From assembly GCF_918797505.1 (NCBI RefSeq), contig NC_092799.1, forward strand, positions 12,300,295-12,364,294: a stretch of 64,000 nt of DNA. Reading direction: 5' to 3'. This DNA is from Bemisia tabaci (lineage: Eukaryota > Arthropoda > Insecta > Hemiptera > Aleyrodidae). The notes under the pieces were generated by a model. That model saw only the letters and a program-made list of their open reading frames with translations. It did no database searches and was not told the origin of the DNA. Below, one piece after another: positions 1-64,000 of this stretch (positions are counted from its first letter, which is position 1; each line of letters begins with the position of its first letter). A program made the position numbers and the translations under genes.

Positions 1-330
1 ACCGAAAATGTGTCATAAACATTTAGAAAATCAGAGGAAAATCTGAGTTAAAGGCTCATTGTTTTACAAATGTGTCAGAAATGTGTCAAAAATGCACTGC
101 CAACGGAGACCTTTGCCCATTGTGTCATTGAAATATGTAAAAAATGAATTCGAAACATTTCGGTGACACAATCTGCAAATGTTTCACAGACACATAAAAT
201 GTAGTGACATGGGAATGTGTTGAACACAGAGTGGCTTCGTGTTTGACACTTCATTCGGGTTTTTAAAGTATCACGTGAAACATTTCAGAAATGAGGCTTG
301 GTGTCATTGACACGTTTTAAAAACATCTCC
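1..330. repeat. Motif-iterated repeat (TGTGTCA/TGACACA), cut by window edge
   Basis: The segment carries many copies of AATGTGTCA, CATTGTGTCATTG, GGTGACACAATC, GACACATAAAATG and GTGTCATTGACACG in both orientations, separated by 10-40 bp. No ORF of interest is present. The density of one short motif on both strands matches the motif-iterated elements seen elsewhere in the window (for example 4667-5079). The left end lies outside the window, so terminal repeats cannot be checked. Confidence 0.5.
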
Positions 331-360
331 AAGACTAGGTGTGCTATTACGGTACCTCCT

Positions 361-922
361 GGTACCAAAAATCAGCAAGATCGATCAAACAAGAGCCGGG
401 CGATAGCATTTTAGGCCACATCCGCCATCTTGGATTTTTGGATTTTCAAAATTTGACCAGAAATTCAAGTTTCCCGTCGAAAAATACCCCCGGTTACCAA
501 AAATCAGCAAGATCCATCGAACAGGAGCCGAGATAGCATTTTAGGCCACATCCGCCATCTTGGATTTTTGAATTTTCAAAATTTGACCAGAAATTCGAGT
601 TTCCCGTCGAAAAATACCCCCGGATACCAAAAATCAGCAAGATCCATCGAACAGGAGCCGAGATAGCATTTTAGGCCACACCCGCCATCTTGGATTTCTG
701 AATTTTCAAAATTTGACCAGAAATTCGAGTTTCCCGTCGAAAAATACCCCCCGGTACCAAAAATCAGCAAGATCCATCGAACAGGAGCCGAGATAGCATT
801 TTAGGCCACATCCGCCATCTTGGATTTCTGAATTTTCAAAATTTGACCAGAAATTCGAGTTTCCCGTCGAAAAATACCCCCCGGTACCCAAAATCAGCAA
901 GATCGGTCGAACAGGAGCCGAG
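361..922. repeat. Tandem satellite, ~130-bp unit, ~4.3 copies
   Basis: The anchor GGTACCAAAAATCAGCAAG or a close variant recurs at 361, 492, 622, 753 and 883, a spacing of 130-131 bp. Each unit continues through AGCATTTTAGGCCACATCC, GCCATCTTGGATTT and AGTTTCCCGTCGAAAAATAC. Units differ at only a few positions. The small ORFs read through it are repeat translations, not genes. A diverged single monomer lies in reverse orientation at 26775-26862. Confidence 0.93.
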
Positions 923-1117
923 AATGCCGAGAAAGCATTATGCCGTCCTGTCTATAGTTCCGAATTGCAAAATGGGAAATCCGAGTTTCGCATTACGCAA
1001 TAGGGAACCATAGTATAGGTCCCAATTGCAAAATGAACTTCGCGTGATCCTGCGACGGCAAATTTTTGCGGGGTCGCTGAAGCGGTATAAAAATTGTTTT
1101 TGAGGATTTTCTTTTTC

Positions 1118-1564
1118 TCAATAGTAAGTAAATACCCTCCTGATACGGAATTCATCATAAAAAAAAAATCGAAAATTTGACCCTAGTTCCTTATTGCATA
1201 AAGCTGTCCAGTTAAGAATCAAACTTAAAGCCTCCTCGAGGTCATCGAGGAAAAACATGGTGTTGTGTGTGTAGTACGGGACTGAAATGTCGGCCAAACT
1301 GTCAAAATCAGTCATTAGAATTGTCGAAATTGAGGAGCTATGTAGGAGTTGCATCAGAGGTTCGACCAAAGGATCAAAATTTAGATTTACAACCAGGAAT
1401 TGGGGTTGCTTCCATTGTCGGAGTGTGTTATTGCATATTTTGAAAGAAAGAGACAACAAGTGTTCGTGGAAACGTTCATTATGTGAAGGAATTTGAGGAG
1501 CAAACATGGTCAAACAAAAAGGTAATACAAGGAAACAATGGTAAAGCAAGAGGTCACCAAACAT
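1118..1564 (-). CDS. Candidate first exon of a secreted or membrane receptor, possibly ionotropic receptor-like
   Basis: This open frame encodes up to 148 residues. The start at 1564 is preferred over an in-frame ATG 11 codons upstream because it begins directly with a hydrophobic leader (MFGDLLLYHCFLVLPFCL), a plausible signal peptide. The following region alternates hydrophobic strands and helices, with FLVVNL, STILMTDF and FFLDDLEEALSLI. A short beta strand followed by an acidic helix of this kind is typical, from memory, of the N-terminal domain of divergent insect ionotropic receptors. The frame may leave the exon near 1182 at a weak GT donor. No ligand-binding or pore segment (TM1-P-TM2) was found nearby, so the gene is either continued elsewhere or is a fragment. 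The 130-bp satellite lies just downstream. Coding status is moderately likely and the family assignment weak. Confidence 0.33.
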   Translation of the reverse strand: MFGDLLLYHCFLVLPFCLTMFAPQIPSHNERFHEHLLSLSFKICNNTLRQWKQPQFLVVNLNFDPLVEPLMQLLHSSSISTILMTDFDSLADISVPYYTHNTMFFLDDLEEALSLILNWTALCNKELGSNFRFFFYDEFRIRRVFTYY

Positions 1565-2150
1565 AATGTTACAGACAATTTTTATCGGATAGATCACGAC
1601 ACAAAGACCAAGAAATTTTTCGAATCAGGCAAAATTTCACAGTTAGAAGTGAATAACGACGAAACGTAGTCACATTTTGACCATGAGAGAGATAAAAACT
1701 CGAGAAATGAGGGTGGTTGACACAATTCTTTCGTTGCAATATTATTGGCGCAGAACATATTGGCAATAAAATGTATTATTGGCTTTTGTTGGCAAGTATT
1801 TGCTTGACCTACTTCTGTGACTGTAATGTTTGCATTAATTCTATTGCGAACCATCCTCTTGGTGATCGTCGATAAAAATTATAGGAGAAAAGAAAAATAA
1901 ACCAAATGGATGAAGATAAAAGGAAATTTAAAGGAAAAATCATTACTATAAGTTCTCTGGCCCCTTGAATTTTCAATTTGTCATAGTTCATTCCGATTTC
2001 CAGAACTTGTTATTTATTCTTGATGACTTGCTCTAGATCGGGCCGATTGTCGTGAATTTTGCGGCCCCCAGGTGAGGCAACTATTTTTAGAATATCTCAC
2101 GAGGGGCTCCCGAGCCCAGTTCCAGCCCGCAAAGATGCGTTACGTGATTA

Positions 2151-2561
2151 GGACCGAGTTTATCAGAAAGGAACCAACCCAGATTTTCGAAAAAATTGAA
2201 TTAAAAAATATTGTGAGTTCCACGAGCTATGTATTTCCTCCTATGGGCCTGGATACACGCTTAAATTTCTGTCAATTTCCGATCAAAATGATGACAAAAA
2301 TGTCGGTCAAATGTTTGCAGGCCGCAAAAATTTGATGATAGATGGTCCGCACCAGTTACCATTTGATCGGAAATTGATGGAAATTTGAGCGTGTATCCAG
2401 ACCTTATCAAAACTGAGTATCGATAAAAAGAAATTAGTTTTGTGAAGAGAGGGGATACAGTTTATTTTCTACATTGAGCCTCATGCAGGAGTAATACTTC
2501 AAACCCCTTTCTCTCAGTTTTAACTTGGCGTGGGTTGGTTCCTTTCTGATGAAATAGGTCC
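2151..2561. mobile_element. Family F TIR element with nested inverted repeat
   Basis: The left end reads GGACCGAGTTTATCAGAAAG and the right end is its near inverse (complement GGACCTATTTCATCAGAAAG), each followed by GAACCAACCCA. Inside, 2246-2290 and 2361-2402 form a second inverted repeat (GGATACACGC, AATTTCCGATCAAA). There is no transposase. This is a diverged relative of the copies at 35564-35826 and 51784-52033. Confidence 0.75.
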
Positions 2562-2865
2562 ATTTATAAACACTCGCTCCTCACGAAGCAAAAAATGCTC
2601 AGAATTTGTTCGATTTTTGAGAAATTTGAATAACAAAGTACAAAAAAATTACAATATTTTTAAATAGGGCCGCAAAATCAAAATGGAAAAAAATGCTGCA
2701 ATAGAGCGTAGCAAACGGCAAAAAACATCCTTCTGTGGCTATAATGACCAGTTTTGAAAGGATTCCTTCCTCTCGTCAGCCTTAACGTTCACATTGCTTT
2801 TGGGATGTAAAATTCACGAAATGCATACGGATATGCACGGAGAAACTCGTGTTCCGTATTATTTG

Positions 2866-2990
2866 GATGCATTTCTGCCAAACGGAACTTTGTGCGTTAA
2901 GGCATGAGCCCTGAGTCTCATGAAAATGTATGCATGGCAGGGCTCACGTTATAATGCACATAGCTTCGTTTGTCCGAAATACGTTCATTT
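2866..2990. mobile_element. Small MITE, TTCTGCCAAACGGAAC ends
   Basis: Left TTCTGCCAAACGGAACTTTG faces right CATAGCTTCGTTTGTCCGAA in inverted orientation, followed by ATACG. An inner inverted pair, GCATGAGCCCTG and CAGGGCTCACG, is also present. A similar element lies at 6861-6985. Confidence 0.6.
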
Positions 2991-3457
2991 GAGCTTATTA
3001 GGTTGTGGGCATGGGTTCGGAGTGGAGGGTGGCTATGGCCGGGAATTTAATCACATTTTGTACGCAGCCGCGCGGGTATATGGACTCTGCCGTCAGAGGC
3101 TCCGGCTGTTATTATGAGCGGTGTGTGGCTGCGAAGCCTTTTCATGAACCAGCGGCATGATTCGAATCCTTTTTACACACTCACTCATTTCCCTAGCCTC
3201 CTCCGGCCCAAGCCAAGCCTCTCCACTCCATGTTCCCTTCGTACGATGCCCAGCGTAGCCAGTTTAACGGTGGAATTAGTTTAGGATCGAGTCGGTGATC
3301 CTACGACCAGATCCAAGGTGACGTCATGTCTTCGTACTACACACCATAGACGCGTTCTTAAGGCGATTCGTCGAGCTCAAGTGATGTGGTCGAACTGGCT
3401 TGCATTTTATATCGCATGGATTAGGTAAAAAATCTCGGCAGATTTTGCATTTTTAGC

Positions 3458-3478
3458 AAAAAAAAAAAAAAAAAAAAA
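3458..3478. repeat. Poly(A) tract, 21 bp
   Basis: A run of 21 A follows TTTTTAGC. A B-box-like GATTCGAATCC lies about 300 bp upstream at roughly 3158-3168, so a retroposed tail is possible. No target duplication was identified. Confidence 0.9.
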
Positions 3479-3734
3479 GGACGATAGCCCCCGCGCATGA
3501 GCCTTAAGAATCATTCTAAACCCAAAAATGAGCATAATTCGGAGACATGAAAGCAAAATAGTGTTTAGAAAAAAAATTCGCATTCGGTTCAGCTATCCAT
3601 TTCTGTGGCCCATTGGGATATTGGAATTTTGATTTCACCATTGATACGGAACCGCATAGGGCGTCACGTACGGGCCGCGCCGCGAATTTCGGCAACGTTG
3701 TGGCACGTCGCGGTACTGAGAAACCAAATAATGA

Positions 3735-3835
3735 CGCGCCTTCAATTTTTGAGTATGCAACACGGTCATCCACGAAGCTTGAGTAGTTGCAGCAAGGCGT
3801 TATTACCGACGTCGCACCTTGTCGTACGTACCCTG
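3735..3835 (+). repeat. Family D dispersed unit
   Basis: Contains CGCCTTCAATTTTTGAGTAT, GCAACACGGTCATCCACGAA, GTAGTTGCAGC and GGCGTTATTACCGACGTCG. It is preceded by the GC-rich flank and ACTGAGAAACCAAATAA also seen beside the H hairpins at 40870-41160 and, inverted, at 29843-29890. Confidence 0.7.
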
Positions 3836-4085
3836 TCATGTCTGGTGGTCCATTCGCTGTCTTTTTTAAAAAACGAATTTCTTATTAGTAAATGGCGAAT
3901 TCCGCAAGAAAAATTACAACATTGGCGAAAAGGGTGCGTTTGTTTTGCCACCCCGGTTGGATTTGAAAAGTTTTCCCGCCTTTTGAACGGTTGCGCCGGG
4001 GTCAAAGAAAAGTGAGGTAGCCACGCCGCGCGCCGCCTTCCTCAGCGTAGCTCATAACCTCACTTCCTTCCCTCCTGCACTACCA

Positions 4086-4328
4086 CCGCTAGGGAAAAAC
4101 GTCGTATGACCGTCCGAGCGTTGCCGAATTGCCCCCGATGAAAAAGTTATTTTAGAGATCAAAATTAAGTTTTTTCTTTCAAATTTGTGTAGGATTTAAA
4201 TTGAAGTGCGAATATAATTCTCAAGAAAAAATGGAAGAAACCTAGGCGCATTTTTTCCTGAAAGTCTTTTTTTAATAAAATAGAATTTGGTAACGTTTGA
4301 GGGCCTTTATGGCGTTTTTCCGTGGGGG
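4086..4328. mobile_element. Family C MITE
   Basis: The left end GCTAGGGAAAAACGTCGTAT with GCGTTGCCGAATTG and the right end AATTTGGTAACGTTTGAGG with GGCGTTTTTCCGTGG are imperfect inverted copies of each other, 240 bp apart. The interior is AT-rich and non-coding. Confidence 0.7.
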
Positions 4329-4494
4329 GGGCTTGGCAGTACACTCGTCGTCATTTGTGAAACTGTGGCCTTTGAATTGCGGGTGAAACAAGGTGGTGAA
4401 TGAGCCCGCGCCTCCATTTACATGCCAAAGAATATTTTTACTCAATCCGCTCGTGTTTTTGCGAGTCCCAAGCGCGAGCCTCCTTTGAAACGGC

Positions 4495-5150
4495 GCCGCA
4501 CAGTGGATCAAGTCAATTAGAGAGGTCGGACATGAAATTTTTGACAAGAACTGCAAATTTTGATGTTTAACTCTTCAGATTTTAAACTTCAACGGGTACA
4601 TTTCCAAGAAAATCTTACAAGGAAACCAATTAAACCACTTTTAAAACCTCAAAGTTTTGTATAACACACTGAAAAAAAAATCTCGGTGTATTTACTAAGA
4701 AAAGGGTAAAATTACCAAGAATTCAGGGTTCTATTTGATCCCAGTTTTTTCTTGGTAAAATTACCATTTATGGAATTGGTAATTTTACCGAGAAATCTCG
4801 GTAAAATTATTGAACTCTCTCGGTAATTTTACTGAACCTTGGTAAAAAAGCCAATATTTTTCTCGACTGGGGTAGAATTACTGAGATAAAACGGCAAAGT
4901 TACCGGGAATCGATTACCAATAAAAGTGGTATTCTTACCTAAAAAAACAGTAAAAATGCCGGTTTTTAGGTAAGCTTACCAGTCTGTCTTGGTAAAACTA
5001 CCAATAATTGGTAAAAAAACGAAATGGTAACGGTACCAACGGACCTTGGTAAAAACGCCGAGAATTTTTTTTTTCAGTGCGGAGTAATGAGCGTTTAAAG
5101 TTTCCAAATTTTGTCCAACTTCCTCTATTGACTCGATAAACTGTGCGCCG
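4495..5150. mobile_element. Family E MITE interrupted by a nested element
   Basis: The left end GCCGCACAGTGGATCAAGTC, with GGTCGGACATGAAATTT, and the right end TTGTCCAAC...GACTCGATAAACTGTGCGCC match the uninterrupted copy at 20896-21138. About 413 bp of the motif-iterated element at 4667-5079 has inserted into its interior. Confidence 0.8.
4667..5079. mobile_element. Motif-iterated TIR element built from GGTAAAATTACC
   Basis: The termini CACTGAAAAAAAAATCTCGG and its inverse (CCGAGAA, T10, CAGTG) bound 413 bp. The interior repeats GGTAAAATTACC-like motifs on both strands more than ten times, for example TTGGTAAAATTACC, GGTAATTTTACCGAG, CTCGGTAAAATTATTG, TCGGTAATTTTACTGAA and TTGGTAAAACTACC. 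There is no ORF. The ends resemble TA-targeting Tc1/mariner-type MITEs, but a clean target duplication is not evident. Confidence 0.85.
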
Positions 5151-5684
5151 GCCCCGGCCCCGGCGTAACAAGTTTGCGGCAATCAAAGTAAAATGCGTGA
5201 ATTCGCTCGCGCAAATTAAATTTGCAGGATGTGTGCTTAAATATTAGACGGAATGCATGGTGCTCCAGGGATAAACCGCCCGAAGGAGCGTCTTCTATGG
5301 CTCTAAAAAATGGTATGTAGAGCATTGGTTATTTTTGCGGATGGAAATATGAAAAACTGTCGGAGGGATCGAGTTTTATTTCATGGTTTTTCGGAAATTG
5401 GCTTGTGGTGATTACGCCGAGGAGCCTAGAATTCTTGACCACATTCATTCCCTAATTTTAAACTGATTTCTGGGAACTCATTCCTTATTGAAAAACCGAA
5501 GCTTTCTCCTATATCCACGGGATATTTTCTGAATTAACAAACCATATGAATTTCTAGAATTCCGCGTATGGAAATCGAATTTTCACTCCTTTCAGCAGAT
5601 TTCTTGGCACAAGTTCTTTTCAATTCCAAAAGCGTGCTTGATGTTTGTATTATCCGGTCAATGAAAAAAGTCATATGGATTATT

Positions 5685-6345
5685 TATCATGAAAGTAATG
5701 AAATAAGAACGGAAATCTTGAAACACCGCTATGGAGATACGTGGTTTTGCACTTCAGTCGGTGCGATACGGACATCCATCAAGTTTAAAAAAATGCATCA
5801 AGTCCCCGTCACCGCCGACCAACGCGTATGTCGATCGAATCAACTACAGGTAGTATGAGCAGGGAGTCAAAACGCCTTCAACTTTTTGAACGCAATACGG
5901 ACATCCGTCGAGGTTGTATAGTTGTATCAAGGAGCCGTAGCAAGCGCGTCCCATTGTTTATCGTTACAGACGAATATAAGTTGAGTGAGGAAAGTCATAA
6001 TGCCTTCAATTTTATACATACATATTTTTGGGCAAAATGAGAGACGACGTTTCTCCATTTGCGACGTTGCAGACTTCCTTAGAAATTTTATTTTTCTTTC
6101 GAGAAGCTAGTCAACATAAAACTTAAATTCTCCATGATTTTTCGTATTTGATAGCAGAAGATTAAGTTCCGAAATAGTCGTAAATTTGGATTGTTCCTCA
6201 TGGAAGAGATGAAATAAGAACGGAAATTTTTAAACACCGCAATGGAGATACGTGGTTTCCCACTTCAGACGGCGCAATACGAACATCCATCAAGTTTAAA
6301 TAGTTGCATCACGTCCCCGTCACCGCCGACCAACGCGTCTATCTA
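5685..6345 (+). repeat. Direct duplication of an A-fragment plus D unit
   Basis: 5685-5830 and 6192-6340 are direct repeats of about 150 bp: GAAATAAGAACGGAAAT, AAACACCGC, GGAGATACGTGGTTT, GACATCCATCAAGTTTAAA and GTCACCGCCGACCAACGCG. Each combines the right end of family A with a D unit, so the fusion predates the duplication. A degraded A left end (GCGACGTTGCAGACTTCC) lies between them near 6060. Confidence 0.75.
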
Positions 6346-6860
6346 AAATTTCTATCCGCCCGGACTCAAAAAGCGTCGTCGCTCCATAAAGCTGTTTACA
6401 AAAATGATGGTATCTCGCGAACCAAAAAATTTCCTCGCAAGCAATATTATATCGATGGATGCGGAATCGAACGAACTATCGATTAGACAACTTTTTATTC
6501 AAATTTGAAGATAGCTTTTTTGGGTATTTGCGGATTTGTAATAGTTGTCGAATTAAAAAATCGAATAATTGGCAACAATGCATGTAAAAATTAGTGCGAC
6601 ATTAAGAACATGGTCATTTCCTAAAAGTGCGCAATTTTTTAAGGGTTTTCGTTAAAACTGCAACTTCATAACTCAATTTTAAGGCCACTTACGGAATTTG
6701 CCTGTTTTCAACTTGGCAACGCTGAAGCGCGCGGGAAAAATTTCGGGTGAACTTGCCAACGCCGAAAAAAGACGTGTCATGTAATAGGAAACAACATATC
6801 CAACTTCGGGCAAAATCCAAGAGGGGGCAAAATCGCCGATTTTGTATAACCCTCTTTTTA

Positions 6861-6985
6861 AATTGGACGTACTTTTGCCAAACGAAACTATGTGCATTGT
6901 GGCGTGATCTCTGTTATGAATAAATTCTTATGGGTCTCCATGTCTAAATGCACACAGTTCCGTTTGGCAGAAATACTTCCCATTT
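6861..6985. mobile_element. Small MITE, relative of 2866-2990
   Basis: Left TTTTGCCAAACGAAACTATG with TGCATT faces right AATGCACACAGTTCCGTTTG with GCAGAAATAC in inverted orientation, about 120 bp overall. Confidence 0.7.
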
Positions 6986-6989
6986 TTAT

Positions 6990-8016
6990 GATGATTTTAA
7001 GATTTAAATATGCCATTCAAGAGGTCGGTACTGACAACACATCAATAACATATAGGTCTGATTAACAATAGGTGCACACATATAGGTGCTTAAGTTTTCA
7101 CAGTAACAGTAACAGTTCTTCCGTAAGAATAGCACGCAGTAACCGCGCAACTCCTTAAATCGGTGCGTGTTTTCAAAACTCCTTCAATTTCGTAGCTATG
7201 CAATTTGATCTCCGAGGAGTTAAAATAGTTGCTCGATGTGGAAGTATGCGTATGGCTACGGCGCAGCGCGATTAAATGAAACTGCTGGCTTCACAGTCAC
7301 GAGTAACCGGATTCTCTCAAAGTGTCTTCACACTTCATTTTGTCAAGTTTGAGATTCGTGACCTCAGGGAGTTGATGTAATCGCTCATAATCTGGAGTCT
7401 GAGGAGCTATGCGATATATTGATTGATCTGCCATTTAAACCTATGGAAATGAGTGTTCAAAACGAATGTGACTTGCATTTAATTAAAATCAATTTGGCGC
7501 TTGATTCCGTTTAACAGAAATACGTTTGATTGCCTATCGATAACCGCAAAAATCATAAAAATCGGCCCAGTAGAACGCTGAAACTAACTGATTTTTCCCT
7601 GATTTCCCCTATCACTTTTCAATCCCTAATAAAATGCCACTTTTTCCCGGTTACTACCGATTCTTGACAGCAGAGATTACGCCCTTCGTCAAATAATCCG
7701 TTCATTCCATCACAAATCCGACGGTCGGATGACAACTCTCAGCGACTGACGTCAGGAACAAATAAAACGACGATGCAGCGAGGCGGCGAACTCTCGGCAT
7801 TACCACATCGCGCATGCATAATGGATTTTCGATGAAAGCGAGAGTCAGGGAACGTTGCCGAAAGAATAGAGAGGATCCCAACCACGATGCTACAGCGTTA
7901 AGAAAGAACGACTTATCAGCCATCAGACGTTTCCAAATTTCCCTTGAGATATCACAATTTTTCGGGTAAATTTATAAATGTCCTTCTTTCGATTTTTCAC
8001 AGAGTATCGCTCTTAA
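6990..8016. other. No recognisable feature
   Basis: Non-repetitive to the eye. The only ORF (73 codons, 7702-7923 minus) matches no family I know and shows no domain signature. A weak D-like stretch (CTCCTTCAATTTCGTAGCTA) occurs near 7180. Confidence 0.4.
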
Positions 8017-8884
8017 TAAACCACTAGACAAGGTACGAACTTAAGCATTCTGATACAAGTTTCTTGACCAGAATTTTACGTAGAACGCGATTTTTGCAAC
8101 GAAAATTACTGGTATCAACTCCTAACGGAGATATTAATATTGTCATGGGAACGGAGTTCCCCATGATATTACAATCGTTCCGTTGCTTTCGCTATGGGAT
8201 TCCCTATACCTCTGCGACCTTGAGCGTTTCGCCCAGTCTCCGATTTTTGGTTGATTTTCCGATGTATCAAAAACCGTTGTATTTTTTAGCCAATCATGTC
8301 TCTACGTCAAGTTGTGTTGATTGCTAAAATTCGCTTTCAGCGAGTTTTTTTCCAACTTGAGATGTCGTGTCTGACTGGTAAATCTGCGCAGATCCACGAC
8401 GTTCCGTTTTTAGGCAAATTCTTTTTTTTGGGAGGTTCTGATTGGTTATTTTTCGCCATCAGTTTTCTGTTCGTTGGTGCAAAAGATCGCCTACCTCGTT
8501 GCTCTTGAGAAGCCGCCATTATCCCACCTCAAATTTTACAAATAGAAATAAAGAAATTATAACTATTGTGCAAGGTGGAAAACTGCTCTGGAGGACCCGT
8601 TACGGATATATGAGCCAAAATCGGAACTCGATTGATTGATTTATTCCATGAATACAGAAATATTGCCTCAGCTTACTGCCGCGATGGCAAATGCCTGCTG
8701 ATATGAACCTTGAGACACATGATAGCATAGGCAAACAATGTCTCACAGAGAAAGGCGCTTAGCTCATTTCTCCAGAAGCTACGAAGACGCGAATCGCCGA
8801 ATCGCTCAAGGACAACTCTTGTGATAAGTCCCGCCCATCGTCCGAGTCTTTTAAATGCTATTTTTTTCCCTCCCATTTGCCGAT

Positions 8885-8975
8885 CTGTGATAGCCTAGTC
8901 GACTGAGGCGCCCCATATTTTTGATAAGGTGCGGGCAATAGGTGATCGGGAGTTCGATACCCGGCGATGGGAGAT
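8885..8975 (+). other. tRNA-like (pol III box) segment within M
   Basis: An A-box-like TAGCCTAGTCGACTGAGG and, about 45 bp later, a B-box-like GGGAGTTCGATACCCG are spaced as in a tRNA. This is probably the tRNA-derived head of a SINE or a decayed tRNA. A full cloverleaf could not be drawn. The homologous segment in the other M copy is at 24110-24205 on the minus strand. Confidence 0.55.
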
Positions 8976-9671
8976 AATTTTTAATGGTTGTATTGAATGT
9001 TTTAGACCAATCATCAAAAAATAATTAATACTAGATGATAAATGTACGAACATTTTCTCGTGAGTTAATATGTTAAACAAAAATACTGGAATATACCTCC
9101 TTCATATAATCAGCCACATGTTCCCCCAAATTAATGACGTTATTTTCTTTTTTCAATAAAGTTAATTTGCATTCAACGTTCGTAAGTTAAGCAAAAAGTA
9201 CCTATTGATACAAATAGAAAGACATGAAAATAGTATGTCTAACATTTCAGTTGTTTTTTTTTTTTATTTTTTTTTTTGTTTTTTTGTTTTTTCAATAAAA
9301 CAAATTGACTGGGACTAGAATCATCGTATCTCTGAAGACAAAAGCTAAGTTTTTTGATACAGAAATACTAATATATTCATCCTTTATATAATCAGGGAGA
9401 TGTTGACCCAAATATTGATGTATATTTTCTCTGTTCGCCCAAATTAATGATGGTATTTTCTTTTTTCAATAAAATTAATTTACATTCCACGTTCTTAAAG
9501 CAATATTTTCTCCAAAATTCAGCAAAAAATAACAATATATACCTACGCAAAAAGTAAATAAATAAATAAAGCAATGACATGAAAGTAGTATAGGTCGTAC
9601 ACATCTAACATTTCGGTTACATCTATTTGAATGAAAAAAATGGCAACTTAGGAAGCGCATAGGTCACTTAT

Positions 9672-9924
9672 CGACGGTGAAACTACCAAACCACGTATCT
9701 CGGTTTGCGACGTCGCAGACTTCCTGTCATACTTTATTTTTTAAATGAAAAGCTACTTAACGTCCAGTCTTGAAAATTTCCGTGATTTTTCCTCTTCGTG
9801 CGGAGAAAATTCTGTGAAAATTTCAAGGAATGATATGGATTTGGTCTACTTCAAAAAAATAAAATGTGAGCGGAGATTTTTAAACACCGCAAACGAGATA
9901 CGTGGTTTGGTAGTTTCACCGTCG
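9672..9924 (+). mobile_element. Family A MITE, 253 bp, inside M
   Basis: The ends CGACGGTGAAACTACCAAAC and their inverse (GGTAGTTTCACCGTCG) are near perfect. They are flanked by TTAT on both sides, a 4-bp target duplication. The M copy at 22833-24919 has the same MITE at the same site (23150-23402), so A entered M before M was copied. Confidence 0.92.
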
Positions 9925-10726
9925 TTATGATGCGTATTCGGGCATATGCGTAGAGTAAAAATATCATACTTTACGCCGAAAAAACGAAACTGAAAGTTAA
10001 ATGCGTTAACTTCCAAAAACCATACATAATCCAACGAAAATAAATAATTGGTAAATAACAGCTTTCTTGTATGCAAAGAAAAAAAATTAAAAATGTTAAA
10101 AAAGAGATGTCGACACAAAATTACATAGCCCCTTCAATTCTGAAGATACTACAAACGAACTGTACCTACCTTAAAATTTTCATATCCCAGAAGCAAAAGT
10201 TCCCATGACGAATATTGCTATCGCTAGCGATTGCAAAAACCAACTTGTTTTTATTTCACATTGGTTACGAGGAATTTGAACTGCCCGCTCACAAGAAACT
10301 CAAAGCTCTACGTGAGTCAAATCGCGCACTACAACGGTTTCAACAAGTTTCTCGATCGAGTAATGTTCATTTCCCACCATGTGTTGTTCAAACTATGAGC
10401 AATTTGCTACAGCTGAGCCAAAGCGTCAAGATTGAGGTTGCCAGATTTTTATATCCCAGAGACTGTCATGATAACGTTTAGCGCGAGATGTGAATCACGT
10501 AGAGCATTGAGTTTTCATGAGAGTGTGGTTTGAATTCACGCATCAAGAATCATTAAATATTTTTGGAAGGAGTTGATTTCGGTAATTTTCGTTGAGCGCG
10601 TTGTATTTTACGTAAAATTTTAGTTAAGAAATATAAATCAGAATACTGAAATTCGTACCTTGTCTAGTGGTCCATTGTATCTAAAATATCGCAAATGAGC
10701 ATCTTATTCTTTGAAATAAATATTCT

Positions 10727-10785
10727 CTGGGAGGAAATTCGGCAACATTCGAATGTTCATACGACATTTTTCCTCAACACGAGAG
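10727..10785 (-). repeat. Family C right-end fragment
   Basis: GGAAATTCGGCAACATTCGA followed by TTCATACGACATTTTTCC matches the C terminal region. No partner end was found. Confidence 0.6.
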
Positions 10786-10900
10786 GATGGGTCCGTGGAA
10801 CAAGGTTAACAAGGAGGTTCCTCGCTTTGCGGAACTCTCCAATATGCGGAAACGTGAAGTAAGCAGATCGTTGCACAATGCGCATGGAGCGATGCCCGTC

Positions 10901-10976
10901 GAACGTATTTATGCTAAAAGGAACTATGTGCATGGGAGTTGCGTGTAACATAGTTCCTTTTAGCATAAATACGTTC
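10901..10976. repeat. Near-perfect 76-bp hairpin
   Basis: GAACGTATTTATGCTAAAAG plus GAACTATGTG is followed after a loop of about 16 bp by the exact inverse. Outer flanks also pair partly (GCACAATGCGC and GCGCATTGTGC). The stem sequence is related to the 2866 and 6861 MITEs. Confidence 0.9.
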
Positions 10977-11325
10977 GTATCAGAGGGTCCATCATCTGGC
11001 GCGCATTGTGCACGGGCATGCAAATAAGTCGCTTCAAGTCGACGACGCGACTTTCGACTATCCGGGCGAGGGGTGGTTGGGTGGGGCATCATGTCGTATG
11101 TTGGTGACACTGCTCTTCCTTCCTTTAAATCCCTAATAAATAATCCATCCCAGCGAAGTCTGCCAACTTCGATAAATATAGATTGTTTCGCGTTCGTGAA
11201 CGAACAAAGGGTTACCTACTTTTCAGATTAGCTGCTTCGATGGGAGTGAGAAAGTCGGGCGGATGTAAGCGTGAGCTATGGGAAAAGAAGAGTGGCAGTA
11301 GATCCCTCTCATAATCAGTTGTAAG

Positions 11326-11583
11326 TGGACTGCATTTTGCAAAAGGAACCAGGAGCATTGAAATGTTGCTAAGATCATGCAACTTGATCCATTGCAATCT
11401 AACTATTGAAATCATGTAAAAATATGAAATATACATGATAATTTTTGTCTTAAATTTACAGTTTTTAGCCAGTAAAATAGGAACTGTTAATGGATAATCA
11501 GGTTTTTCCTCCAAGACAAAAAAGTTGCACAATTTTAGCAACACCGCAATGCTCCTGGTTCCTTTTTGCAAAATGCAATCCAA
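11326..11583. mobile_element. MITE with TGGACTGCATTTTGCAAAAG ends
   Basis: TIRs of about 45 bp: left TGGACTGCATTTTGCAAAAG then GAACCAGGAGCAT and GTTGCTAA; right is the inverse, ending GCAAAATGCAATCCA. The interior is AT-rich and non-coding. A short relative with the same first bases is at 40587-40726. Confidence 0.88.
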
Positions 11584-11879
11584 ATGATGCACATGTTGCA
11601 TATTTGTAACATTTCTCAATTAAGTCAGAAAGGTGGAGTGTCAAAGGGCCGATTTTGAGCCCACCCTTTCAAAATTGCCTGCATTCTACATCCTGCATTT
11701 TTTTGCTCATTGAAGGTCTATATTTCACGGAATGCATCATAATTTGTTTCCATTCCCTTGTTAGATCTAATACTCGCCTAATCAAAGGTTTGAAGGCCGC
11801 TTACGGCAAAAATTGCGGATTTTTCGGCATTTCACCCGAAACCCACAAAATCCGCATTTTTTGCCAATATTGGCAGGAC

Positions 11880-12060
11880 GAATCACTTTAAATACTTTGC
11901 ACATAGGTCATGTTAACACAAATACGTCCGTATTTAGAGTCAAAACTCTGATTTTTCCTTTCTTTTTTTCGGAACCAGAAACCAGGACGAAGTACCTTAC
12001 ATACTTTGCACATAGACCATTTTAACACAAATACGTCCGTACTTAGAAAAAATCCCCGCT
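11880..12060 (+). repeat. Two-copy direct repeat, ~110-bp period
   Basis: AATACTTTGCACATAGGTCA, then TAACACAAATACGTCCGTA, near 11892 recurs near 12000 as CATACTTTGCACATAGACCA, then TAACACAAATACGTCCGTA. Each copy is preceded by a GGACGAA-type stretch. Confidence 0.8.
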
Positions 12061-12124
12061 AATCCCTTTCTTTTTTTTTGGAATACCACGAGAAGAGGAA
12101 GAAGAAGGTAAAATTCCGGTTGGG

Positions 12125-12320
12125 TTTTCACGGGGTCATGGCGGCTCGTGCGCCGCGTGGCCGCGTGCGCATGCCGCGCCGCGGAGTCTGCGACAGCGAC
12201 AACGCCCGCCGCCGCGCCGCATTCTCTCATCCCCTAGAGAACTCTCCACGACATCCGCATCTCCTCCCCCCCTCCACCCCTTCATCCCCCCATCATCCCC
12301 TCGGCCGTGAGTCCCAAGTC
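12125..12320. other. GC- and CpG-rich island-like stretch
   Basis: Rich in CG (GCGCCGCGTGGCCGCGTGCG) and then C-rich, unlike the AT-rich surroundings. A GTGAGT donor-like site occurs at 12307. A promoter or first exon is conceivable, but no protein signature was recognised in either strand's open frame. Confidence 0.4.
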
Positions 12321-12776
12321 CCAACTGTCAATGATGCAGCTTTGCTTTATTCAAAGCCGTTCCCTAATCTATCCGTTTATTCTAACCTTCCGCCTCGGAC
12401 GGGCCTCCACGCCTTTTCCTAGAAATCGCAAATTAATTTATCCGCCTTTTCCATCGCCGATGCCCATTCAACACTTCCCCGAACCCCCGAGTTTCCCTTC
12501 CGATTCCCGTTTGCCGACTCCGACGCAGGCTCCACTCAAATAATAAGAAAAAGCTCTCAAAGCACTCTTCAGTCGCGCAAGTTTACATTTACACAAAGGA
12601 TTAGAGGATTATAGGGATTTCATCAGGGAAATTCCGACGTGCTTCACTCCTGAGGGATTTGCTTAGCTTTGTCAGTGTTATTTACCTCGAGTTATGCGTC
12701 TTTTTTTCAGGTGCTGTATTTATTTTGTCGATGGATGTCTTCTTTGCAGCCGTGCTAAGTGAAAATAGAGGAAATT

Positions 12777-13262
12777 TCAGATTCCAGATTTTGAAAGGTT
12801 TTTTTCTGGACGGAACGTCTTTTGAAAACTAGAGCCTGAGCAGTGGCGTAGACAAGGGGGGGGGGGTCCAGGGAGTCTAGGCCCCGCCCCCTTACACTGA
12901 AAAAAAAAAAAAAAACACATTGGATCTAGAGTCCAGACTCTTAAAAACATCGACAGTAAAAAGTATCTTGATTCAATCAAAATCTAGCCTAAATCAAGAA
13001 TCAAGCCTCTTAATTTAAGCAGATTTCGTTTGGATTCAAGCAAAAATCCGATTGAATCAAGAGTATTTTTTCTTATTAATGATTTCAAGAGTCTGGACTC
13101 TAGATCCAATGTGTTTTTTTTTCCCTGTGTTCAGATTCCAGATTTTGAAAGATTTTTTCTGGACAGAACGTTTTTTTGAAAACGAGAGCCTGAGCAGTGG
13201 CGTAGACAAGGGGGGGGGGGGTCCAGACAAGGTCCAGGGGGCTTGGACCCCGCCTCCTTAGC
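12777..13262 (+). repeat. ~115-bp direct duplication flanking a K element
   Basis: 12777-12892 and 13131-13262 share CAGATTCCAGATTTTGAAAG, TTTTTTCTGGAC, GAGCCTGAGCAGTGGCGTAG and a G-run. The first copy stops within the left end of the hAT-type element, the second carries the whole element. The K fold-back at 12895-13129 lies between them. Confidence 0.85.
12895..13129. mobile_element. Family K fold-back MITE
   Basis: CACTGAA with a long A-run and CACATTGGATCTAGAGTCCA at the left faces the inverse GACTCTAGATCCAATGTG, T-run and CCCTGTG at the right. The interior also pairs (CTTGATTCAATC / GATTGAATCAAGAG). It is very similar to 34621-34848. Confidence 0.88.
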
Positions 13263-13401
13263 CACGTTAATCGTACCATTTTTTTAATTTTGGAGGGCAG
13301 ACATAAAAATTATCAGGGACGAACACGAAATAATGTAAATTTACCGACACGTTTTTGTATAGACCCCCCTCCCCCTTAAAGAATTCCTAGCTACGCTACT
13401 G
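13195..13401. mobile_element. hAT-type MITE with 8-bp target duplication
   Basis: The left end CAGTGGCGTAGACAAGGGG and the right end CCTAGCTACGCTACTG form an 11-bp TIR (CAGTRGCGTAG). The flanks are AGCCTGAG (13187-13194) and AGCCAGAG (13402-13409), an 8-bp duplication with one mismatch. TIRs beginning CAG with 8-bp duplications are characteristic of the hAT superfamily. It is 207 bp long and has no ORF. Confidence 0.85.
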
Positions 13402-14239
13402 AGCCAGAGTATGCTGCCGTGCTAAGATAGAACGCAGTGTGAAAATTCGAGGGCTGCTAAATTTTTTCCGGATATAGCATTTATTTTTGAGGAAAGCTTT
13501 GCATAATTTTCCATGAAATTTTCAGATGTTTCACGGTGAATTGAGAGGGGAAACGTCTAAAAATATAAAACAAATTATCGAAATTTTTTCAGTAAATGTT
13601 TTAATTCAAGTCGGAGGAAATATGTCAACGCCTGATGGCTCATACGTCAGAGACCTCCGAGCAAACAAGCCGATGTTTGTTTCGTTAACTTAATGTTAAG
13701 TGCACTGCAGTTCCAGAAACTCGTCAGCCAACAAGAGGGGAAATGACTGTTATGAAACCTCATTTTTTTAAACAATTTAATCCATGACTGGCTTATTTTG
13801 CGCCTTATTCCAGTTCTTTCCGTGTGAATAATGATTTTTTGCTTTCAAATTTATTCCTTCCGTAAGGGAATATTGAATCCTCGAAAGTGAGAGCTTCCAC
13901 CTGTCACCGAGAGGTTAATTCAAGGAGCGATCAATGAGAGAGCAGTCAAGGAAATAGAGGCTGGAGACCCTGCTACAATTTCAGCAACCTGCTCAGAGCA
14001 CGTTCCGACCGGCGCGCAAAAACCTCACGGCAGCGTTGCCATGTTGTGCGGTGAAAATCAATGAAATAAGGTCCACTGTAACACTGGCAACCACTCAGAG
14101 AAAATAGGAATGTTACGTAAATTCATGAGACAGCTGCGATTGTTACGTCAAACAACATACAAGTAAGTGTACCTCGTATTTCAAGCGGGTGCATCGATAA
14201 ATTTCAATCAATATCATATTGAAAGATATTATATGATAT

Positions 14240-14492
14240 CGACGGTGAAACTACCAAACCACGTATCTCGGTTTGCGACGTCGCAGACTTCCTGCCATAC
14301 TTTATTTTTTAAATAGAAAACTACTCAACGTCAATTCGTGAAAACTTCCGTGATTTTTCCTCTTTGTGCGGAGAAAAATCTGCGAAAATTGTAGGAAGTG
14401 ACATTGATTTGATCTCCTTCAAAAAAATAAAGTGTGAGTGGAGATTTTTAAACACCGCAAACGAGATACGTGGTCTGGTAGTTTCACCGTCG
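14240..14492 (+). mobile_element. Family A MITE, 253 bp, stand-alone
   Basis: It has the same length and ends as 9672-9924 but differs at scattered positions, so it is an independent insertion. The flanks are ATAT on both sides, a 4-bp target duplication. Confidence 0.92.
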
Positions 14493-15059
14493 ATATATGA
14501 TTTTCTAAAAAAAATCAATATCTGTTCAGAAGAAAAATCTCATAGGTTTCAGGACATTTTGTCAACGGTTTTTTGTCCGCGCACCTGTTTTGCCCAGTAG
14601 TTTAAGTCCTTGTGTAAAATTGGCATCAGTGACTTGGTCTAAGCGTCATGTTTAATAGTCCAAGTGTAAAATTCTAGTGACAATATTGAAATGAGTAAAG
14701 TGAGAGAGAAGGAGGTGTTGTTATGATAACTCATTTTGTGAATGAAATGTTACTTTCTCCTTTTGATTCATCATTTCAAATTGTCATTGGTGATCATTTG
14801 GTTTTATTTTTATCCTTAAAATTTTCGAAGCGACAGCATCGATATTAATCTCGATGAGCCGTAGTTGTGTTGAAAGGAACTACATATATACAAAAATCAA
14901 TCATAGAAAAAAAAGAAGCACGCAATCTTTGGTTTTGACCTGTTTGTACATAGATTTATCAGAGTCAAATACGTCCTATTTTGAGCGTTTTGTTGCGCGT
15001 ACACCACGCTGCAGCTCAGTGAAAGCACAAAATATAAAATAATTTTTTAAAGTGCTATG

Positions 15060-15625
15060 GAAATCATTAAATTTGACACGGAATCATCTGAATATTTACA
15101 AAACACACAGTATGTTTTCCTTTAATACATATTTTTCCCCCCATCGATTTAGATGAGGATAATTCATGCAGTGTGTGCAAACATTGCAAAATCATGAGTT
15201 GAAAAACGCTTACTCCGCGAGTTTAAATATTAGATCCGAACACGGGTCGGAGCGTTGCGCTGCCGGCGCGTGTCGTGCACTGGCGCCTACAAACCTAACA
15301 GGGATACTTCACGCAGTGCGCAATGCGTGAAGTATCCCTGTTAGGTTTGTAGGCGCCCCTGCGCGTGTCGCGCTGGTCGCACTCGCCCGCCGCCGCGGGG
15401 CGGCGTACCACGGCGCTTCGAGCAACTATTTCGCAACAGACATGTTGTACAGCATCATACGAAATTAAAGGCGCTCGAACGTATCAAGAATGACAGGTAT
15501 CCTTTGAGAGTACGGAGCTTTCCTCGCAAAATAAAGAAAGATACTACGGCACAAAAAGAGAGCAGTAGTCACAAAACTCACTAAGTTCTCATGTCCATAT
15601 TTAATAACGTTTGGAATAATTTTTG
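15060..15625 (+). repeat. H module with hairpin and D-like unit, stand-alone copy
   Basis: Collinear with 44485-45012: shared blocks include TATTTACAAAAC, AGTGTGTGCAAACATT, the hairpin, GCGTACCACGGCGCTT, AGCAACTATTTCGCA, AGTACGGAGCTTTCCTCGCA and AAAAACTCACTAAGT-like sequence. It holds the hairpin at 15282-15357 and an inverted D unit at about 15410-15480. It is GC-rich around the hairpin and AT-rich at both ends. No gene was seen. Confidence 0.8.
15282..15357. repeat. Family H 76-bp hairpin
   Basis: GGCGCCTACAAACCTAACAG plus GGATACTTCACGCA is followed immediately by its inverse, with at most a 2-4 bp loop around GTGCGCAA. Near-identical hairpins lie at 29896-29971, 40911-40986 and 44678-44753. 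Confidence 0.95.
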
Positions 15626-15971
15626 AATTACATCAGAGAAAAAATGACTCAATTTAGGCAGAAACATTCTTGAGTGTGCCGTAAAGAAGATTTAATTTGA
15701 ATCAAGAATAAAATTGCGGAATAAAAGCGGGGTTCTGCTCGCCGTGAGTGACTTTTCTTTTTATGTAAGCATATGTTCTTCTTTATACGAGCGTTATTTT
15801 TTTTTATTGATTCATTAGGAAACCTTCAAGGCGGTACGTGGAGGAAACTCTCCCACCGAAAAAACGCGTAGACGTAAACAACTGGAAAAATAGGTATGCG
15901 CGGACAAAACATCGTTTACGAAATGTCCTATAACCATCTGCTACTGCCTGAAAAAGCTCAATAAGCCAGAG

Positions 15972-16928
15972 GAAAAGACGCGACTTAAAGTATTCTGATA
16001 CATGTTTCTTAACCAGAATTTTACTTAAAACCCTATCCGCGCGAAAAAATCACTGGAATCATCTCTTAACTAAGATATTAACGTTTTTAGTCTACATTGG
16101 TTACAAGAATTTTGAATTCCCCACTCACAAGAGAGACAATGGTTCACTTGAATCTGATCGCGGTTTACAACATGTTTGGCAGGTCTTTTAATCGAGCAGT
16201 GTTCCTTACCCGCCTTGTTTTGTTAAAAGTGTAAACATCTAATTGTAAGTTAAGGCATCAACATTGCGGGTGCCATATTTTTGTACCGCAGAGACTGCTA
16301 CGTGAGTGCGCGATTTGACTAGCGTGAACTTTCGTTTTTTCATGAGCCGGAGGTTTGAATTCAGGAATCAAGAAACATTAAATATCTTCGATAGGAGTTA
16401 GTTTCCTTAACTTTATTTGCTCGGATTGTGTCCTACTTGAAATTTTGGTCAATAAATTAACATCAGAGGGCTTAAATGCATATGGGTGGTTTCACGATAA
16501 CGGGAATAGTTTTGTCGCCGCAACAGACAACACATTTTTCGGTCATATTTTTAGTAGTAATGATAATCACTCGAATTTTTTTGCATTAGTCTACTAAGGG
16601 TTACGTGTTATAACACTTTTCAAAGATTTATCGCCCCGTTTTTTTAAAAATTTATACATAAATGGCCGAAAATGTGCTATTTGTTACGACTTTTTACCGC
16701 GTAACAGACAGCACATTTCCGGAATTTACATAATATTAATTGAGAAGTGGAGCAATAAATCATTATAGAAAACATTATAATACGTAACCCTTTGAAGATT
16801 AATGCGAACAAATTCTAGTGATTAAGTATCATTTCTACTAAAAATATGACCGAAAAATGTGTTGTCTGTTATGGCGAAAAAACTATTCCAGTTATCGTGA
16901 AACCGCCCATATCTTGTCGACTGGTCCA
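15972..16928. mobile_element. Family B, diverged copy split by J
   Basis: GTATTCTGATACATGTTTCT, TTAACCAGAATTTTAC, ACATTGGTTACAAGAATTT and GAGACTGCTACG follow the order of the intact B element. The terminal CTTGTCGACTGGTCCA is separated from the rest by the J insertion at 16484-16908. It is clearly older than the 29290 copy. Confidence 0.78.
16484..16908. mobile_element. Family J TIR element with ATAT target duplication
   Basis: The left end GGGTGGTTTCACGATAACGG and the right end TTATCGTGAAACCGCCC are long imperfect inverted repeats that continue through CAACAGACAACACATTTTTC and TCGGTCATATTTTTAGTAG. ATAT flanks both sides. The element is 425 bp and inserted into a B element. A relative lies at 55138-55853. 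Confidence 0.9.
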
Positions 16929-17694
16929 TTGGGGCGAAAGATGAGTAAAAAAAAAGTCCCAGCCACACGAGAAGCCCGATAAAAATCACAGATCTCCACG
17001 TGTTGAAGTTGAATAGGCCCGTTTTCGTCGGCGCCTTCCATTGTACTTTACAACTCTCGGCATTGCCCGAGCAATGGTCGTAACTTAAATGCACTTCCCT
17101 TGTCTCCCGAAACCGCACCGCGAAAAAAACATCATCAACCTTGTGAATCCGTCGAGAAGTTTGTCACAGGGTGGGTTGGGGAAGGAGCAGGCGATGCAGT
17201 GTACACAATCTCAAACGGGGTTGACTCGAGGAGGGGGTGTCTCACCAGTTGTTCAAACAAAAGAGAGAGGCATTGAATCAACAAGATCCAGAGTGATTTC
17301 GAGGGCACACTTCCGAACTGGACAACATTTGGACACTATTGAAAAAGCATGGTTTATACGAATGGAACCTGGAGTGTATGAGCATTCCGAGGTAGGGGGT
17401 TTTTTGACGAATGAAATTTACACTTATACGCTGTATAAAAAAAATTGCTACCGAAAAAAAAGTGAGATGAATTTGAATTTTTGATTCGAAAACCCTTCGG
17501 TATACATAAGGAGCACGAAGATGTAATTGGTTTTAAAATTGCTGTTACATCTGGTTTTTTTGTTTTTTTTTTGTATGCAAATTTAGAGGACCACACAAAA
17601 GTATTAACCCGAATAATTTTAGCTCAAGAATGTATACAAGTGATTATTGGGTGGGCTGGAGTCTCAGCCTTATCTATGTACATAATTACAGGGA

Positions 17695-17807
17695 CTGTAT
17701 ATTATAGTTAAGTTAAATAAGTAGAAAGTCTGGGCCTGTATATTGTAGTGAAGTTAAATAAGTAGAAAATCTGGGACGGTATATTATGGTTAAACTAGAA
17801 AGTCTGT
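17695..17807 (+). repeat. Tandem repeat, ~41-bp unit, ~2.7 copies
   Basis: CTGTATATTATAGTTAAGTT, AAATAAGTAGAAAGTCTGGG is repeated at 17735 and, shortened, at 17776. Confidence 0.88.
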
Positions 17808-18259
17808 AAAAAGTAACTTGCACGTTTAATTTCTAAAAAGCCAGATGCGTTTTGGGCTGTCGGTTCATGTTCAGCGGCATGACTTTCGCGGTTTTGTCTA
17901 AAATGAACTGTCGAGCCAGAAAAAAAGCTCTGAACGGAAGAAAAAGTAGGGTGCGTATGCAATCGAACGGCCCAATCATAAATGTACTGCGTTAGGCAGA
18001 AAGGAGTAAAGTCATGGGAGCCACTGCCAAATTTCATCAAAATTATTACTATTTTTCTTACAGGAGAACGGTTGTGCTAATTCTTTTGTGAATGTCAAAA
18101 AATATCACGAATTTTTTTAATCCTTTGACAATGTCGCAGAAGAAGTCACCTGGAATTTTCGAAAGAATCTATACTACCACTCTCCAGTTAAAAAAATTAC
18201 TATCCAAAAAATTTGGCACTGGCTGATGTGACTTGCTTCTTCCCTACTTAATGCAGTCC

Positions 18260-19677
18260 AAAAGAAAGTCTTCCTCGTTTTGGATCCTACTGGGTGAATT
18301 TATAAAATGGAGGAGTATGGAAAATGCTAGGAGGCCTTTGATTAAATTCACCCAAAAGTCCACTCAGGTCCGATCCCCGTCCTTTTTTGTGTGAACAAGA
18401 TGAGGACGCACAACAAAATCTCACGCTATAAAAAATTCCACTTCTTCAAGAAAACCCGTCATGTATAGATGAGGTTGAATACATAGCCGAGTTGTCATGC
18501 CGTATGACCACGTTCATAACTAAGGGCGGCAATATATAGCTACTCATCATGGCAACACTGTTAATTTATTCTTAAAGAGATCATTTGAAATCATAGGTGA
18601 ACCATCCTATAGAACAGATTTGCTTGGTTGAGTTTCATTGAGTTTCTTACAAAAACTATTCCAGAAGTGTTGACGATGAAATAAAGCATCTCTTTTGTAT
18701 GCAAAGACTCCACTCTTACACATCGCGCTCTTCAGAGAAATCTACCAGTGACATCCTAATAGCGTGATACCACTACTTCGACTCTCCCGTAAAAAAAATT
18801 GCATAACCGATCAGACGAAGGCGCTAGCTCAAAATGACAGTGAGCTTTCGCCCAACTTTGAAGGAATTGGAACGCGAACGCGAGTACTTCCTGGTGATAT
18901 TAAAATGTTTCATATCATCATATTAAGCTGGTATCGGCAAATTCCAGCAAAACTCACTACTTAGTGACAAACTGGTTTTATAAGACTACCGTGCTGTACA
19001 TAAAACAGCACTTAAAATATATTAAATCAATAGATGAAGAGAAGATCCAAAGAATATCCCAAAAGAGGAATTGTTTTGTCTCTTTCCAGGACTCTGATTT
19101 ACAGGTCATCAACGTGTGTCTAAAATGAGGATTATTGAAATCGGTATTGATTAGACGTGCTTAAGTCCAAAAACTCATGAGCCTTAACGTCTTGCAAGAT
19201 CGACGAGAGCCAGAGGTCAAAAATGGCGGCTCAGGTGCAATAACAAAAACCTTAAAATGGTCCCGAAGCGGCAGAGGAAGATATTCTCTGATATTTCCCT
19301 GATTATAATCCCGATTTTTCCATGTTCTGTACACCATATTTTAATGGCATTTCAATTAAGGTCTCGGGTTATCAATAGAAGGGCAACACTATAGCAGGCT
19401 TATTTACCGCAGAATTTTGAACTTGAACATTCCCGGAAAGTTCGTACTCGGCACCCTCCCCTCGGATATTTTAAGGGCTGCTGTGGAGACGGAGAGGGGG
19501 GGGGGGGGGTTGGGGGTGTTATCCAGGGTCCTACGCGTTGGCGCGGGAAGTGAGTTTCGGAGTGGATTCCAAAGAACCCTTGAGATGAAGCTTCCGTGCC
19601 TCCTGCCCCTCGTCCAGGTTGACAGAGCTGGAAATATGAGTGCATGTTGCGTTTGATTAATTCAGACCCACCTTCTG
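18260..19677. other. No recognisable gene
   Basis: Just before this stretch, 18210-18255 resembles one end of family F (TTTGGCACTGGCTGATGTGA). The rest shows no ORF above about 80 codons with a known signature. CAGCACTTAAAATATT near 19009 resembles the 26097 repeat. A 14-15 bp G-run is present near 19496. Confidence 0.4.
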
Positions 19678-20573
19678 TCGTGCTAACGGGAAAACGCCGT
19701 AACAACATTCGAATGTTGCCGAATCTTCCCTCATCAAATATGTATTTTGAAGGAAAGCTGTTCGTATTTTTCCTTGACATCTCCCAATCTTTGAGAACAA
19801 AAAATGGGTTTTGAGGAAAAGTGAGGTAGGTGAAGGTGAAGTGCAGTTTTGCTATTTCAAGCAGTACATTACGGAAAAAATTAAAAGTTGATTCAGCATT
19901 TATATTGTTGAAAAAATATGCGACAAGTATCAATCGTGGAGTACATTTAAGAATTTTTTTAACGGGACCAGTGTGATTTTCGTGCCATTTTACCCCTATT
20001 AGGTCTGCTCACATGGATGTATCCCTTGCAGGCAACAGACCCGGGGTGGCAAACTTTCATGAAGTATAAAATCTTGAAATTTCACGTGAAATATTTCATG
20101 AGATTTCAGCAATTTATGAAAGATTTTGAAAAATACCGGTTCTTTTCATGTTTCGCAAAAAGTAAAAATTGAGACTTTCTTCTATTTTTGTCTGTTTGAG
20201 TACGGGTTGCATACTCTATAGCCCCTGAAAATTTTGAAATATTTCACAGCCTCGTGAAATTTCATGAAATATTTCAGTAAAATTTCCAATCTTTCATTTC
20301 TCTCCTACCTTTCATGCCACCCTGAACAGACCTGCAAACAAAATTGTCTGTAAAATTCCTCGTCCTTTTGACAGAAGATCTTTGCTACACTTCGCGATTG
20401 ATCCTGTTGATCCTGGGATCAGCCTTAAATGTCGTCTTTTTGTTAGCTAAGGACGACTTGGAAGAAGAATATTCACAACTTATAATACATGAATAACCAA
20501 TAACTACTTATTTAATTAAAGGAAATTTGGCAACATCTGAGGGTTCTCACGTCGTTTTTCCTTAGGACGAAAG
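19678..20573. mobile_element. Family C copy expanded by insertion
   Basis: The left end CGTGCTAACGGGAAAACGCC with ATTCGAATGTTGCCGAA and the right end GGAAATTTGGCAACATCTGA with CACGTCGTTTTTCCTTAGG are inverted and 0.9 kb apart instead of 0.25 kb. The hAT-type element at 20042-20324 accounts for part of the excess. They may be two unrelated C ends. Confidence 0.5.
20042..20324. mobile_element. hAT-type element, perfect 8-bp duplication, TGAAATTTCA motif interior
   Basis: The left end CGGGGTGGCAAACTTTCATG and the right end CTTTCATGCCACCCTG (TIR CAGGGTGGCA) are flanked exactly by AACAGACC at 20034-20041 and 20325-20332. The interior is rich in short palindromes such as GAAATATTTCATGAGATTTC, GTGAAATTTCATGAAATATT and TTGAAATATTTCA. 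No ORF was seen. CAGGG ends with an 8-bp duplication indicate the hAT superfamily. Confidence 0.92.
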
Positions 20574-20895
20574 CCTTGGCCGCCGGAGGGTCGCGGCTCG
20601 CCACTACGCCACAAGTCGCGACGGATGCTAGACGGCCACCGCCGGAGCTTCCATTCAAGCCCTCCCCCCCCCCTCTTCGTCTCACCCCCTTTCCCCGCTA
20701 GGACCTCCTCCCCCTGAATCCGAGATCCGGGAAAAGTCATCCGATTCGACACCTCGCAGTCCTTCCAGACTTCTCCCGCTCGGCGCGGAATGCATTAAGA
20801 AGATTTAAATCAAAGTGACGGAATGGATTACTTCTATACACCGGGGATTATCCATGTAATCATCCGTTCCCGTGGAAAAAAATCGCGAGGAACAC

Positions 20896-21138
20896 GACGC
20901 ACAGTGGATCGAGTCGATAGGAAAGGTCGGACAAAATTTGGAAACTTGAGAAGCTCAGAACTCCGTTCACACGAAATTTTGAGGTTCTAAATAAGTGGTT
21001 CCATTGATTTTCTCGTAAAATTCTCGTGTAAAAGCACCCCTTGGAATTAAAAATTTGACTAAATTAACATCGAAATTTACAGTCTCAGTGACAAATTTCA
21101 TGTCCGACTTATTCCGAACGATCGTTCCACTGTGCGGC
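20896..21138. mobile_element. Family E MITE, uninterrupted reference copy
   Basis: The left end GACGCACAGTGGATCGAGTC and the right end GATCGTTCCACTGTGCGGC are inverted repeats bounding about 243 bp. Internal GGTCGGACAAAATTTGG pairs with the inverse of AAATTTCATGTCCGAC. Confidence 0.85.
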
Positions 21139-21464
21139 GATGCCACTGGATCTCTATAAAATCAACCCCCGATCCACAATAAAGAAAAAGGTCAGGTTGT
21201 AACGGTAGCGCATCCATACTCTACGAGAGTGTCCCAAAGTTAGAGGTGTTAGTATAGTGTTAATATTTTCAGAAGCGATTTTCGGGATTAAAATGAGACT
21301 TTTTTGCTCTGTATGTTTTCCCAGAAAATCCCCCCACCCCTCTTCAGAGTTACCGCCCCTCAAATTTTAAGCCGAAAATACTTTTTGTTTTTATTGTGAC
21401 GAAAGTTATGAATAAAATGCATGAACATTGGCGCATCTATGTTTCTTCACATTATGAACACAAT

Positions 21465-21575
21465 GACATTTCGACCTTAAAGAAGGCAGGGATACAACTA
21501 TTCGTGGTTGATGAATGTCCATGTTGCAAAACGATAGTGAAGCTGCAAAAATAGCGCGGTTGAGGTGTTTCAAAA
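21465..21575 (-). repeat. Family D unit
   Basis: On the minus strand it reads GCAACATGGACATTCATCAA, CACGAATAGTTGTATCCCTG. The adjacent 21625-21725 looks like a degraded A element (GACAGGAAGGCTGC, ACTGAGTAGTTTT). Confidence 0.75.
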
Positions 21576-21893
21576 TGCCGGCTTCTATTTTAATTTTTAA
21601 AACGAGACAAACCATTATCATTGCTTGAAGTTTTTACAGAGTATTCTTTCATAGGGAGAGAAACTTACCGAAATTGTCAAAAAAATGACACTGAGTAGTT
21701 TTTTATGTAGAAAACAAAGTGTGACAGGAAGGCTGCAATGCAACAAACGTAAATACGCAATTCTACAGTTTCACCATGGATAAGCAAAATCGAAGTCGCG
21801 ATGACGTGAAGCGTGAATTTGGAACCCTCCACTCTCTGCTGCTAGTGAGATGGCGTTCAGATGCGAGAAAAAAGTTGAAAAACTAGGCTCGAT

Positions 21894-22194
21894 TAGAGTC
21901 CCTTTATACTGAGAGTCAAGACAATTCGGCACAAACGGGAATAAAGATTACAGAAATTGAACGTTTTTCGTAATCTTTGATCGGCCCATTCTCAAATGCC
22001 TTTCTCCGTTCCTCCTCTCATTCCGTTTGTTCCTTGCCGAACCCGTAATTCTCTGGTCCATTCCAGATTATAATCTTTGCAATTGGTGAAAATGTAATCT
22101 TTATTCCCGTTTGTGACACTGTGGAGGCCTAAAATACGGGAACCAATCAGAAATGGATTCATATTGTCTTGACTCTCAGTATAAAGGGACTCTA
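21894..22194. mobile_element. Family G TIR element with perfect 8-bp target duplication
   Basis: Perfect TIRs of about 30 bp, TAGAGTCCCTTTATACTGAG then AGTCAAGACAAT, bound 301 bp. The flanks are GGCTCGAT at 21886-21893 and 22195-22202. A second internal inverted pair is CACAAACGGGAATAAAGATT and its inverse. The 8-bp duplication fits hAT or P superfamilies. There is no ORF. Confidence 0.93.
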
Positions 22195-22244
22195 GGCTCG
22201 ATTACGTCATTCCTATCTTTTGCTGTGTCGTTCACGCAGTCCTT

Positions 22245-22420
22245 AAGGAAAAACTACAAATAAGACAAGCGAAACCAACACAACATGCTAATAGAGCAAA
22301 GGAAAGGATGCGCGTTGATGACGGCGCAGAGATACAACTATTCGTGCTTCTTGGATGTCCAGGTTGCAACTGAGAAAATTGAAGGCGCGATAGCGCGAGA
22401 TGTGAACTCTCATTGCTCCG
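22245..22420 (-). repeat. Family D unit, long form
   Basis: On the minus strand: CGCGCCTTCAATTTTCTCAG, TTGCAACCTGGACATCC, GAATAGTTGTATCTCTGCGC, CGTCATCAACGCG, then TGTTGTGTTGGTTTCGCTTG and TCTTATTTGTAG. The 3' half matches the tandem copies at 57890-58430, which defines a unit of about 170 bp. Confidence 0.82.
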
Positions 22421-23149
22421 CTCTACACACTACACTAACACTAGCCTGACATGAGTATAACAAAATTACGTTATTTACGTAATTGAAATAGAATCGATCG
22501 ATTTTTGATTATCCAAACGATTTTTAAGAGTCTTTCGGATGATCATGGGCAATTTGACAAAGAACTGAGATTTCTTTCCATAACATTTTCCGGTGAGGCT
22601 TTTCTGAGCCCGTTTTCTGGAAACTTCATTTTTGCACTTGCTCTGCCGTGCCTAGGAAAAATGCCGTATGAAACGTCAGGCGTTGCCAAATTACCTTTGA
22701 TGAAATGCGGATTTCCTACTAAACTTTTGAATATTTTCCCTCAAAATTTTCAGCTAATTTTGTTCGTAAATTCATTTAAAGTTCCTGAAAATTTCAAGGA
22801 AAAATATTCACAACTCTCCAAAGAAATAAACAAGTTGGTTTTTGCAATCGCTAGCGATAGCAATATTCGTCATGGGAACTTTTGCTTCTGGGATATGAAA
22901 ATGTTAAGGTACAGTTCGTTTGTAGTATCTTCAGAATTGAAGGGGCTATGTAATTTTGTGTCGACATCTCTTTTTTAACATTTTTAATTTTTTTTCTTTG
23001 CATACAAGAAAGCTGTTATTTACCAATTATTTATTTTCGTTGGATTATGTATGGTTTTTGGAAGTTAACGCATTTAACTTTCAGTTTCGTTTTTTCGGCG
23101 TAAAGTATGATATTTTTACTCTACGCATATGCCCGAATACGCATCATAA

Positions 23150-23402
23150 CGACGGTGAAACTACCAAACCACGTATCTCGTTTGCGGTGTTTAAAAATCT
23201 CCGCTCACATTTTATTTTTTTGAAGTAGACCAAATCAATATCATTCCTTGAAATTTTCACAGAATTTTCTCCGCACGAAGAGGAAAAATCACGGAAATTT
23301 TCAAGACTGGACGTTAAGTAGCTTTTCATTTAAAGAATAAAGTATGACAGGAAGTCTGCGACGTCGCAAACCGAGATACGTGGTTTGGTAGTTTCACCGT
23401 CG
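23150..23402 (-). mobile_element. Family A MITE inside M
   Basis: Inverse of 9672-9924 with the same ATAA flanks. It is shared by both M copies. Confidence 0.92.
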
Positions 23403-23502
23403 ATAAGTGACCTATGTGCTTCCTAAGTTGCCATTTTTTTCATTCAAATAGATGTAACCGAAATGTTAGATGTGTACTACCTATACTACTTTCATGTCAT
23501 TG

Positions 23503-23545
23503 CTTTATTTATTTATTTATTTATTTATTTATCTATTTATCTACT
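23503..23545. repeat. (TTTA)n microsatellite expanded relative to the other M copy
   Basis: TTTATTTATTTA runs for about 40 bp with TCTA interruptions. The left M copy has only about 4 units (AAATAAATAAATAAAG near 9557). Confidence 0.9.
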
Positions 23546-24109
23546 TTTTGCGTAGGTATAAATTGTTATTTTTTGCTGAGTTTTGGAGAAAATATTGCTT
23601 TAAGAACGTGGAATGTAAATTAGTTTTATTGAAAAAAGAAATACCATCATTAATTTGGGCGAACAGAGAAAATATACATCAATATTTGGGTCAACATCTC
23701 CCTGATTATATGAAGGATGAATATATTAGTATTTCTGTATCAAAAAACTTAGCTTTTGTCTTCAGAGACACAATGATTCTAGTCCAGTCAATTTGTTTTA
23801 TTGAAAAAACAAAAAAAACAAAAAATAAATAAAAAAAAACAACTGAAATGTTAGACATACTATTTTCATGTCTTTCTATTTGTATCAATAGGTACTTTTT
23901 GCTTAACTTACGAACGTTGAATGCAAATTAACTTTATTGAAAAAAGAAAATAACGTCATTAATTTGGGGGAACATGTGGCTGATTATATGAAGAAGGTAT
24001 ATTCCAGTATTTTTGTTTAACATATTAACTCACGAGAAAATGTTCGTACATTTATCATCTACTATTAATTATTTTTTGATGATTAGTCTAAAACATTCAA
24101 TACAACCAT

Positions 24110-24205
24110 TAAAAAGTAGTTCCCATCGTCGGGTATCGAACTCCCGATCGCCGGGTGCCCGCACCGAATCAAAAATACGAGGCGGTTTAGTCAACTAGGC
24201 TATAA
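24110..24205 (-). other. tRNA-like (pol III box) segment within M
   Basis: On the minus strand the A-box-like TAGCCTAGTTGACTAAACCG and the B-box-like GGGAGTTCGATACCCG are separated as in a tRNA. It is homologous to 8885-8975 but diverged. Confidence 0.55.
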
Positions 24206-24920
24206 TGGATTCCACGTGGGCGAGAGTAAAAATAGCATACAAAAGACTCGGGCAATGGGCGGGACTTATCACAAGAGACCTTGACTGCATATGAAGCGCA
24301 TTGCTGTTTTGCTGTAGGAGCCATGGTTCGCACTGTTTTAATGCGTCTCGAGGTTCATGCCAGCACGCATTCCGATCGCGGCAGTTGAGCTAAGGCAATA
24401 TTTGCGTATCCATGAATTAAATCAATCAATCGAGCTCTGATTTTGACTTCTTTATCCGTAACGAGTCCTCCAGAACAATTTTCCACCTTGTACGATGGTT
24501 ATTATTTCTTTACTTCTATTTTTCAAATTTGAGGTGGGATAATGGCGGCTTCTCAAGAACACCGAGGTAGGCGATCTTTTGCACCAACGAACAGAAAACT
24601 GATGGCGAAAAATAACCAATCAGAACCTCCCAAAAAAAAGAATTTGCCTAAAAACGGAACTTCGTGGTTCTGCGCAGATTTACCAGTCAGACACGACATC
24701 TCAAGATGGAAAAAAACTCGCTGAAAGCGAATTTTAGCAATCAACACAACTTGACGTAGAGACATGATTGGCTAAAAAATACAACGGTTTTTGATACATC
24801 GGAAAATCAACCAAAAATCGGAGACTGGGCGAAACGCTCAAGGTCGCAGAGGTATAGGGAATCCCATAGCGAAAGCAACGGAACGATTGTAATATCATGG
24901 GGAACTCCGTTCCCATGACA

Positions 24921-25308
24921 ACATTTTATCAAAGGAAATTTGGCACCCCTCGAATGTTCATACGGCGTTCTTTCTTAGCACGGCAGTATACTGCTCTTTT
25001 CGCTATTACGGCAGTACGAATATGAGCCAGTGAATACGACCCCAAGTTATTCCAGTTTTTAAACACGGGTAAACTTATGAATATTTTTCTTCCAATTTTT
25101 TTAGCTAATTTTGTTCGTAAATTCATCTAAAGTTCCTGAAAACTTCAAGGAAAAGTATTCATGTCTTTCCAAAGAAATAAACATTTTATCAAAGGAAATT
25201 TGGCATCCCTCGAATGTTCATACGGCGTTCTTCCTTGGCAAGGCAGTCTGCTCTTTTCGCTATTACGGCGGTACGAATATGAGCCTGTGAACGACCCCAA
25301 GTTATCTT
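24921..25308 (+). repeat. Direct duplication, ~260-bp offset
   Basis: 24921-25045 and 25181-25308 share ACATTTTATCAAAGGAAATT, TGGCA, CCCTCGAATGTTCATACGGC, CTGCTCTTTTCGCTATTACG and GTACGAATATGAGCC. The stretch between matches the C interior just left of the M insertion. The unit (C right half plus flank) was therefore duplicated, and only one copy contains M. Confidence 0.85.
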
Positions 25309-25317
25309 AGCCCTCGG

Positions 25318-25740
25318 CTAGAAGAAGGGATGAGTTAGAGGGGTGGGCAGTGAGAAAATGATTATTCGAACGTGAGAGCAAACCCTTTGTTTCCGGTCAC
25401 CGGGCGGGAAGGAACGGAAGCAACTATGCGAGGAGGCGACATTGGCAGCGGACAGCGGAACTCGTGCTCCATTTTCGTCGCGCCCCCGCACCTCGATTTC
25501 CACGTGAGCCTTGATTTCCGTATACTCTATGCTTCCCAGGGCTCACGAGGAAATAGAGGATACGCCCTTGAATCAGAGGAGCGAGGTTTTTTGCCAGCGG
25601 CCGCAGTTTCCCACCTCGGACCTACGGCTCCCGGTCAGACTGCTCATTAAGGTGGCACGTACGGGCAAATTCATGATCCCTGCCCCCGTCCCTCCACTTT
25701 CCCGGTCCACGGATGAAAAGATTTTTTAAGCCAACAAGGC
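25318..25740. other. GC-rich stretch, no recognised gene
   Basis: It contains a CTATGCTTCCCAGGGCTCAC block and GGATACGCCCTTGAATCAGA, related to CCATGCTTTCTAGGGCTCAC and ATACACCGTTACGTCAGAAG at about 61950-62010 and another copy at about 62130-62180. This is a dispersed GC-rich repeat. Overlapping ORFs show no family signature. Confidence 0.5.
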
Positions 25741-25979
25741 ATGCACGACCCGCCATTTTATTTTCGCCGCCGCAAAAACACGTTGTAATCTTCTACGCGC
25801 TGTCTCCCCTGCTTTTGTCCAAAGTTAATATAATGATTTCCCCTGGAGATACGTAATGCTAGGCAACGATAAAGGTTAAGGGCCGGTGTACCCATGGATA
25901 ATGTGTGAAACCACGGACCTCCGTCCGCGACCTTGCAGACTTCCTTACATGCTTTATTTTTTCTTCGGAAAACTTTGGA

Positions 25980-26160
25980 AACTTAAATATTATTATTAAC
26001 TATATTATTCTATCTCTTTTTCTCTGTTACTAATGATTGTTAAATATTTTCTTTACATTTATCAATTTAATATATTTTAGTGCTGTTTTATTAGTACAGC
26101 ACTTAAATATTATTAACTATATTATTCTATCTCTTCTTCCCTATTACTAATGATTACTAT
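25980..26160 (+). repeat. AT-rich two-copy tandem repeat, ~120 bp
   Basis: AACTATATTATTCTATCTCT, with TACTAATGATT downstream, occurs near 25998 and again near 26114. A third fragment, TAATTCTATCTCTTCTTCTC, lies near 26166. A short hairpin GTGCTG...CAGCAC is at about 26080-26102. A degraded A end lies at 25905-25960. Confidence 0.8.
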
Positions 26161-26319
26161 AAATATAATTCTATCTCTTCTTCTCTATGAATATATAATT
26201 CTCCTCGCAATGTTCATCCAAAATGTTGCTGATTCTTGTATGAGATCAGAGGGAAAAATCAATGAAATTTTTAGGAGAAAATCCATAAGATTCTCCTCGT
26301 AAAAATGCAACTTAACAGA

Positions 26320-26592
26320 GGAAATTTGGCAACATTGAAATGTAGTTACGTTATTTCGTGAGAAGAAGGACGAATGGAGATAGTTTTAAGGATACTCTTC
26401 TGGAAAGAACCATTTTTCAAAGTGGATATTTCTCTTCCAATTTCTCAAGTAATTTTGATTGCAATTTGATCTGAAAAATCTGAAAATTTCAAGGAAAAAG
26501 ATGGACAATGTTCCTTAAAAATAAATATTTTATCGGTGAAAATTTGGCAACTCTCGAATGTTCATACGGCGTTCTTCCTTAGCACGGCAGAA
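26320..26592 (-). repeat. Two family C right ends in the same orientation
   Basis: GAGGAAATTTGGCAACATTG near 26320 and AAAATTTGGCAACTCTCGAA with TTCCTTAGCACGGCAG near 26541-26588 are both right ends, so this is not one intact element. Confidence 0.65.
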
Positions 26593-26645
26593 CAGCAGCG
26601 GGAATCGCAATCTTCTAACATCAATTAATCGAAGCGACACTGTGG

Positions 26646-26720
26646 AAGGCGCTCTGAGCAACTATTCCACCTCGGGAGTATTGCACAGTATCAGCCGAAA
26701 ATGAAGGCGCACTATCGTGT
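26646..26720 (-). repeat. Family D unit
   Basis: AAGGCGCTCTGAGCAACTAT, TATTGCACAGTATCAGCCG and GAAGGCGCAC correspond, inverted, to the D unit inside the H modules. Confidence 0.65.
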
Positions 26721-26774
26721 TCAGATTGACCGCTACCGTTCACCACTGAGTAGTGTCCAACTGATCGTAGGATA

Positions 26775-26862
26775 TGGGGCTCCTGTTCGATCGACTTGGT
26801 GATGTTAGGGTATCAGGTGGCATTTTTTGACGGGAAACTTGAATTTCGACTCAAATCGAGCA
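26775..26862 (-). repeat. Lone diverged monomer of the 130-bp satellite
   Basis: GGCTCCTGTTCGATCGACTT, GGTGATGTTAGGGTATCAGG and TTGACGGGAAACTTGAATTT align to the inverse of the 361-922 unit. Confidence 0.75.
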
Positions 26863-26937
26863 TTAAAGCCAAGTAAGGAATGTTTCAGCAGATCTACTCG
26901 TCAGTACCGAGAAAATTCGTCGCAATCACCAGAATTC

Positions 26938-26990
26938 GAACCCGGGATCTACTGATCTAGAGTCAGTGGGGCCATAGAATAGTTGTACTG
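26938..26990 (-). other. tRNA-like fragment with CTA loop
   Basis: On the minus strand a perfect 5-bp stem ACTGA/TCAGT encloses CTCTAGA, followed by a T-arm-like CCGGGTTCGAATTCTGG. The loop would present CUA at the anticodon position. No D-arm or acceptor partner was found, so this is a decayed tRNA or SINE head, not a functional tRNA. Confidence 0.45.
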
Positions 26991-27029
26991 CATTTTTCTA
27001 GACGATTGTTTACATACAAATCCAAAAAG

Positions 27030-27112
27030 GTAAGGTACAGACCCGCAGTCGGGCGATTCTGCATCGTGGGACGCAGTACCGCTATGGTGCGGTCCTACCT
27101 TACCTCTTCGGA
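27030..27112. repeat. Short inverted repeat
   Basis: AAGGTAAGGTACAGACC and GGTCCTACCTTACCT face each other about 50 bp apart. Confidence 0.6.
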
Positions 27113-27236
27113 AATTTAGCAGATTCCACAACTGTATCGCTTGATATACAAAAACATGGGTCATGCTTCCGTAATCTAGATAGAGCGGGCTCGTTTCAGC
27201 ACTACGACCGCAAAAAATCATGGGAGTTGGCCCAGT

Positions 27237-27441
27237 CACTGAAAAAAATAGCTCTGTTCACAGGGCTCCTGCACTTCTTTTGTAACAGTCACAGGAGTTT
27301 CCGTTACGAGGACAGAGTACTCTGTTCCAACGACCGAAATTCTGTTCTCACGACAGAAAAATTCTGTAAATGTAGCAAAGAAACTGCAGGAGCCATGTGT
27401 ACAGAAGGTTCTGTCGTCAGCACCATCTATTTTTTTCTGTG
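27237..27441. mobile_element. Family K-like element with iterated TTCTGT motif
   Basis: The left end CACTGAAAAAAATAG and the right end CTATTTTTTTCTGTG bound 205 bp. TCTGTTC, ACGACAGAA, TTCTGTCGT and ACAGAGTACTCTGTTC recur inside on both strands, and GGGCTCCTGC pairs with GCAGGAGCC. A TA follows the right end. Confidence 0.78.
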
Positions 27442-27894
27442 TAGGACGACGGAGAGAACTGCGACAAGAGATGAAAGTTTAGGGGGTCAAAAGGCTCATG
27501 AATCCGAAACCTGAATGGAAAAGGTTAATTTAGAAGCTATAACCTACCAAGAGCCAGAGAAATCATAGAAATTGGCCCGCAGTAGAAAATACTGTGATAA
27601 AGAATGAAAATTTAGGGGATCAGAGAGTTTATGGTAAAGTTTACAATAATTATGATTATTAAGTTTTCATATTTTGCCATGGACTTGCTTGGCTGCAGGG
27701 CGCCCCGTCTACGAATTTGTATTATTGTGTGGGGGGCGTGAGGGAAGGGGGTTGGGGGGTTGCGTCATGTGGCGGTGCGGTGGGCGATGCCAAGCCGCGC
27801 TTCAGGCACGGGATTGATTGGTCGATGCTTCAATCTTGCGAATTAGTGTCGAAGTAATTTGGCCCATCGCCAGGGACGCGGGGACGCTACGGTC

Positions 27895-28433
27895 GCCGCA
27901 CAGTGGATCCAGCCAATCAGAAATGTCGGACATGAGGTTTTCAACTAAAATTGCAAATTTTGATGTTAGTATGTCTACTAAAACAGGCTGATCAAAAATA
28001 AGTACTTGTACCGTACTTTTTCAGTACATTCTCAAGAAATTCAGTGACTCCACCAACAGAAAAATTCCGTACTTTTTCAGTACCTCCATTTGACGAAATT
28101 CGAAAATTTCAAAACTTTGAAATTGTGACAAAAATGACAAAAAATCCGAACCTTTTTTCGGAATTTCCGCACTTTTTCAGTGCTTCCGGATCGCCCTTAA
28201 AAAAGCGGTACTTTTTCCGGACTTTCCGAAAATTCCGGACTCGTAGGCACCCTGGATGTTTAATTTGTCAAATTTTGAATTTGAGGCAGGGGTGCCTGTA
28301 AAAGAAAATTTCACAAGAAAACCAACGGAACCACTTTTAAAAACCTCTAAGTTTTGAATGAGCGGACTTTTAAGCTTTTAAAGTCTCCAAATTTTGTCCG
28401 ACCTTTTCCGTTGACTCGACCCACCGTGCGCCG
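27895..28433. mobile_element. Family E MITE interrupted by a motif-rich insertion
   Basis: The left end GCCGCACAGTGGATCCAGCC with TCGGACATGAGGTTTTC and the right end TTTTGTCCGACCTTTTCC with GTTGACTCGACCCACCGTGC match E. The insertion (about 27970-28258) repeats GTACTTTTTCAGTAC and TTCCGG-type motifs and ends CGTAGGCACCCTG, an hAT-like CAGGGTGCC terminus. GATGTT stands on both sides of the insertion. Confidence 0.75.
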
Positions 28434-28785
28434 GCTTGGGTTCTGCGGCTCCAGTCTGCAGCCGAGCTGGAGGCCGCAACATGTGAGCAGCCACTAAACT
28501 AGATACAATAACGATAAAGTATTTTCCAAGCACCGCACTAACTTGTTAAGCGATGTAAAGCATTATGAACGGGCAAGGCTAGAGCTGCTTCTCGGGAATA
28601 ATAATATTTGCACGCGCGCTAAGACTAAGGATAAACTTTCCGCCATCACATATCGATGGCCGCAGAGCAAAACCGCGTATCTCTATCGAGGTGTTTTAAA
28701 AAGTCCTCTTCGATTGTATTTCTTCTAGGGTAAAGAAGCCGAATTTTCAGCTTCGAATTCATGCAGAAATGGGTATATATAATAT

Positions 28786-29215
28786 TGAAATAGGTCACAC
28801 GCAATTTCCGGGGAAATTGTGTGTGTCCTTTGTACCGAGTGTTTTGTGTTTTGGATTGCGGCGAGTGATGCCTCATGGCCGGCTTTTCAGGGCCGGAGCT
28901 AAGTTCGACCGGCTTCAGCTTTGACTCTAGGCAGTCGGCTACGCGTTGTGCAGTATAGGCATTCGCCGAGGTCCGATGCCCTAAGCACTCAGAGATGGGC
29001 CAGCTTAGTTGTTGTGTGATGAGCATTTCTGTAGTCATAAGGTTCGTGTGCATATCTGTATTTTGTTAGTTCGCGTAGGGGGAATAAAAGTGCGATCCCT
29101 ATTGAAGACGTGCTGTTGATTATTTCCCCCTGATTAGAGCTTCGCTGCGCCCCCAAGTCAGACAAGCTCAGGGTTAGGGATCTTGCACCCATTTTACCAT
29201 CCCGGGTCTATTACA
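28786..29215 (-). mobile_element. Probable solo LTR with ATAT target duplication
   Basis: The 430-bp segment starts TGAAATAG and ends CTATTACA, a short imperfect inverted repeat with TG...CA termini as in LTRs. ATAT flanks both sides (28782-28785, 29216-29219). A 4-bp ATAT duplication is the known target preference of some insect gypsy-type retrotransposons (17.6/297 group). AATAAA occurs at 29083-29088 on the plus strand. No second LTR, primer-binding site or gag/pol frame is present, so it would be a solo LTR. The strand is uncertain. Confidence 0.6.
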
Positions 29216-29289
29216 ATATGCTGATGGAAGAGGAGATAATCAAAGAAGTTTTCTGGAAAATGTTGGCTGGTTTTCCGAATAAAAATAAG

Positions 29290-29839
29290 TGGACCACTAG
29301 ACAAGGTACGAATTTTAGAATTCTGATACATGATTCTTAACCAAAATTTGACGTAAAACACGATGCGCACAACGAAAATTACCGATATCAACTCCTTACG
29401 AAGATATTCAATGATTCTTGATGCGTGAATTCAAACCACCCGTTCATGAAAACTCAATGCTCTGCGTGATTCACATCGCGCGCTAAACGTTATCATGACA
29501 GTCTCTGCGATATAAAAATCTGGCAACCTCAATCTTGACGCTTTGGCTCAGCTATAGCAAAATGCTTATAATTTGAACAACACATGGAGGGAAATGAACA
29601 GTGCTCTATTGAAAGGCTTGCTGAAACTGTTGTAGTGCGCGATTTGACTCACGTAGAGCTTTGAGTTTCTTGTAAGCGGGCAGTTCAAATTCCTCGTAAC
29701 CAATGCGATGTGAAAACGTTAATATCTTTGTTAGGAGTTGGTTTCAGTCATTTTCGTTGCACGAATCGTGTTCTGCGTAAAATTTTGGTAAAGAAACATG
29801 TATCAGAATCCTATAATTCGTACCTTGTCTAGTGGTCCA
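29290..29839. mobile_element. Family B TIR element, intact reference copy (550 bp)
   Basis: TGGACCACTAGACAAGGTAC at the left and GTACCTTGTCTAGTGGTCCA at the right are exact over 20 bp. TIR similarity extends more than 100 bp inward (CTGATACATG, TAAAACACGATGC, ATCAACTCCTTACGAAG). The interior has further inverted blocks (CACGTAGAGC, AACAACACATGG). There is no ORF. Confidence 0.92.
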
Positions 29840-29842
29840 TTG

Positions 29843-30010
29843 GTTTCTCAGTACCGGCGCACCACGCCACGTGCCGGCAGCACGAAACGAGCGCTGGCGC
29901 CTTCAAACCTAACAGGGATACTGCACGCATTGCGCGATGCGTGCAGTATCCCTGTTAGGTTTGAAGGGGCCTATGCGCGTGTCACGTTAGTTGCCCGCCG
30001 CGGTGGTTCT
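29843..30010. repeat. H module copy with hairpin 29896-29971
   Basis: TTGGTTTCTCAGTACCGGCG and CACCACGCCACGTGCCGGCA precede the hairpin (GGCGCCTTCAAACCTAACAG, ACTGCACGCATTGCGCGATG). The left part is the inverse of the flank at 40990-41040. It is inserted next to or within a B element: an intact B ends at 29839 and a B right half follows from 30011. Confidence 0.85.
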
Positions 30011-30306
30011 ACGGCAAACTATAAGTAAATTGTTTATAGTTTGAACAACACATGGTGTTAAATGAACATTGCTCGATTGAGAAGATTGCTGAAACCGTTG
30101 TGGTGCGCGATTTGACTCGCGTAGAGCTTTGAGTTTCTTGTGAGCGGGCAGTTCAAATTCCTCGTAACCAATGTGAAATAAAAACGTTAATACCTTCGTT
30201 AAGAGTTGGTTTCAGTAATTTTCGTTGTGCGAATCCTGTTCTACGTGAAATTCTGGTTCAGAAACATGTATCAGAATGCTTAAATTCGTACCTTGTCCAG
30301 TGGTCC
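30011..30306. mobile_element. Family B right half
   Basis: GTTTGAACAACACATGG, GCGATTTGACTCGCGTAGAG, CAATGTGAAATAAAAACGTT and TTCGTACCTTGTCCAGTGGT repeat the 3' half of 29290-29839. This is the uninterrupted sequence that M broke at 8142. An A fragment (GACAGGAAGTCTTCAACGTC) follows at 30308-30350. Confidence 0.85.
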
Positions 30307-30471
30307 ATTATGACAGGAAGTCTTCAACGTCACAAACGGAGATACGTGGCTCTCTGACCCGATGTATGTTAGTTTGTTTTACTGTCTAGGCTATAACTAG
30401 AAAGGTAACGGATATATAAGGATGCTTTCATTAAACTTTTGAATTATGACCATTTCACTACTCTGCCGTGC

Positions 30472-30715
30472 TAAGGAAGAACGCACTATGATCATACGAG
30501 AGTTGCCAAATTGTCCCGCATAAAACATGTATTTTTGAAGCAATTTATGCGTATATTTATTTGAAATTTCAGACGATATAGATCAAATTAAGAGCACAAT
30601 CTTCTGAAAAATTGGAAGAAAAATATTAATAAATTTTCCCAAATAATCGAGATTGGTCACAGGAAATTTGGCAACGCCTGAAGGCTCATACGACGTTTTT
30701 CTTTAGCACGGCAGT
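30472..30715. mobile_element. Family C MITE, intact copy
   Basis: The left end CTCTGCCGTGCTAAGGAAGA with GAGAGTTGCCAAATTG and the right end GGAAATTTGGCAACGCCTGA with CTTTAGCACGGCAGT are inverted repeats of about 55 bp bounding 244 bp. Confidence 0.88.
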
Positions 30716-31079
30716 GCTGTGAAATGGTCTGTGAGAGATGGATCGTGTAGCAGCCGAGGGGGCAGGGGCACCAATTTACAAATTTACAAATTCGGAGGCT
30801 TTTGGTCCAAGACCACTTTAATACTTTGTCTCTGCGCATTCGAGCTGAGGGATTGCATATGCAGTAAAATGCTCTCACGTCAAACCAGTGCCATGTCAGT
30901 GCACAAGCTTTGGTCATTCATACCTTACTCGTGAAAAAACAAAATAATACCAAGAAAGCAAGAAAGGAAGTTACAAATAAAGAGAAATTCTAGATAGGAA
31001 TCGAATAAAAGAAAAAAATCAGCACTGACAGGGACGAAGGAACGCGCACTAAGCGCTTCGCGCGTGACCGAGAAGGAAG

Positions 31080-31150
31080 CCGAAACGCCTTCAAATTTGT
31101 TGACGCAACACGCACGTTCATTGAGCTGCAATAGTTGCATCGCAACGTCG
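31080..31150 (+). repeat. Family D unit
   Basis: AACGCCTTCAAATTTGTTGA, CGCAACACGCACGTTCATTG, AGCTGCAATAGTTGCATCGC. Confidence 0.65.
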
Positions 31151-31154
31151 AACT

Positions 31155-33505
31155 CTCTCTCTCCACGCTCAAAATTAGGATTTTTAGCATAAGTAATCAC
31201 TGTAACTGTTGACCATTACTGGGTTAATCATCAATACACTGTTCGGGGTTGCTTTAAGATCGTCCGTGCTTTCGCGATTCATTATTAAAGTCATATACTT
31301 TCCGTTGAGTCTCGTGCCTGATGAAATTTTTCACGGAGCAAGAGGAATAACGAATTTCAAGCTTTTGAGTTGACTCTTATTCGCCCGTTTTGAGACCATT
31401 AGAAGACTGTGAAGTCAGTTGTGTAGTTTCAACTTCGGGGCACTTTTTTCAGTGCAATTTTCCTGCTCCAAACAGTTTTATGAAAATTTAAAAAACTAAA
31501 CGAATTTTCTTTGAGGTGGAAAAAATAAACTATCGTAGATTATGTTGGACGTCAAAACAGATCTACTCTAGGTCAAATGACTCGTTCATGGGAAATGAAC
31601 CAAAATGGCTCGAAATATTTGCAAGGACCATATTGTAAGTTGACTGTGACTACATTATATGAAAAATGAGGATTTATCTCTAAAAAACAATTCAGAAATC
31701 CTTGAATTCTAGTTCCAACCAGATAAAGGAAGCAGGGTTTTAAAATTATTATCATTATTAAATAAGTATGTACTCTGGTGCCTTGCAAAATGCACAGTAA
31801 TCTTAATAGTCTTACGACTGTATATATTCTCATGTTTCAACCTGCACTGACAATCTGCAGTCAACGATTCATACATTTTCGGTCCGCTCGCAAATAATTC
31901 CCTTGAATTTTGCAGAGTAAAATAATCGTAGCAAAACTTCTTGAACATATCCGATTGAAAATAATTTTACAGTTACGATTGAGTTTGAGGGTTTCCAATC
32001 CTTCTTGTTGCACTCTTTCTATGTAAAAAATTTTACCTAACAGTCTCTCAATTTTGAATTAGAAGTTCAGCCATTCTCCGGAAATAGCGGAGCAAATAGA
32101 ACGTAAAGCTGCCGCGAGAGAGATATTAATATTCACGAAAGTTTTTGGTCTTGATGCGCAATACAAACATTAAAACTTTAACGCGCTCGGAACTTTGAAA
32201 CTGAACTTAGTCTTCAGGTTAGATAACGGTCGATAGAATTACTTGCTCTGAAAAAATCTTCCAGAGTTCGATTACTGTGATAAATGTGGACTATTAAGAC
32301 ACTCTGAGTAGCTTATTTTTTCCTCTTTTGAGCTCATGCGCTTTACTTTTTCTTTATCGTTTTCCTCTATTTTATTCGTTGAACGGACGACGACGGGTAT
32401 TTGAATTCGATACGAAATCGGTTGATCGTGTCATGAAATCGCGTAGAAGCGGTCGAATTTGACGGACGACCATTGGATGGACAGAGCTGGTGAACAATAA
32501 GTCCATTCGTCCCACATTGATGAAGATTATGCTCTCCGGAACCTTAATATGGACAACTGCATCCATTATGATAATTTTAACCGTGGTTTCATTTACCTAT
32601 TCCAAATCTATGATGCATTTTTATAGACATTCAAACTTGTTTTAACCGAACTTGACAGCTTGAAAATTACTGAGGTGGTAAGCAAATTGGGCACTGACCT
32701 TTTTTAGGTCATCGCGGTGGTAGAACAATAAAACGCCCGCGTAACAATGGTGGGTAAAAGGATTTTCGATTTAAAAAGAAATAATTGAGAATTGGAAATC
32801 AAAAGTATTTTTCTTGGGTCCACCTTCGGAAATGAAGTAAAATCGCGTCAATTAAGAATGAATCCGCTGAAATAAATTGAAATTCAGGTACTTAAATCAG
32901 GTGCTTACTTCAGTAAGTTGACCAGTCGGCAGACTTATCGATGGTGAAAGTGCAAAAGTGCATATCTCGGAAAACACGATTTTCCAGGAGAGTACAAAAA
33001 AACTGTACATTCCTCTTTATTGTTAGGAGAAGGGTAATAATTCTTGAGGATAGCAAGAATAAGATGCTTTTTCAGACTTCATCAGCATTTTGAATAATTT
33101 CTCGAACTGTTGAACTAGGATGACTAAAGCAAGAAGACTTGAAAACCACAATCCGAACCGAGCGTTTGGACTCTCTTTTTTGAAATAAGACTTACAGAAA
33201 AAAAGAAATCTTGGAACGTGCAATAATGTTCTTTGGGCATTTTTCAAAATTACGGTTCGATTGAAGACTCCAAAATTCTGACCATCTCTAGTCAACATCG
33301 TTGTACACGGTCAGATACAATACAGAGGAGCGCCTTCAACCTACTATGTAATCTTAATGAAAAATTCTGATACCACCATTCTTGCGTCACTTCCGTCATT
33401 TTGCATACCCGGCCAATTGAAGGCAAGTCATTTACCCAGGCAACAGGGTACGGATTCCAGCGAAGTGATACGTATCTTTTAGGGAACAGAACCTTCCGGG
33501 AGAGC
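31155..33505. other. No recognisable gene; degraded repeats only
   Basis: Short ORFs at 32372-32566, 33023-33298 and 33292-33567 (all minus) match no family I know. The 32372 frame begins just after a cluster of stops and is the most coding-like, but it has no motif. 32935-32980 resembles a degraded A end (CTTATCGATGGTGAAAGTGC). Confidence 0.35.
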
Positions 33506-33512
33506 TTCATCT

Positions 33513-33660
33513 GATATCCAAGAAACCCAACTCCCAGGGGCTGCCCCCCTTCCCATTTCAGGAGCAAAACCCCCGACGGGGGCTGTCACACCTGACATCC
33601 GAGAGGCCCAACCCCCCGGGGGCTGCCCCCCTTGGAATCCAGGGAGACAAACCCCCCGTG
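33513..33660 (+). repeat. C-rich two-copy tandem repeat, 81-bp period
   Basis: GATATCCAAGAAACCCAACT with CCCAGGGGCTGCCCCCCTT at 33513 recurs as GACATCCGAGAGGCCCAACC with CCCGGGGGCTGCCCCCCTT at 33594. Self-complementary CCCCCGACGGGGG lies between. Confidence 0.85.
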
Positions 33661-33924
33661 CCCTTTTCGTTCACAGAATAAGAAGAGGAAACTCTCTCCT
33701 CGAATCAAGAATACAACCGCTTGAATCGACCAGCTTTCCGCTCAATATATATTCTTGCTACATGAGTATTTTTTTTATTTATTTTCGATATAATCATATC
33801 TTCTGCCTGATCCAAGATAAACGTGATACTCCGGCCGGAAGGTGACGAGTCCTGCTCGGATCAAAACTCACCTCATTCCTTGTGTTCTTTAAAAGAGTTC
33901 GCTCTGTACGCGCGTGAAACATGA

Positions 33925-34200
33925 CTCGGGGGGGGGGGGGGGGTCGTAAATGAGGGCAATGCCGCGGGGGATGCGATTCGGAGCAGACGGTGACGCGACG
34001 ATTGGGAAACATCTGACGGGGGGGGGGGGGGAGCGATGCAAGGGGGAGGGGGGGAGGGGGGGGATTGCGCCTGGAGGACGGGTCGGAAGTCGCCAATCGG
34101 GGGCGCACGTGGGACATGAGTCGTTTTCTGCGGCAACTTCCTGGCCCCCGCCCCCGCCACGCCCCCCCCCCCCCCACCACGTCCCCCCCCCCCCTCGGCC
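33925..34200. repeat. G-rich then C-rich low-complexity block
   Basis: Several G-runs of 8-18 bp (about 33928-34060) are followed by C-runs (about 34167-34195). The first and last blocks are roughly complementary, so strand-specific G-quadruplexes or a long imperfect hairpin could form. Apparent 128-166 codon ORFs here are proline/glycine translations of the runs. Confidence 0.85.
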
Positions 34201-34370
34201 CGGGGGCTTTTCTCGGAACGGAATCGTAACATCGTTAGGGAACGGTCACCACTCACCGCGTCGGGCGCCAGTTGAGGACGACGACGTCGAAAACCCTGCC
34301 TTCGGAGCGAATTCGCTCGAATGTGTTGTACTGACCCTGCTTCTATCCTCCTCGAGCAGTATCCATTATA

Positions 34371-34593
34371 CACTGGTAAAAAAAAAAACCTCTTGGTTCA
34401 AGAGTGCAGTTTCTTGTCGCCGGAGTGTTGCTTGAAACAAGAGTCTGGACTCTTGTTTCAAGCTGATTTTGAATTGAATCAATGCAAAATCCGCTTGAAA
34501 CAAGAGTTCAAGACTCTTAAATCCGGCGACAAGAAACTGCACTCTTAAGTCAATGCACCGCGGCATTGGTCCAAGAGGTTTTTTTTACCAGTG
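34371..34593. mobile_element. Family K fold-back MITE with TA duplication
   Basis: CACTGGTAAAAAAAA at the left faces TTTTTTTTACCAGTG at the right, flanked by TA on both sides. The interior pairs through AGAGTGCAGTTTCTTGTCGC / CGGCGACAAGAAACTGCACT and CTTGAAACAAGAGT. Short ends and a TA target fit Tc1/mariner-type MITEs. Confidence 0.9.
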
Positions 34594-34620
34594 TACTGCG
34601 CCGTCCTCGGCCAAAATATA

Positions 34621-34848
34621 CACTGGTAAAAAAAAGACTTTCGATCTAGAGTCCAGACTCTTGAAAACATCGACAAGAAAAAAGACTCTTGATTCAATCA
34701 GATTTAAGCTTAAATCAAAAGGATATCCGCTCAAATTAAGAGGCTGGGTTCTTGATTTAAGCTTAAATCTGATTGAATCGAGAGTATTTTTTCTTGTCGA
34801 TGTTGTTAAGAGTCTGAACTCTAGATCCAATGTGTTTTTTTTCCAGTG
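34621..34848. mobile_element. Family K fold-back MITE with TA duplication
   Basis: CACTGGTAAAAAAA / TTTTTTTTCCAGTG ends, flanked by TA. The arms pair through GATCTAGAGTCCAGACTCTT, CATCGACAAGAAAAAA and TTAAGCTTAAATC. It sits 27 bp from the previous K element and is close to 12895-13129. Confidence 0.92.
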
Positions 34849-34947
34849 TATGGGATAAAAAGATGCTCGCCACAACCAGTGACTGGTAAAAAGTGCTGTG
34901 GTAGTTATGATAACCACCGTGAGCGATGAAGCAGTCGACTTCGGTTG

Positions 34948-35450
34948 ATGGAGATGTTGTATGTGTGAGGAATTTGCGATTTGATTGTTGATTTTTGTGT
35001 AGAAGTTCGCGAGAAACACGATGGTGCCACTGGTTTTGTCTGAAATCAACTCCCAAGCTCCAAAAAAGCTCTCAAGTTGAGGACAAAATGGAGGGGACCC
35101 ACGCTATCCTGAGAGTCCACCTCAACATCAAGACAAACTCTCCATGCAAAGATAGGGAGGAAATACATTAGCAGGGTTGCCGTGTTTTCAGTTTCAGAGT
35201 CCCCAAATAAAGTGGCAGCCCTGTCAATGTGTTTGCTCCCTATCTTTGCATGGAGAGTTTGTCTTGATGCAGAGGTGGACTCTCAGAATAGCGTGAGATA
35301 TCCCCTCCATTTTGGCCTCAAATTGAGAGCTTTTTTTGAGCTTGGGTGTTGATTGCAGAAAAAACCAGTGGCACCATCGTGTTTCTCGCGAACTTTTGAA
35401 TAAGGATCAACAGTCTAGTCGCAAATTCCTCACACATGCAACATCTCCAT
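34948..35450. repeat. 500-bp fold-back, ~225-bp arms
   Basis: Outer pair ATGGAGATGTTG / ACATCTCCAT and GTGTGAGGAATTTGCGA / TCGCAAATTCCTCACAC; middle pair GTTCGCGAGAAACACGATGG / CCATCGTGTTTCTCGCGAAC; inner pair ACAAACTCTCCATGCAAAGA / TCTTTGCATGGAGAGTTTGT. The loop is near 35187-35211. The two arms differ at scattered sites. Confidence 0.93.
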
Positions 35451-35563
35451 TCCACGCCAAATAAGTTTATGAACTTTTGGACTGCGCCAATAGATCGTCT
35501 GACGTCAGTTTCGCAAGAGGCAAGATGGCGGATCTTTTGTCGCGGTCGAAAAGTGCGCCGACT

Positions 35564-35826
35564 TAATTGGACCGAGTTTAACAGAAAGGAACCAAGCCAC
35601 ATCAGCTATTGCCAAATTTAATGAGGCAATTTACTTTTTTACAAAAGAAGGTTTGTGCATATTCCTTTGAAAATTTCAGGGAATTTGCTTCGTTTTATGC
35701 AGAAAATTCACTGACATTTTCACAAAAATCCGCACAACCGTTTTCATGGAAAAAATTAAAATGCCTAGTTAAATTTGGCAATAGCTGATGTGGCTTGGTT
35801 ACTTTCTGCTCAATGCGGTCCAATTG
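35564..35826. mobile_element. Family F MITE, intact copy
   Basis: AATTGGACCGAGTTTAACAG, AAAGGAACCAAGCCACATCA, GCTATTGCCAAATTTAA at the left and the inverse at the right (ATTTGGCAATAGCTGATGTG, CTTGGTTACTTTCTG, GCGGTCCAATT). It is about 260 bp long. Confidence 0.88.
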
Positions 35827-36384
35827 GCACGGACTTTATGGCACAGATTAATCAGGAGAACCGCTTTATTGCGACAAATGTACTTGACAAGTAAAAGAAA
35901 AGAAGGAAAAACACATCCCCTTAATTGGGAAAGAATTTCGGTTGATAGGGCCAATTTTCCGCCGGAGAACCGTTCAAATTACTTCAAAATCACATGCGTA
36001 TGCAGAACCTGAACAGTAAAAAACGAAGATTCTGGCGACGACAAACCACCAGCTCCACGTGTTATATTGGCTATGCAAAAAAATATGTTGAATGATTTGA
36101 AAGATTCTTTATCCAAGACGAATATAATGAAGCTCCAACGTCAAATCTTGTTTCAAAATGTATCGCTCCACCGGCATAAAGGCGTATCTTCTTTGTCGCA
36201 TGGGCCCTAGAAAGCATGGATTTATGTGTAAAATAAGGCTCATGTGAACATTGAGATTCGCCTTTATACCAGAGGGGCGACAAATTGACAATTTTCTCCC
36301 TGTATCTGATGATTTGAGGGAAACCTCAAAGGGACATCTGCTGAGTCGGGAAAAATTTGCCCTCGGACGGATATGCCTCGTGCC

Positions 36385-36463
36385 GGTTGCAGCAACAACT
36401 GCCACTATGGTTGCAACAACAACTGCCACTATGGTTGCAGCAATAACTGCCACTTAGGTTGTT
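36385..36463 (+). repeat. 24-bp minisatellite, 3.3 copies, encodes CNNNCHYG-type peptide
   Basis: GGTTGCAGCAACAACTGCCA plus CTAT is repeated at 36385, 36409 and 36433. A multiple of three, it reads as GCSNNCHYGCNNNCHYG in the frame opened at 36373. Whether it is coding is unknown: the frame is only 65 codons and soon runs into the adjacent TIR element. Confidence 0.88.
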
Positions 36464-36805
36464 GTAACAACCGGAGCCCAGTTAGACAAAAAATATTTTT
36501 AAGAAATTTTAAAAATATTAAATTAATATTTTCACAAAATATTTTTAAAAACTTTTTATATTATTTTTAAAATCTACTCATGTTAACCTCAGTTAATTTG
36601 AAAAATATTTTTTGAATATTTTCAAAATATTTCTTGAATTTTTTCAAAGTATTGTAAGAATATTTTAAAAATATTGCACAAGTATTGCATCCTAGAGTGC
36701 GCGCTCTCTAGGTGATTTGTTTGGTACTAATGTTCTTCCGAACGTGCAGATGCGTTGCTACCAGGTGGTGGATCATCGTAGAGTTGTGACTTACTTTAAA
36801 ATCCG

Positions 36806-36892
36806 CGCCGTCCTAGTCGGGATTAGAACCCACGCCTCGGGATGGAGTTGCAATCCGTAGTCCAGTACTTTACCACCAGACCAGCCAGGCTT
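36806..36892 (-). other. tRNA-derived SINE-like head
   Basis: On the minus strand an A-box TGGTCTGGTGG and a B-box GGTTCTAATCC are 42 nt apart, within CTGGCTGGTCTGGTGGTAAA ... GAGGCGTGGGTTCTAATCCC. The spacing and boxes are tRNA-like, but a clean anticodon stem is absent. Confidence 0.6.
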
Positions 36893-36989
36893 CCTACAGA
36901 TGGGCCCCTAAATTCAATCTCTTAACTATCGCAGGCCTCTGAGTCCGTAATATGTTTGTTTATTGACGGATTCTTATGATATTTTACCA

Positions 36990-37200
36990 GACTTTATTAT
37001 TTATTATTTTTTTTATTGTTTTTTATTTCATCATGTAATTTTTTCATTCTCATTTTTTTAACTCTCTCTCATTTTTTTTTTAACTATCTCTTCTTTTTAA
37101 GTATCATTTTTTTTTTAATTCATTCTTTTTTTTTAACTCTCATTTTTTTTTAACTTTCTCTTTTTTTTATTTTTTTTTTATTTTTTTTTTTTTTAAACCA
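36990..37200. repeat. T-rich low-complexity tract
   Basis: T-runs are broken by TAACTCTC/TAACTATCTC-like spacers at about 30-40 bp intervals. Confidence 0.85.
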
Positions 37201-37520
37201 AATTAACGTTTTTTATAATTGCGTCTTTTTCCAGTTTTAATTATTTGGGCCTTTTTCTAGTTTGAATTTATGTCGATGTATTTATGTTTATGGGCCGCCG
37301 TATGGGTAAAAATGCGACAACATTTCAACAAGACCGAGAAAATATTTTCTCTCCGAGAATTTTTTTTCCCCCAACGAGAAAATATTCTTGCTTGAGAATT
37401 TTTTTATCTTCGCGAGATAATAATTTTGCTACCCTCGGGAGAATATTTACTTTAACGAGATAATACTTTCTGCGCCGACAATTTTTTTCGTCGCGGAGAG
37501 AGAAAAAAAATGAATATAAA

Positions 37521-38137
37521 TGGGCCTGTTGCAAACTTTTGCTAGAGCAAAAATAAGAGTTGTTTCTTATAGATAATGCCTCAAAAATCACGATGAGCGC
37601 ATCGGCAAAGTCTGAAATGCACTCATAACTTCACAATCTGCGTAAGAAATTTGCGTTTTTTTAAGCTTCCCGCTTCAAAAACGATACTACGGCATAGGTG
37701 AACATTTTGTTAGAGGAGTCGCTCCATCGTCGGCGATATTCATCATGGCCGACGCTTGCACGCAGTTCCGCGCGTAATTCAAGGAGAGTTCAAGGTCAAT
37801 CAATTCGGGCGTGGAAAATATGAACGTTAACACACCGATTGTTATCTGGTCTAATCCAGTTCAGGTGTTATCTCGTCCCATCAAACGTGTTTTGGCGGAT
37901 TGGCGTCGGCTATGATGATTATTGCCGACAATGGAACGACTCCTCTTACAAAATGTTCACCTGTGCCGTAGTATCGTTTTTGAAGCGGGAAGCTCAAAAA
38001 ACCGCAAATTTCTTACGCAGTTTGTGAAGTTATGAGTGCATTTCAGAGTTTGCCGATGCGCTCATCGTGATTTTTGAGGCATTATCTATAAGAAACAACT
38101 CTTAGTTTTGCTCTAGCAAAAGTTTGCAACAGGCCCA
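37521..38137. mobile_element. Inner TIR element, ~200-bp TIRs
   Basis: TGGGCCTGTTGCAAACTTTT, GCTAGAGCAAAA, AAGAGTTGTTTCTTATAGAT, ATCACGATGAGCGCATCGGC, GAACATTTTGT and GAGGAGTCG are all present inverted in the right half. The unique centre is only about 210 bp (37730-37940) and has no coding signature. Confidence 0.92.
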
Positions 38138-38247
38138 TTCACGCCTCCGTTCCTGCGTTGCCCGACTGTACAATTAGGAGGCAGCAACGTTTTTGGAATG
38201 GTCATAGTAGAGTACCTTTATAGCGAGAGGCGAGAGGCGAGAGTATA

Positions 38248-38394
38248 GACGCTATTAGTGGCGACGTCATCATAGGGATTCTCCATTATATCGAATTGGA
38301 TCCAAACAATAACATTGGCATAACCTCTTTCAATGCTACCAATGTGAAAAAATCGATAGATATCGCTTTCCTGTGACGTTGCACTAATAGCGTC
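38248..38394. mobile_element. Small MITE, AGACGCTATTAGTG ends
   Basis: AGACGCTATTAGTGGCGACG at the left and GACGTTGCACTAATAGCGTC at the right are inverted. Confidence 0.78.
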
Positions 38395-39499
38395 TGAGCT
38401 TAGGCTTAGGGCCCAAAAGTGCAGCCACCCTTCTGAGCAACTTCTAACACACGAAATTTCACTGCCAGCCTACAGATTTCAATTCTAACCAAGATGGCCA
38501 AGAATGTACATAAATGAGCGTTCTTTCGCAAAAATGAGTAAAATTATGCAAAAAGTAAGCCAATCACATATCATGGGGCTCCTGGAGACTTGCCTCGCTC
38601 CGCCAGTGCTAAACCATGGCTAAACCGAGCCGAACGCACGGTCTACGTGATGCAATGTCTTTCCGGTGTACTATCCATTTCAAGAAAGTCGCCTATTTCT
38701 TTTTAGCAGCTTTTAGTACAGGCTGGCAACGTAGTGACGGTGGCTTGAGTGCATAATTTCTCTCTAAACTCGGAAGAAAAATTATCAAGGCAAAAAATAT
38801 TGCCTCAATAAAAAAAATTCTCGCGGCAAAAAAAAATAAATTCTCAAGAAAAAAAAGTTTTCTCGTTGGGGGAAAAAAAAATTCTCAGAGAGAAAATATT
38901 TTCTCAGTCTTGTTGAATGTTGTCGCATTTTTACCCATACGGCGGCCCATAATGTTATTTATTTATTGTTATTATTTCTTTTTTTTCTTATAATTTTTAT
39001 AATATTAATTCAAACATTTTAAAAAAATGTAATATTTTAAAAATATTATGAAATATTATTTTTAAAATATTAAAAAAAATAATTATGATATATTTTAACA
39101 ATATTATAAAATATTATTTTAAAAATGTTTACTTTTTATATTTTTAAAGTATTTTTGGAATATTTTAAAAATATTATAAGATATTATTTTTAAAACGTTT
39201 ACTTTTAATATTTTTAAAATATTTTTAAAACATTTTAAAAATATATTTTATAATATTTTTAAAATGTTTACATTTTATATTTTAAAAATATTCCACAAAT
39301 ATTTCAAAAATATGTCATATTTTATATTTTAAAAGTATTTTGAAAAATACTTTTGGAATACTTTTAAAACATTCTTGAAATATTTTAAAAATATAAAGAA
39401 GAAAATATTTTCTGTAAATATTTTTGAAATAAGGTGCATATTTTTAAAATATTTTAAAAATATTGCTGTCTAACTGGGAGAACTACCATTGAGGCGCAC

Positions 39500-40030
39500 A
39501 TCTCTTCCATTGAATGGGTTTTATGTTGTATCAAAGATACATTACGGAGGATTTCCCTGTTTCTGAAACGACGTATCAATCCAATTCCATCACAACGTAA
39601 AAAATATCCTGTGCCCGCTACACCAACATATTTTAAATACGTGTCTGAAACACGCAGTATCGACGGAATCCTGCAAAAAACTTTTCTGACGGACGATTGT
39701 TAATGTCCGCAACTGGGAATTGAAAAATACGCAAAGTTGAGCGCTCGATGGTGGAATCGCCGATTACAAACCGTTCGATCGGGGGGAGGGCGGATGGGGG
39801 GGGGGGGTTAAAACGGAAGCCACGAATCCCATTAAAAATACCTGATCGCCGCGGACCAAGATGAAACAAAGCCCCCGCAAAACGAATGCTCAATGAGCAT
39901 CGCTAAACGGTCAAACGCAAAAAGAGCGTATTTATATTTGACCGCCAGCGATAGCGGGGAGATGAAAGCGCTGCTCGGAGCGAGCGGCGCACACCCTGTT
40001 ACTCCACTTCCAGACCTGGCTAATATTTTT
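39500..40030. other. No recognised gene
   Basis: Moderate GC with a G-run near 39797. Open frames of 60-90 codons exist on both strands without a recognisable domain. Confidence 0.35.
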
Positions 40031-40035
40031 GTCCA

Positions 40036-40481
40036 TGGCTACGCTGCAACGAACTACACCTCTAGAATGGCCGCGAGATAGCAAACCTGCGGAACGCGCA
40101 TGGGCCGGTTTTTGAAAGCTGGAGGGGGGTGGGAGCCCAAGTATAGAGCTAACCTCAATCTCCATTTCTGCTGCGTCTTGCCCATAAGGATTACATGTGA
40201 AAATTTCAACCTTTGTAAACTTTCATTTTTTTGAGGTTTGCTTTCCATGTTCCTATTTTTTGAGTAAAGGAAACCATTAGAGGTGCGATTTTTATGCAAT
40301 CTTTTCATTGCTATCACTTTATTCAAAAATATTCGGCATAACTTGGGCAGCGTCTGACATGGGTTTAGATGGCAGCCTGCTGTGTGAGCCCAAGTAAACC
40401 TAACCTATATCAACTTCAAAACGTAACGGGTCTCTAACACTGGTCAGCCATTCTAGAGGTGTAGTTCGTTGCTACGCTGCC
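40036..40481. repeat. ~38-bp inverted repeats 370 bp apart
   Basis: CTACGCTGCAACGAACTACA, CCTCTAGAATGGC at 40038-40072 is inverted at 40447-40480 (GCCATTCTAGAGGTGTAGTT, CGTTGCTACGCTGCC). The right arm runs directly into the target duplication of the following G element. Confidence 0.8.
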
Positions 40482-40586
40482 TAGAGTCCCTTTATACTGA
40501 GAGTTAAGACAATGTGAATCCATTTCTGATTGGTTATCGTATTTTAGGCTTCCGGAAGTTAACGCTAGAATTCGCCCAATGATAAA

Positions 40587-40726
40587 TGGACTGCATTTTG
40601 CAATTTGGAACTATAAATTTTAGTCCAGTTTAAAAACAACGTACATGCTATTAGTTTCCATATGCACAAAAGTGTTTTTTTCAGATGAGCCAGACTTTAT
40701 AGTTCCAAATTGCAAAATGCAGTCCA
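40587..40726. mobile_element. Small MITE with TGGACTGCATTTTGCAATTT ends
   Basis: TGGACTGCATTTTGCAATTT plus GGAACTATAAA at the left and its inverse ending GCAAAATGCAGTCCA at the right, 140 bp. It shares its first 16 bp with 11326-11583. Related fragments (TTGCAAAATGG, CCCAATTGCAAAATG) occur at 960-1035. Confidence 0.85.
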
Positions 40727-40869
40727 AATGATGATCAACGAGTTATAAGTAATTGATTTAGCTTTATCATTCTTTTTCTAATTGCACCATTAATAAACTC
40801 GTTTATTCATCGGACCTCATTAGAAACTGTGAGAGACATGCATATTGCACAAGCCAAATACCTCGGTGG

Positions 40870-41160
40870 CACTTTGCAGCGCGGCCGGGAACCAGCGTGA
40901 CACACGAACAGGCGCCTACAAACCTAACAGGGATACTTCACGCATTGCGCAATGCGTGAAGTATCCCTGTTAGGTTTGAAGGCGCTAGCGCTCGTTACGT
41001 GCTGGCAGCACGCGGCGTGGTGCGCGGTGCTGAAAAACCAAGTAAAGTGAAAAGGCATTCAATTTTTGCGTATGCAACACGGACATCGGCAAAGCTCGAA
41101 TAGTTGTAAAGGCGTTATTACCGATGTCGTCTTGCATGTGCATCTGCTCGTTAATATACT
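40870..41160 (+). repeat. H hairpin (40911-40986) joined to a D unit
   Basis: The hairpin GGCGCCTACAAACCTAACAG...GGTTTGAAGGCGC is followed by the GC-rich GTTACGTGCTGGCAGCACGC and CTGAAAAACCAAGTAA, then GCATTCAATTTTTGCGTATG, CAACACGGACATCGGCAAAG and GGCGTTATTACCGATGTCG. This is the clearest evidence that H and D belong to one larger repeat. Confidence 0.85.
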
Positions 41161-41491
41161 AATTAAGAGTAGATTTCCTTTATACTGAGAGTTTAGAGAA
41201 TGCGAATCCATTTCTGATTGGTGTCCTTATTTTAGGCCTTCATAGTGTCATAAACGGGAATAAAGATTACATTTTCACCAATTGCAAAGATTGATAATAT
41301 CTGGAATGGACAGAGGAATTACGGGTTCGACAAGGAACAAACAGAATGAGAGAAGGAATGGAGAAATGAATTTGAGAATGAGCCGATCAAAGATTACGAA
41401 AAACATTCGATTTGTGTAATCCTTATTCCCGTTTGTGACTCTATGCGGGGGGGGGGGGGTGTCTTAACTCTCAGTATATAGGGACTCTAAT

Positions 41492-41742
41492 GCTGCCTAG
41501 CTGGGGAGAAATGTCGTAAGAACATTTGATAGTTACCAAATTTTCGTCGATAAAATTAATTTTTGAGAAGATTTAAGAGTATTTTTCCTTGAAATTTTCA
41601 TGTACGTAGATTGAATTGAAAATTGAATTCTGTAAAAACTTAGGAGAAAAATACCCATCTATTTTTATCAAGTTCACATTTTTATCGAAGATAATTTTGC
41701 AACACCTGAAGCTCATACGACGTTTTTACTTAGCACAGCAGT
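41492..41742. mobile_element. Family C MITE, diverged
   Basis: GCTGCCTAGCTGGGGAGAAA, ATAGTTACCAAATTTTCG at the left; TTTTGCAACACCTGAAGCTC, ATACGACGTTTTTACTTAGC, ACAGCAGT at the right. Its left tip doubles as the target duplication of the upstream G element. Confidence 0.75.
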
Positions 41743-42315
41743 ATGGACCTCTAAACAGGTCAAGAAATTAAGACTTACCGCTCATGTCCGAATTACAACT
41801 TCAGGCAAAACACGTTGGCGTATCAAAACTCTTTCAAAATAACTAATGAGAGAGAAGTAAACGTTTACATCACATAAAATCAGGAATTTCCCCCTCGAAA
41901 AAAAAGATAATCAGCAAATCAGGGTAGGTTAAATTATGCACTGAAATTGACCTACACGTTCGGCGCATAGCTATAGTTTGGATTCGCATTCATTCAATTT
42001 CTCCTCGGAGTCTAGGTATTACACAGGACAGTTCTTCCATTGTAAGATGTACCGAAATTATTTCAGGCCTTGATTATGCGAGGGTGCTATAGTACTAGAG
42101 TAGACTCCGGCTGCTTTTTTTGTAACCTGGAACTATGGAGTAACGTTATCAAAATCCGTTATTTTCTAACCTATGAATAGAATTTGAAAAATGTCAATGC
42201 GCCCATCGTATTTTACGTAAATTTGGACGAGGTGTCATAGTTATGTTGTGGTTCTTAATTTCGCACCGTGTGTGTATATAGCGGTCCGTGGTTCATTGAA
42301 ATGGTTACAGTTGTT

Positions 42316-42573
42316 ATGCAACGGTAGAATCGCCTACAAATCTTCGGATAGGCAATATAGCTACCTTAAGCGTTGACATAGTTACACCTATCTGGAGAGC
42401 CTACATTCAGTATTTTCATTTCTACGTATGAGCACTCAATTGCATATTGTTTTCCAACGGTAAAAACGCCTGCAAACGATCGGATAGGCAACATAGCTAA
42501 CCTCGGAGCTGATATAGTTATCTATTCGGAACGCCTTCATTTGTATCATCATTTCTATATGAGCCCTGAAACG
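42316..42573 (+). repeat. Two-copy direct repeat, ~139-bp period
   Basis: CGGTAGAATCGCCTACAAAT, TCGGATAGGCAATATAGCTA, then TTTTCATTTCTACGTATGAG; second copy CGGTAAAAACGCCTGCAAAC, TCGGATAGGCAACATAGCTA, then CATCATTTCTATATGAGCC. A third, partial copy is at 63612-63690. Confidence 0.85.
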
Positions 42574-42599
42574 TGACTAGGATGACCGTATTTTTTTTT

Positions 42600-43700
42600 T
42601 TTTTTCATGAGTTGATGATAAAACTTTGTTTCTTCATCTCACGAAGGTGCATTTTCGGTGCTCTATAGAACAATCCAATAATCAATCGATTAATTGCTGA
42701 TGTCTAGATTTTAGGATATTTATTAAGAATTTCTGAGCAACGCATCATGCTGTAGTGCGTCCAAAATTTGCTCACAAAATTCGACCATGAAACACTTATA
42801 CATAGCTTACACAAACATAGATTTCAAATTACGTCCAGAGTGAATGCCGCAAATCCATTATCGAAACGATTTGCATTCTAGTCGGGATGTATACTTCTGG
42901 AGTTATGTCAAACTGATTCTTGGTCAAATTTTGTATTAATACAGATACCTGGCATTATACAACATGGTGTGATGCTTGGAAATATTTGAGAAATATCCGG
43001 AAATTCAGATATTATCATTGATCGATCGACGATCAAAGCCTTTTCCAAAACGCAAAAGAGCCACCTCAAAATGAGCTGCTGATAGCTGATGAACAGTTTT
43101 TCCAGGTTTGGTGATGAAATACCATTGTGTGCGTCGCGATGGATGAGACTGACCTAGAGGAGGGGGTAAGGGGGTGTATTGACGGAGAGCGGGGGATCGG
43201 GGGAAATGGCACGATGGCGGTAACTGTCTACGTCACTTTCACCAGTTTCACCGCGAGAGTTCAATTCATTTCTCATCACATTCGCTGTAATTGATCATCA
43301 AAGGGCTCACGACCCAGCTGAGCCAAGAGCTCTCAAACGGAGCGCACCTCAACCCCCCCACCCCTACTTGCGCTTGTCCAATTCTCCAGTTTTCCTCATC
43401 CGCAATTAAACCAACTTGTTAGCGAACCGAGATACTTAACACCGAGAGTGATCTCGGTGCTCCTTTTTATTAATTTTTCCCCCACCACCTTTCACATACG
43501 TGCCTTTTACGAACGTCGATTAATTGCTCTCACAAAAGCGAGACAGCTCTAAATTCGATGGCTCAAGGCGCAAACCACTGCAGCGTTTCAAAAAATTCAA
43601 TTGCGAATCAGACGTAAGTTTTGATCTTATATCAATCGCCCAAGGTGACGTCATGACTCTGCATTACTCAGAGACTCGTTGCAGAAGAGAAAAACTCATA
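42600..43700. other. No recognisable gene
   Basis: A T-run of about 16-17 bp is near 42590. The rest is unique-looking with one 71-codon ORF (43524-43739) of no known family. Confidence 0.4.
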
Positions 43701-43708
43701 AGGAGTAA

Positions 43709-43971
43709 AATTCTGCCGTGCGAAGGAAAAATGCCGTAGGAGCCTTCAAACGTTGCCAAATTTCCTCTGGCAAATCACCGCAATTTTCAGGAAACTTTTT
43801 GAATATTTTCCCGCCGATTTCTCAGATAATTTTGCTCATAACTTGATCAAAAGTGTTCGAAAATTTCAAGGTAAAATATTCTTAATTTTCCTCTAAAATA
43901 AACAATTTATCCAAGGAGCTTTGGCAACTCTCGACTGTTCATACGACGTTCTCCCTTAGCACGGCAGAATT
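43709..43971. mobile_element. Family C MITE, intact copy
   Basis: AATTCTGCCGTGCGAAGGAA, AACGTTGCCAAATTTCCTC at the left; GGAGCTTTGGCAACTCTCGA, TCATACGACGTTCTCCCTTA, GCACGGCAGAATT at the right. About 260 bp. Confidence 0.88.
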
Positions 43972-44210
43972 TTCGCCCTTGCAGTGCTATGTGGTGCAAC
44001 ACTACTCAGAATCTCTGCTTGATGTCTATGCATCACGCAGAGCCCTCAGCTTGACTGATTGATTCCATGATCACAACCTGCGTTTTTTGACTTACCGCAT
44101 CTGTTCATTGTATTCGTGGTTCGTGTGGTTTGCATTGTCAATATGTTTTTTGCGACGCCGCAGACTTCCTGTCATACGTTATTTTTTTAACGGAAAACTA
44201 CTCAACAGCA

Positions 44211-45166
44211 CCCTGATAAAAATTGGCGATAGGAGCTGCATTTCAAAATACCATAGGAGTTCTTATAGCCGACTGACGAAGGCGATAGAAAAGCATACAG
44301 CTGGCTGTAGAAAGTGGAACAAACCATACGGCGCGGGCTACACGAAGCGATAAAAAATTATACAGCCGGGCTATAGTTCCTATCGCCGGGCTTTACACTT
44401 TACCGCTTGGCTGTTGCTTTTTCTCCATCGGCTATAAAAGGCTATAGATACATTGTGCAGAAATTCGTGTGCTTTGTAAATCTTTAAGTTTGTACGGAAT
44501 CACTTTAATATTTACAAAACGCAAATTATATTTTCCTTAACTACATATTTGCTTCATCAAGTAAAATGAGAATAATCCATACAGAGTGTGCAAACATTTC
44601 AAAGTCATGAGTTTAAAAACGCTGACTCCACGAGATTAAACATTAGAGCCAAACACAAAGCGGAGCGGCGGCGCACTGGCGCCTACAAACCTAACACGGA
44701 TACTTCACGCATTGCGCAATGCGTGAAGTATCCCTGTTAGGTTTGTAGGGGCCAATGCGCGTTTTGCGCTGGTTGCCCGCCCGCCGCGCCGCGCCGCAGC
44801 GTACCACGGCGCTTGAAGCAACTATTTCACACCAGAGGTATTGCACCGTATCATACGAAATTGAAGGCGCTCCAACATATTAGGAATGGCAGGCATCCTT
44901 TAAAAGTACGGAGCTTTCCTCGCAAAATAAATCAAGATACCACGGCCCAAAAAGAGAGCGGTAGTCCAAAAACTCACTAAGTCCTAGCATCCGTAATGAG
45001 TAACGTTTAGCATACACTTTATCGCCAGGCTTTGCTTACTCGGCATCGGCTAGAAAAGGCTATAAGAAATTGTGTTGCCGGCTATAGAAGCTATTGGAAA
45101 TCTTACAGCCGGCTGTAGGTCTATAGTATTTTGGAACACAGATTCTACTGCCAATTTTTACCAGGG
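44211..45166. mobile_element. Family P TIR element with iterated TATAGCCGGCTATA motifs
   Basis: CCCTGATAAAAATTGGCGAT, AGGAGCTGC at the left faces the inverse of TCTACTGCCAATTTTTACCA, GGG at the right. The arms contain CTTATAGCCGAC, ACAGCTGGCTGTAG, TACAGCCGGGCTATAG, CATCGGCTATAAAAGGCTAT, GCCGGCTATAGAAGC and ACAGCCGGCTGTAG. It inserted into an A element and itself contains the H module. Confidence 0.85.
44485..45012 (+). repeat. H module nested in P (hairpin 44678-44753)
   Basis: Collinear with 15060-15625 along its whole length, including the hairpin, the flank GCGTACCACGGCGCTTGAAG and the D-like AAATTGAAGGCGCTCC. The hairpin has one mismatch in its left arm (ACACGG for ACAGGG). Confidence 0.82.
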
Positions 45167-45329
45167 CAATTCTTGAAACCTTCCGTGATTTTTCTTCTCT
45201 CTGCGAAGAAAATTCTGCATAAACTTCATGAAATGATGTCAATTTGTTCTCTTTTAAGAAAATAACATAGAGGCGGAGATTTTCAGACACCGCAAACGAG
45301 TTATGTGATTGCCGACTTACACCGTCGAT

Positions 45330-46440
45330 ACATGATCCGGAAAAAGAGGACGAAAAAAAATTGTGTTGCTCTCTTTCACCTGGAAATATCTTCACGAGCT
45401 TGTTTCCTCCTGGAACTTAGCTCCGGGACCTGTGTATGAAGCCAATAATCCGAGAACAAATACGACTGAATATTTTTCGTCAAAGACAAGAAATAGGATT
45501 GTCGAAGGGTAGAGAGAAGCTAGCGCATTACCTGCAGCCATATTCTTGCCGGGACTCCTTTGTCAGAGGTCCAGTTGTGAGTTATTTATGCCAGGATAGC
45601 CCACCGGGAAGTCTTGCATCTGCTCCTTATTTCGTCTGCCCTTGTTTCTCCGTTCCGTTCCGCTTCGGTCCGGTCCGGTGCCGGTCGTTCCGGTTTACCA
45701 AAATAATTCCCTGTCAGCGTTCTCCCGCACCGATATCACTGAGAAATTCATGCGATTCACCCCGCTCGCGTCCGCAAAACCGAGTGGATTTTTCATTCCG
45801 GAACTTATCCGCTGCGCAGCTCTCCGGTTTTGTTCCCGGATGGGAGTTACCGCATCGAGCAATTAACGTTGCCCTAACGATTGAATTCACTGTAGAACAT
45901 CCGATACCGACCGCAGAACAAACAGGGATCACTATTCCGAATTATTGGTAATTGATACGTGACGATTAAATTATTTTCCGGATTTAATTATTCCGGACTT
46001 ATAACTAATTATTCCGGACGGTGGATTGCTATTGGCCGCGATTCGACGATCTTCACGAGTTTTTCCTTTTCTTTTTCACTCGATGATTTCGCTCGTAATT
46101 AACGCCGCAGATTTTGTCCGCATCCTCCTTTGTTTTCTGAAACAGAGAAAATAATCAATTAAAAAACGTTAGTTTAACAACCTTTAAGCAGATGCGTTGT
46201 TTACTGAGGCTTTGGCGGTAAAGAATGGGTCACTATGCAAGGTTTTAATGAAAGCATGCAACATATTTTCTCCTCAAATTTTATAAAGGAACCGAATCAC
46301 GAAGTCTGGAAACCAAATCCTAAACAAAAAATAAGTGTTTAAAATTAACATTACTTAAATTACAAAAATAAAACCGACATCAGTAGTTTTCAATAACTTT
46401 CTTTTAATCCGTCAGTCTACTCGTCGAGTCAATCGGTTTC
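45330..46440. other. No recognised gene; TTCCGG-rich patch
   Basis: A 171-codon frame at 45436-45951 shows no domain I recognise. Short repeats of TTCCG/CCGGT occur near 45650-45700 and TTATTCCGGA recurs three times at 45970-46020. Confidence 0.35.
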
Positions 46441-46444
46441 TACA

Positions 46445-46572
46445 TAACATTTTGAAGAGGAAAAAATTACTTTTTCTAACATTTTGAAGAGGAAAAAATT
46501 ACTTTTTCTAACATTTTGAAGAGGAAAAAATTACTTTTTCTAACATTTCGTAGAAGAAAAAATTAATTTTTC
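46445..46572 (+). repeat. Tandem repeat, 32-bp unit, 4 copies
   Basis: TAACATTTTGAAGAGGAAAA with AAATTACTTTTTC starts at 46445, 46477, 46509 and 46541. The first three copies are identical or nearly so and the fourth has several changes. Confidence 0.95.
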
Positions 46573-46574
46573 CA

Positions 46575-47690
46575 TCAGTCAAACACTGTTTTAGTGGCTC
46601 ATTGTTACAAAAGAGATAAAGAGGTTATGCATATTTTCATTTCGCCTTCAATTTTTAAGGAAGGCTAGGAAACACCCTCCATGCTGCAGTTTATGATCTA
46701 TTCTGAGATCGATGTCTTGTAATGAAGATGTCTATAAACTATGCCCCGCAATGAGTATGATAATTTTCATCTCTATAGCTAGCTATGCTTTTTAAAGCTA
46801 ATCTTTAACATTGAATATTAATAGGAGGCGTATCGTGTGTAGTATAATACGTATGATTATAGTAACTATGTATGATTTAAATATAATGATTACTTTCAAA
46901 GTTACGGTAAAAGTGCTTCCCCGGAGTTTATGCAGGGAACATCACCATGCAGCTTTAATATTGAATCATTTCAATACAGAATACAGTTAAAAATCATGAA
47001 GCTGCTTTCGTCTGTTCAGGAAAAAAAATTTCTCAGAAGATCTCTGAACTTCCCAGATCGAAAAGAAAAAAAGGATGAAAAGGCCTATTTTTTGGGTGCT
47101 TTCCACGACTGTCTTGTCTCCTTCATACGCGTGGCCCTGCTTTGTGTCGACTTTAAGTTATGATCTTCAAGTGCCAACTTTTTCATTTTATGAAGTTTCA
47201 AGTTATAAAAAATAAACGCGTTGAAAAAGTTTACTTTTGTTATTTTCTTGTTTCGCGCCCCCGTCACACATAACTCTTCCCTGTCTCCTGAAATGGCATG
47301 GCACCTGAAGTCAATCTTCTCGCGGCCCATCGCAAGTTACTACTTTATCTAGCAACAAAGTACAAGGTGTCTTTAGGCGAGCTTTGTTTGTTGAATTGCG
47401 AAATTTATCCTATAAAAGAATTGGATGGAAATTGATTTAAAGAGTTTCTGGTCTCCTTCGACACGTGAGTGATTTAAAGCGCTTTCGAATACTATGACAA
47501 GTACTTTTTTCCAATTTTTCACTTTTACCTCCCGCTTGGACGCAACAGTCATACGAACTCAATAGTCATCCCTAAAACTTTTCGTCCCATGTAATGTCAG
47601 ACTTTTGAACCCGTCCCTCCGAAACATCCCTCCATGACGCTAAATCAGAATCCCCTCCAAGATGAAAACGTCAATTATTTTTCCTACATG
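46575..47690. other. No recognisable feature
   Basis: AT-rich sequence. ORFs of 77-81 codons at 46930-47330 overlap on opposite strands and match no family known to me. Confidence 0.4.
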
Positions 47691-47692
47691 TA

Positions 47693-47694
<2 letters not shown>

Positions 47695-47735
<41 letters not shown>
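47695..47735. repeat. Poly(T) tract, 41 bp
   Basis: Uninterrupted run of 41 T, by far the longest homopolymer here. Length may be uncertain from sequencing. Confidence 0.95.
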
Positions 47736-47739
<4 letters not shown>

Positions 47740-47740
<1 letters not shown>

Positions 47741-48870
47741 CTGACTAAATTTAATGATGCCATAGTTTCCTTAATCTGGAAAGTTTCTGATACGTAATTC
47801 CGAAAGGACGACCTAAATGAACACAGGAAATCTTATTACCCTCAGAATTATCTACTCCACTCGGGACTTAGTTACAAGGTATTTTTGGTTTTTTTCTAAC
47901 TATTGTACGAAAAAATGTAACATGAGAACACATCATGCACGACGGAGTAATTTGAATTTCAGGGATTTATGAACTTAAAAAAATTTTGAAATGCGTTCTT
48001 GCCAAATTTCATCGAACATTTTATTTGTCTACAGAAATAAATATAGATTGTGCATATTAGTTAAAAAATTTCCAGTAATTTGTTTCACTTCACAGCGGAA
48101 ACCCTCTAAAATTATCAAAAGAATTTACTTTACCATTTTTCTGTATGAAAAGATAAATTGAAGCGCATTAAAGGGCAAGTCGCGGTAATTCAGGATCTCC
48201 GTTAGCGTTTCATCCCCTACAATTAAAGTAGAAATTCATTGAAACTTTTGCTGAACTTATTTTATAATTTTACATTGCCAAAAACTAAAAATTTCAGAAA
48301 ATTCACCCACAAGGTTCCTCACTAAAATGTAAATTAGCTGTGGAGACCCTGAAACGCCAAAACCAATAAATGCCCTTTCTGCACCCAACGCTTCAATCAT
48401 CCGATGAGATTCGGCGATGGCGGATGTGACTTGATTCGATCCTACTCAACGCGGCCCGGCCGTCATCTGAAACATCTGACTCTTCGCCTGTCATCACAAA
48501 AATTGCTACCCCTAAAATTTCCAGCCTGGAAACCGAGTTCCTCCCCCGCGGGAAACGTGACATTTTTAAAGTGTGCGCTAAACTAAAATGAGGCGTTTAG
48601 GTAAGATTGGAAACGGAGGGGTTGAGGCAGGGTCTTTATTGAAGTGCAGGGACCCGTGAGCGACTCGCCACCGCGACTCGAGGGATGATGGGGGAACGCA
48701 ACCCCCCTCCTCCCTTCACCATTTTCCACAACACGCCTCTCCAAATCCGATCTCACCTCCCCCTATCCTTTCGACGCTCCGGATTAAATCCCGACAACGA
48801 CAATTTTCGGAGTAAATAAATTTAGGGGGTGATAAATGAACACCAGCCTTGATTCTCACCCCCGCAAGAG
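47740..48870. other. No recognised gene; F end fragment
   Basis: GGCGATGGCGGATGTGACTT, GATTCGATCCTACTCAACGC, GGCCC at 48411-48460 resembles the right end of family F. The remainder shows nothing recognisable. Confidence 0.4.
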
Positions 48871-48871
48871 G

Positions 48872-49130
48872 TCGCTCCGCAGAACAACACCCTATGTATA
48901 TTCAGACATTGCCAAATTTCCTCTGATGAAATGTGTATTGTCGAGGGAAAATATGGATATTTACCCTTGAAATTTTCGGGATTACCAGACTGGATTGCAA
49001 AGAACATTCTCTGAAAAATGTAAACAAAGAAAATTCAAAAGTATTCGAGAAAATTGAGATTTCTTCAGAAGAAATTCAACAACGTTTGAATTTTCTTTTG
49101 AGTGAACGTTCCTCCTCAACACGACAGCAC
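48872..49130. mobile_element. Family C MITE, diverged
   Basis: CAGACATTGCCAAATTTCCT near 48903 and TTCAACAACGTTTGAATTTT with TCCTCAACACGACAGCACTG near 49130 are inverted C ends. Confidence 0.65.
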
Positions 49131-49363
49131 TGTGCGTCACAGCCGACTCATTCACCACTTGCAGCGGGGCGGTTGTTGAACCCTTAACGAAGGATCTTGA
49201 TCGATAGATTCCTATCTTCTTGTTAAAATGATATATGCATCAGTTAAGATCTTGACTTACTATTCTAACCTTCATTACAAAAAGACAAAATTCCCTCCAG
49301 ACAGCGGTGCTGATGTGCCTACGGCATGTAGTTGTCATATTAGCAGCATTGACGAACTCGTCC

Positions 49364-51612
49364 AAAGAGCCTCCCAAAAAAGAGGCTGATTTTGGCCCTT
49401 TTTTAGGTATTCGATTCGACCATCGGACCAAGGTTTAAATGGAAGCTTATATTAACAGAAAACTCAGGAAAAAATTTCAAGATGAGTATAGGAACCGTTT
49501 TCGAGTTACGGGGGGGCAAAAGGGTCACAATCCGGCCTAATGTTTTGCTGTTTTCTTGTAGAATTGATGTATCGGCGGGGATCTTATCGTTGTTTACGTA
49601 TGTGTAACACAAGGATTCCTACGTGTTTTTACACGTAGAATCGATTTTTAACGTTGCCGAATCGATATACTGATCAGTTGAATCGATTTTGAACGATTTA
49701 TTAAGGAAAATCGATGATTTTTCAAGGTCGAAATTGTTTATCTTCGATTCATGAATGAATAAATGCATCTGAAATGACTGAAGCACACGTAACCCTATGT
49801 ATTTTGATACGTAGAATTGATTTTTAACGTTGACGAATCGATTTATCTATCGTTTGTACCGAATTTTTGCGATTTTTTACGGAAAATCGATGACTTTTCG
49901 GAATTAGAATCTGGTTTGCTCCATCCGAGATCGGAGATATGTACCCAACATGATTGGAGCACATCGACTCTTACGTATTTTTATACGTGGAATCGATATA
50001 TAACCTCGATAAGTCGATATATCAATCAATTGTATTGAATTTTTTCGATTTTTTGCGGAAAATCGATGGTTTATCGGGATTGAGATAGGTGTCTCTCCAT
50101 CCAAGATCGGAGAAATGTACCTTTTATGATTGGAGCACATCAATTCTTACGTATTTCTACACGTAGAATCAATTTTAAAACGTCGACGAGTCGATATATC
50201 GATCTGACATACACAACTCTTGCGATTTTTTACGGATATTCGATGGTTCTTTTGGACTGGCATTGGAAACATCTACCAGACATGACTGGAGCACATCGAT
50301 TCGTTTGTGATTATTCTCGCAAAATCAATTTTTAAGAAATCGACGAGTCGATACACTGACTGGTCATATTGATTTCTTGTGATTTTTATGGAAAATCGAT
50401 TTCTTGAACAGGAATGAAATTGGTTACTAATAACGGTCCGAGGGTGGAGATATGCACCTGACACGGTCGGAGCACGCCGTTCCCACGTACTTTTACACGT
50501 AGAATCATTTTGAAGGTTGACGAGTCGGTTTGGCGATCTGACAAATCAATTTTTTGTGATTTACGAAAATCCGATGGTTTTTTGAAGTTGAAATAATTTT
50601 GATTTTAATCAAAATGGGAATGAAGGAATGCACCCGACACGAAATGATTCTACGTGTAAAAGTACGTGGGAACGGCGTGCTCCGACCGTGTCAGGTGCAT
50701 ATCTCCACCCTCGGACCGTTATTAGTAACCAATTTCATTCCTGTTCAAGAAATCGATTTTCCATAAAAATCACATGAAATCAATATCGACTCGTCGACGT
50801 TTAAAATTGATTCTACGTGTAGAAATACGTAAGAATTGATGTGCTCCAATCATAAAAGGTACATTTCTCCGATCTTGGATGGAGAGACACCTATCTCAAT
50901 CCCGATAAACCATCGATTTTCCGCAAAAAATCGAAAAAATTCAATACAATTGATTGATATATCGACTTATCGAGGTTATATATCGATTCCACGTATAAAA
51001 ATACGTAAGAGTCGATGTGCTCCAATCATGTTGGGTACATATCTCCGATCTCGGATGGAGCAAACCAGATTCTAATTCCGAAAAGTCATCGATTTTCCGT
51101 AAAAAATCGCAAAAATTCGGTACAAACGATAGATAAATCGATTCGTCAACGTTAAAAATCAATTCTACGTATCAAAATACATAGGGTTACGTGTGCTTCA
51201 GTCATTTCAGATGCATTTATTCATTCATGAATCGAAGATAAACAATTTCGACCCTGAAAAATCATCGTTTTTCCTTAATAAATCGTTCAAAATCGATTTA
51301 ACTGATCAGTATATCGATTCGGCAACGTTAAAAATCGATTTTACGTGTAAAAACACGTAGGAATCCATGTGTTACACATACGTAAACAACGATAAGATCC
51401 CCGCCGATACATCAATTCTACAAGAAAACAGCAAAAAATTAGGCCGGATTGTGACCCCTTTGCCCCCCCCCCCCCCCGTAACTCGAAAACGGTTCCTATA
51501 CTCATCTTGAAATTTTTTCCTGAGTTTTCTGTTAATATAAGCTTCCATTTAAACCTTGGTCCGATGGTCGAATCGAATACCTAAAAAGGGGCCAAATTTT
51601 GGGAGGCTCTTT
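49364..51612. repeat. 2.25-kb palindrome with ~170-bp ATCGAT-rich internal units
   Basis: The left arm 49364-50508 and the right arm 50644-51612 are inverted copies around a 135-bp spacer. Ends: AAGAGCCTCCCAAAA / TTTTGGGAGGCTCTT. Two ORFs (79 and 73 codons) are identical in both arms, so identity over 49817-50143 is essentially complete. The left arm has about six diverged units of 155-185 bp, each holding ACGTA...TACACGTAGAATCGAT, GACGAGTCGATATATCGATC and TACGGAAAATCGATGG. The right arm is 176 bp shorter and lacks one unit (left-arm about 50185-50360). A G-run of 7 in the left arm is a C-run of about 15 in the right. No protein or RNA signature was seen. Confidence 0.95.
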
Positions 51613-51783
51613 CTCAATCCCCTTCCCCAGATTGGCCCGAAAACGGATGGGTGCAAACGTTGGGCAACATCAAGCAACTGAGTTTCGTTCTTGACTTCAG
51701 CAAAGTGTTTTCTCCTTTGGGTTGCAACCCTTCTGTTTGGTCGAAGAAGTTGAACAAATCTACCCGCGGAAATTTGCCTACAG

Positions 51784-52033
51784 GAATTGGACCGCTTTTA
51801 ACAGAAAGGAACCAAGCCACATCAGATATTACCAAATTTAAGTGGGCAATTTAATTTTTTACGATAGGATATTTGTGCGGATTCCTGTGAAGATTTTAAG
51901 GATTATGCTTCGCAGGTTGCAGAGAACTCATTGACATTTGCACAAAAATCTGCACAGCCGCTTTCCCGTAAAAAAATAAATTTCCCTATTAAATTTGGCA
52001 ATAGCTGATGTGGCATAATCCCTTTCTGCTTTA
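51784..52033. mobile_element. Family F MITE
   Basis: AATTGGACCGCTTTTAACAG, AAAGGAACCAAGCCACATCA at the left; AAATTTGGCAATAGCTGATG, TGGC, CCCTTTCTGCTTTAATT at the right. It lies 170 bp from the large palindrome. Confidence 0.85.
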
Positions 52034-52034
52034 A

Positions 52035-53225
52035 TTAATCTACCTGTGAAAAACTTAAGTTTATGAGTTTTATCATTTTCTTCGAGATCATCAAAAACAT
52101 GTTCATCGAATTCAAAACTCAGGAGGCAAAGATATGAGAATGCAGAGTGGGATGTTATTGATGTAATAGAGAATTTGCAGATGTCTGAAATTTGATGAAT
52201 TTCGTGTTTAAGTGGAAACTACTGAGTGAACTGAACACGAGGATACCCTTGGTTCATGAATTGAACAATTATTGGAGAAGATATGACAAAATTATCTAAT
52301 CTGCTAAAATACGTGTGTCTAAATGGGAAATGCAGCCAGATGACGTCACTAGGCGGTGCATCTTCTCACTTTTAAATCTATTTTTATACTATTTCCCATA
52401 TCAGAAAAGAATTGTAAAAAATACTGTGAAATCAGCTCTTTAAGCACTTTCAGATGAAGGCATGCAAATTCTCCATTGATAGAGTGCCCCCTCTATTTTA
52501 ATACTATTCAGTGCTATCTCATCAGTATCGACCAATCAAAAATGAAATGCCTGTCGGAATGTGGAAGAGACAACTCTATGTAATTTCCAGGGAAACAAAA
52601 GAGTCAACGACATGCTTTCGTTCCGATCGGAGGGTGAGAAAACACGTTGAAGATGAGCCATTGAACAAACGCTGAGCGTCTGTAGGAAAGACAATGCTTT
52701 GTCGAAGACTGGAGTGGTGAAAACAGGGGGCGGGGGCCAGATATAATGTAAGGAGAGAGGAGAATCGGGGGTGAGGGAATCGACTAATTTATTGAGCTGT
52801 TTGGAGGTGTCGCCGCGGAGAAAACACCATCTTCCGATGAAATTTATTCGCATCTCAAAAAAATAAAATAAAAGTGGAGTGGCGAAACAGCGTGCGAATT
52901 GCTTTTCCCTGATACACGAAAATAGAGACTTGCCTCGCGATCGCCTTTCTGCTTTTGAACACTCTCCTCGCCCTTGTTTGTTGTTGTTTTAGTCTGGTAT
53001 GAAAGTGCGTTAGATAAAAGGGCGGCGATGAAACGAACATAGAAAATACCTTCCGAAACCGCTCAGAAATTAAATCGCTGGGATCGCAAACGATAAAATT
53101 CAAAAGTATGTGAATACATCAATTTTTTGCAGCAAAATATTCTTCTGATCATAAAGTGAATTATTTCAATTGCCAAAGAGAGTGTCCACGATTATTAGAA
53201 TCCCTAAAGAACGGGATACAGTCCT
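52035..53225. other. No recognisable gene
   Basis: Unique-looking AT-rich sequence. The longest frame (105 codons, 52536-52853 minus) has no known signature. Confidence 0.4.
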
Positions 53226-53230
53226 TTTAG

Positions 53231-53490
53231 AAATTGGCCTGGTGAGTTGTTGCATTGAGATCGCCTTTAATTTCAAGTGATACTGTGCCACGCTCGGGTG
53301 GTCAAATAGTTCGTCGCACACATGTACTTTCGCTGATTACAGGGAGCGTTAATTTTCGTTGTTATTCTTTAAAATCCAGCGACTTTAGCCGTTGAAGAAA
53401 TTGACTTGGTGAGTTGGTGCGTTAGGTTCGCCTTTAATTCCGAGAGATACTGGGTCACGCTTGGGTAGTGGAATAGTTGCTTTGCGCTTA
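53231..53490 (-). repeat. Two D-like units in tandem, ~171-bp period
   Basis: GGTGAGTTGTTGCATTGAGA, TCGCCTTTAATTTCAAGTGA, TACTGTGCCACGCTCGGGTG, GTCAAATAGTTCG at 53240 and a close copy at 53410 (GGTGAGTTGGTGCGTTAGGT, GGAATAGTTGCTTTGCGC). The order matches the D form inside the H modules. Orientation is assigned loosely. Confidence 0.65.
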
Positions 53491-53494
53491 ACCT

Positions 53495-55130
53495 GCGCTG
53501 AGTAAAGCGTGTTGTTTCGTTTGTACTCATATTCCTCGTCACATAGATCATAGGGAAACGCAAAAATTCCCGTGTAGTAATTGGCAGGGTCTTAAGAGGC
53601 CCCGATGGATAATTTGAAGGGTAACGATGAATAATGAAAATGATCAGTGACAACAATTTTTTTTTCCTTCCAAAACAATGCTTGACTCCAGGAGATTTAT
53701 GTGGAGCCACTTGAGAAGCACAGCATTGTATGCCAATACAGGAAAATGGCAAAGATACTTATGAGTCGCCGGGCCTGTTTTGGTCCGGTCGGCAAAGCTA
53801 TAGAGTTATAATACTTTATTAATTGGGTTAGATTCAGCAATTAGGAACCACTATCCCTAGTTCTTCTATAAAAGCACCTCTCTGCATAGGAAAACCAATG
53901 ACATATATGTTGTTCCTAAAATTAGCCAGAAATAGTAGTTCCTTATTGCAAAATGTGTTCCGCTTGGTCCTATTAAAAATCGCAAATCCACAGGTTTTTC
54001 ATGTATTGAGGAAGAAATGTCTGACGCGATTGAAAGCTTCGAAAAACGAGATGTCAACTTGATGTATATTTGTTCGTCCTTATCAAACACCGCAACTCGA
54101 TCATTCATGTTCAGAAAAAAGGACATTTACAGTTAAAAATTAACCCCTTGAAAGTTATTTGAACTATGAAATTCGATAAATTCATTGTTGGGATTCTACA
54201 TAATTATTTGCCGCCCTCCTCCCCCCAGTTTCACCCGACGCAGAAAGTGGGGTTCGCTGAGTTGATGAATGATTGAACCTCAGCATGATGGATGTGAAAT
54301 CATTGTCACTTCCATGTTATTAGTTGACGCATTCGCGATCATATGGTCTATATGCTCCAGGACATGTTCTTCACAACTCATGACGGATTAATTTATCAAG
54401 CGGGTTCATATCCTTATATTCTTAAACCCACAATATTTCTCTTCATTTTCTCACATGATGTGACCTTTCAACGGTTATTTGACTTAAAATCAGCAGAACA
54501 ACGACCAAGACAAACATTTTAAATTCTAGATAGATTTTTTTATTGAGTCAGGGAAAACGGGATTATGACACGAGAAAGCTTCAAATTTTGAACTCAGTAA
54601 CGAGGGAGCACTGATCGATACAAAATTATCTATTTTCTACTTTGCACTAAACTGTAACATGCGAATGAAAATCAAGGAATTCTTTAGAACCCTTTGAGAG
54701 ATTTCATTTTTGTTACTGGTAGTCCACAGTCTGAAAATTATCGGTTTTTGGAGAAGATGAGGGATGAATATCGGCTGATTCCTTTCAGAAATCCGAAATT
54801 CGATTTGTGCAAATTAATTTTCATTTCTTTGGGTGTGCCTTAAAAGGCAACATCTTATTGACGGTATATTCGACCGAGGAGAAAAATGCTTGCCTAAGCA
54901 TGACAATTCTTGAATTGATGGTCCACGCTTTATTTTTTCTTGATTCAAGCTTATTTTAACTAGGAATGAGGAAAAATGCTTGGATGAAGCAAAAGACTGG
55001 TTTAAATTTAGAAGCATTGTCCCAGATTCAAGATTTTTTTATTGGCTGCAAATTCACAACTTTTTTCCAGCTAAGTATCAGATTTGTCAAAGGGAGGCCT
55101 TACAATTTTTAGATCCTTTACTTACACTTC
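53495..55130. other. No recognisable gene
   Basis: No repeat of the named families and no convincing ORF. GGTTAGATTCAGCAATTAGG-type unique sequence throughout. Confidence 0.35.
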
Positions 55131-55137
55131 ACTTTAC

Positions 55138-55853
55138 GGGTAATTTCACGATAACTGGAATATTTTTGTCGCCGTATAAAAGACAACACATTTTTTGGTC
55201 ATATCTTTAGTAGTAATGATAATCATTCGAATTTCATTGGATTAGTCTACACAGCGTTACATGTTATAATGCTTTTCAAAGATTTATCGCTCTACTCTTC
55301 AATTTTAATATATAAATGACCGAAAATCTGCAGTCTGTTACGCTGACTATTTACCGCGTAACAGACAGCACATTTTTTGCAATTTACACGGAGAAAAAAA
55401 TATCGTGCGTGGGACTCGCAGTTTAGGTTATATGGATCTCTGAAGTTTTCAGATTGAGCATCTGAACACTTTAGGTCTAGCTGTGGAAGTTCGGATCGCA
55501 CATCTATAACTTCAGTTCTTACATCAGAAGTACTTCAGATGTAATAACTGAAGTTTCAGATGTGCGATCCGAACCTCGACAGCTAGACCTAAAGTGTTCA
55601 GATGCTCAATCTGAAAACTTCAGAGATCCATATGACCTAAACTGCGGGTCCCACGCACGAGGTTTTTTTCTCCGTGTACATGATATTTATTGAGAAGTAA
55701 AGCAATAAATCATTAGAAAGCGTTATAATACGTAACCCTTTGAAGATTAATGCGAAAAAATTCGAGTGATTATCATTTCTACTAAAAATATGACCGAAAA
55801 ACGTTTTGTCTGTTTCGGCGACAAAACTATTCCAGTTGTCGCGAAACCACCCT
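55138..55853. mobile_element. Family J element split by a K palindrome
   Basis: GGGTAATTTCACGATAACTG at the left and CCAGTTGTCGCGAAACCACC, C at the right. The interior follows 16484-16908 (AGACAACACATTTTTTGGTC, TAGTAGTAATGATAATCATT, ATTTACCGCGTAACAGACAG, AGCAATAAATCATTAG). Flanks TTAC/TTAT suggest a decayed 4-bp duplication. Confidence 0.88.
55387..55676. mobile_element. Family K 290-bp near-perfect palindrome with TA duplication
   Basis: CACGGAGAAAAAAA at the left and TTTTTTTCTCCGTG at the right are flanked by TA on both sides. The uninterrupted target sequence (AATTTACATAATATT) is visible at about 16715. The arms pair almost completely, e.g. AAGTTTTCAGATTGAGCATC / GATGCTCAATCTGAAAACTT and TTCGGATCGCACATCT / AGATGTGCGATCCGAA, with the centre near 55532. 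Confidence 0.95.
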
Positions 55854-55854
55854 T

Positions 55855-56490
55855 ATATACATCCAGGGACCTTCCCGACTCCACTCCCGGACCACGAAGT
55901 CGACTGCCGACGCGACGTATCGCACAACTTCCATTTTTAAGGACCCGGAGATTTCTGTGGTCGAGGTCAAAGTAAGAATGAACGGGTTTGATGTGAGGGA
56001 ATTCTATGAGTCTAACAAGCACTTTCTAGGGCGCTGCTCGATAGAGGTGCTTGAATGAGGAGAGGGAAAAACTCGGAAATGAATTGGTCAAGTAAAAGCT
56101 CGCCTTTCAACTGTCGACGTGACGCTGACGTCCAGGTTGCAGTAATCAGACCTTGTGTCGCGTCGTGTCGCCGCACAACGGGGCGGGATCCTGTGGGAGG
56201 TCGCACATTAAATTTTGGACTAAGTCTCTCGATTTTTATGTTAATTTTGTCACACATAAAGTAAAAACCTTTAAGTTATAATATCTCTAAAAAAGAAGGC
56301 AGAGAATTTTACAATCCCTGTTCTTTTAGATAATAATCATCGTATTATCTAACGTTACCATGTAAAATTAATGCGATTTGTTTAGTTTTAGTTTTAAGCC
56401 GCGTAGATAGATACACGGAAATACTTATAGTAGTTACGTTATATTTAAATAAAATTCCTTCAAAAAAATTGTCACATTACGATTTGTATG
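55855..56490. other. No recognisable gene
   Basis: Opposing 69-81 codon frames at 56012-56264, no known motif. Confidence 0.35.
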
Positions 56491-56494
56491 GAAT

Positions 56495-56805
56495 GTGCTT
56501 TGGAGGGAGTTTTAAGGGAAAACCAATGAAACCAGTGGCGTGGTGTGCATTGCGATTTATCGATCGATGTGCCATTTTAATCCTATGGAAAAGGATCGAT
56601 AAACAGGGTGTTTGCAGCGAACACCTTAATAATCGATTCTTTACCATAGCTTCAAATGGGACATATCGAAAACCGATCATTCACGCCCAGCCACTGAATG
56701 AAGCCACTTTTGAAACCGTTACCTTTCGTATTAGCATAGATATGAGCTTTGAAAGTTTCTATATTTTGTCCGACTTCTCAAATTTACTTGCTCCACCGTG
56801 CGCCA
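56495..56805. mobile_element. Family E remnant
   Basis: Right-end blocks AAAGTTTCTATATTTTGTCC, GACTTCTC and CTCCACCGTGCGCCATCG resemble E, as does AAAACCAATGAAACCA near 56520. The left end is missing. Confidence 0.5.
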
Positions 56806-57404
56806 TCGCCGTTGTATGAGCAGTGCATCGCACCACCCTTCCGACAAAGATTTTCCATCCGAAACAGTTGCCAGCAACAGCCTTAATCCCTCTTTATTTC
56901 ACTAATGAAAGAAATAGATTGGAGATTTATCGCTGAAAATGGGTTTGAGGGGCGATTATGACTAAAAATACGAATTATGCGGCCCGCGTTCGAGTGCCGG
57001 AGAATCCGCAGTATGCGCCAAAATCTGCCCTTAGATTCGGAAAGAGACCAAAAATTACCAAATCATGGTGCATTCCGTAAATTATAAACCTTAAATGCGC
57101 AAAAAATCGTAGAGCTGAGGCAATCCAGCTAGGGTGAGGGTCCAAGAACGGCCCTTATCGATATAGCCCTCCTTTGACTAGAATCAGTCCGACTATATGA
57201 TATACATTTTCACATTCCTACAGTTTTTCGATTAGCTGCTCGATCGATTAATCAAATTTTCGGATGATCGAAAATTCAATGCTCGAATCTAATCAAAATT
57301 AATCGATTAATGTGCTAACCTGTGCCTGGAATGCCCACATGGCATCCCAGGTGCATGTCATTCCATCAACCGATTAATTTATCGCTGAACGAAAAATCTG
57401 CACG

Positions 57405-57525
57405 TTGCCTAAAGATATATCTCATAGCTTTCTATAGCCGGCTATTAAATAGCTAAAAGTTTATAGCCTTTTACAGCCGATGCATGGCGATGAGGATATA
57501 GCCAACAGCTATAAGAGGTAAAGTC
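57405..57525. repeat. Family P-like TATAGCC motif patch
   Basis: TATCTCATAGCTTTCTATAG, CCGGCTATTAAATAGC, TTTATAGCCTTTTACAGCCG, GGATATAGCCAACAGCTAT. Confidence 0.65.
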
Positions 57526-57889
57526 AAGGGTGGCTAGATTTTTTGATCTTTTTTTGCCCAAGTTTGTTTGATCCGAACACTGTCCCGTTATAAAGTTAAT
57601 CCAATAATTTTTAGGTGCAATGTTCTATGAACCAATACTTTACTTAGTCCAGTTATGAAATGGTATAACTGCTGAGATTTTGCCAAATAATGGGATGTAA
57701 CCCTTAGATTCCTAAGGTGGATCAAATTGAGTAAAAGATCGCTGGAAACACGCACTTCGCAGGTTCTATGGGGATGGTACATCCGAACTGAGATGTAAGT
57801 CTACAAATACATCTTTGAAAAAAACAAGACATCAAATTGAAAAAAGTACAAAATTAAATATCAACACAACCGAAGACAGGAGAGACGTT

Positions 57890-58430
57890 TTTGAGTCTGG
57901 TTTTTATAAGTTTTCTCCCAAATCAGAGAGAAAATTCATTAGCAGCATAGAGCGGAGCATCGCGGGCTCTCGCCTTGCGCCGTAGCGCCTTCAATTTTGC
58001 AGATGCAACACGGACATCCATTAAGCACGAATAGTCGTATCCCTGCGCCGTCATCAACGCGCGACCTTTTCCTTGCTCTGTTCCCATGTTGTGTTGGTTC
58101 CGTTTGTCTTATTTGTACTGATGCTTCAAGGGCTACGTTAGCAAAACAGCCGAAGGTAGAAGAGATGTAATCGGATCTTTTTTTATATTTTCTCTCGAAT
58201 CCAGGCGATACCTCATTGACGGCATAAAGCGGCGTAGAAGATCGATGCGAGATCACGCATCGCGCCTTCAGTTTTGCAGATACAATATGGACATCCATCA
58301 AGTACGAATAGATGTATCTCTGCGCCGTCATCAAAGCGAGTCCTTTCTCTTACTTTATTTCCATATTGAGTCGGTTCCGTTTGTCTTATTTATAGCGGGG
58401 ATTAAAGAGGAAATTGAGCAACACAGCCAA
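57890..58430 (+). repeat. Tandem duplication of long-form D unit, ~265-bp period
   Basis: First: GCGCCTTCAATTTTGCAGAT, GCAACACGGACATCCATTAA, GCACGAATAGTCGTATCCCT, GCGCCGTCATCAACGCG, GTTGTGTTGGTTCCGTTTGT, CTTATTTGTA. Second: GCGCCTTCAGTTTTGCAGAT, ACAATATGGACATCCATCAA, CGAATAGATGTATCTCTGCG, CCGTCATCAAAGCGAG, GAGTCGGTTCCGTTTGTCTT. This pair defines the extended D consensus. Confidence 0.88.
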
Positions 58431-58539
58431 AGTATGACTTGGATTAAATTAGTTGGTCAAGCTAGGTATCGGGTGAAAAAAATTGGGTTAAGTGTCTAGC
58501 TACCGAGCCAAACTACACAGACTACAGGTACAGACTATC

Positions 58540-58700
58540 GAGGCGATAGACACTACAGTTCGACTGTATAATTTTGTATCGCTTCGTATTGCCCGGCTGT
58601 CTGATTTTCTTTCGCTTTATATCGCCTTCTATAGCCAGCTATAAAAGTTCTTGTGGTATTTTGGAACGCAGCTCCTACAGCCAATTTTTACTAGGGTTAC
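58540..58700. mobile_element. Family P right end
   Basis: TATAGCCAGCTATAAAAGTT, GGTATTTTGGAACGCAGCTC, CTACAGCCAATTTTTACTAG, GG matches the right end at 45110-45166. Confidence 0.75.
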
Positions 58701-58719
58701 GACTGAAAATTGTCTAAGA

Positions 58720-60395
58720 ATTTCAAAGGAGCTGGTTTTCCATAAATTGGGCATGCAACCGAATAAAACTGCCAGCCTTTTCTGACACTCGTAAAGGACC
58801 GTTGATGTTACTGCTCAACATCAAAATGCAGGCACAAAAGTGTGCTCTCCTGGGAGAAAACCAAGGAAAAAATCTGAAGCGACCGCATCTACTAACTGAG
58901 TAAAACACAATTAACTAAACCCGGTAACTGAGACCAAGTCTTGGCGCTCAATTTGAAAGTGAGGACAAGAAGTGCCCTCGTAGCCAGAGAGACAAATATG
59001 GTGTAATTTACGAAAGTCTGGTAGGAATATTGCTGCACTTTCAAATATTCATTTCCTCAGAACTACCTTAACTTTTGATCCTGCCATAAATGCACAGTCA
59101 GTAAATTTCGCAATCGGAAAGCTCGAGTAAAAATAATACTGAGGTTATTGATCTTAGTCTCGGCAAGACGTTTAGGTTGGTAATTTGTTTCTTTTTTCCC
59201 GGCCATTTTTTTTTGCTGCTCTGCAAAGGCGCAGCGCGGCAAAGGACAAGAAACCCCGTCACTCAGGGCTCAGGATCTGAACCGGCAGTCGTAAGGTTTT
59301 ATTGTAATATAATGAATTGTCCCTTCAGCGGAACTTTTATTGTGCTCGGCAGTGGGTCCGATGCGCAGGTGGTTGGGAGAGGATGGGCTCCCTACAGCCC
59401 CCTTTTCAACCCCGCATCCCTCTTGCAACCCCCTTCGAAGCCCCCTGACGACTAATTTGCTAAATGGGAGCGTAAAAGTTCCGCCCCGGGTGGCTTCTCA
59501 ACTTTACGAGGGCGAGCAAATAAACTGAGGCTTCTATCCTCGTCAAATCGCCTTGAATGAGGATAAATAAACGATAAACAGGTTAACTCATTCTGCCCTC
59601 TATCCACCAACAACCACACAAATGCAATGGGAACCCATTGCAGAGGCGGGATTTTAGAATGACATGGTAAAATGATGAGCGGCAACTATTCAAACGCGGC
59701 TGTCGTGGGGCGGCATAAACACTTTTTTGAAGGGGATTTTTGCATCCGCACGAAGAATGATTTTCCATGTCAGGTAAATCAGTCGATTCTGAAATACAAT
59801 ACATCCAAAAACTTCGGAAAATGGGTTTTTTGGCGAAAAAATCTGCTTAATGAACATAGCTTGTAACGCGGGATGTTGACGAAAATGTTCCTTTTTTCAC
59901 TTCTTTTTTAAACCACATCCCTTTAAGTCATTTCAAGGCAATACATCACATTTCAAACATCAAGTTTCCTTATACATTCGATGTAAATTGAGTAGAGTTG
60001 TCAAAATTGGTCATGATTCATTCATGTAGGCAATTGCGTAATGATCTTTATTCTTGAAACAAACCCCTCTTTTTCAGACATTCCATAAGGCAACCTAATA
60101 TGTTCAAAATTAAATTAGTTTTAAACTAAGTGGCTTTACCGATGCGCCACCATTTAGTACTTTTGTTGGTCAAATGAAAGCGGCTTTGTTCTCCTGTAAA
60201 ACCATTGCTTTGCTTAAAAGGAAAATTCACCTATTATTTCAGCACCTAATATCAAACAACTTGAATCCTACTTCCAAAATTGAAAAAGAATAAGGGTATC
60301 CATGAGTACCAAATACCAACATCGAGAAAAATCAAGGAATTCAGCGCTGCAGATTTTTAAATAGAACTATGACATAAGAATGAACATTTGGAGAA
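58720..60395. other. No recognisable gene
   Basis: Unique-looking sequence with short overlapping frames only; nothing recognised. Confidence 0.35.
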
Positions 60396-60398
60396 ATA

Positions 60399-61219
60399 CA
60401 GGGCCGGATTAAGGGGATGGCCACATGAGCCGCGGCCCATTACGGCAAAATTAGGGGGCGGCAAATTTTGCAATTTTTTTAAATGCAGGTACAAAAAAAT
60501 CGGATTCAGAAAAAAATTACAAACACGAAAAGATGACAAAATCTCTCATTTCTTGAGAGTTTATTAATTTCTACTTTTGTCGTATTTCGGTAATACAAAA
60601 GATTGCGCACTTTTAATTAGTTGAGTTAAGAGAAAAACCAAACACGTAATTTGGCCTGGAGCGGCGCGGCGCAAAGAGAAATGATGACGAAGACTTGAGA
60701 TGAAAAGGAGAAGCCCTAGACGCGGCGGTTAGCATGTAACACATTTTAGCGCCTACGGGACTGCATGAATACTTCACGCATTGCGTCAAACACAGTCCGG
60801 TCAACAGCGGTCGGCGCGGCGTGAAACGCACAAAGCCTACAAGACTACATGAATACTTCACGCATTGCGCCAAACACAGAGTGGTCAGCGCGACACGGCG
60901 GCGGAATTTAAAATTATTAAACCACGTTTATGTCTGTTCTTTCTTAATTTTTTAGTTAATTTCTTACAAATTAAAGGCCTTGTCCCCACAGAGATAGGTT
61001 TGCGGAACTGAACTTTCGCGCGAAGTTCCATGAACTTTTGGTAGTAGTGTTGACAGGGCTTACGCAAAAAATGTGTCCAACACGAGTGAACGCGTCTTAT
61101 GCACCCTTCTTGCTCCGGCACGTTCACTTGATGGTCTTCATTGATGTTTCAAAATGAATGAGAAGAGGGCGGCAAAATACAGGCGGCCCATGGGCGGCAA
61201 GCAGGTAAATCCGGCCATG
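60399..61219. mobile_element. hAT-like 821-bp non-autonomous element
   Basis: CAGGGCCGGATTAAGGGGAT, GGCCCATTACGGCAAAATTA, GGGGGCGGCAAATTTTG at the left; inverse at the right (GGGCGGCAAAATACAGG, GCGGCCCATGGGCGGCAAGC, AAATCCGGCCATG). The flanks GAGAAATA/GGGAAACA agree at 6 of 8 positions. CAGGGCCGGATT ends are, from memory, common in hAT families. Frames up to 86 codons inside do not resemble a transposase. Confidence 0.75.
60751..60880 (+). repeat. Two tandem half-hairpin units (non-palindromic H relatives)
   Basis: GCGCCTACGGGACTGCATGA, ATACTTCACGCATTGCG at 60751 and AGCCTACAAGACTACATGAA, TACTTCACGCATTGCGC at 60835, about 84 bp apart in direct orientation. Each corresponds to one arm of the H hairpin without the mirrored arm. 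Confidence 0.8.
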
Positions 61220-61229
61220 GGGAAACAGA

Positions 61230-62390
61230 AGCTGATCTACATGAATAAAATTTAACGAGAGCCAAAAAAAAAAAAAATTTTAAAATTGGCCCTGTAAATA
61301 TGCAGATCCAACAGTGTCAAAGCGAAAACACTTGAAGAGTGAGTGGTGGTATATAAGCCCTCGTGAACTATTCAACAACTCGAGGATCTTCGAGAGAGAA
61401 GAATGGGCTCCAGCGCTGCAAGCACGGAGAGCCAAGATTACGTTGGCATACCCTCTAGACAAGAGTTAAAGGAGCCACAGTTGCCAGATTTTCCTGAAAA
61501 TTAGCGCAATCTTCATAAGATCAAATTCGAAATATACCGTTTTCTCGGCACCATTTGGCAACCGCGATATGAACAGACGCACCCACCGCGAAAGTTAGAA
61601 GTGGCGGCGAAAAAGTGAGGAAATCGGAAAACTTCCCGGGCGAAAAAAAAAAGAGGAAGGAGCCATGAAAAGCAAGTTTTCGCCATGCGCCTCGTTTGCA
61701 TTAATTTACAGGCGACGAAGTTTTGAGAAAGTGGTTTAAACGGCAAGCGAAACCCCGCCCACGAACCCCCCCCCCCCGCAACCCCCCCCCCTCGCTCGCG
61801 CGCCCTTTGCCGCGGCGCGAATTTCAAGGAACCGAACGGATTAAGAAGTGTTCCTGCTAACTTGGCCGTTCCGATAGTTACCGAGCGCTTAAGTCGTCGC
61901 TCCTACGGCGCAACGGCATAACTCACTCTCGAGCCGAGCCCTTCCGACCGTATAACTCCATGCTTTCTAGGGCTCACCGGGAAGGAGAGATACACCGTTA
62001 CGTCAGAAGAGCGACAAAGTTCGAGCCTCCGCGAGGGTTTTCAAAGGAGCCATGAATAGAAAACATGGAAAAATCCTAGCTCCTCTGACTTAACGGCGTA
62101 TAGCCATTTCTGCGTGAGCCTTGTTCCGCGTATGAATCCATGCTTTCTGAGGCTCATGCGGGAATAGAGTTACGCCCACGCCAGAGGTGCGACGAAATAA
62201 GGTCGGAAGCAAACTTTCCGCCAGGTGCACGCCACGCGGCTTATGTTTCCGCGTTCCGAGCGAACAAGAAGGAGGATTTAATCATTTCACTCTGAATATT
62301 CTGCTTTGCTTTGAAATTTGAAAAGTGCTCTTATTGCCTCTTGTTCATGATCCATGGGATTGATGCCAAAAGCCAGAGTCCCTTGATAGG
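61230..62390. other. GC-rich repeat copies; no recognised gene
   Basis: C-runs lie at about 61767-61792. Two copies of CCATGCTTTCTAGGGCTCAC / CCATGCTTTCTGAGGCTCAT followed by GGAGAGATACACCGTTACGT / GGAATAGAGTTACGCCCACG (about 61960 and 62138) form a direct repeat, related to 25525-25590. Confidence 0.55.
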
Positions 62391-62392
62391 GC

Positions 62393-62748
62393 GAGTATGG
62401 ACAGCTCGATTTATGTAGCTATTAGGGCCCAAAAGGGCGACAACGTGAGAAACGAAAATCACTAGAAAAGTGCCGCTGCCAACCTATGCATCTGAGAGAA
62501 TGATCAATAGGACTGACAGCGCGTTCTAAACAAGCGTTTTAAAAAATCAAGACATTGAAATTGAGATAATTAATACGAAATTAAAGTTTTATACGTGCTT
62601 GTGTAGTTTTTAATGAGTGTAATTAGTTGAAATGAGAAAATTAGTACCACTGGATAATTCGAGTTCATAAGTTGGCTGCCCTTTTGGGCCCATAGAGTTA
62701 CATGACCTAATCAAACCTACCCTCCAAATTTTCGAGCTGTCCATACTC
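62393..62748. mobile_element. TIR element GAGTATGGACAGCTCGA, 356 bp
   Basis: GAGTATGGACAGCTCGATTT faces TTTTCGAGCTGTCCATACTC. An inner inverted pair is AGGGCCCAAAAGGGCGACAA / GGCTGCCCTTTTGGGCCCAT. The interior is non-coding. Confidence 0.88.
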
Positions 62749-62778
62749 TCCATATGCAGGTACTTTACCAATAGCCAG

Positions 62779-62890
62779 TAGACAAGTTAGGAATTTAAGT
62801 ATTCTGAATAATTCTGCTTCTTGATCAGAATGTCACGTAGAACACGATTTGCGTGACGGAAATCACTGAAATCAACTCATAGCCAAAATA
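62779..62890 (+). mobile_element. Family B left-end fragment
   Basis: CCAGTAGACAAGTTAGGAAT, TAAGTATTCTGAATAATTCT, TGATCAGAATGTCACGTAGA, ACACGATTTGCG match the first 110 bp of B. Confidence 0.75.
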
Positions 62891-62894
62891 TTGA

Positions 62895-63345
62895 TTTTCT
62901 CCAATCAATTGCTCAATTCCTCGGTCATCAGTTATCATTGGGAGAATTTGTTCGTTGATCTGATATGTAACTTTTGAACTAAAAGGGTGTAATATTTACA
63001 CTGAAGGGAGGATGCAGTGCGAAGTCTCTAAAATATACTGTCTCTGGCGAAGCCACACAAAGGTGTAAGAAATGTGTGCTCCTGCACAAAATTTAGTGGA
63101 AATAAAAACCGCTTATGAGTTGACTCACCACAATATCGAGGTAATTTGAGAATAAGAATATTTGGAAATGTTGTTTCCTCACCTGAAACAGAAAGGACAA
63201 AAAACAATAAGTAAAATAGGTTGTAGGAAAAATGAAGGGTGTTAAAAATAAAGGTAGTAATTTTCGAAAAAAGTAAGTAATAGATTATGGACTATTTCAG
63301 GCAGAAGAAACTTAAACACGGTAGACACGTTTTATGAGTGTGAGG
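62895..63345. other. No recognisable feature
   Basis: AT-rich, no ORF or repeat recognised. Confidence 0.4.
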
Positions 63346-63348
63346 TTT

Positions 63349-63498
63349 AAAATTATACCATGATACATGAAAAACTGATTTTATTTTGACACTTGCATTT
63401 CAACCATTAAAAAGTTGAACAGCGTTGGTACATAACGATTGAAATGCATTTCGCAAAATAAAATCAGTTTTACATGCACCTAATGGTATAATTTTATT
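63349..63498. repeat. 150-bp fold-back
   Basis: AAATTATACCATGATACATG, AAAAACTGATTTTATTTTG, GCATTTCAA at the left pairs with TTGAAATGCATTTCGCAAAA, TAAAATCAGTTTTACATG, ATGGTATAATTTT at the right around a loop of about 32 bp. Confidence 0.88.
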
Positions 63499-63611
63499 TT
63501 ACGGTACGTTTCGAGTGATTATTGAATGATTGGTCAATTGACGCCCTCCTTTCTTTTTGCAAATTAACTACGATCTTCAGGTCTACAAGCGCACTAAGTT
63601 GGAATTTGTTC

Positions 63612-63690
63612 TCCGGCGGCAGAATCGCCTCCAAATAATTGGATAGGCAACATAGCATACTTCAAAGCTGATACTGGTAATTATCAGACA
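63612..63690 (+). repeat. Third copy of the 42316 repeat unit
   Basis: GCGGCAGAATCGCCTCCAAA, TTGGATAGGCAACATAGCAT, CAAAGCTGATACTGGTAATT match the unit at 42316-42573. Confidence 0.75.
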
Positions 63691-64000
63691 CGCATCGTTT
63701 CACGAGGATTCTTGTCGAATTCGACATAATGAATGTACGGGCGCGCGAGGGAAAAATTTTCCACCGAAAAAGATACAAACACGAAAATATCAGCTTTAAT
63801 TCTGAAGAGACAATTTAGAGCTGTGATACGGAGCAAATTAGTAACAATATTATGCAAATGGCTGCAGCTTGTGTGCGCAAAGTGCTCTGTTGGCAAAGAG
63901 CTCGTCAACCGTTGTTAAAGAGCAACGCCAAAGCGTAGTTTCAATTAATGAGGTTAGAATAAGTCTCGAGAGTGTTTTGCATCAAATTGTGTCAACAGTC
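63691..64000. other. No recognised feature to window end
   Basis: Overlapping 61- and 74-codon frames on opposite strands, with no known signature. Confidence 0.35.

Follow-up and report, generated by a model that had tools for sequence, protein, structure and literature searches.

Elements in the window

The window is a 64,000-nt stretch of Bemisia tabaci DNA (contig NC_092799.1, forward-strand positions 12,300,295 to 12,364,294); coordinates below are window positions, with all features read on the + strand. Its open reading frames of at least 110 aa were inspected by eye. An earlier note had named eight places here as elements, or possible elements, filled with one iterated short motif, and these (E1 to E8) were followed up together with similar elements nearby.

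Several are miniature inverted-repeat elements (MITEs) of one terminal type, CAC...GTG being present in E1, E3, E9 and E11. E1 (4667–5079, CACTG-A9 ends) carries GGTAA/TTACC as 18 half-sites across the whole element, uniformly distributed with no enrichment toward the ends, and its 20 fetched copies align from query position 1–3 to 405–413 of 413. Duplications of 2 bp are identical in nine of the 16 copies that could be parsed, and not identical at the window copy; they include dinucleotides other than TA, so that a mariner assignment was rejected. E3 (27237–27441, CACTG-A7) iterates TTCTGT/ACAGAA; most of the 40 places scored (window included) start at query position 12–13, i.e., 27236–27237, the other copies are at 90–94%, and the window copy is flanked by no matching duplication. 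Identical TA duplications flank E9 (34371–34593, CACTGGT-A11, CAAGAG/AAGAGT), E10 (34621–34848, CACTGGT-A8, AGAGTC) and E11 (55387–55676, CACGGAG-A7, TCTGAA/CTTCAG); a relative of E10 with CACTG-A16 ends (12895–13129) has no matching duplication.

E2 (20042–20324) is a hAT-type MITE with terminal inverted repeats of the CAGGG type, ends CAGGGTGGCA (the left tip here being CGGGG) and TGAAA/TTTCA in two terminal clusters. The window copy is flanked on both sides by the duplication AACAGACC. Its boundaries recur at 30 loci, the window's own included, and 18 of the 20 parsed copies show 8-bp duplications with at most two mismatches, the other 10 of the 30 loci not having been parsed. Two more hAT-type elements are a short one at 60399–61219 (ends CAGGGCCGGATT, flanking 8-mers with two mismatches, imperfect palindrome at 60425–60440) and a MITE at 56533–56696 with CAGTGGCG ends and four copies of ATCGAT.

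The remaining elements differ in construction. E4 (27967–28254) has (C/T)AGGGTGTCTAC-like ends with the left tip altered, the motif GTACTTTTTCAGTAC, and a 5-bp repeat, GATGT, recognized by eye on both sides. E5 (44211–45166, ends CCCTGRTAAAAATTGGC) bears GGCTATA/AGCCGG in two terminal stretches, with four GGCTATA at the left, two at the right and none in 44471–44985. This middle was first read as a nested insertion because 15052–15586 matches it too; all 40 scored copies extend to the query end at 44480, and the middle may belong to the E5 family. E6 (36477–39478, ends CCCAGTTAGACA) has AT-rich AAATATT arrays at both ends and encloses a separate palindromic core (arms 37519–37755 and 37903–38139). 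E7 (49364–51612) is a giant hairpin whose 670-nt inverted arms consist of 176-bp tandem units with AATCGAT, a structure different in kind from the E1-type elements. E8 is a TGTGTCA-rich stretch at 1–330.

Recurrence of boundaries in other copies, on which the earlier note had staked its proposal, was thus found at both ends for E1, E2, E3 and E7 (40 candidates scored for E7, five other copies spanning both ends) and at the left end for E5, where 39 of 39 other scored copies begin at 44206–44211, and E6, where eleven other copies at 98–100% share the end at 36477, one starting three bases earlier, alongside diverged relatives. E4 has three other copies, all partial, and E8 has no left boundary within the window.

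Motif iteration exceeds controls

Core motif counts exceeded all 200 dinucleotide shuffles at all eight places: GGTAA in E1 (18 vs. a shuffle maximum of 6), TGAAA in E2 (18 vs. 7), TTCTGT in E3 (6 vs. 2), GTACTTTTTCAGTAC in E4 (2 vs. 0), GCTATA in E5 (6 vs. 5), AAATATT in E6 (43 vs. 12), AATCGAT in E7 (26 vs. 8) and TGTGTCA in 1–330 (5 vs. 2). The claim of density above shuffled sequence therefore stands for every core, but not for the full E2 palindrome TGAAATTTCA, whose count of 4 at up to two mismatches was not above the shuffle maximum of 5. The accompanying picture of filled interiors fares less evenly, given the empty middle of E5, the dependence of the E7 count on its 176-bp units and the separate core of E6. 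The commonest k-mer of an element was often a poly-A word that did not beat shuffles.

Because the motifs had been picked after the sequence was read, we added a blind 6-mer scan, in which 35 of 425 scan intervals exceeded all 20 of their shuffles, against a chance expectation of at most about 20. The top intervals (starts 55351, 1, 19951, 4801, 20101, 27301, 27151 and 34351) place several of the cited elements in the first ranks. Among 32 elements recognized solely from their ends and duplication, 27 showed significant iteration (200 shuffles each), vs. 24 of 200 control segments (40 shuffles each), in a non-random sample of loci that had been fetched for E1, E2 or hAT and from which six near-duplicates (L063, L065, L070, L071, L074 and L079) were excluded. 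One of the significant entries, 4499–5145, is so only because E1 sits inside it. Grouped by hand, the 32 make ten families. Seven of these include at least one element at p ≤ 0.05, and one of the seven is the family of E10, with three of four members at that level. An automatic clustering with the same six near-duplicates excluded (6 of 8 families vs. 7 of 40 controls, Fisher p = 0.003) was superseded: it lumped 11 elements as one E1 family, and therefore merged some unlike elements. Iteration is not significant in some MITEs with such ends, namely L004 (p = 0.22), window 35028–35370 (p = 0.13) and E10 itself (p = 0.075). The iteration is real, chance being rejected by the shuffle tests, the blind scan and the 32-element test.

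Motif bases are also less diverged than others between copies, at 0.0105 vs. a permuted mean of 0.0200 for E1 (p = 0.002) and 0.0320 vs. 0.0386 for E2 (p = 0.015), after stratification by base and by quarter and exclusion of CpG and of the ends. The E1 alignment comprised the window copy and 16 of the 20 fetched copies (L023, L025, L027 and L028 omitted); for E2 none of the 30 loci was omitted from the alignment, L042 and L046 having common flanks.

Terminal arrays in hATs with long open frames

One hAT found elsewhere in the genome, L082, is 2549 bp long with an exact 8-bp duplication, an exact 11-bp terminal repeat, and a 647-aa open frame in which zf-BED and Dimer_Tnp_hAT score above cut-offs; transposase domain, 8-bp duplication and terminal repeats together mark it as a hAT. 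Its GGAACC/GGTTCC motif occurs 14 times in the first 200 bp, 14 times in the last 350 bp and nowhere between (14, ten empty bins, 1 and 13 per 200-bp bin). The second, L084 (6152 bp), has a 568-aa open frame with Dimer_Tnp_hAT, and AATATC numbers 10 and 9 in its two terminal bins with 9 scattered between. A motif enriched near the ends in both orientations with a sparse middle is thus common to L082, L084, E5 and the E2 clusters.

The right end of L082 occurs at 19 genomic places, three of them within 250 bp of a PF05699 match among those listed (150 of 171 PF05699 candidates scored); most L082 right ends therefore seem gene-less at that end. Nine others that we read hold 10–15 sites each. Their lengths depart from that of L082 by −6, +12, −12, −12, −12, −13, −18, −24 and −24, all but one of these nine values being multiples of 6 bp. 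Variation of motif number among sibling copies, which the earlier note had suggested looking for, is therefore found at these right ends, but no gain or loss of a motif unit was seen by eye in the aligned E1 and E2 copies.

Four of the seven hATs with ends set (L069, L072, L073 and L076) have few sites, with 6-mer p = 0.05, 0.03, 0.41 and 0.41 for 160-bp ends and 0.34, 0.13, 0.055 and 0.475 for 250-bp ends. L080 is GC-rich, and its mid-ORF likewise reaches p = 0.01 in the 6-mer test; of two well-scoring end pairs, the inner one at 1945–5814 was preferred over the outer one at 1892–6482, since alignment with the copy L074 begins at the inner pair.

Four hAT families besides L082 have similar tips, each with a palindrome of its own near bp 27–42. 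Across these four and one short window element, 37 of 40 positions are complementary between palindrome halves, vs. 82 of 160 after swapping halves between families. In three of four families the arm is found again, without mismatch, at left bp 19, and likewise in three of four at right bp 29–30; the arms of other families reach 3–6 of 6 in the same stretches, one foreign arm matching 6 of 6 inside the terminal repeat.

These data bear on a reading of the interiors as satellite-like or slippage filler, roleless and expanded between two functional ends. Array length varying by whole repeats, the 176-bp units of the E7 arms and the AT-richness of E6 would suit it, but we judge it unlikely: the motif bases of E1 and E2 are the less diverged ones, the arrays of L082 and L084 lie at both ends rather than in the middle, and dyad symmetry survives motif changes among hAT families.

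Interpretation as probable subterminal repeat arrays

We favor, at a probability of roughly three in four, the reading that the iterated motifs of E1–E5, E9 and E11 (and probably the ends of E6) are subterminal repeat (STR) arrays, predicted binding sites for the transposase or a partner. The earlier note's suggestion that slippage multiplied subterminal sites for transposase binding is close to this and is the best reading we have, given the end-concentrated arrays in open-frame hATs and the 6-bp multiples of the L082 right ends, although the binding itself is predicted. What the data show are the end arrays in two open-frame hATs, unit-number variation in one of them, the lower divergence of E1 and E2 motif bases, and the recurring boundaries; we infer protein binding, coevolution, and descent of E1 and E2 from elements with the same arrays.

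Short sites in both orientations would let a transposase or partner DNA-binding protein find and pair the two ends. An autonomous element would carry its transposase gene flanked by arrays; upon gene loss the two arrays would meet, filling a 200–400 bp MITE still mobile in trans. The motif would differ by family because, as we propose, DNA-binding domain and sites change together, and array length would change by whole repeat units. Several observations weigh against this reading: the few sites in four of the seven hATs, the mid-ORF result of L080, the scores reached by foreign arms, the MITEs without significant iteration and the nine of 16 identical E1 duplications. In addition, the search for an autonomous element sharing its ends with E1, E2, E3 or E5 yielded none: across L059–L078 the sole CAGGGTGGCA end belongs to an E2-like MITE beside L073 (L079–L084 were searched for best end pairs only, and ends were not set for L075, L077, L078, L081 and L083), and at two of the seven PF02992 (CACTA) loci a CACNG-poly-A end is absent from the approximately 1.1 kb upstream of the open frames (1.5 kb read each).

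Should the motifs instead be host-factor sites, or hairpin-formers retained for some function unrelated to transposition, dimeric factors would be suited by palindromes in both orientations, and some entire elements are indeed near-perfect inverted repeats; but a family-specific motif tied to the termini better fits an element-encoded binder, and we consider this option improbable.

Extending the STR reading, we tentatively suggest, with less than even confidence, that one genome may hold a set of mutually distinct transposase–operator codes, in which related hATs would retain similar ends for cleavage and an almost unchanged register (a half-site at bp 19, the dyad at about 27–42, another half-site at right bp 29–30), the motif being switched in step at most sites and arrays growing and shrinking by slippage; switching could be an escape from parasitic MITEs competing for transposase. 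How transposase specificity and binding sites change together, an issue raised for CACTA in a passage of PMC2613891, is testable by swaps of motifs and DNA-binding domains because several motif families and several open-frame hATs with their own ends share this one genome. Arrays may also help match MITE families to transposases without coding sequence.

Comparison with known systems

The earlier note knew of no named class with such interiors; yet passages of published accounts describe family-specific STRs in both orientations for CACTA (PMC2613891) and hAT (PMC10368747, PMC3260210, PMC4763223) elements. Nor do the present elements make up a single class, with E1 and E3 of CAC...GTG type, E2 of hAT type, the middle of E5 motif-free, E7 a tandem-unit hairpin and 1–330 unbounded. 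One new class, with a common mechanism such as replication-coupled inversion making iterated palindromes in any superfamily, might account for a similar look despite differing ends, and for one E11 relative with a longer palindromic center. We regard it as very improbable against the motif-free E5 middle, the long units of E7, the weak iteration of E10 and a known STR mechanism that already spans two superfamilies. What we have looks not like a new class but like a rich set of families of a known kind, each with its own motif.

hAT STRs (Ac AAACGG, Hermes STRs, Kat1 TGAATT) are, in the passages describing them, likewise short, many-copy and near the ends, the Kat1 hexamer occurring six times between two terminal repeats. 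L082 differs in carrying 14 putative sites close to either end, some of them arranged head-to-tail. Hermes BED domains are described as binding a quasi-palindrome of two STRs, and a section heading of the same paper holds that auxiliary transposases bound inside the ends are unlikely to support transposition in cells (PMC10368747). CACTA STRs (En/Spm TNPA sites, the soybean Tgm family) are likewise described as direct and inverted motifs near the ends that differ by family; Tgmt* has 14 stem–loops (PMC2613891) and 3-bp duplications, vs. the 2 bp to which E1-type elements tend. CMC MITEs (CAC...GTG, 2-bp duplication; PMC6004678) match the E1 type in termini and in the duplication length to which it tends; iterated interiors go unmentioned in the part of that account considered here, from whose text the word subterminal is absent. 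For the CMITE coral MITEs the interior has likewise been suggested, in part of the published account, to be important for transposition (PMC2872659); there, the interior is common and the terminal repeats vary, whereas the present elements show the opposite pattern.

Iterated motifs in elements recognized by their ends

The short motifs that iterate within elements of this window are best read as arrays of subterminal repeats (STRs), that is, putative transposase-binding sites near element ends, a reading to which we give a probability of about 0.75. The earlier note had described TIR elements filled with such motifs; the iteration held up, with core motif counts above those of all 200 shuffles at all eight places cited, while the architecture proved less uniform than claimed. 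The full palindrome of the hAT-type MITE E2 (20042–20324), allowing up to two mismatches, did not exceed its shuffle maximum (4 vs. 5). A blind 6-mer scan of the window placed rows 55351, 1, 19951, 4801, 27301 and 34351 among the top, and two of these (55351 and 34351) correspond to elements absent from that note's list, 55387–55676 (E11) and 34371–34593, both with CACNG-poly-A ends and TA duplications. Six elements with such ends lie in the window (starting at 4667, 12895, 27237, 34371, 34621 and 55387); their top 6-mers vary (TGGTAA, ACAGAA, CAAGAG, AGAGTC, TCTGAA), and those at 12895 and 34621 are related. No transposase was recognized by eye among window ORFs of at least 110 aa. A 130-bp unit in tandem (353–923; 4.4 copies, 95% matches) directly follows the TGTGTCA-rich stretch at 1–330.

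In a census of the window plus 235 kb outside it, with elements called from ends and duplication alone, iteration was significant in 27 of 32 elements vs. 24 of 200 control segments, although the 27 are not independent, because twelve are E2 copies and four are copies of E1 (4667–5079). When families were grouped by hand, seven of 10 had a significant member.

Copies and divergence

The genome searched comprised 610 Mb in 151 contigs, the window being C7:12300295–12364294. E1 had 41 long matches, window copy counted; ends were common to 20 fetched copies to within a few bases, and motif layout was identical across the 17 alignment rows. In 30 aligned E2 loci, motifs clustered at ~13–108 and ~183–272 of 282, around a motif-poor centre. 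Divergence at motif bases was about half that at other bases, both for E1 (0.0124 vs. 0.0237) and for E2 (0.0314 vs. 0.0608). This deficit persisted when positions were stratified by base and quarter, with CpG and the outermost 14 bp excluded (E1, P = 0.002; E2, P = 0.015, with a smaller difference, 0.0320 vs. 0.0386), with a slight bias possible from a motif mask drawn from the same consensus.

Boundaries also recurred for other elements. Among 40 places scored for E3 (27237–27441), those outside the window had 90–94% identity and mostly started at 27236–27237; all 39 other scored copies of E5 (44211–45166) started at 44206–44211. For the hairpin E7 (49364–51612; arms of 670 nt, 99% complementary), five other copies among 40 candidates scored reached both ends, and many others stopped inside. 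The left end of E6 (36477–39478), at 36477–36720 (243–247 bases), occurs in twelve copies, window included, at 98–100% on several chromosomes, which suggests recent movement; it also has relatives at ~71%. Judged by eye, positions 36800–36890 within E6 resemble a tRNA gene or tRNA-derived element. E11 relatives vary in how the motif is spelled: the window copy has five CTTCAG and no CTTCGG, and locus L038 has four and five, respectively. The piece at L007 has a longer centre.

Two E1 copies at C10:17427742 and 17428334 (loci L012/L023/L007), spaced 592 bp apart, have the same flanks, and L007 has pieces of an E11-like end at even spacing, together suggesting tandem amplification of a unit containing both. 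A repeat beginning CACAGTGGATC (4490–4665, 20971–21139, 27889–27967) sits around E1 and adjoins E4 (27967–28254), so that these look like nested insertions.

Partners and known systems

The STR concept is already well described in the portions of the literature consulted, and the window elements probably belong to this known kind; titles and abstract openings in the open-licence literature yielded no class of MITEs with iterated palindromes as its defining trait. By analogy with Hermes, Ac, En/Spm and Kat1, as described in the available portions of the reports (PMC10368747, PMC3260210, PMC2613891, PMC4763223), proteins would bind at the motifs. Counting against the STR reading, the loci examined yielded no autonomous partner for E1 or E2. 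A CACTA link may be drawn from the termini and partly from the duplications; the expected CACTA-type end was not seen in the stretch read at two PF02992 loci.

Motif switching and array length in hAT families

At least 122 PF05699 profile matches were present at E ≤ 0.001 (150 of 171 candidates scored). We read 16 of these loci, 7.5 kb each, which ORF length divides into twelve families. By script, ends flanked by 8-bp duplications were paired for L069/L070, L072, L073, L076, L080, L082 and L084; this set excludes L075, L077, L078, L081 and L083, for which no ends were set. L069, L072, L073, L076 and L074 encode DUF4371 and Dimer_Tnp_hAT, and L082 encodes zf-BED and Dimer_Tnp_hAT and weakly resembles chains of the Hermes transposase (E ~0.0003). 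Four near-identical pairs with long open frames (L069/L070, L071/L072, L073/L079 and L074/L080; 99.8–99.9% over most of their length) have apparently been active recently.

Of greatest interest is the in-register switching of motifs among these families. L069, L072, L073 and L076 all begin CAGGGCC and have, near bp 27–42, the palindromes CTAGGCTATAGCCTAG, GGTGCCATGGCACC, GTAGGCCGCGGCCTAC and CAAGCCGCGGCTTG, respectively. The dyad is preserved as the letters change: across these four and the hAT-type window element at 60399–61219, 37 of 40 positions are complementary, vs. 82 of 160 with halves swapped. A family's own arm recurs in register at three of four left ends (with one mismatch in the left half-site of L072) and three of four right ends, the L073 right end having no arm match above 4/6. 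Foreign arms reach 3–6 of 6 in the same stretches; one hAT end has a full foreign-arm match and L084 has scattered sites as well, both of which slightly weaken the case for STR arrays.

End arrays are dense in L082 and L084 and GC-rich in L080, and sites are few at the ends of L069, L072, L073 and L076. The L082 right end occurs at 19 genome places; nine others aligned with it have 10 to 15 sites each, and their length differs from that of L082 by a multiple of 6 in eight of the nine, and by 13 in one.
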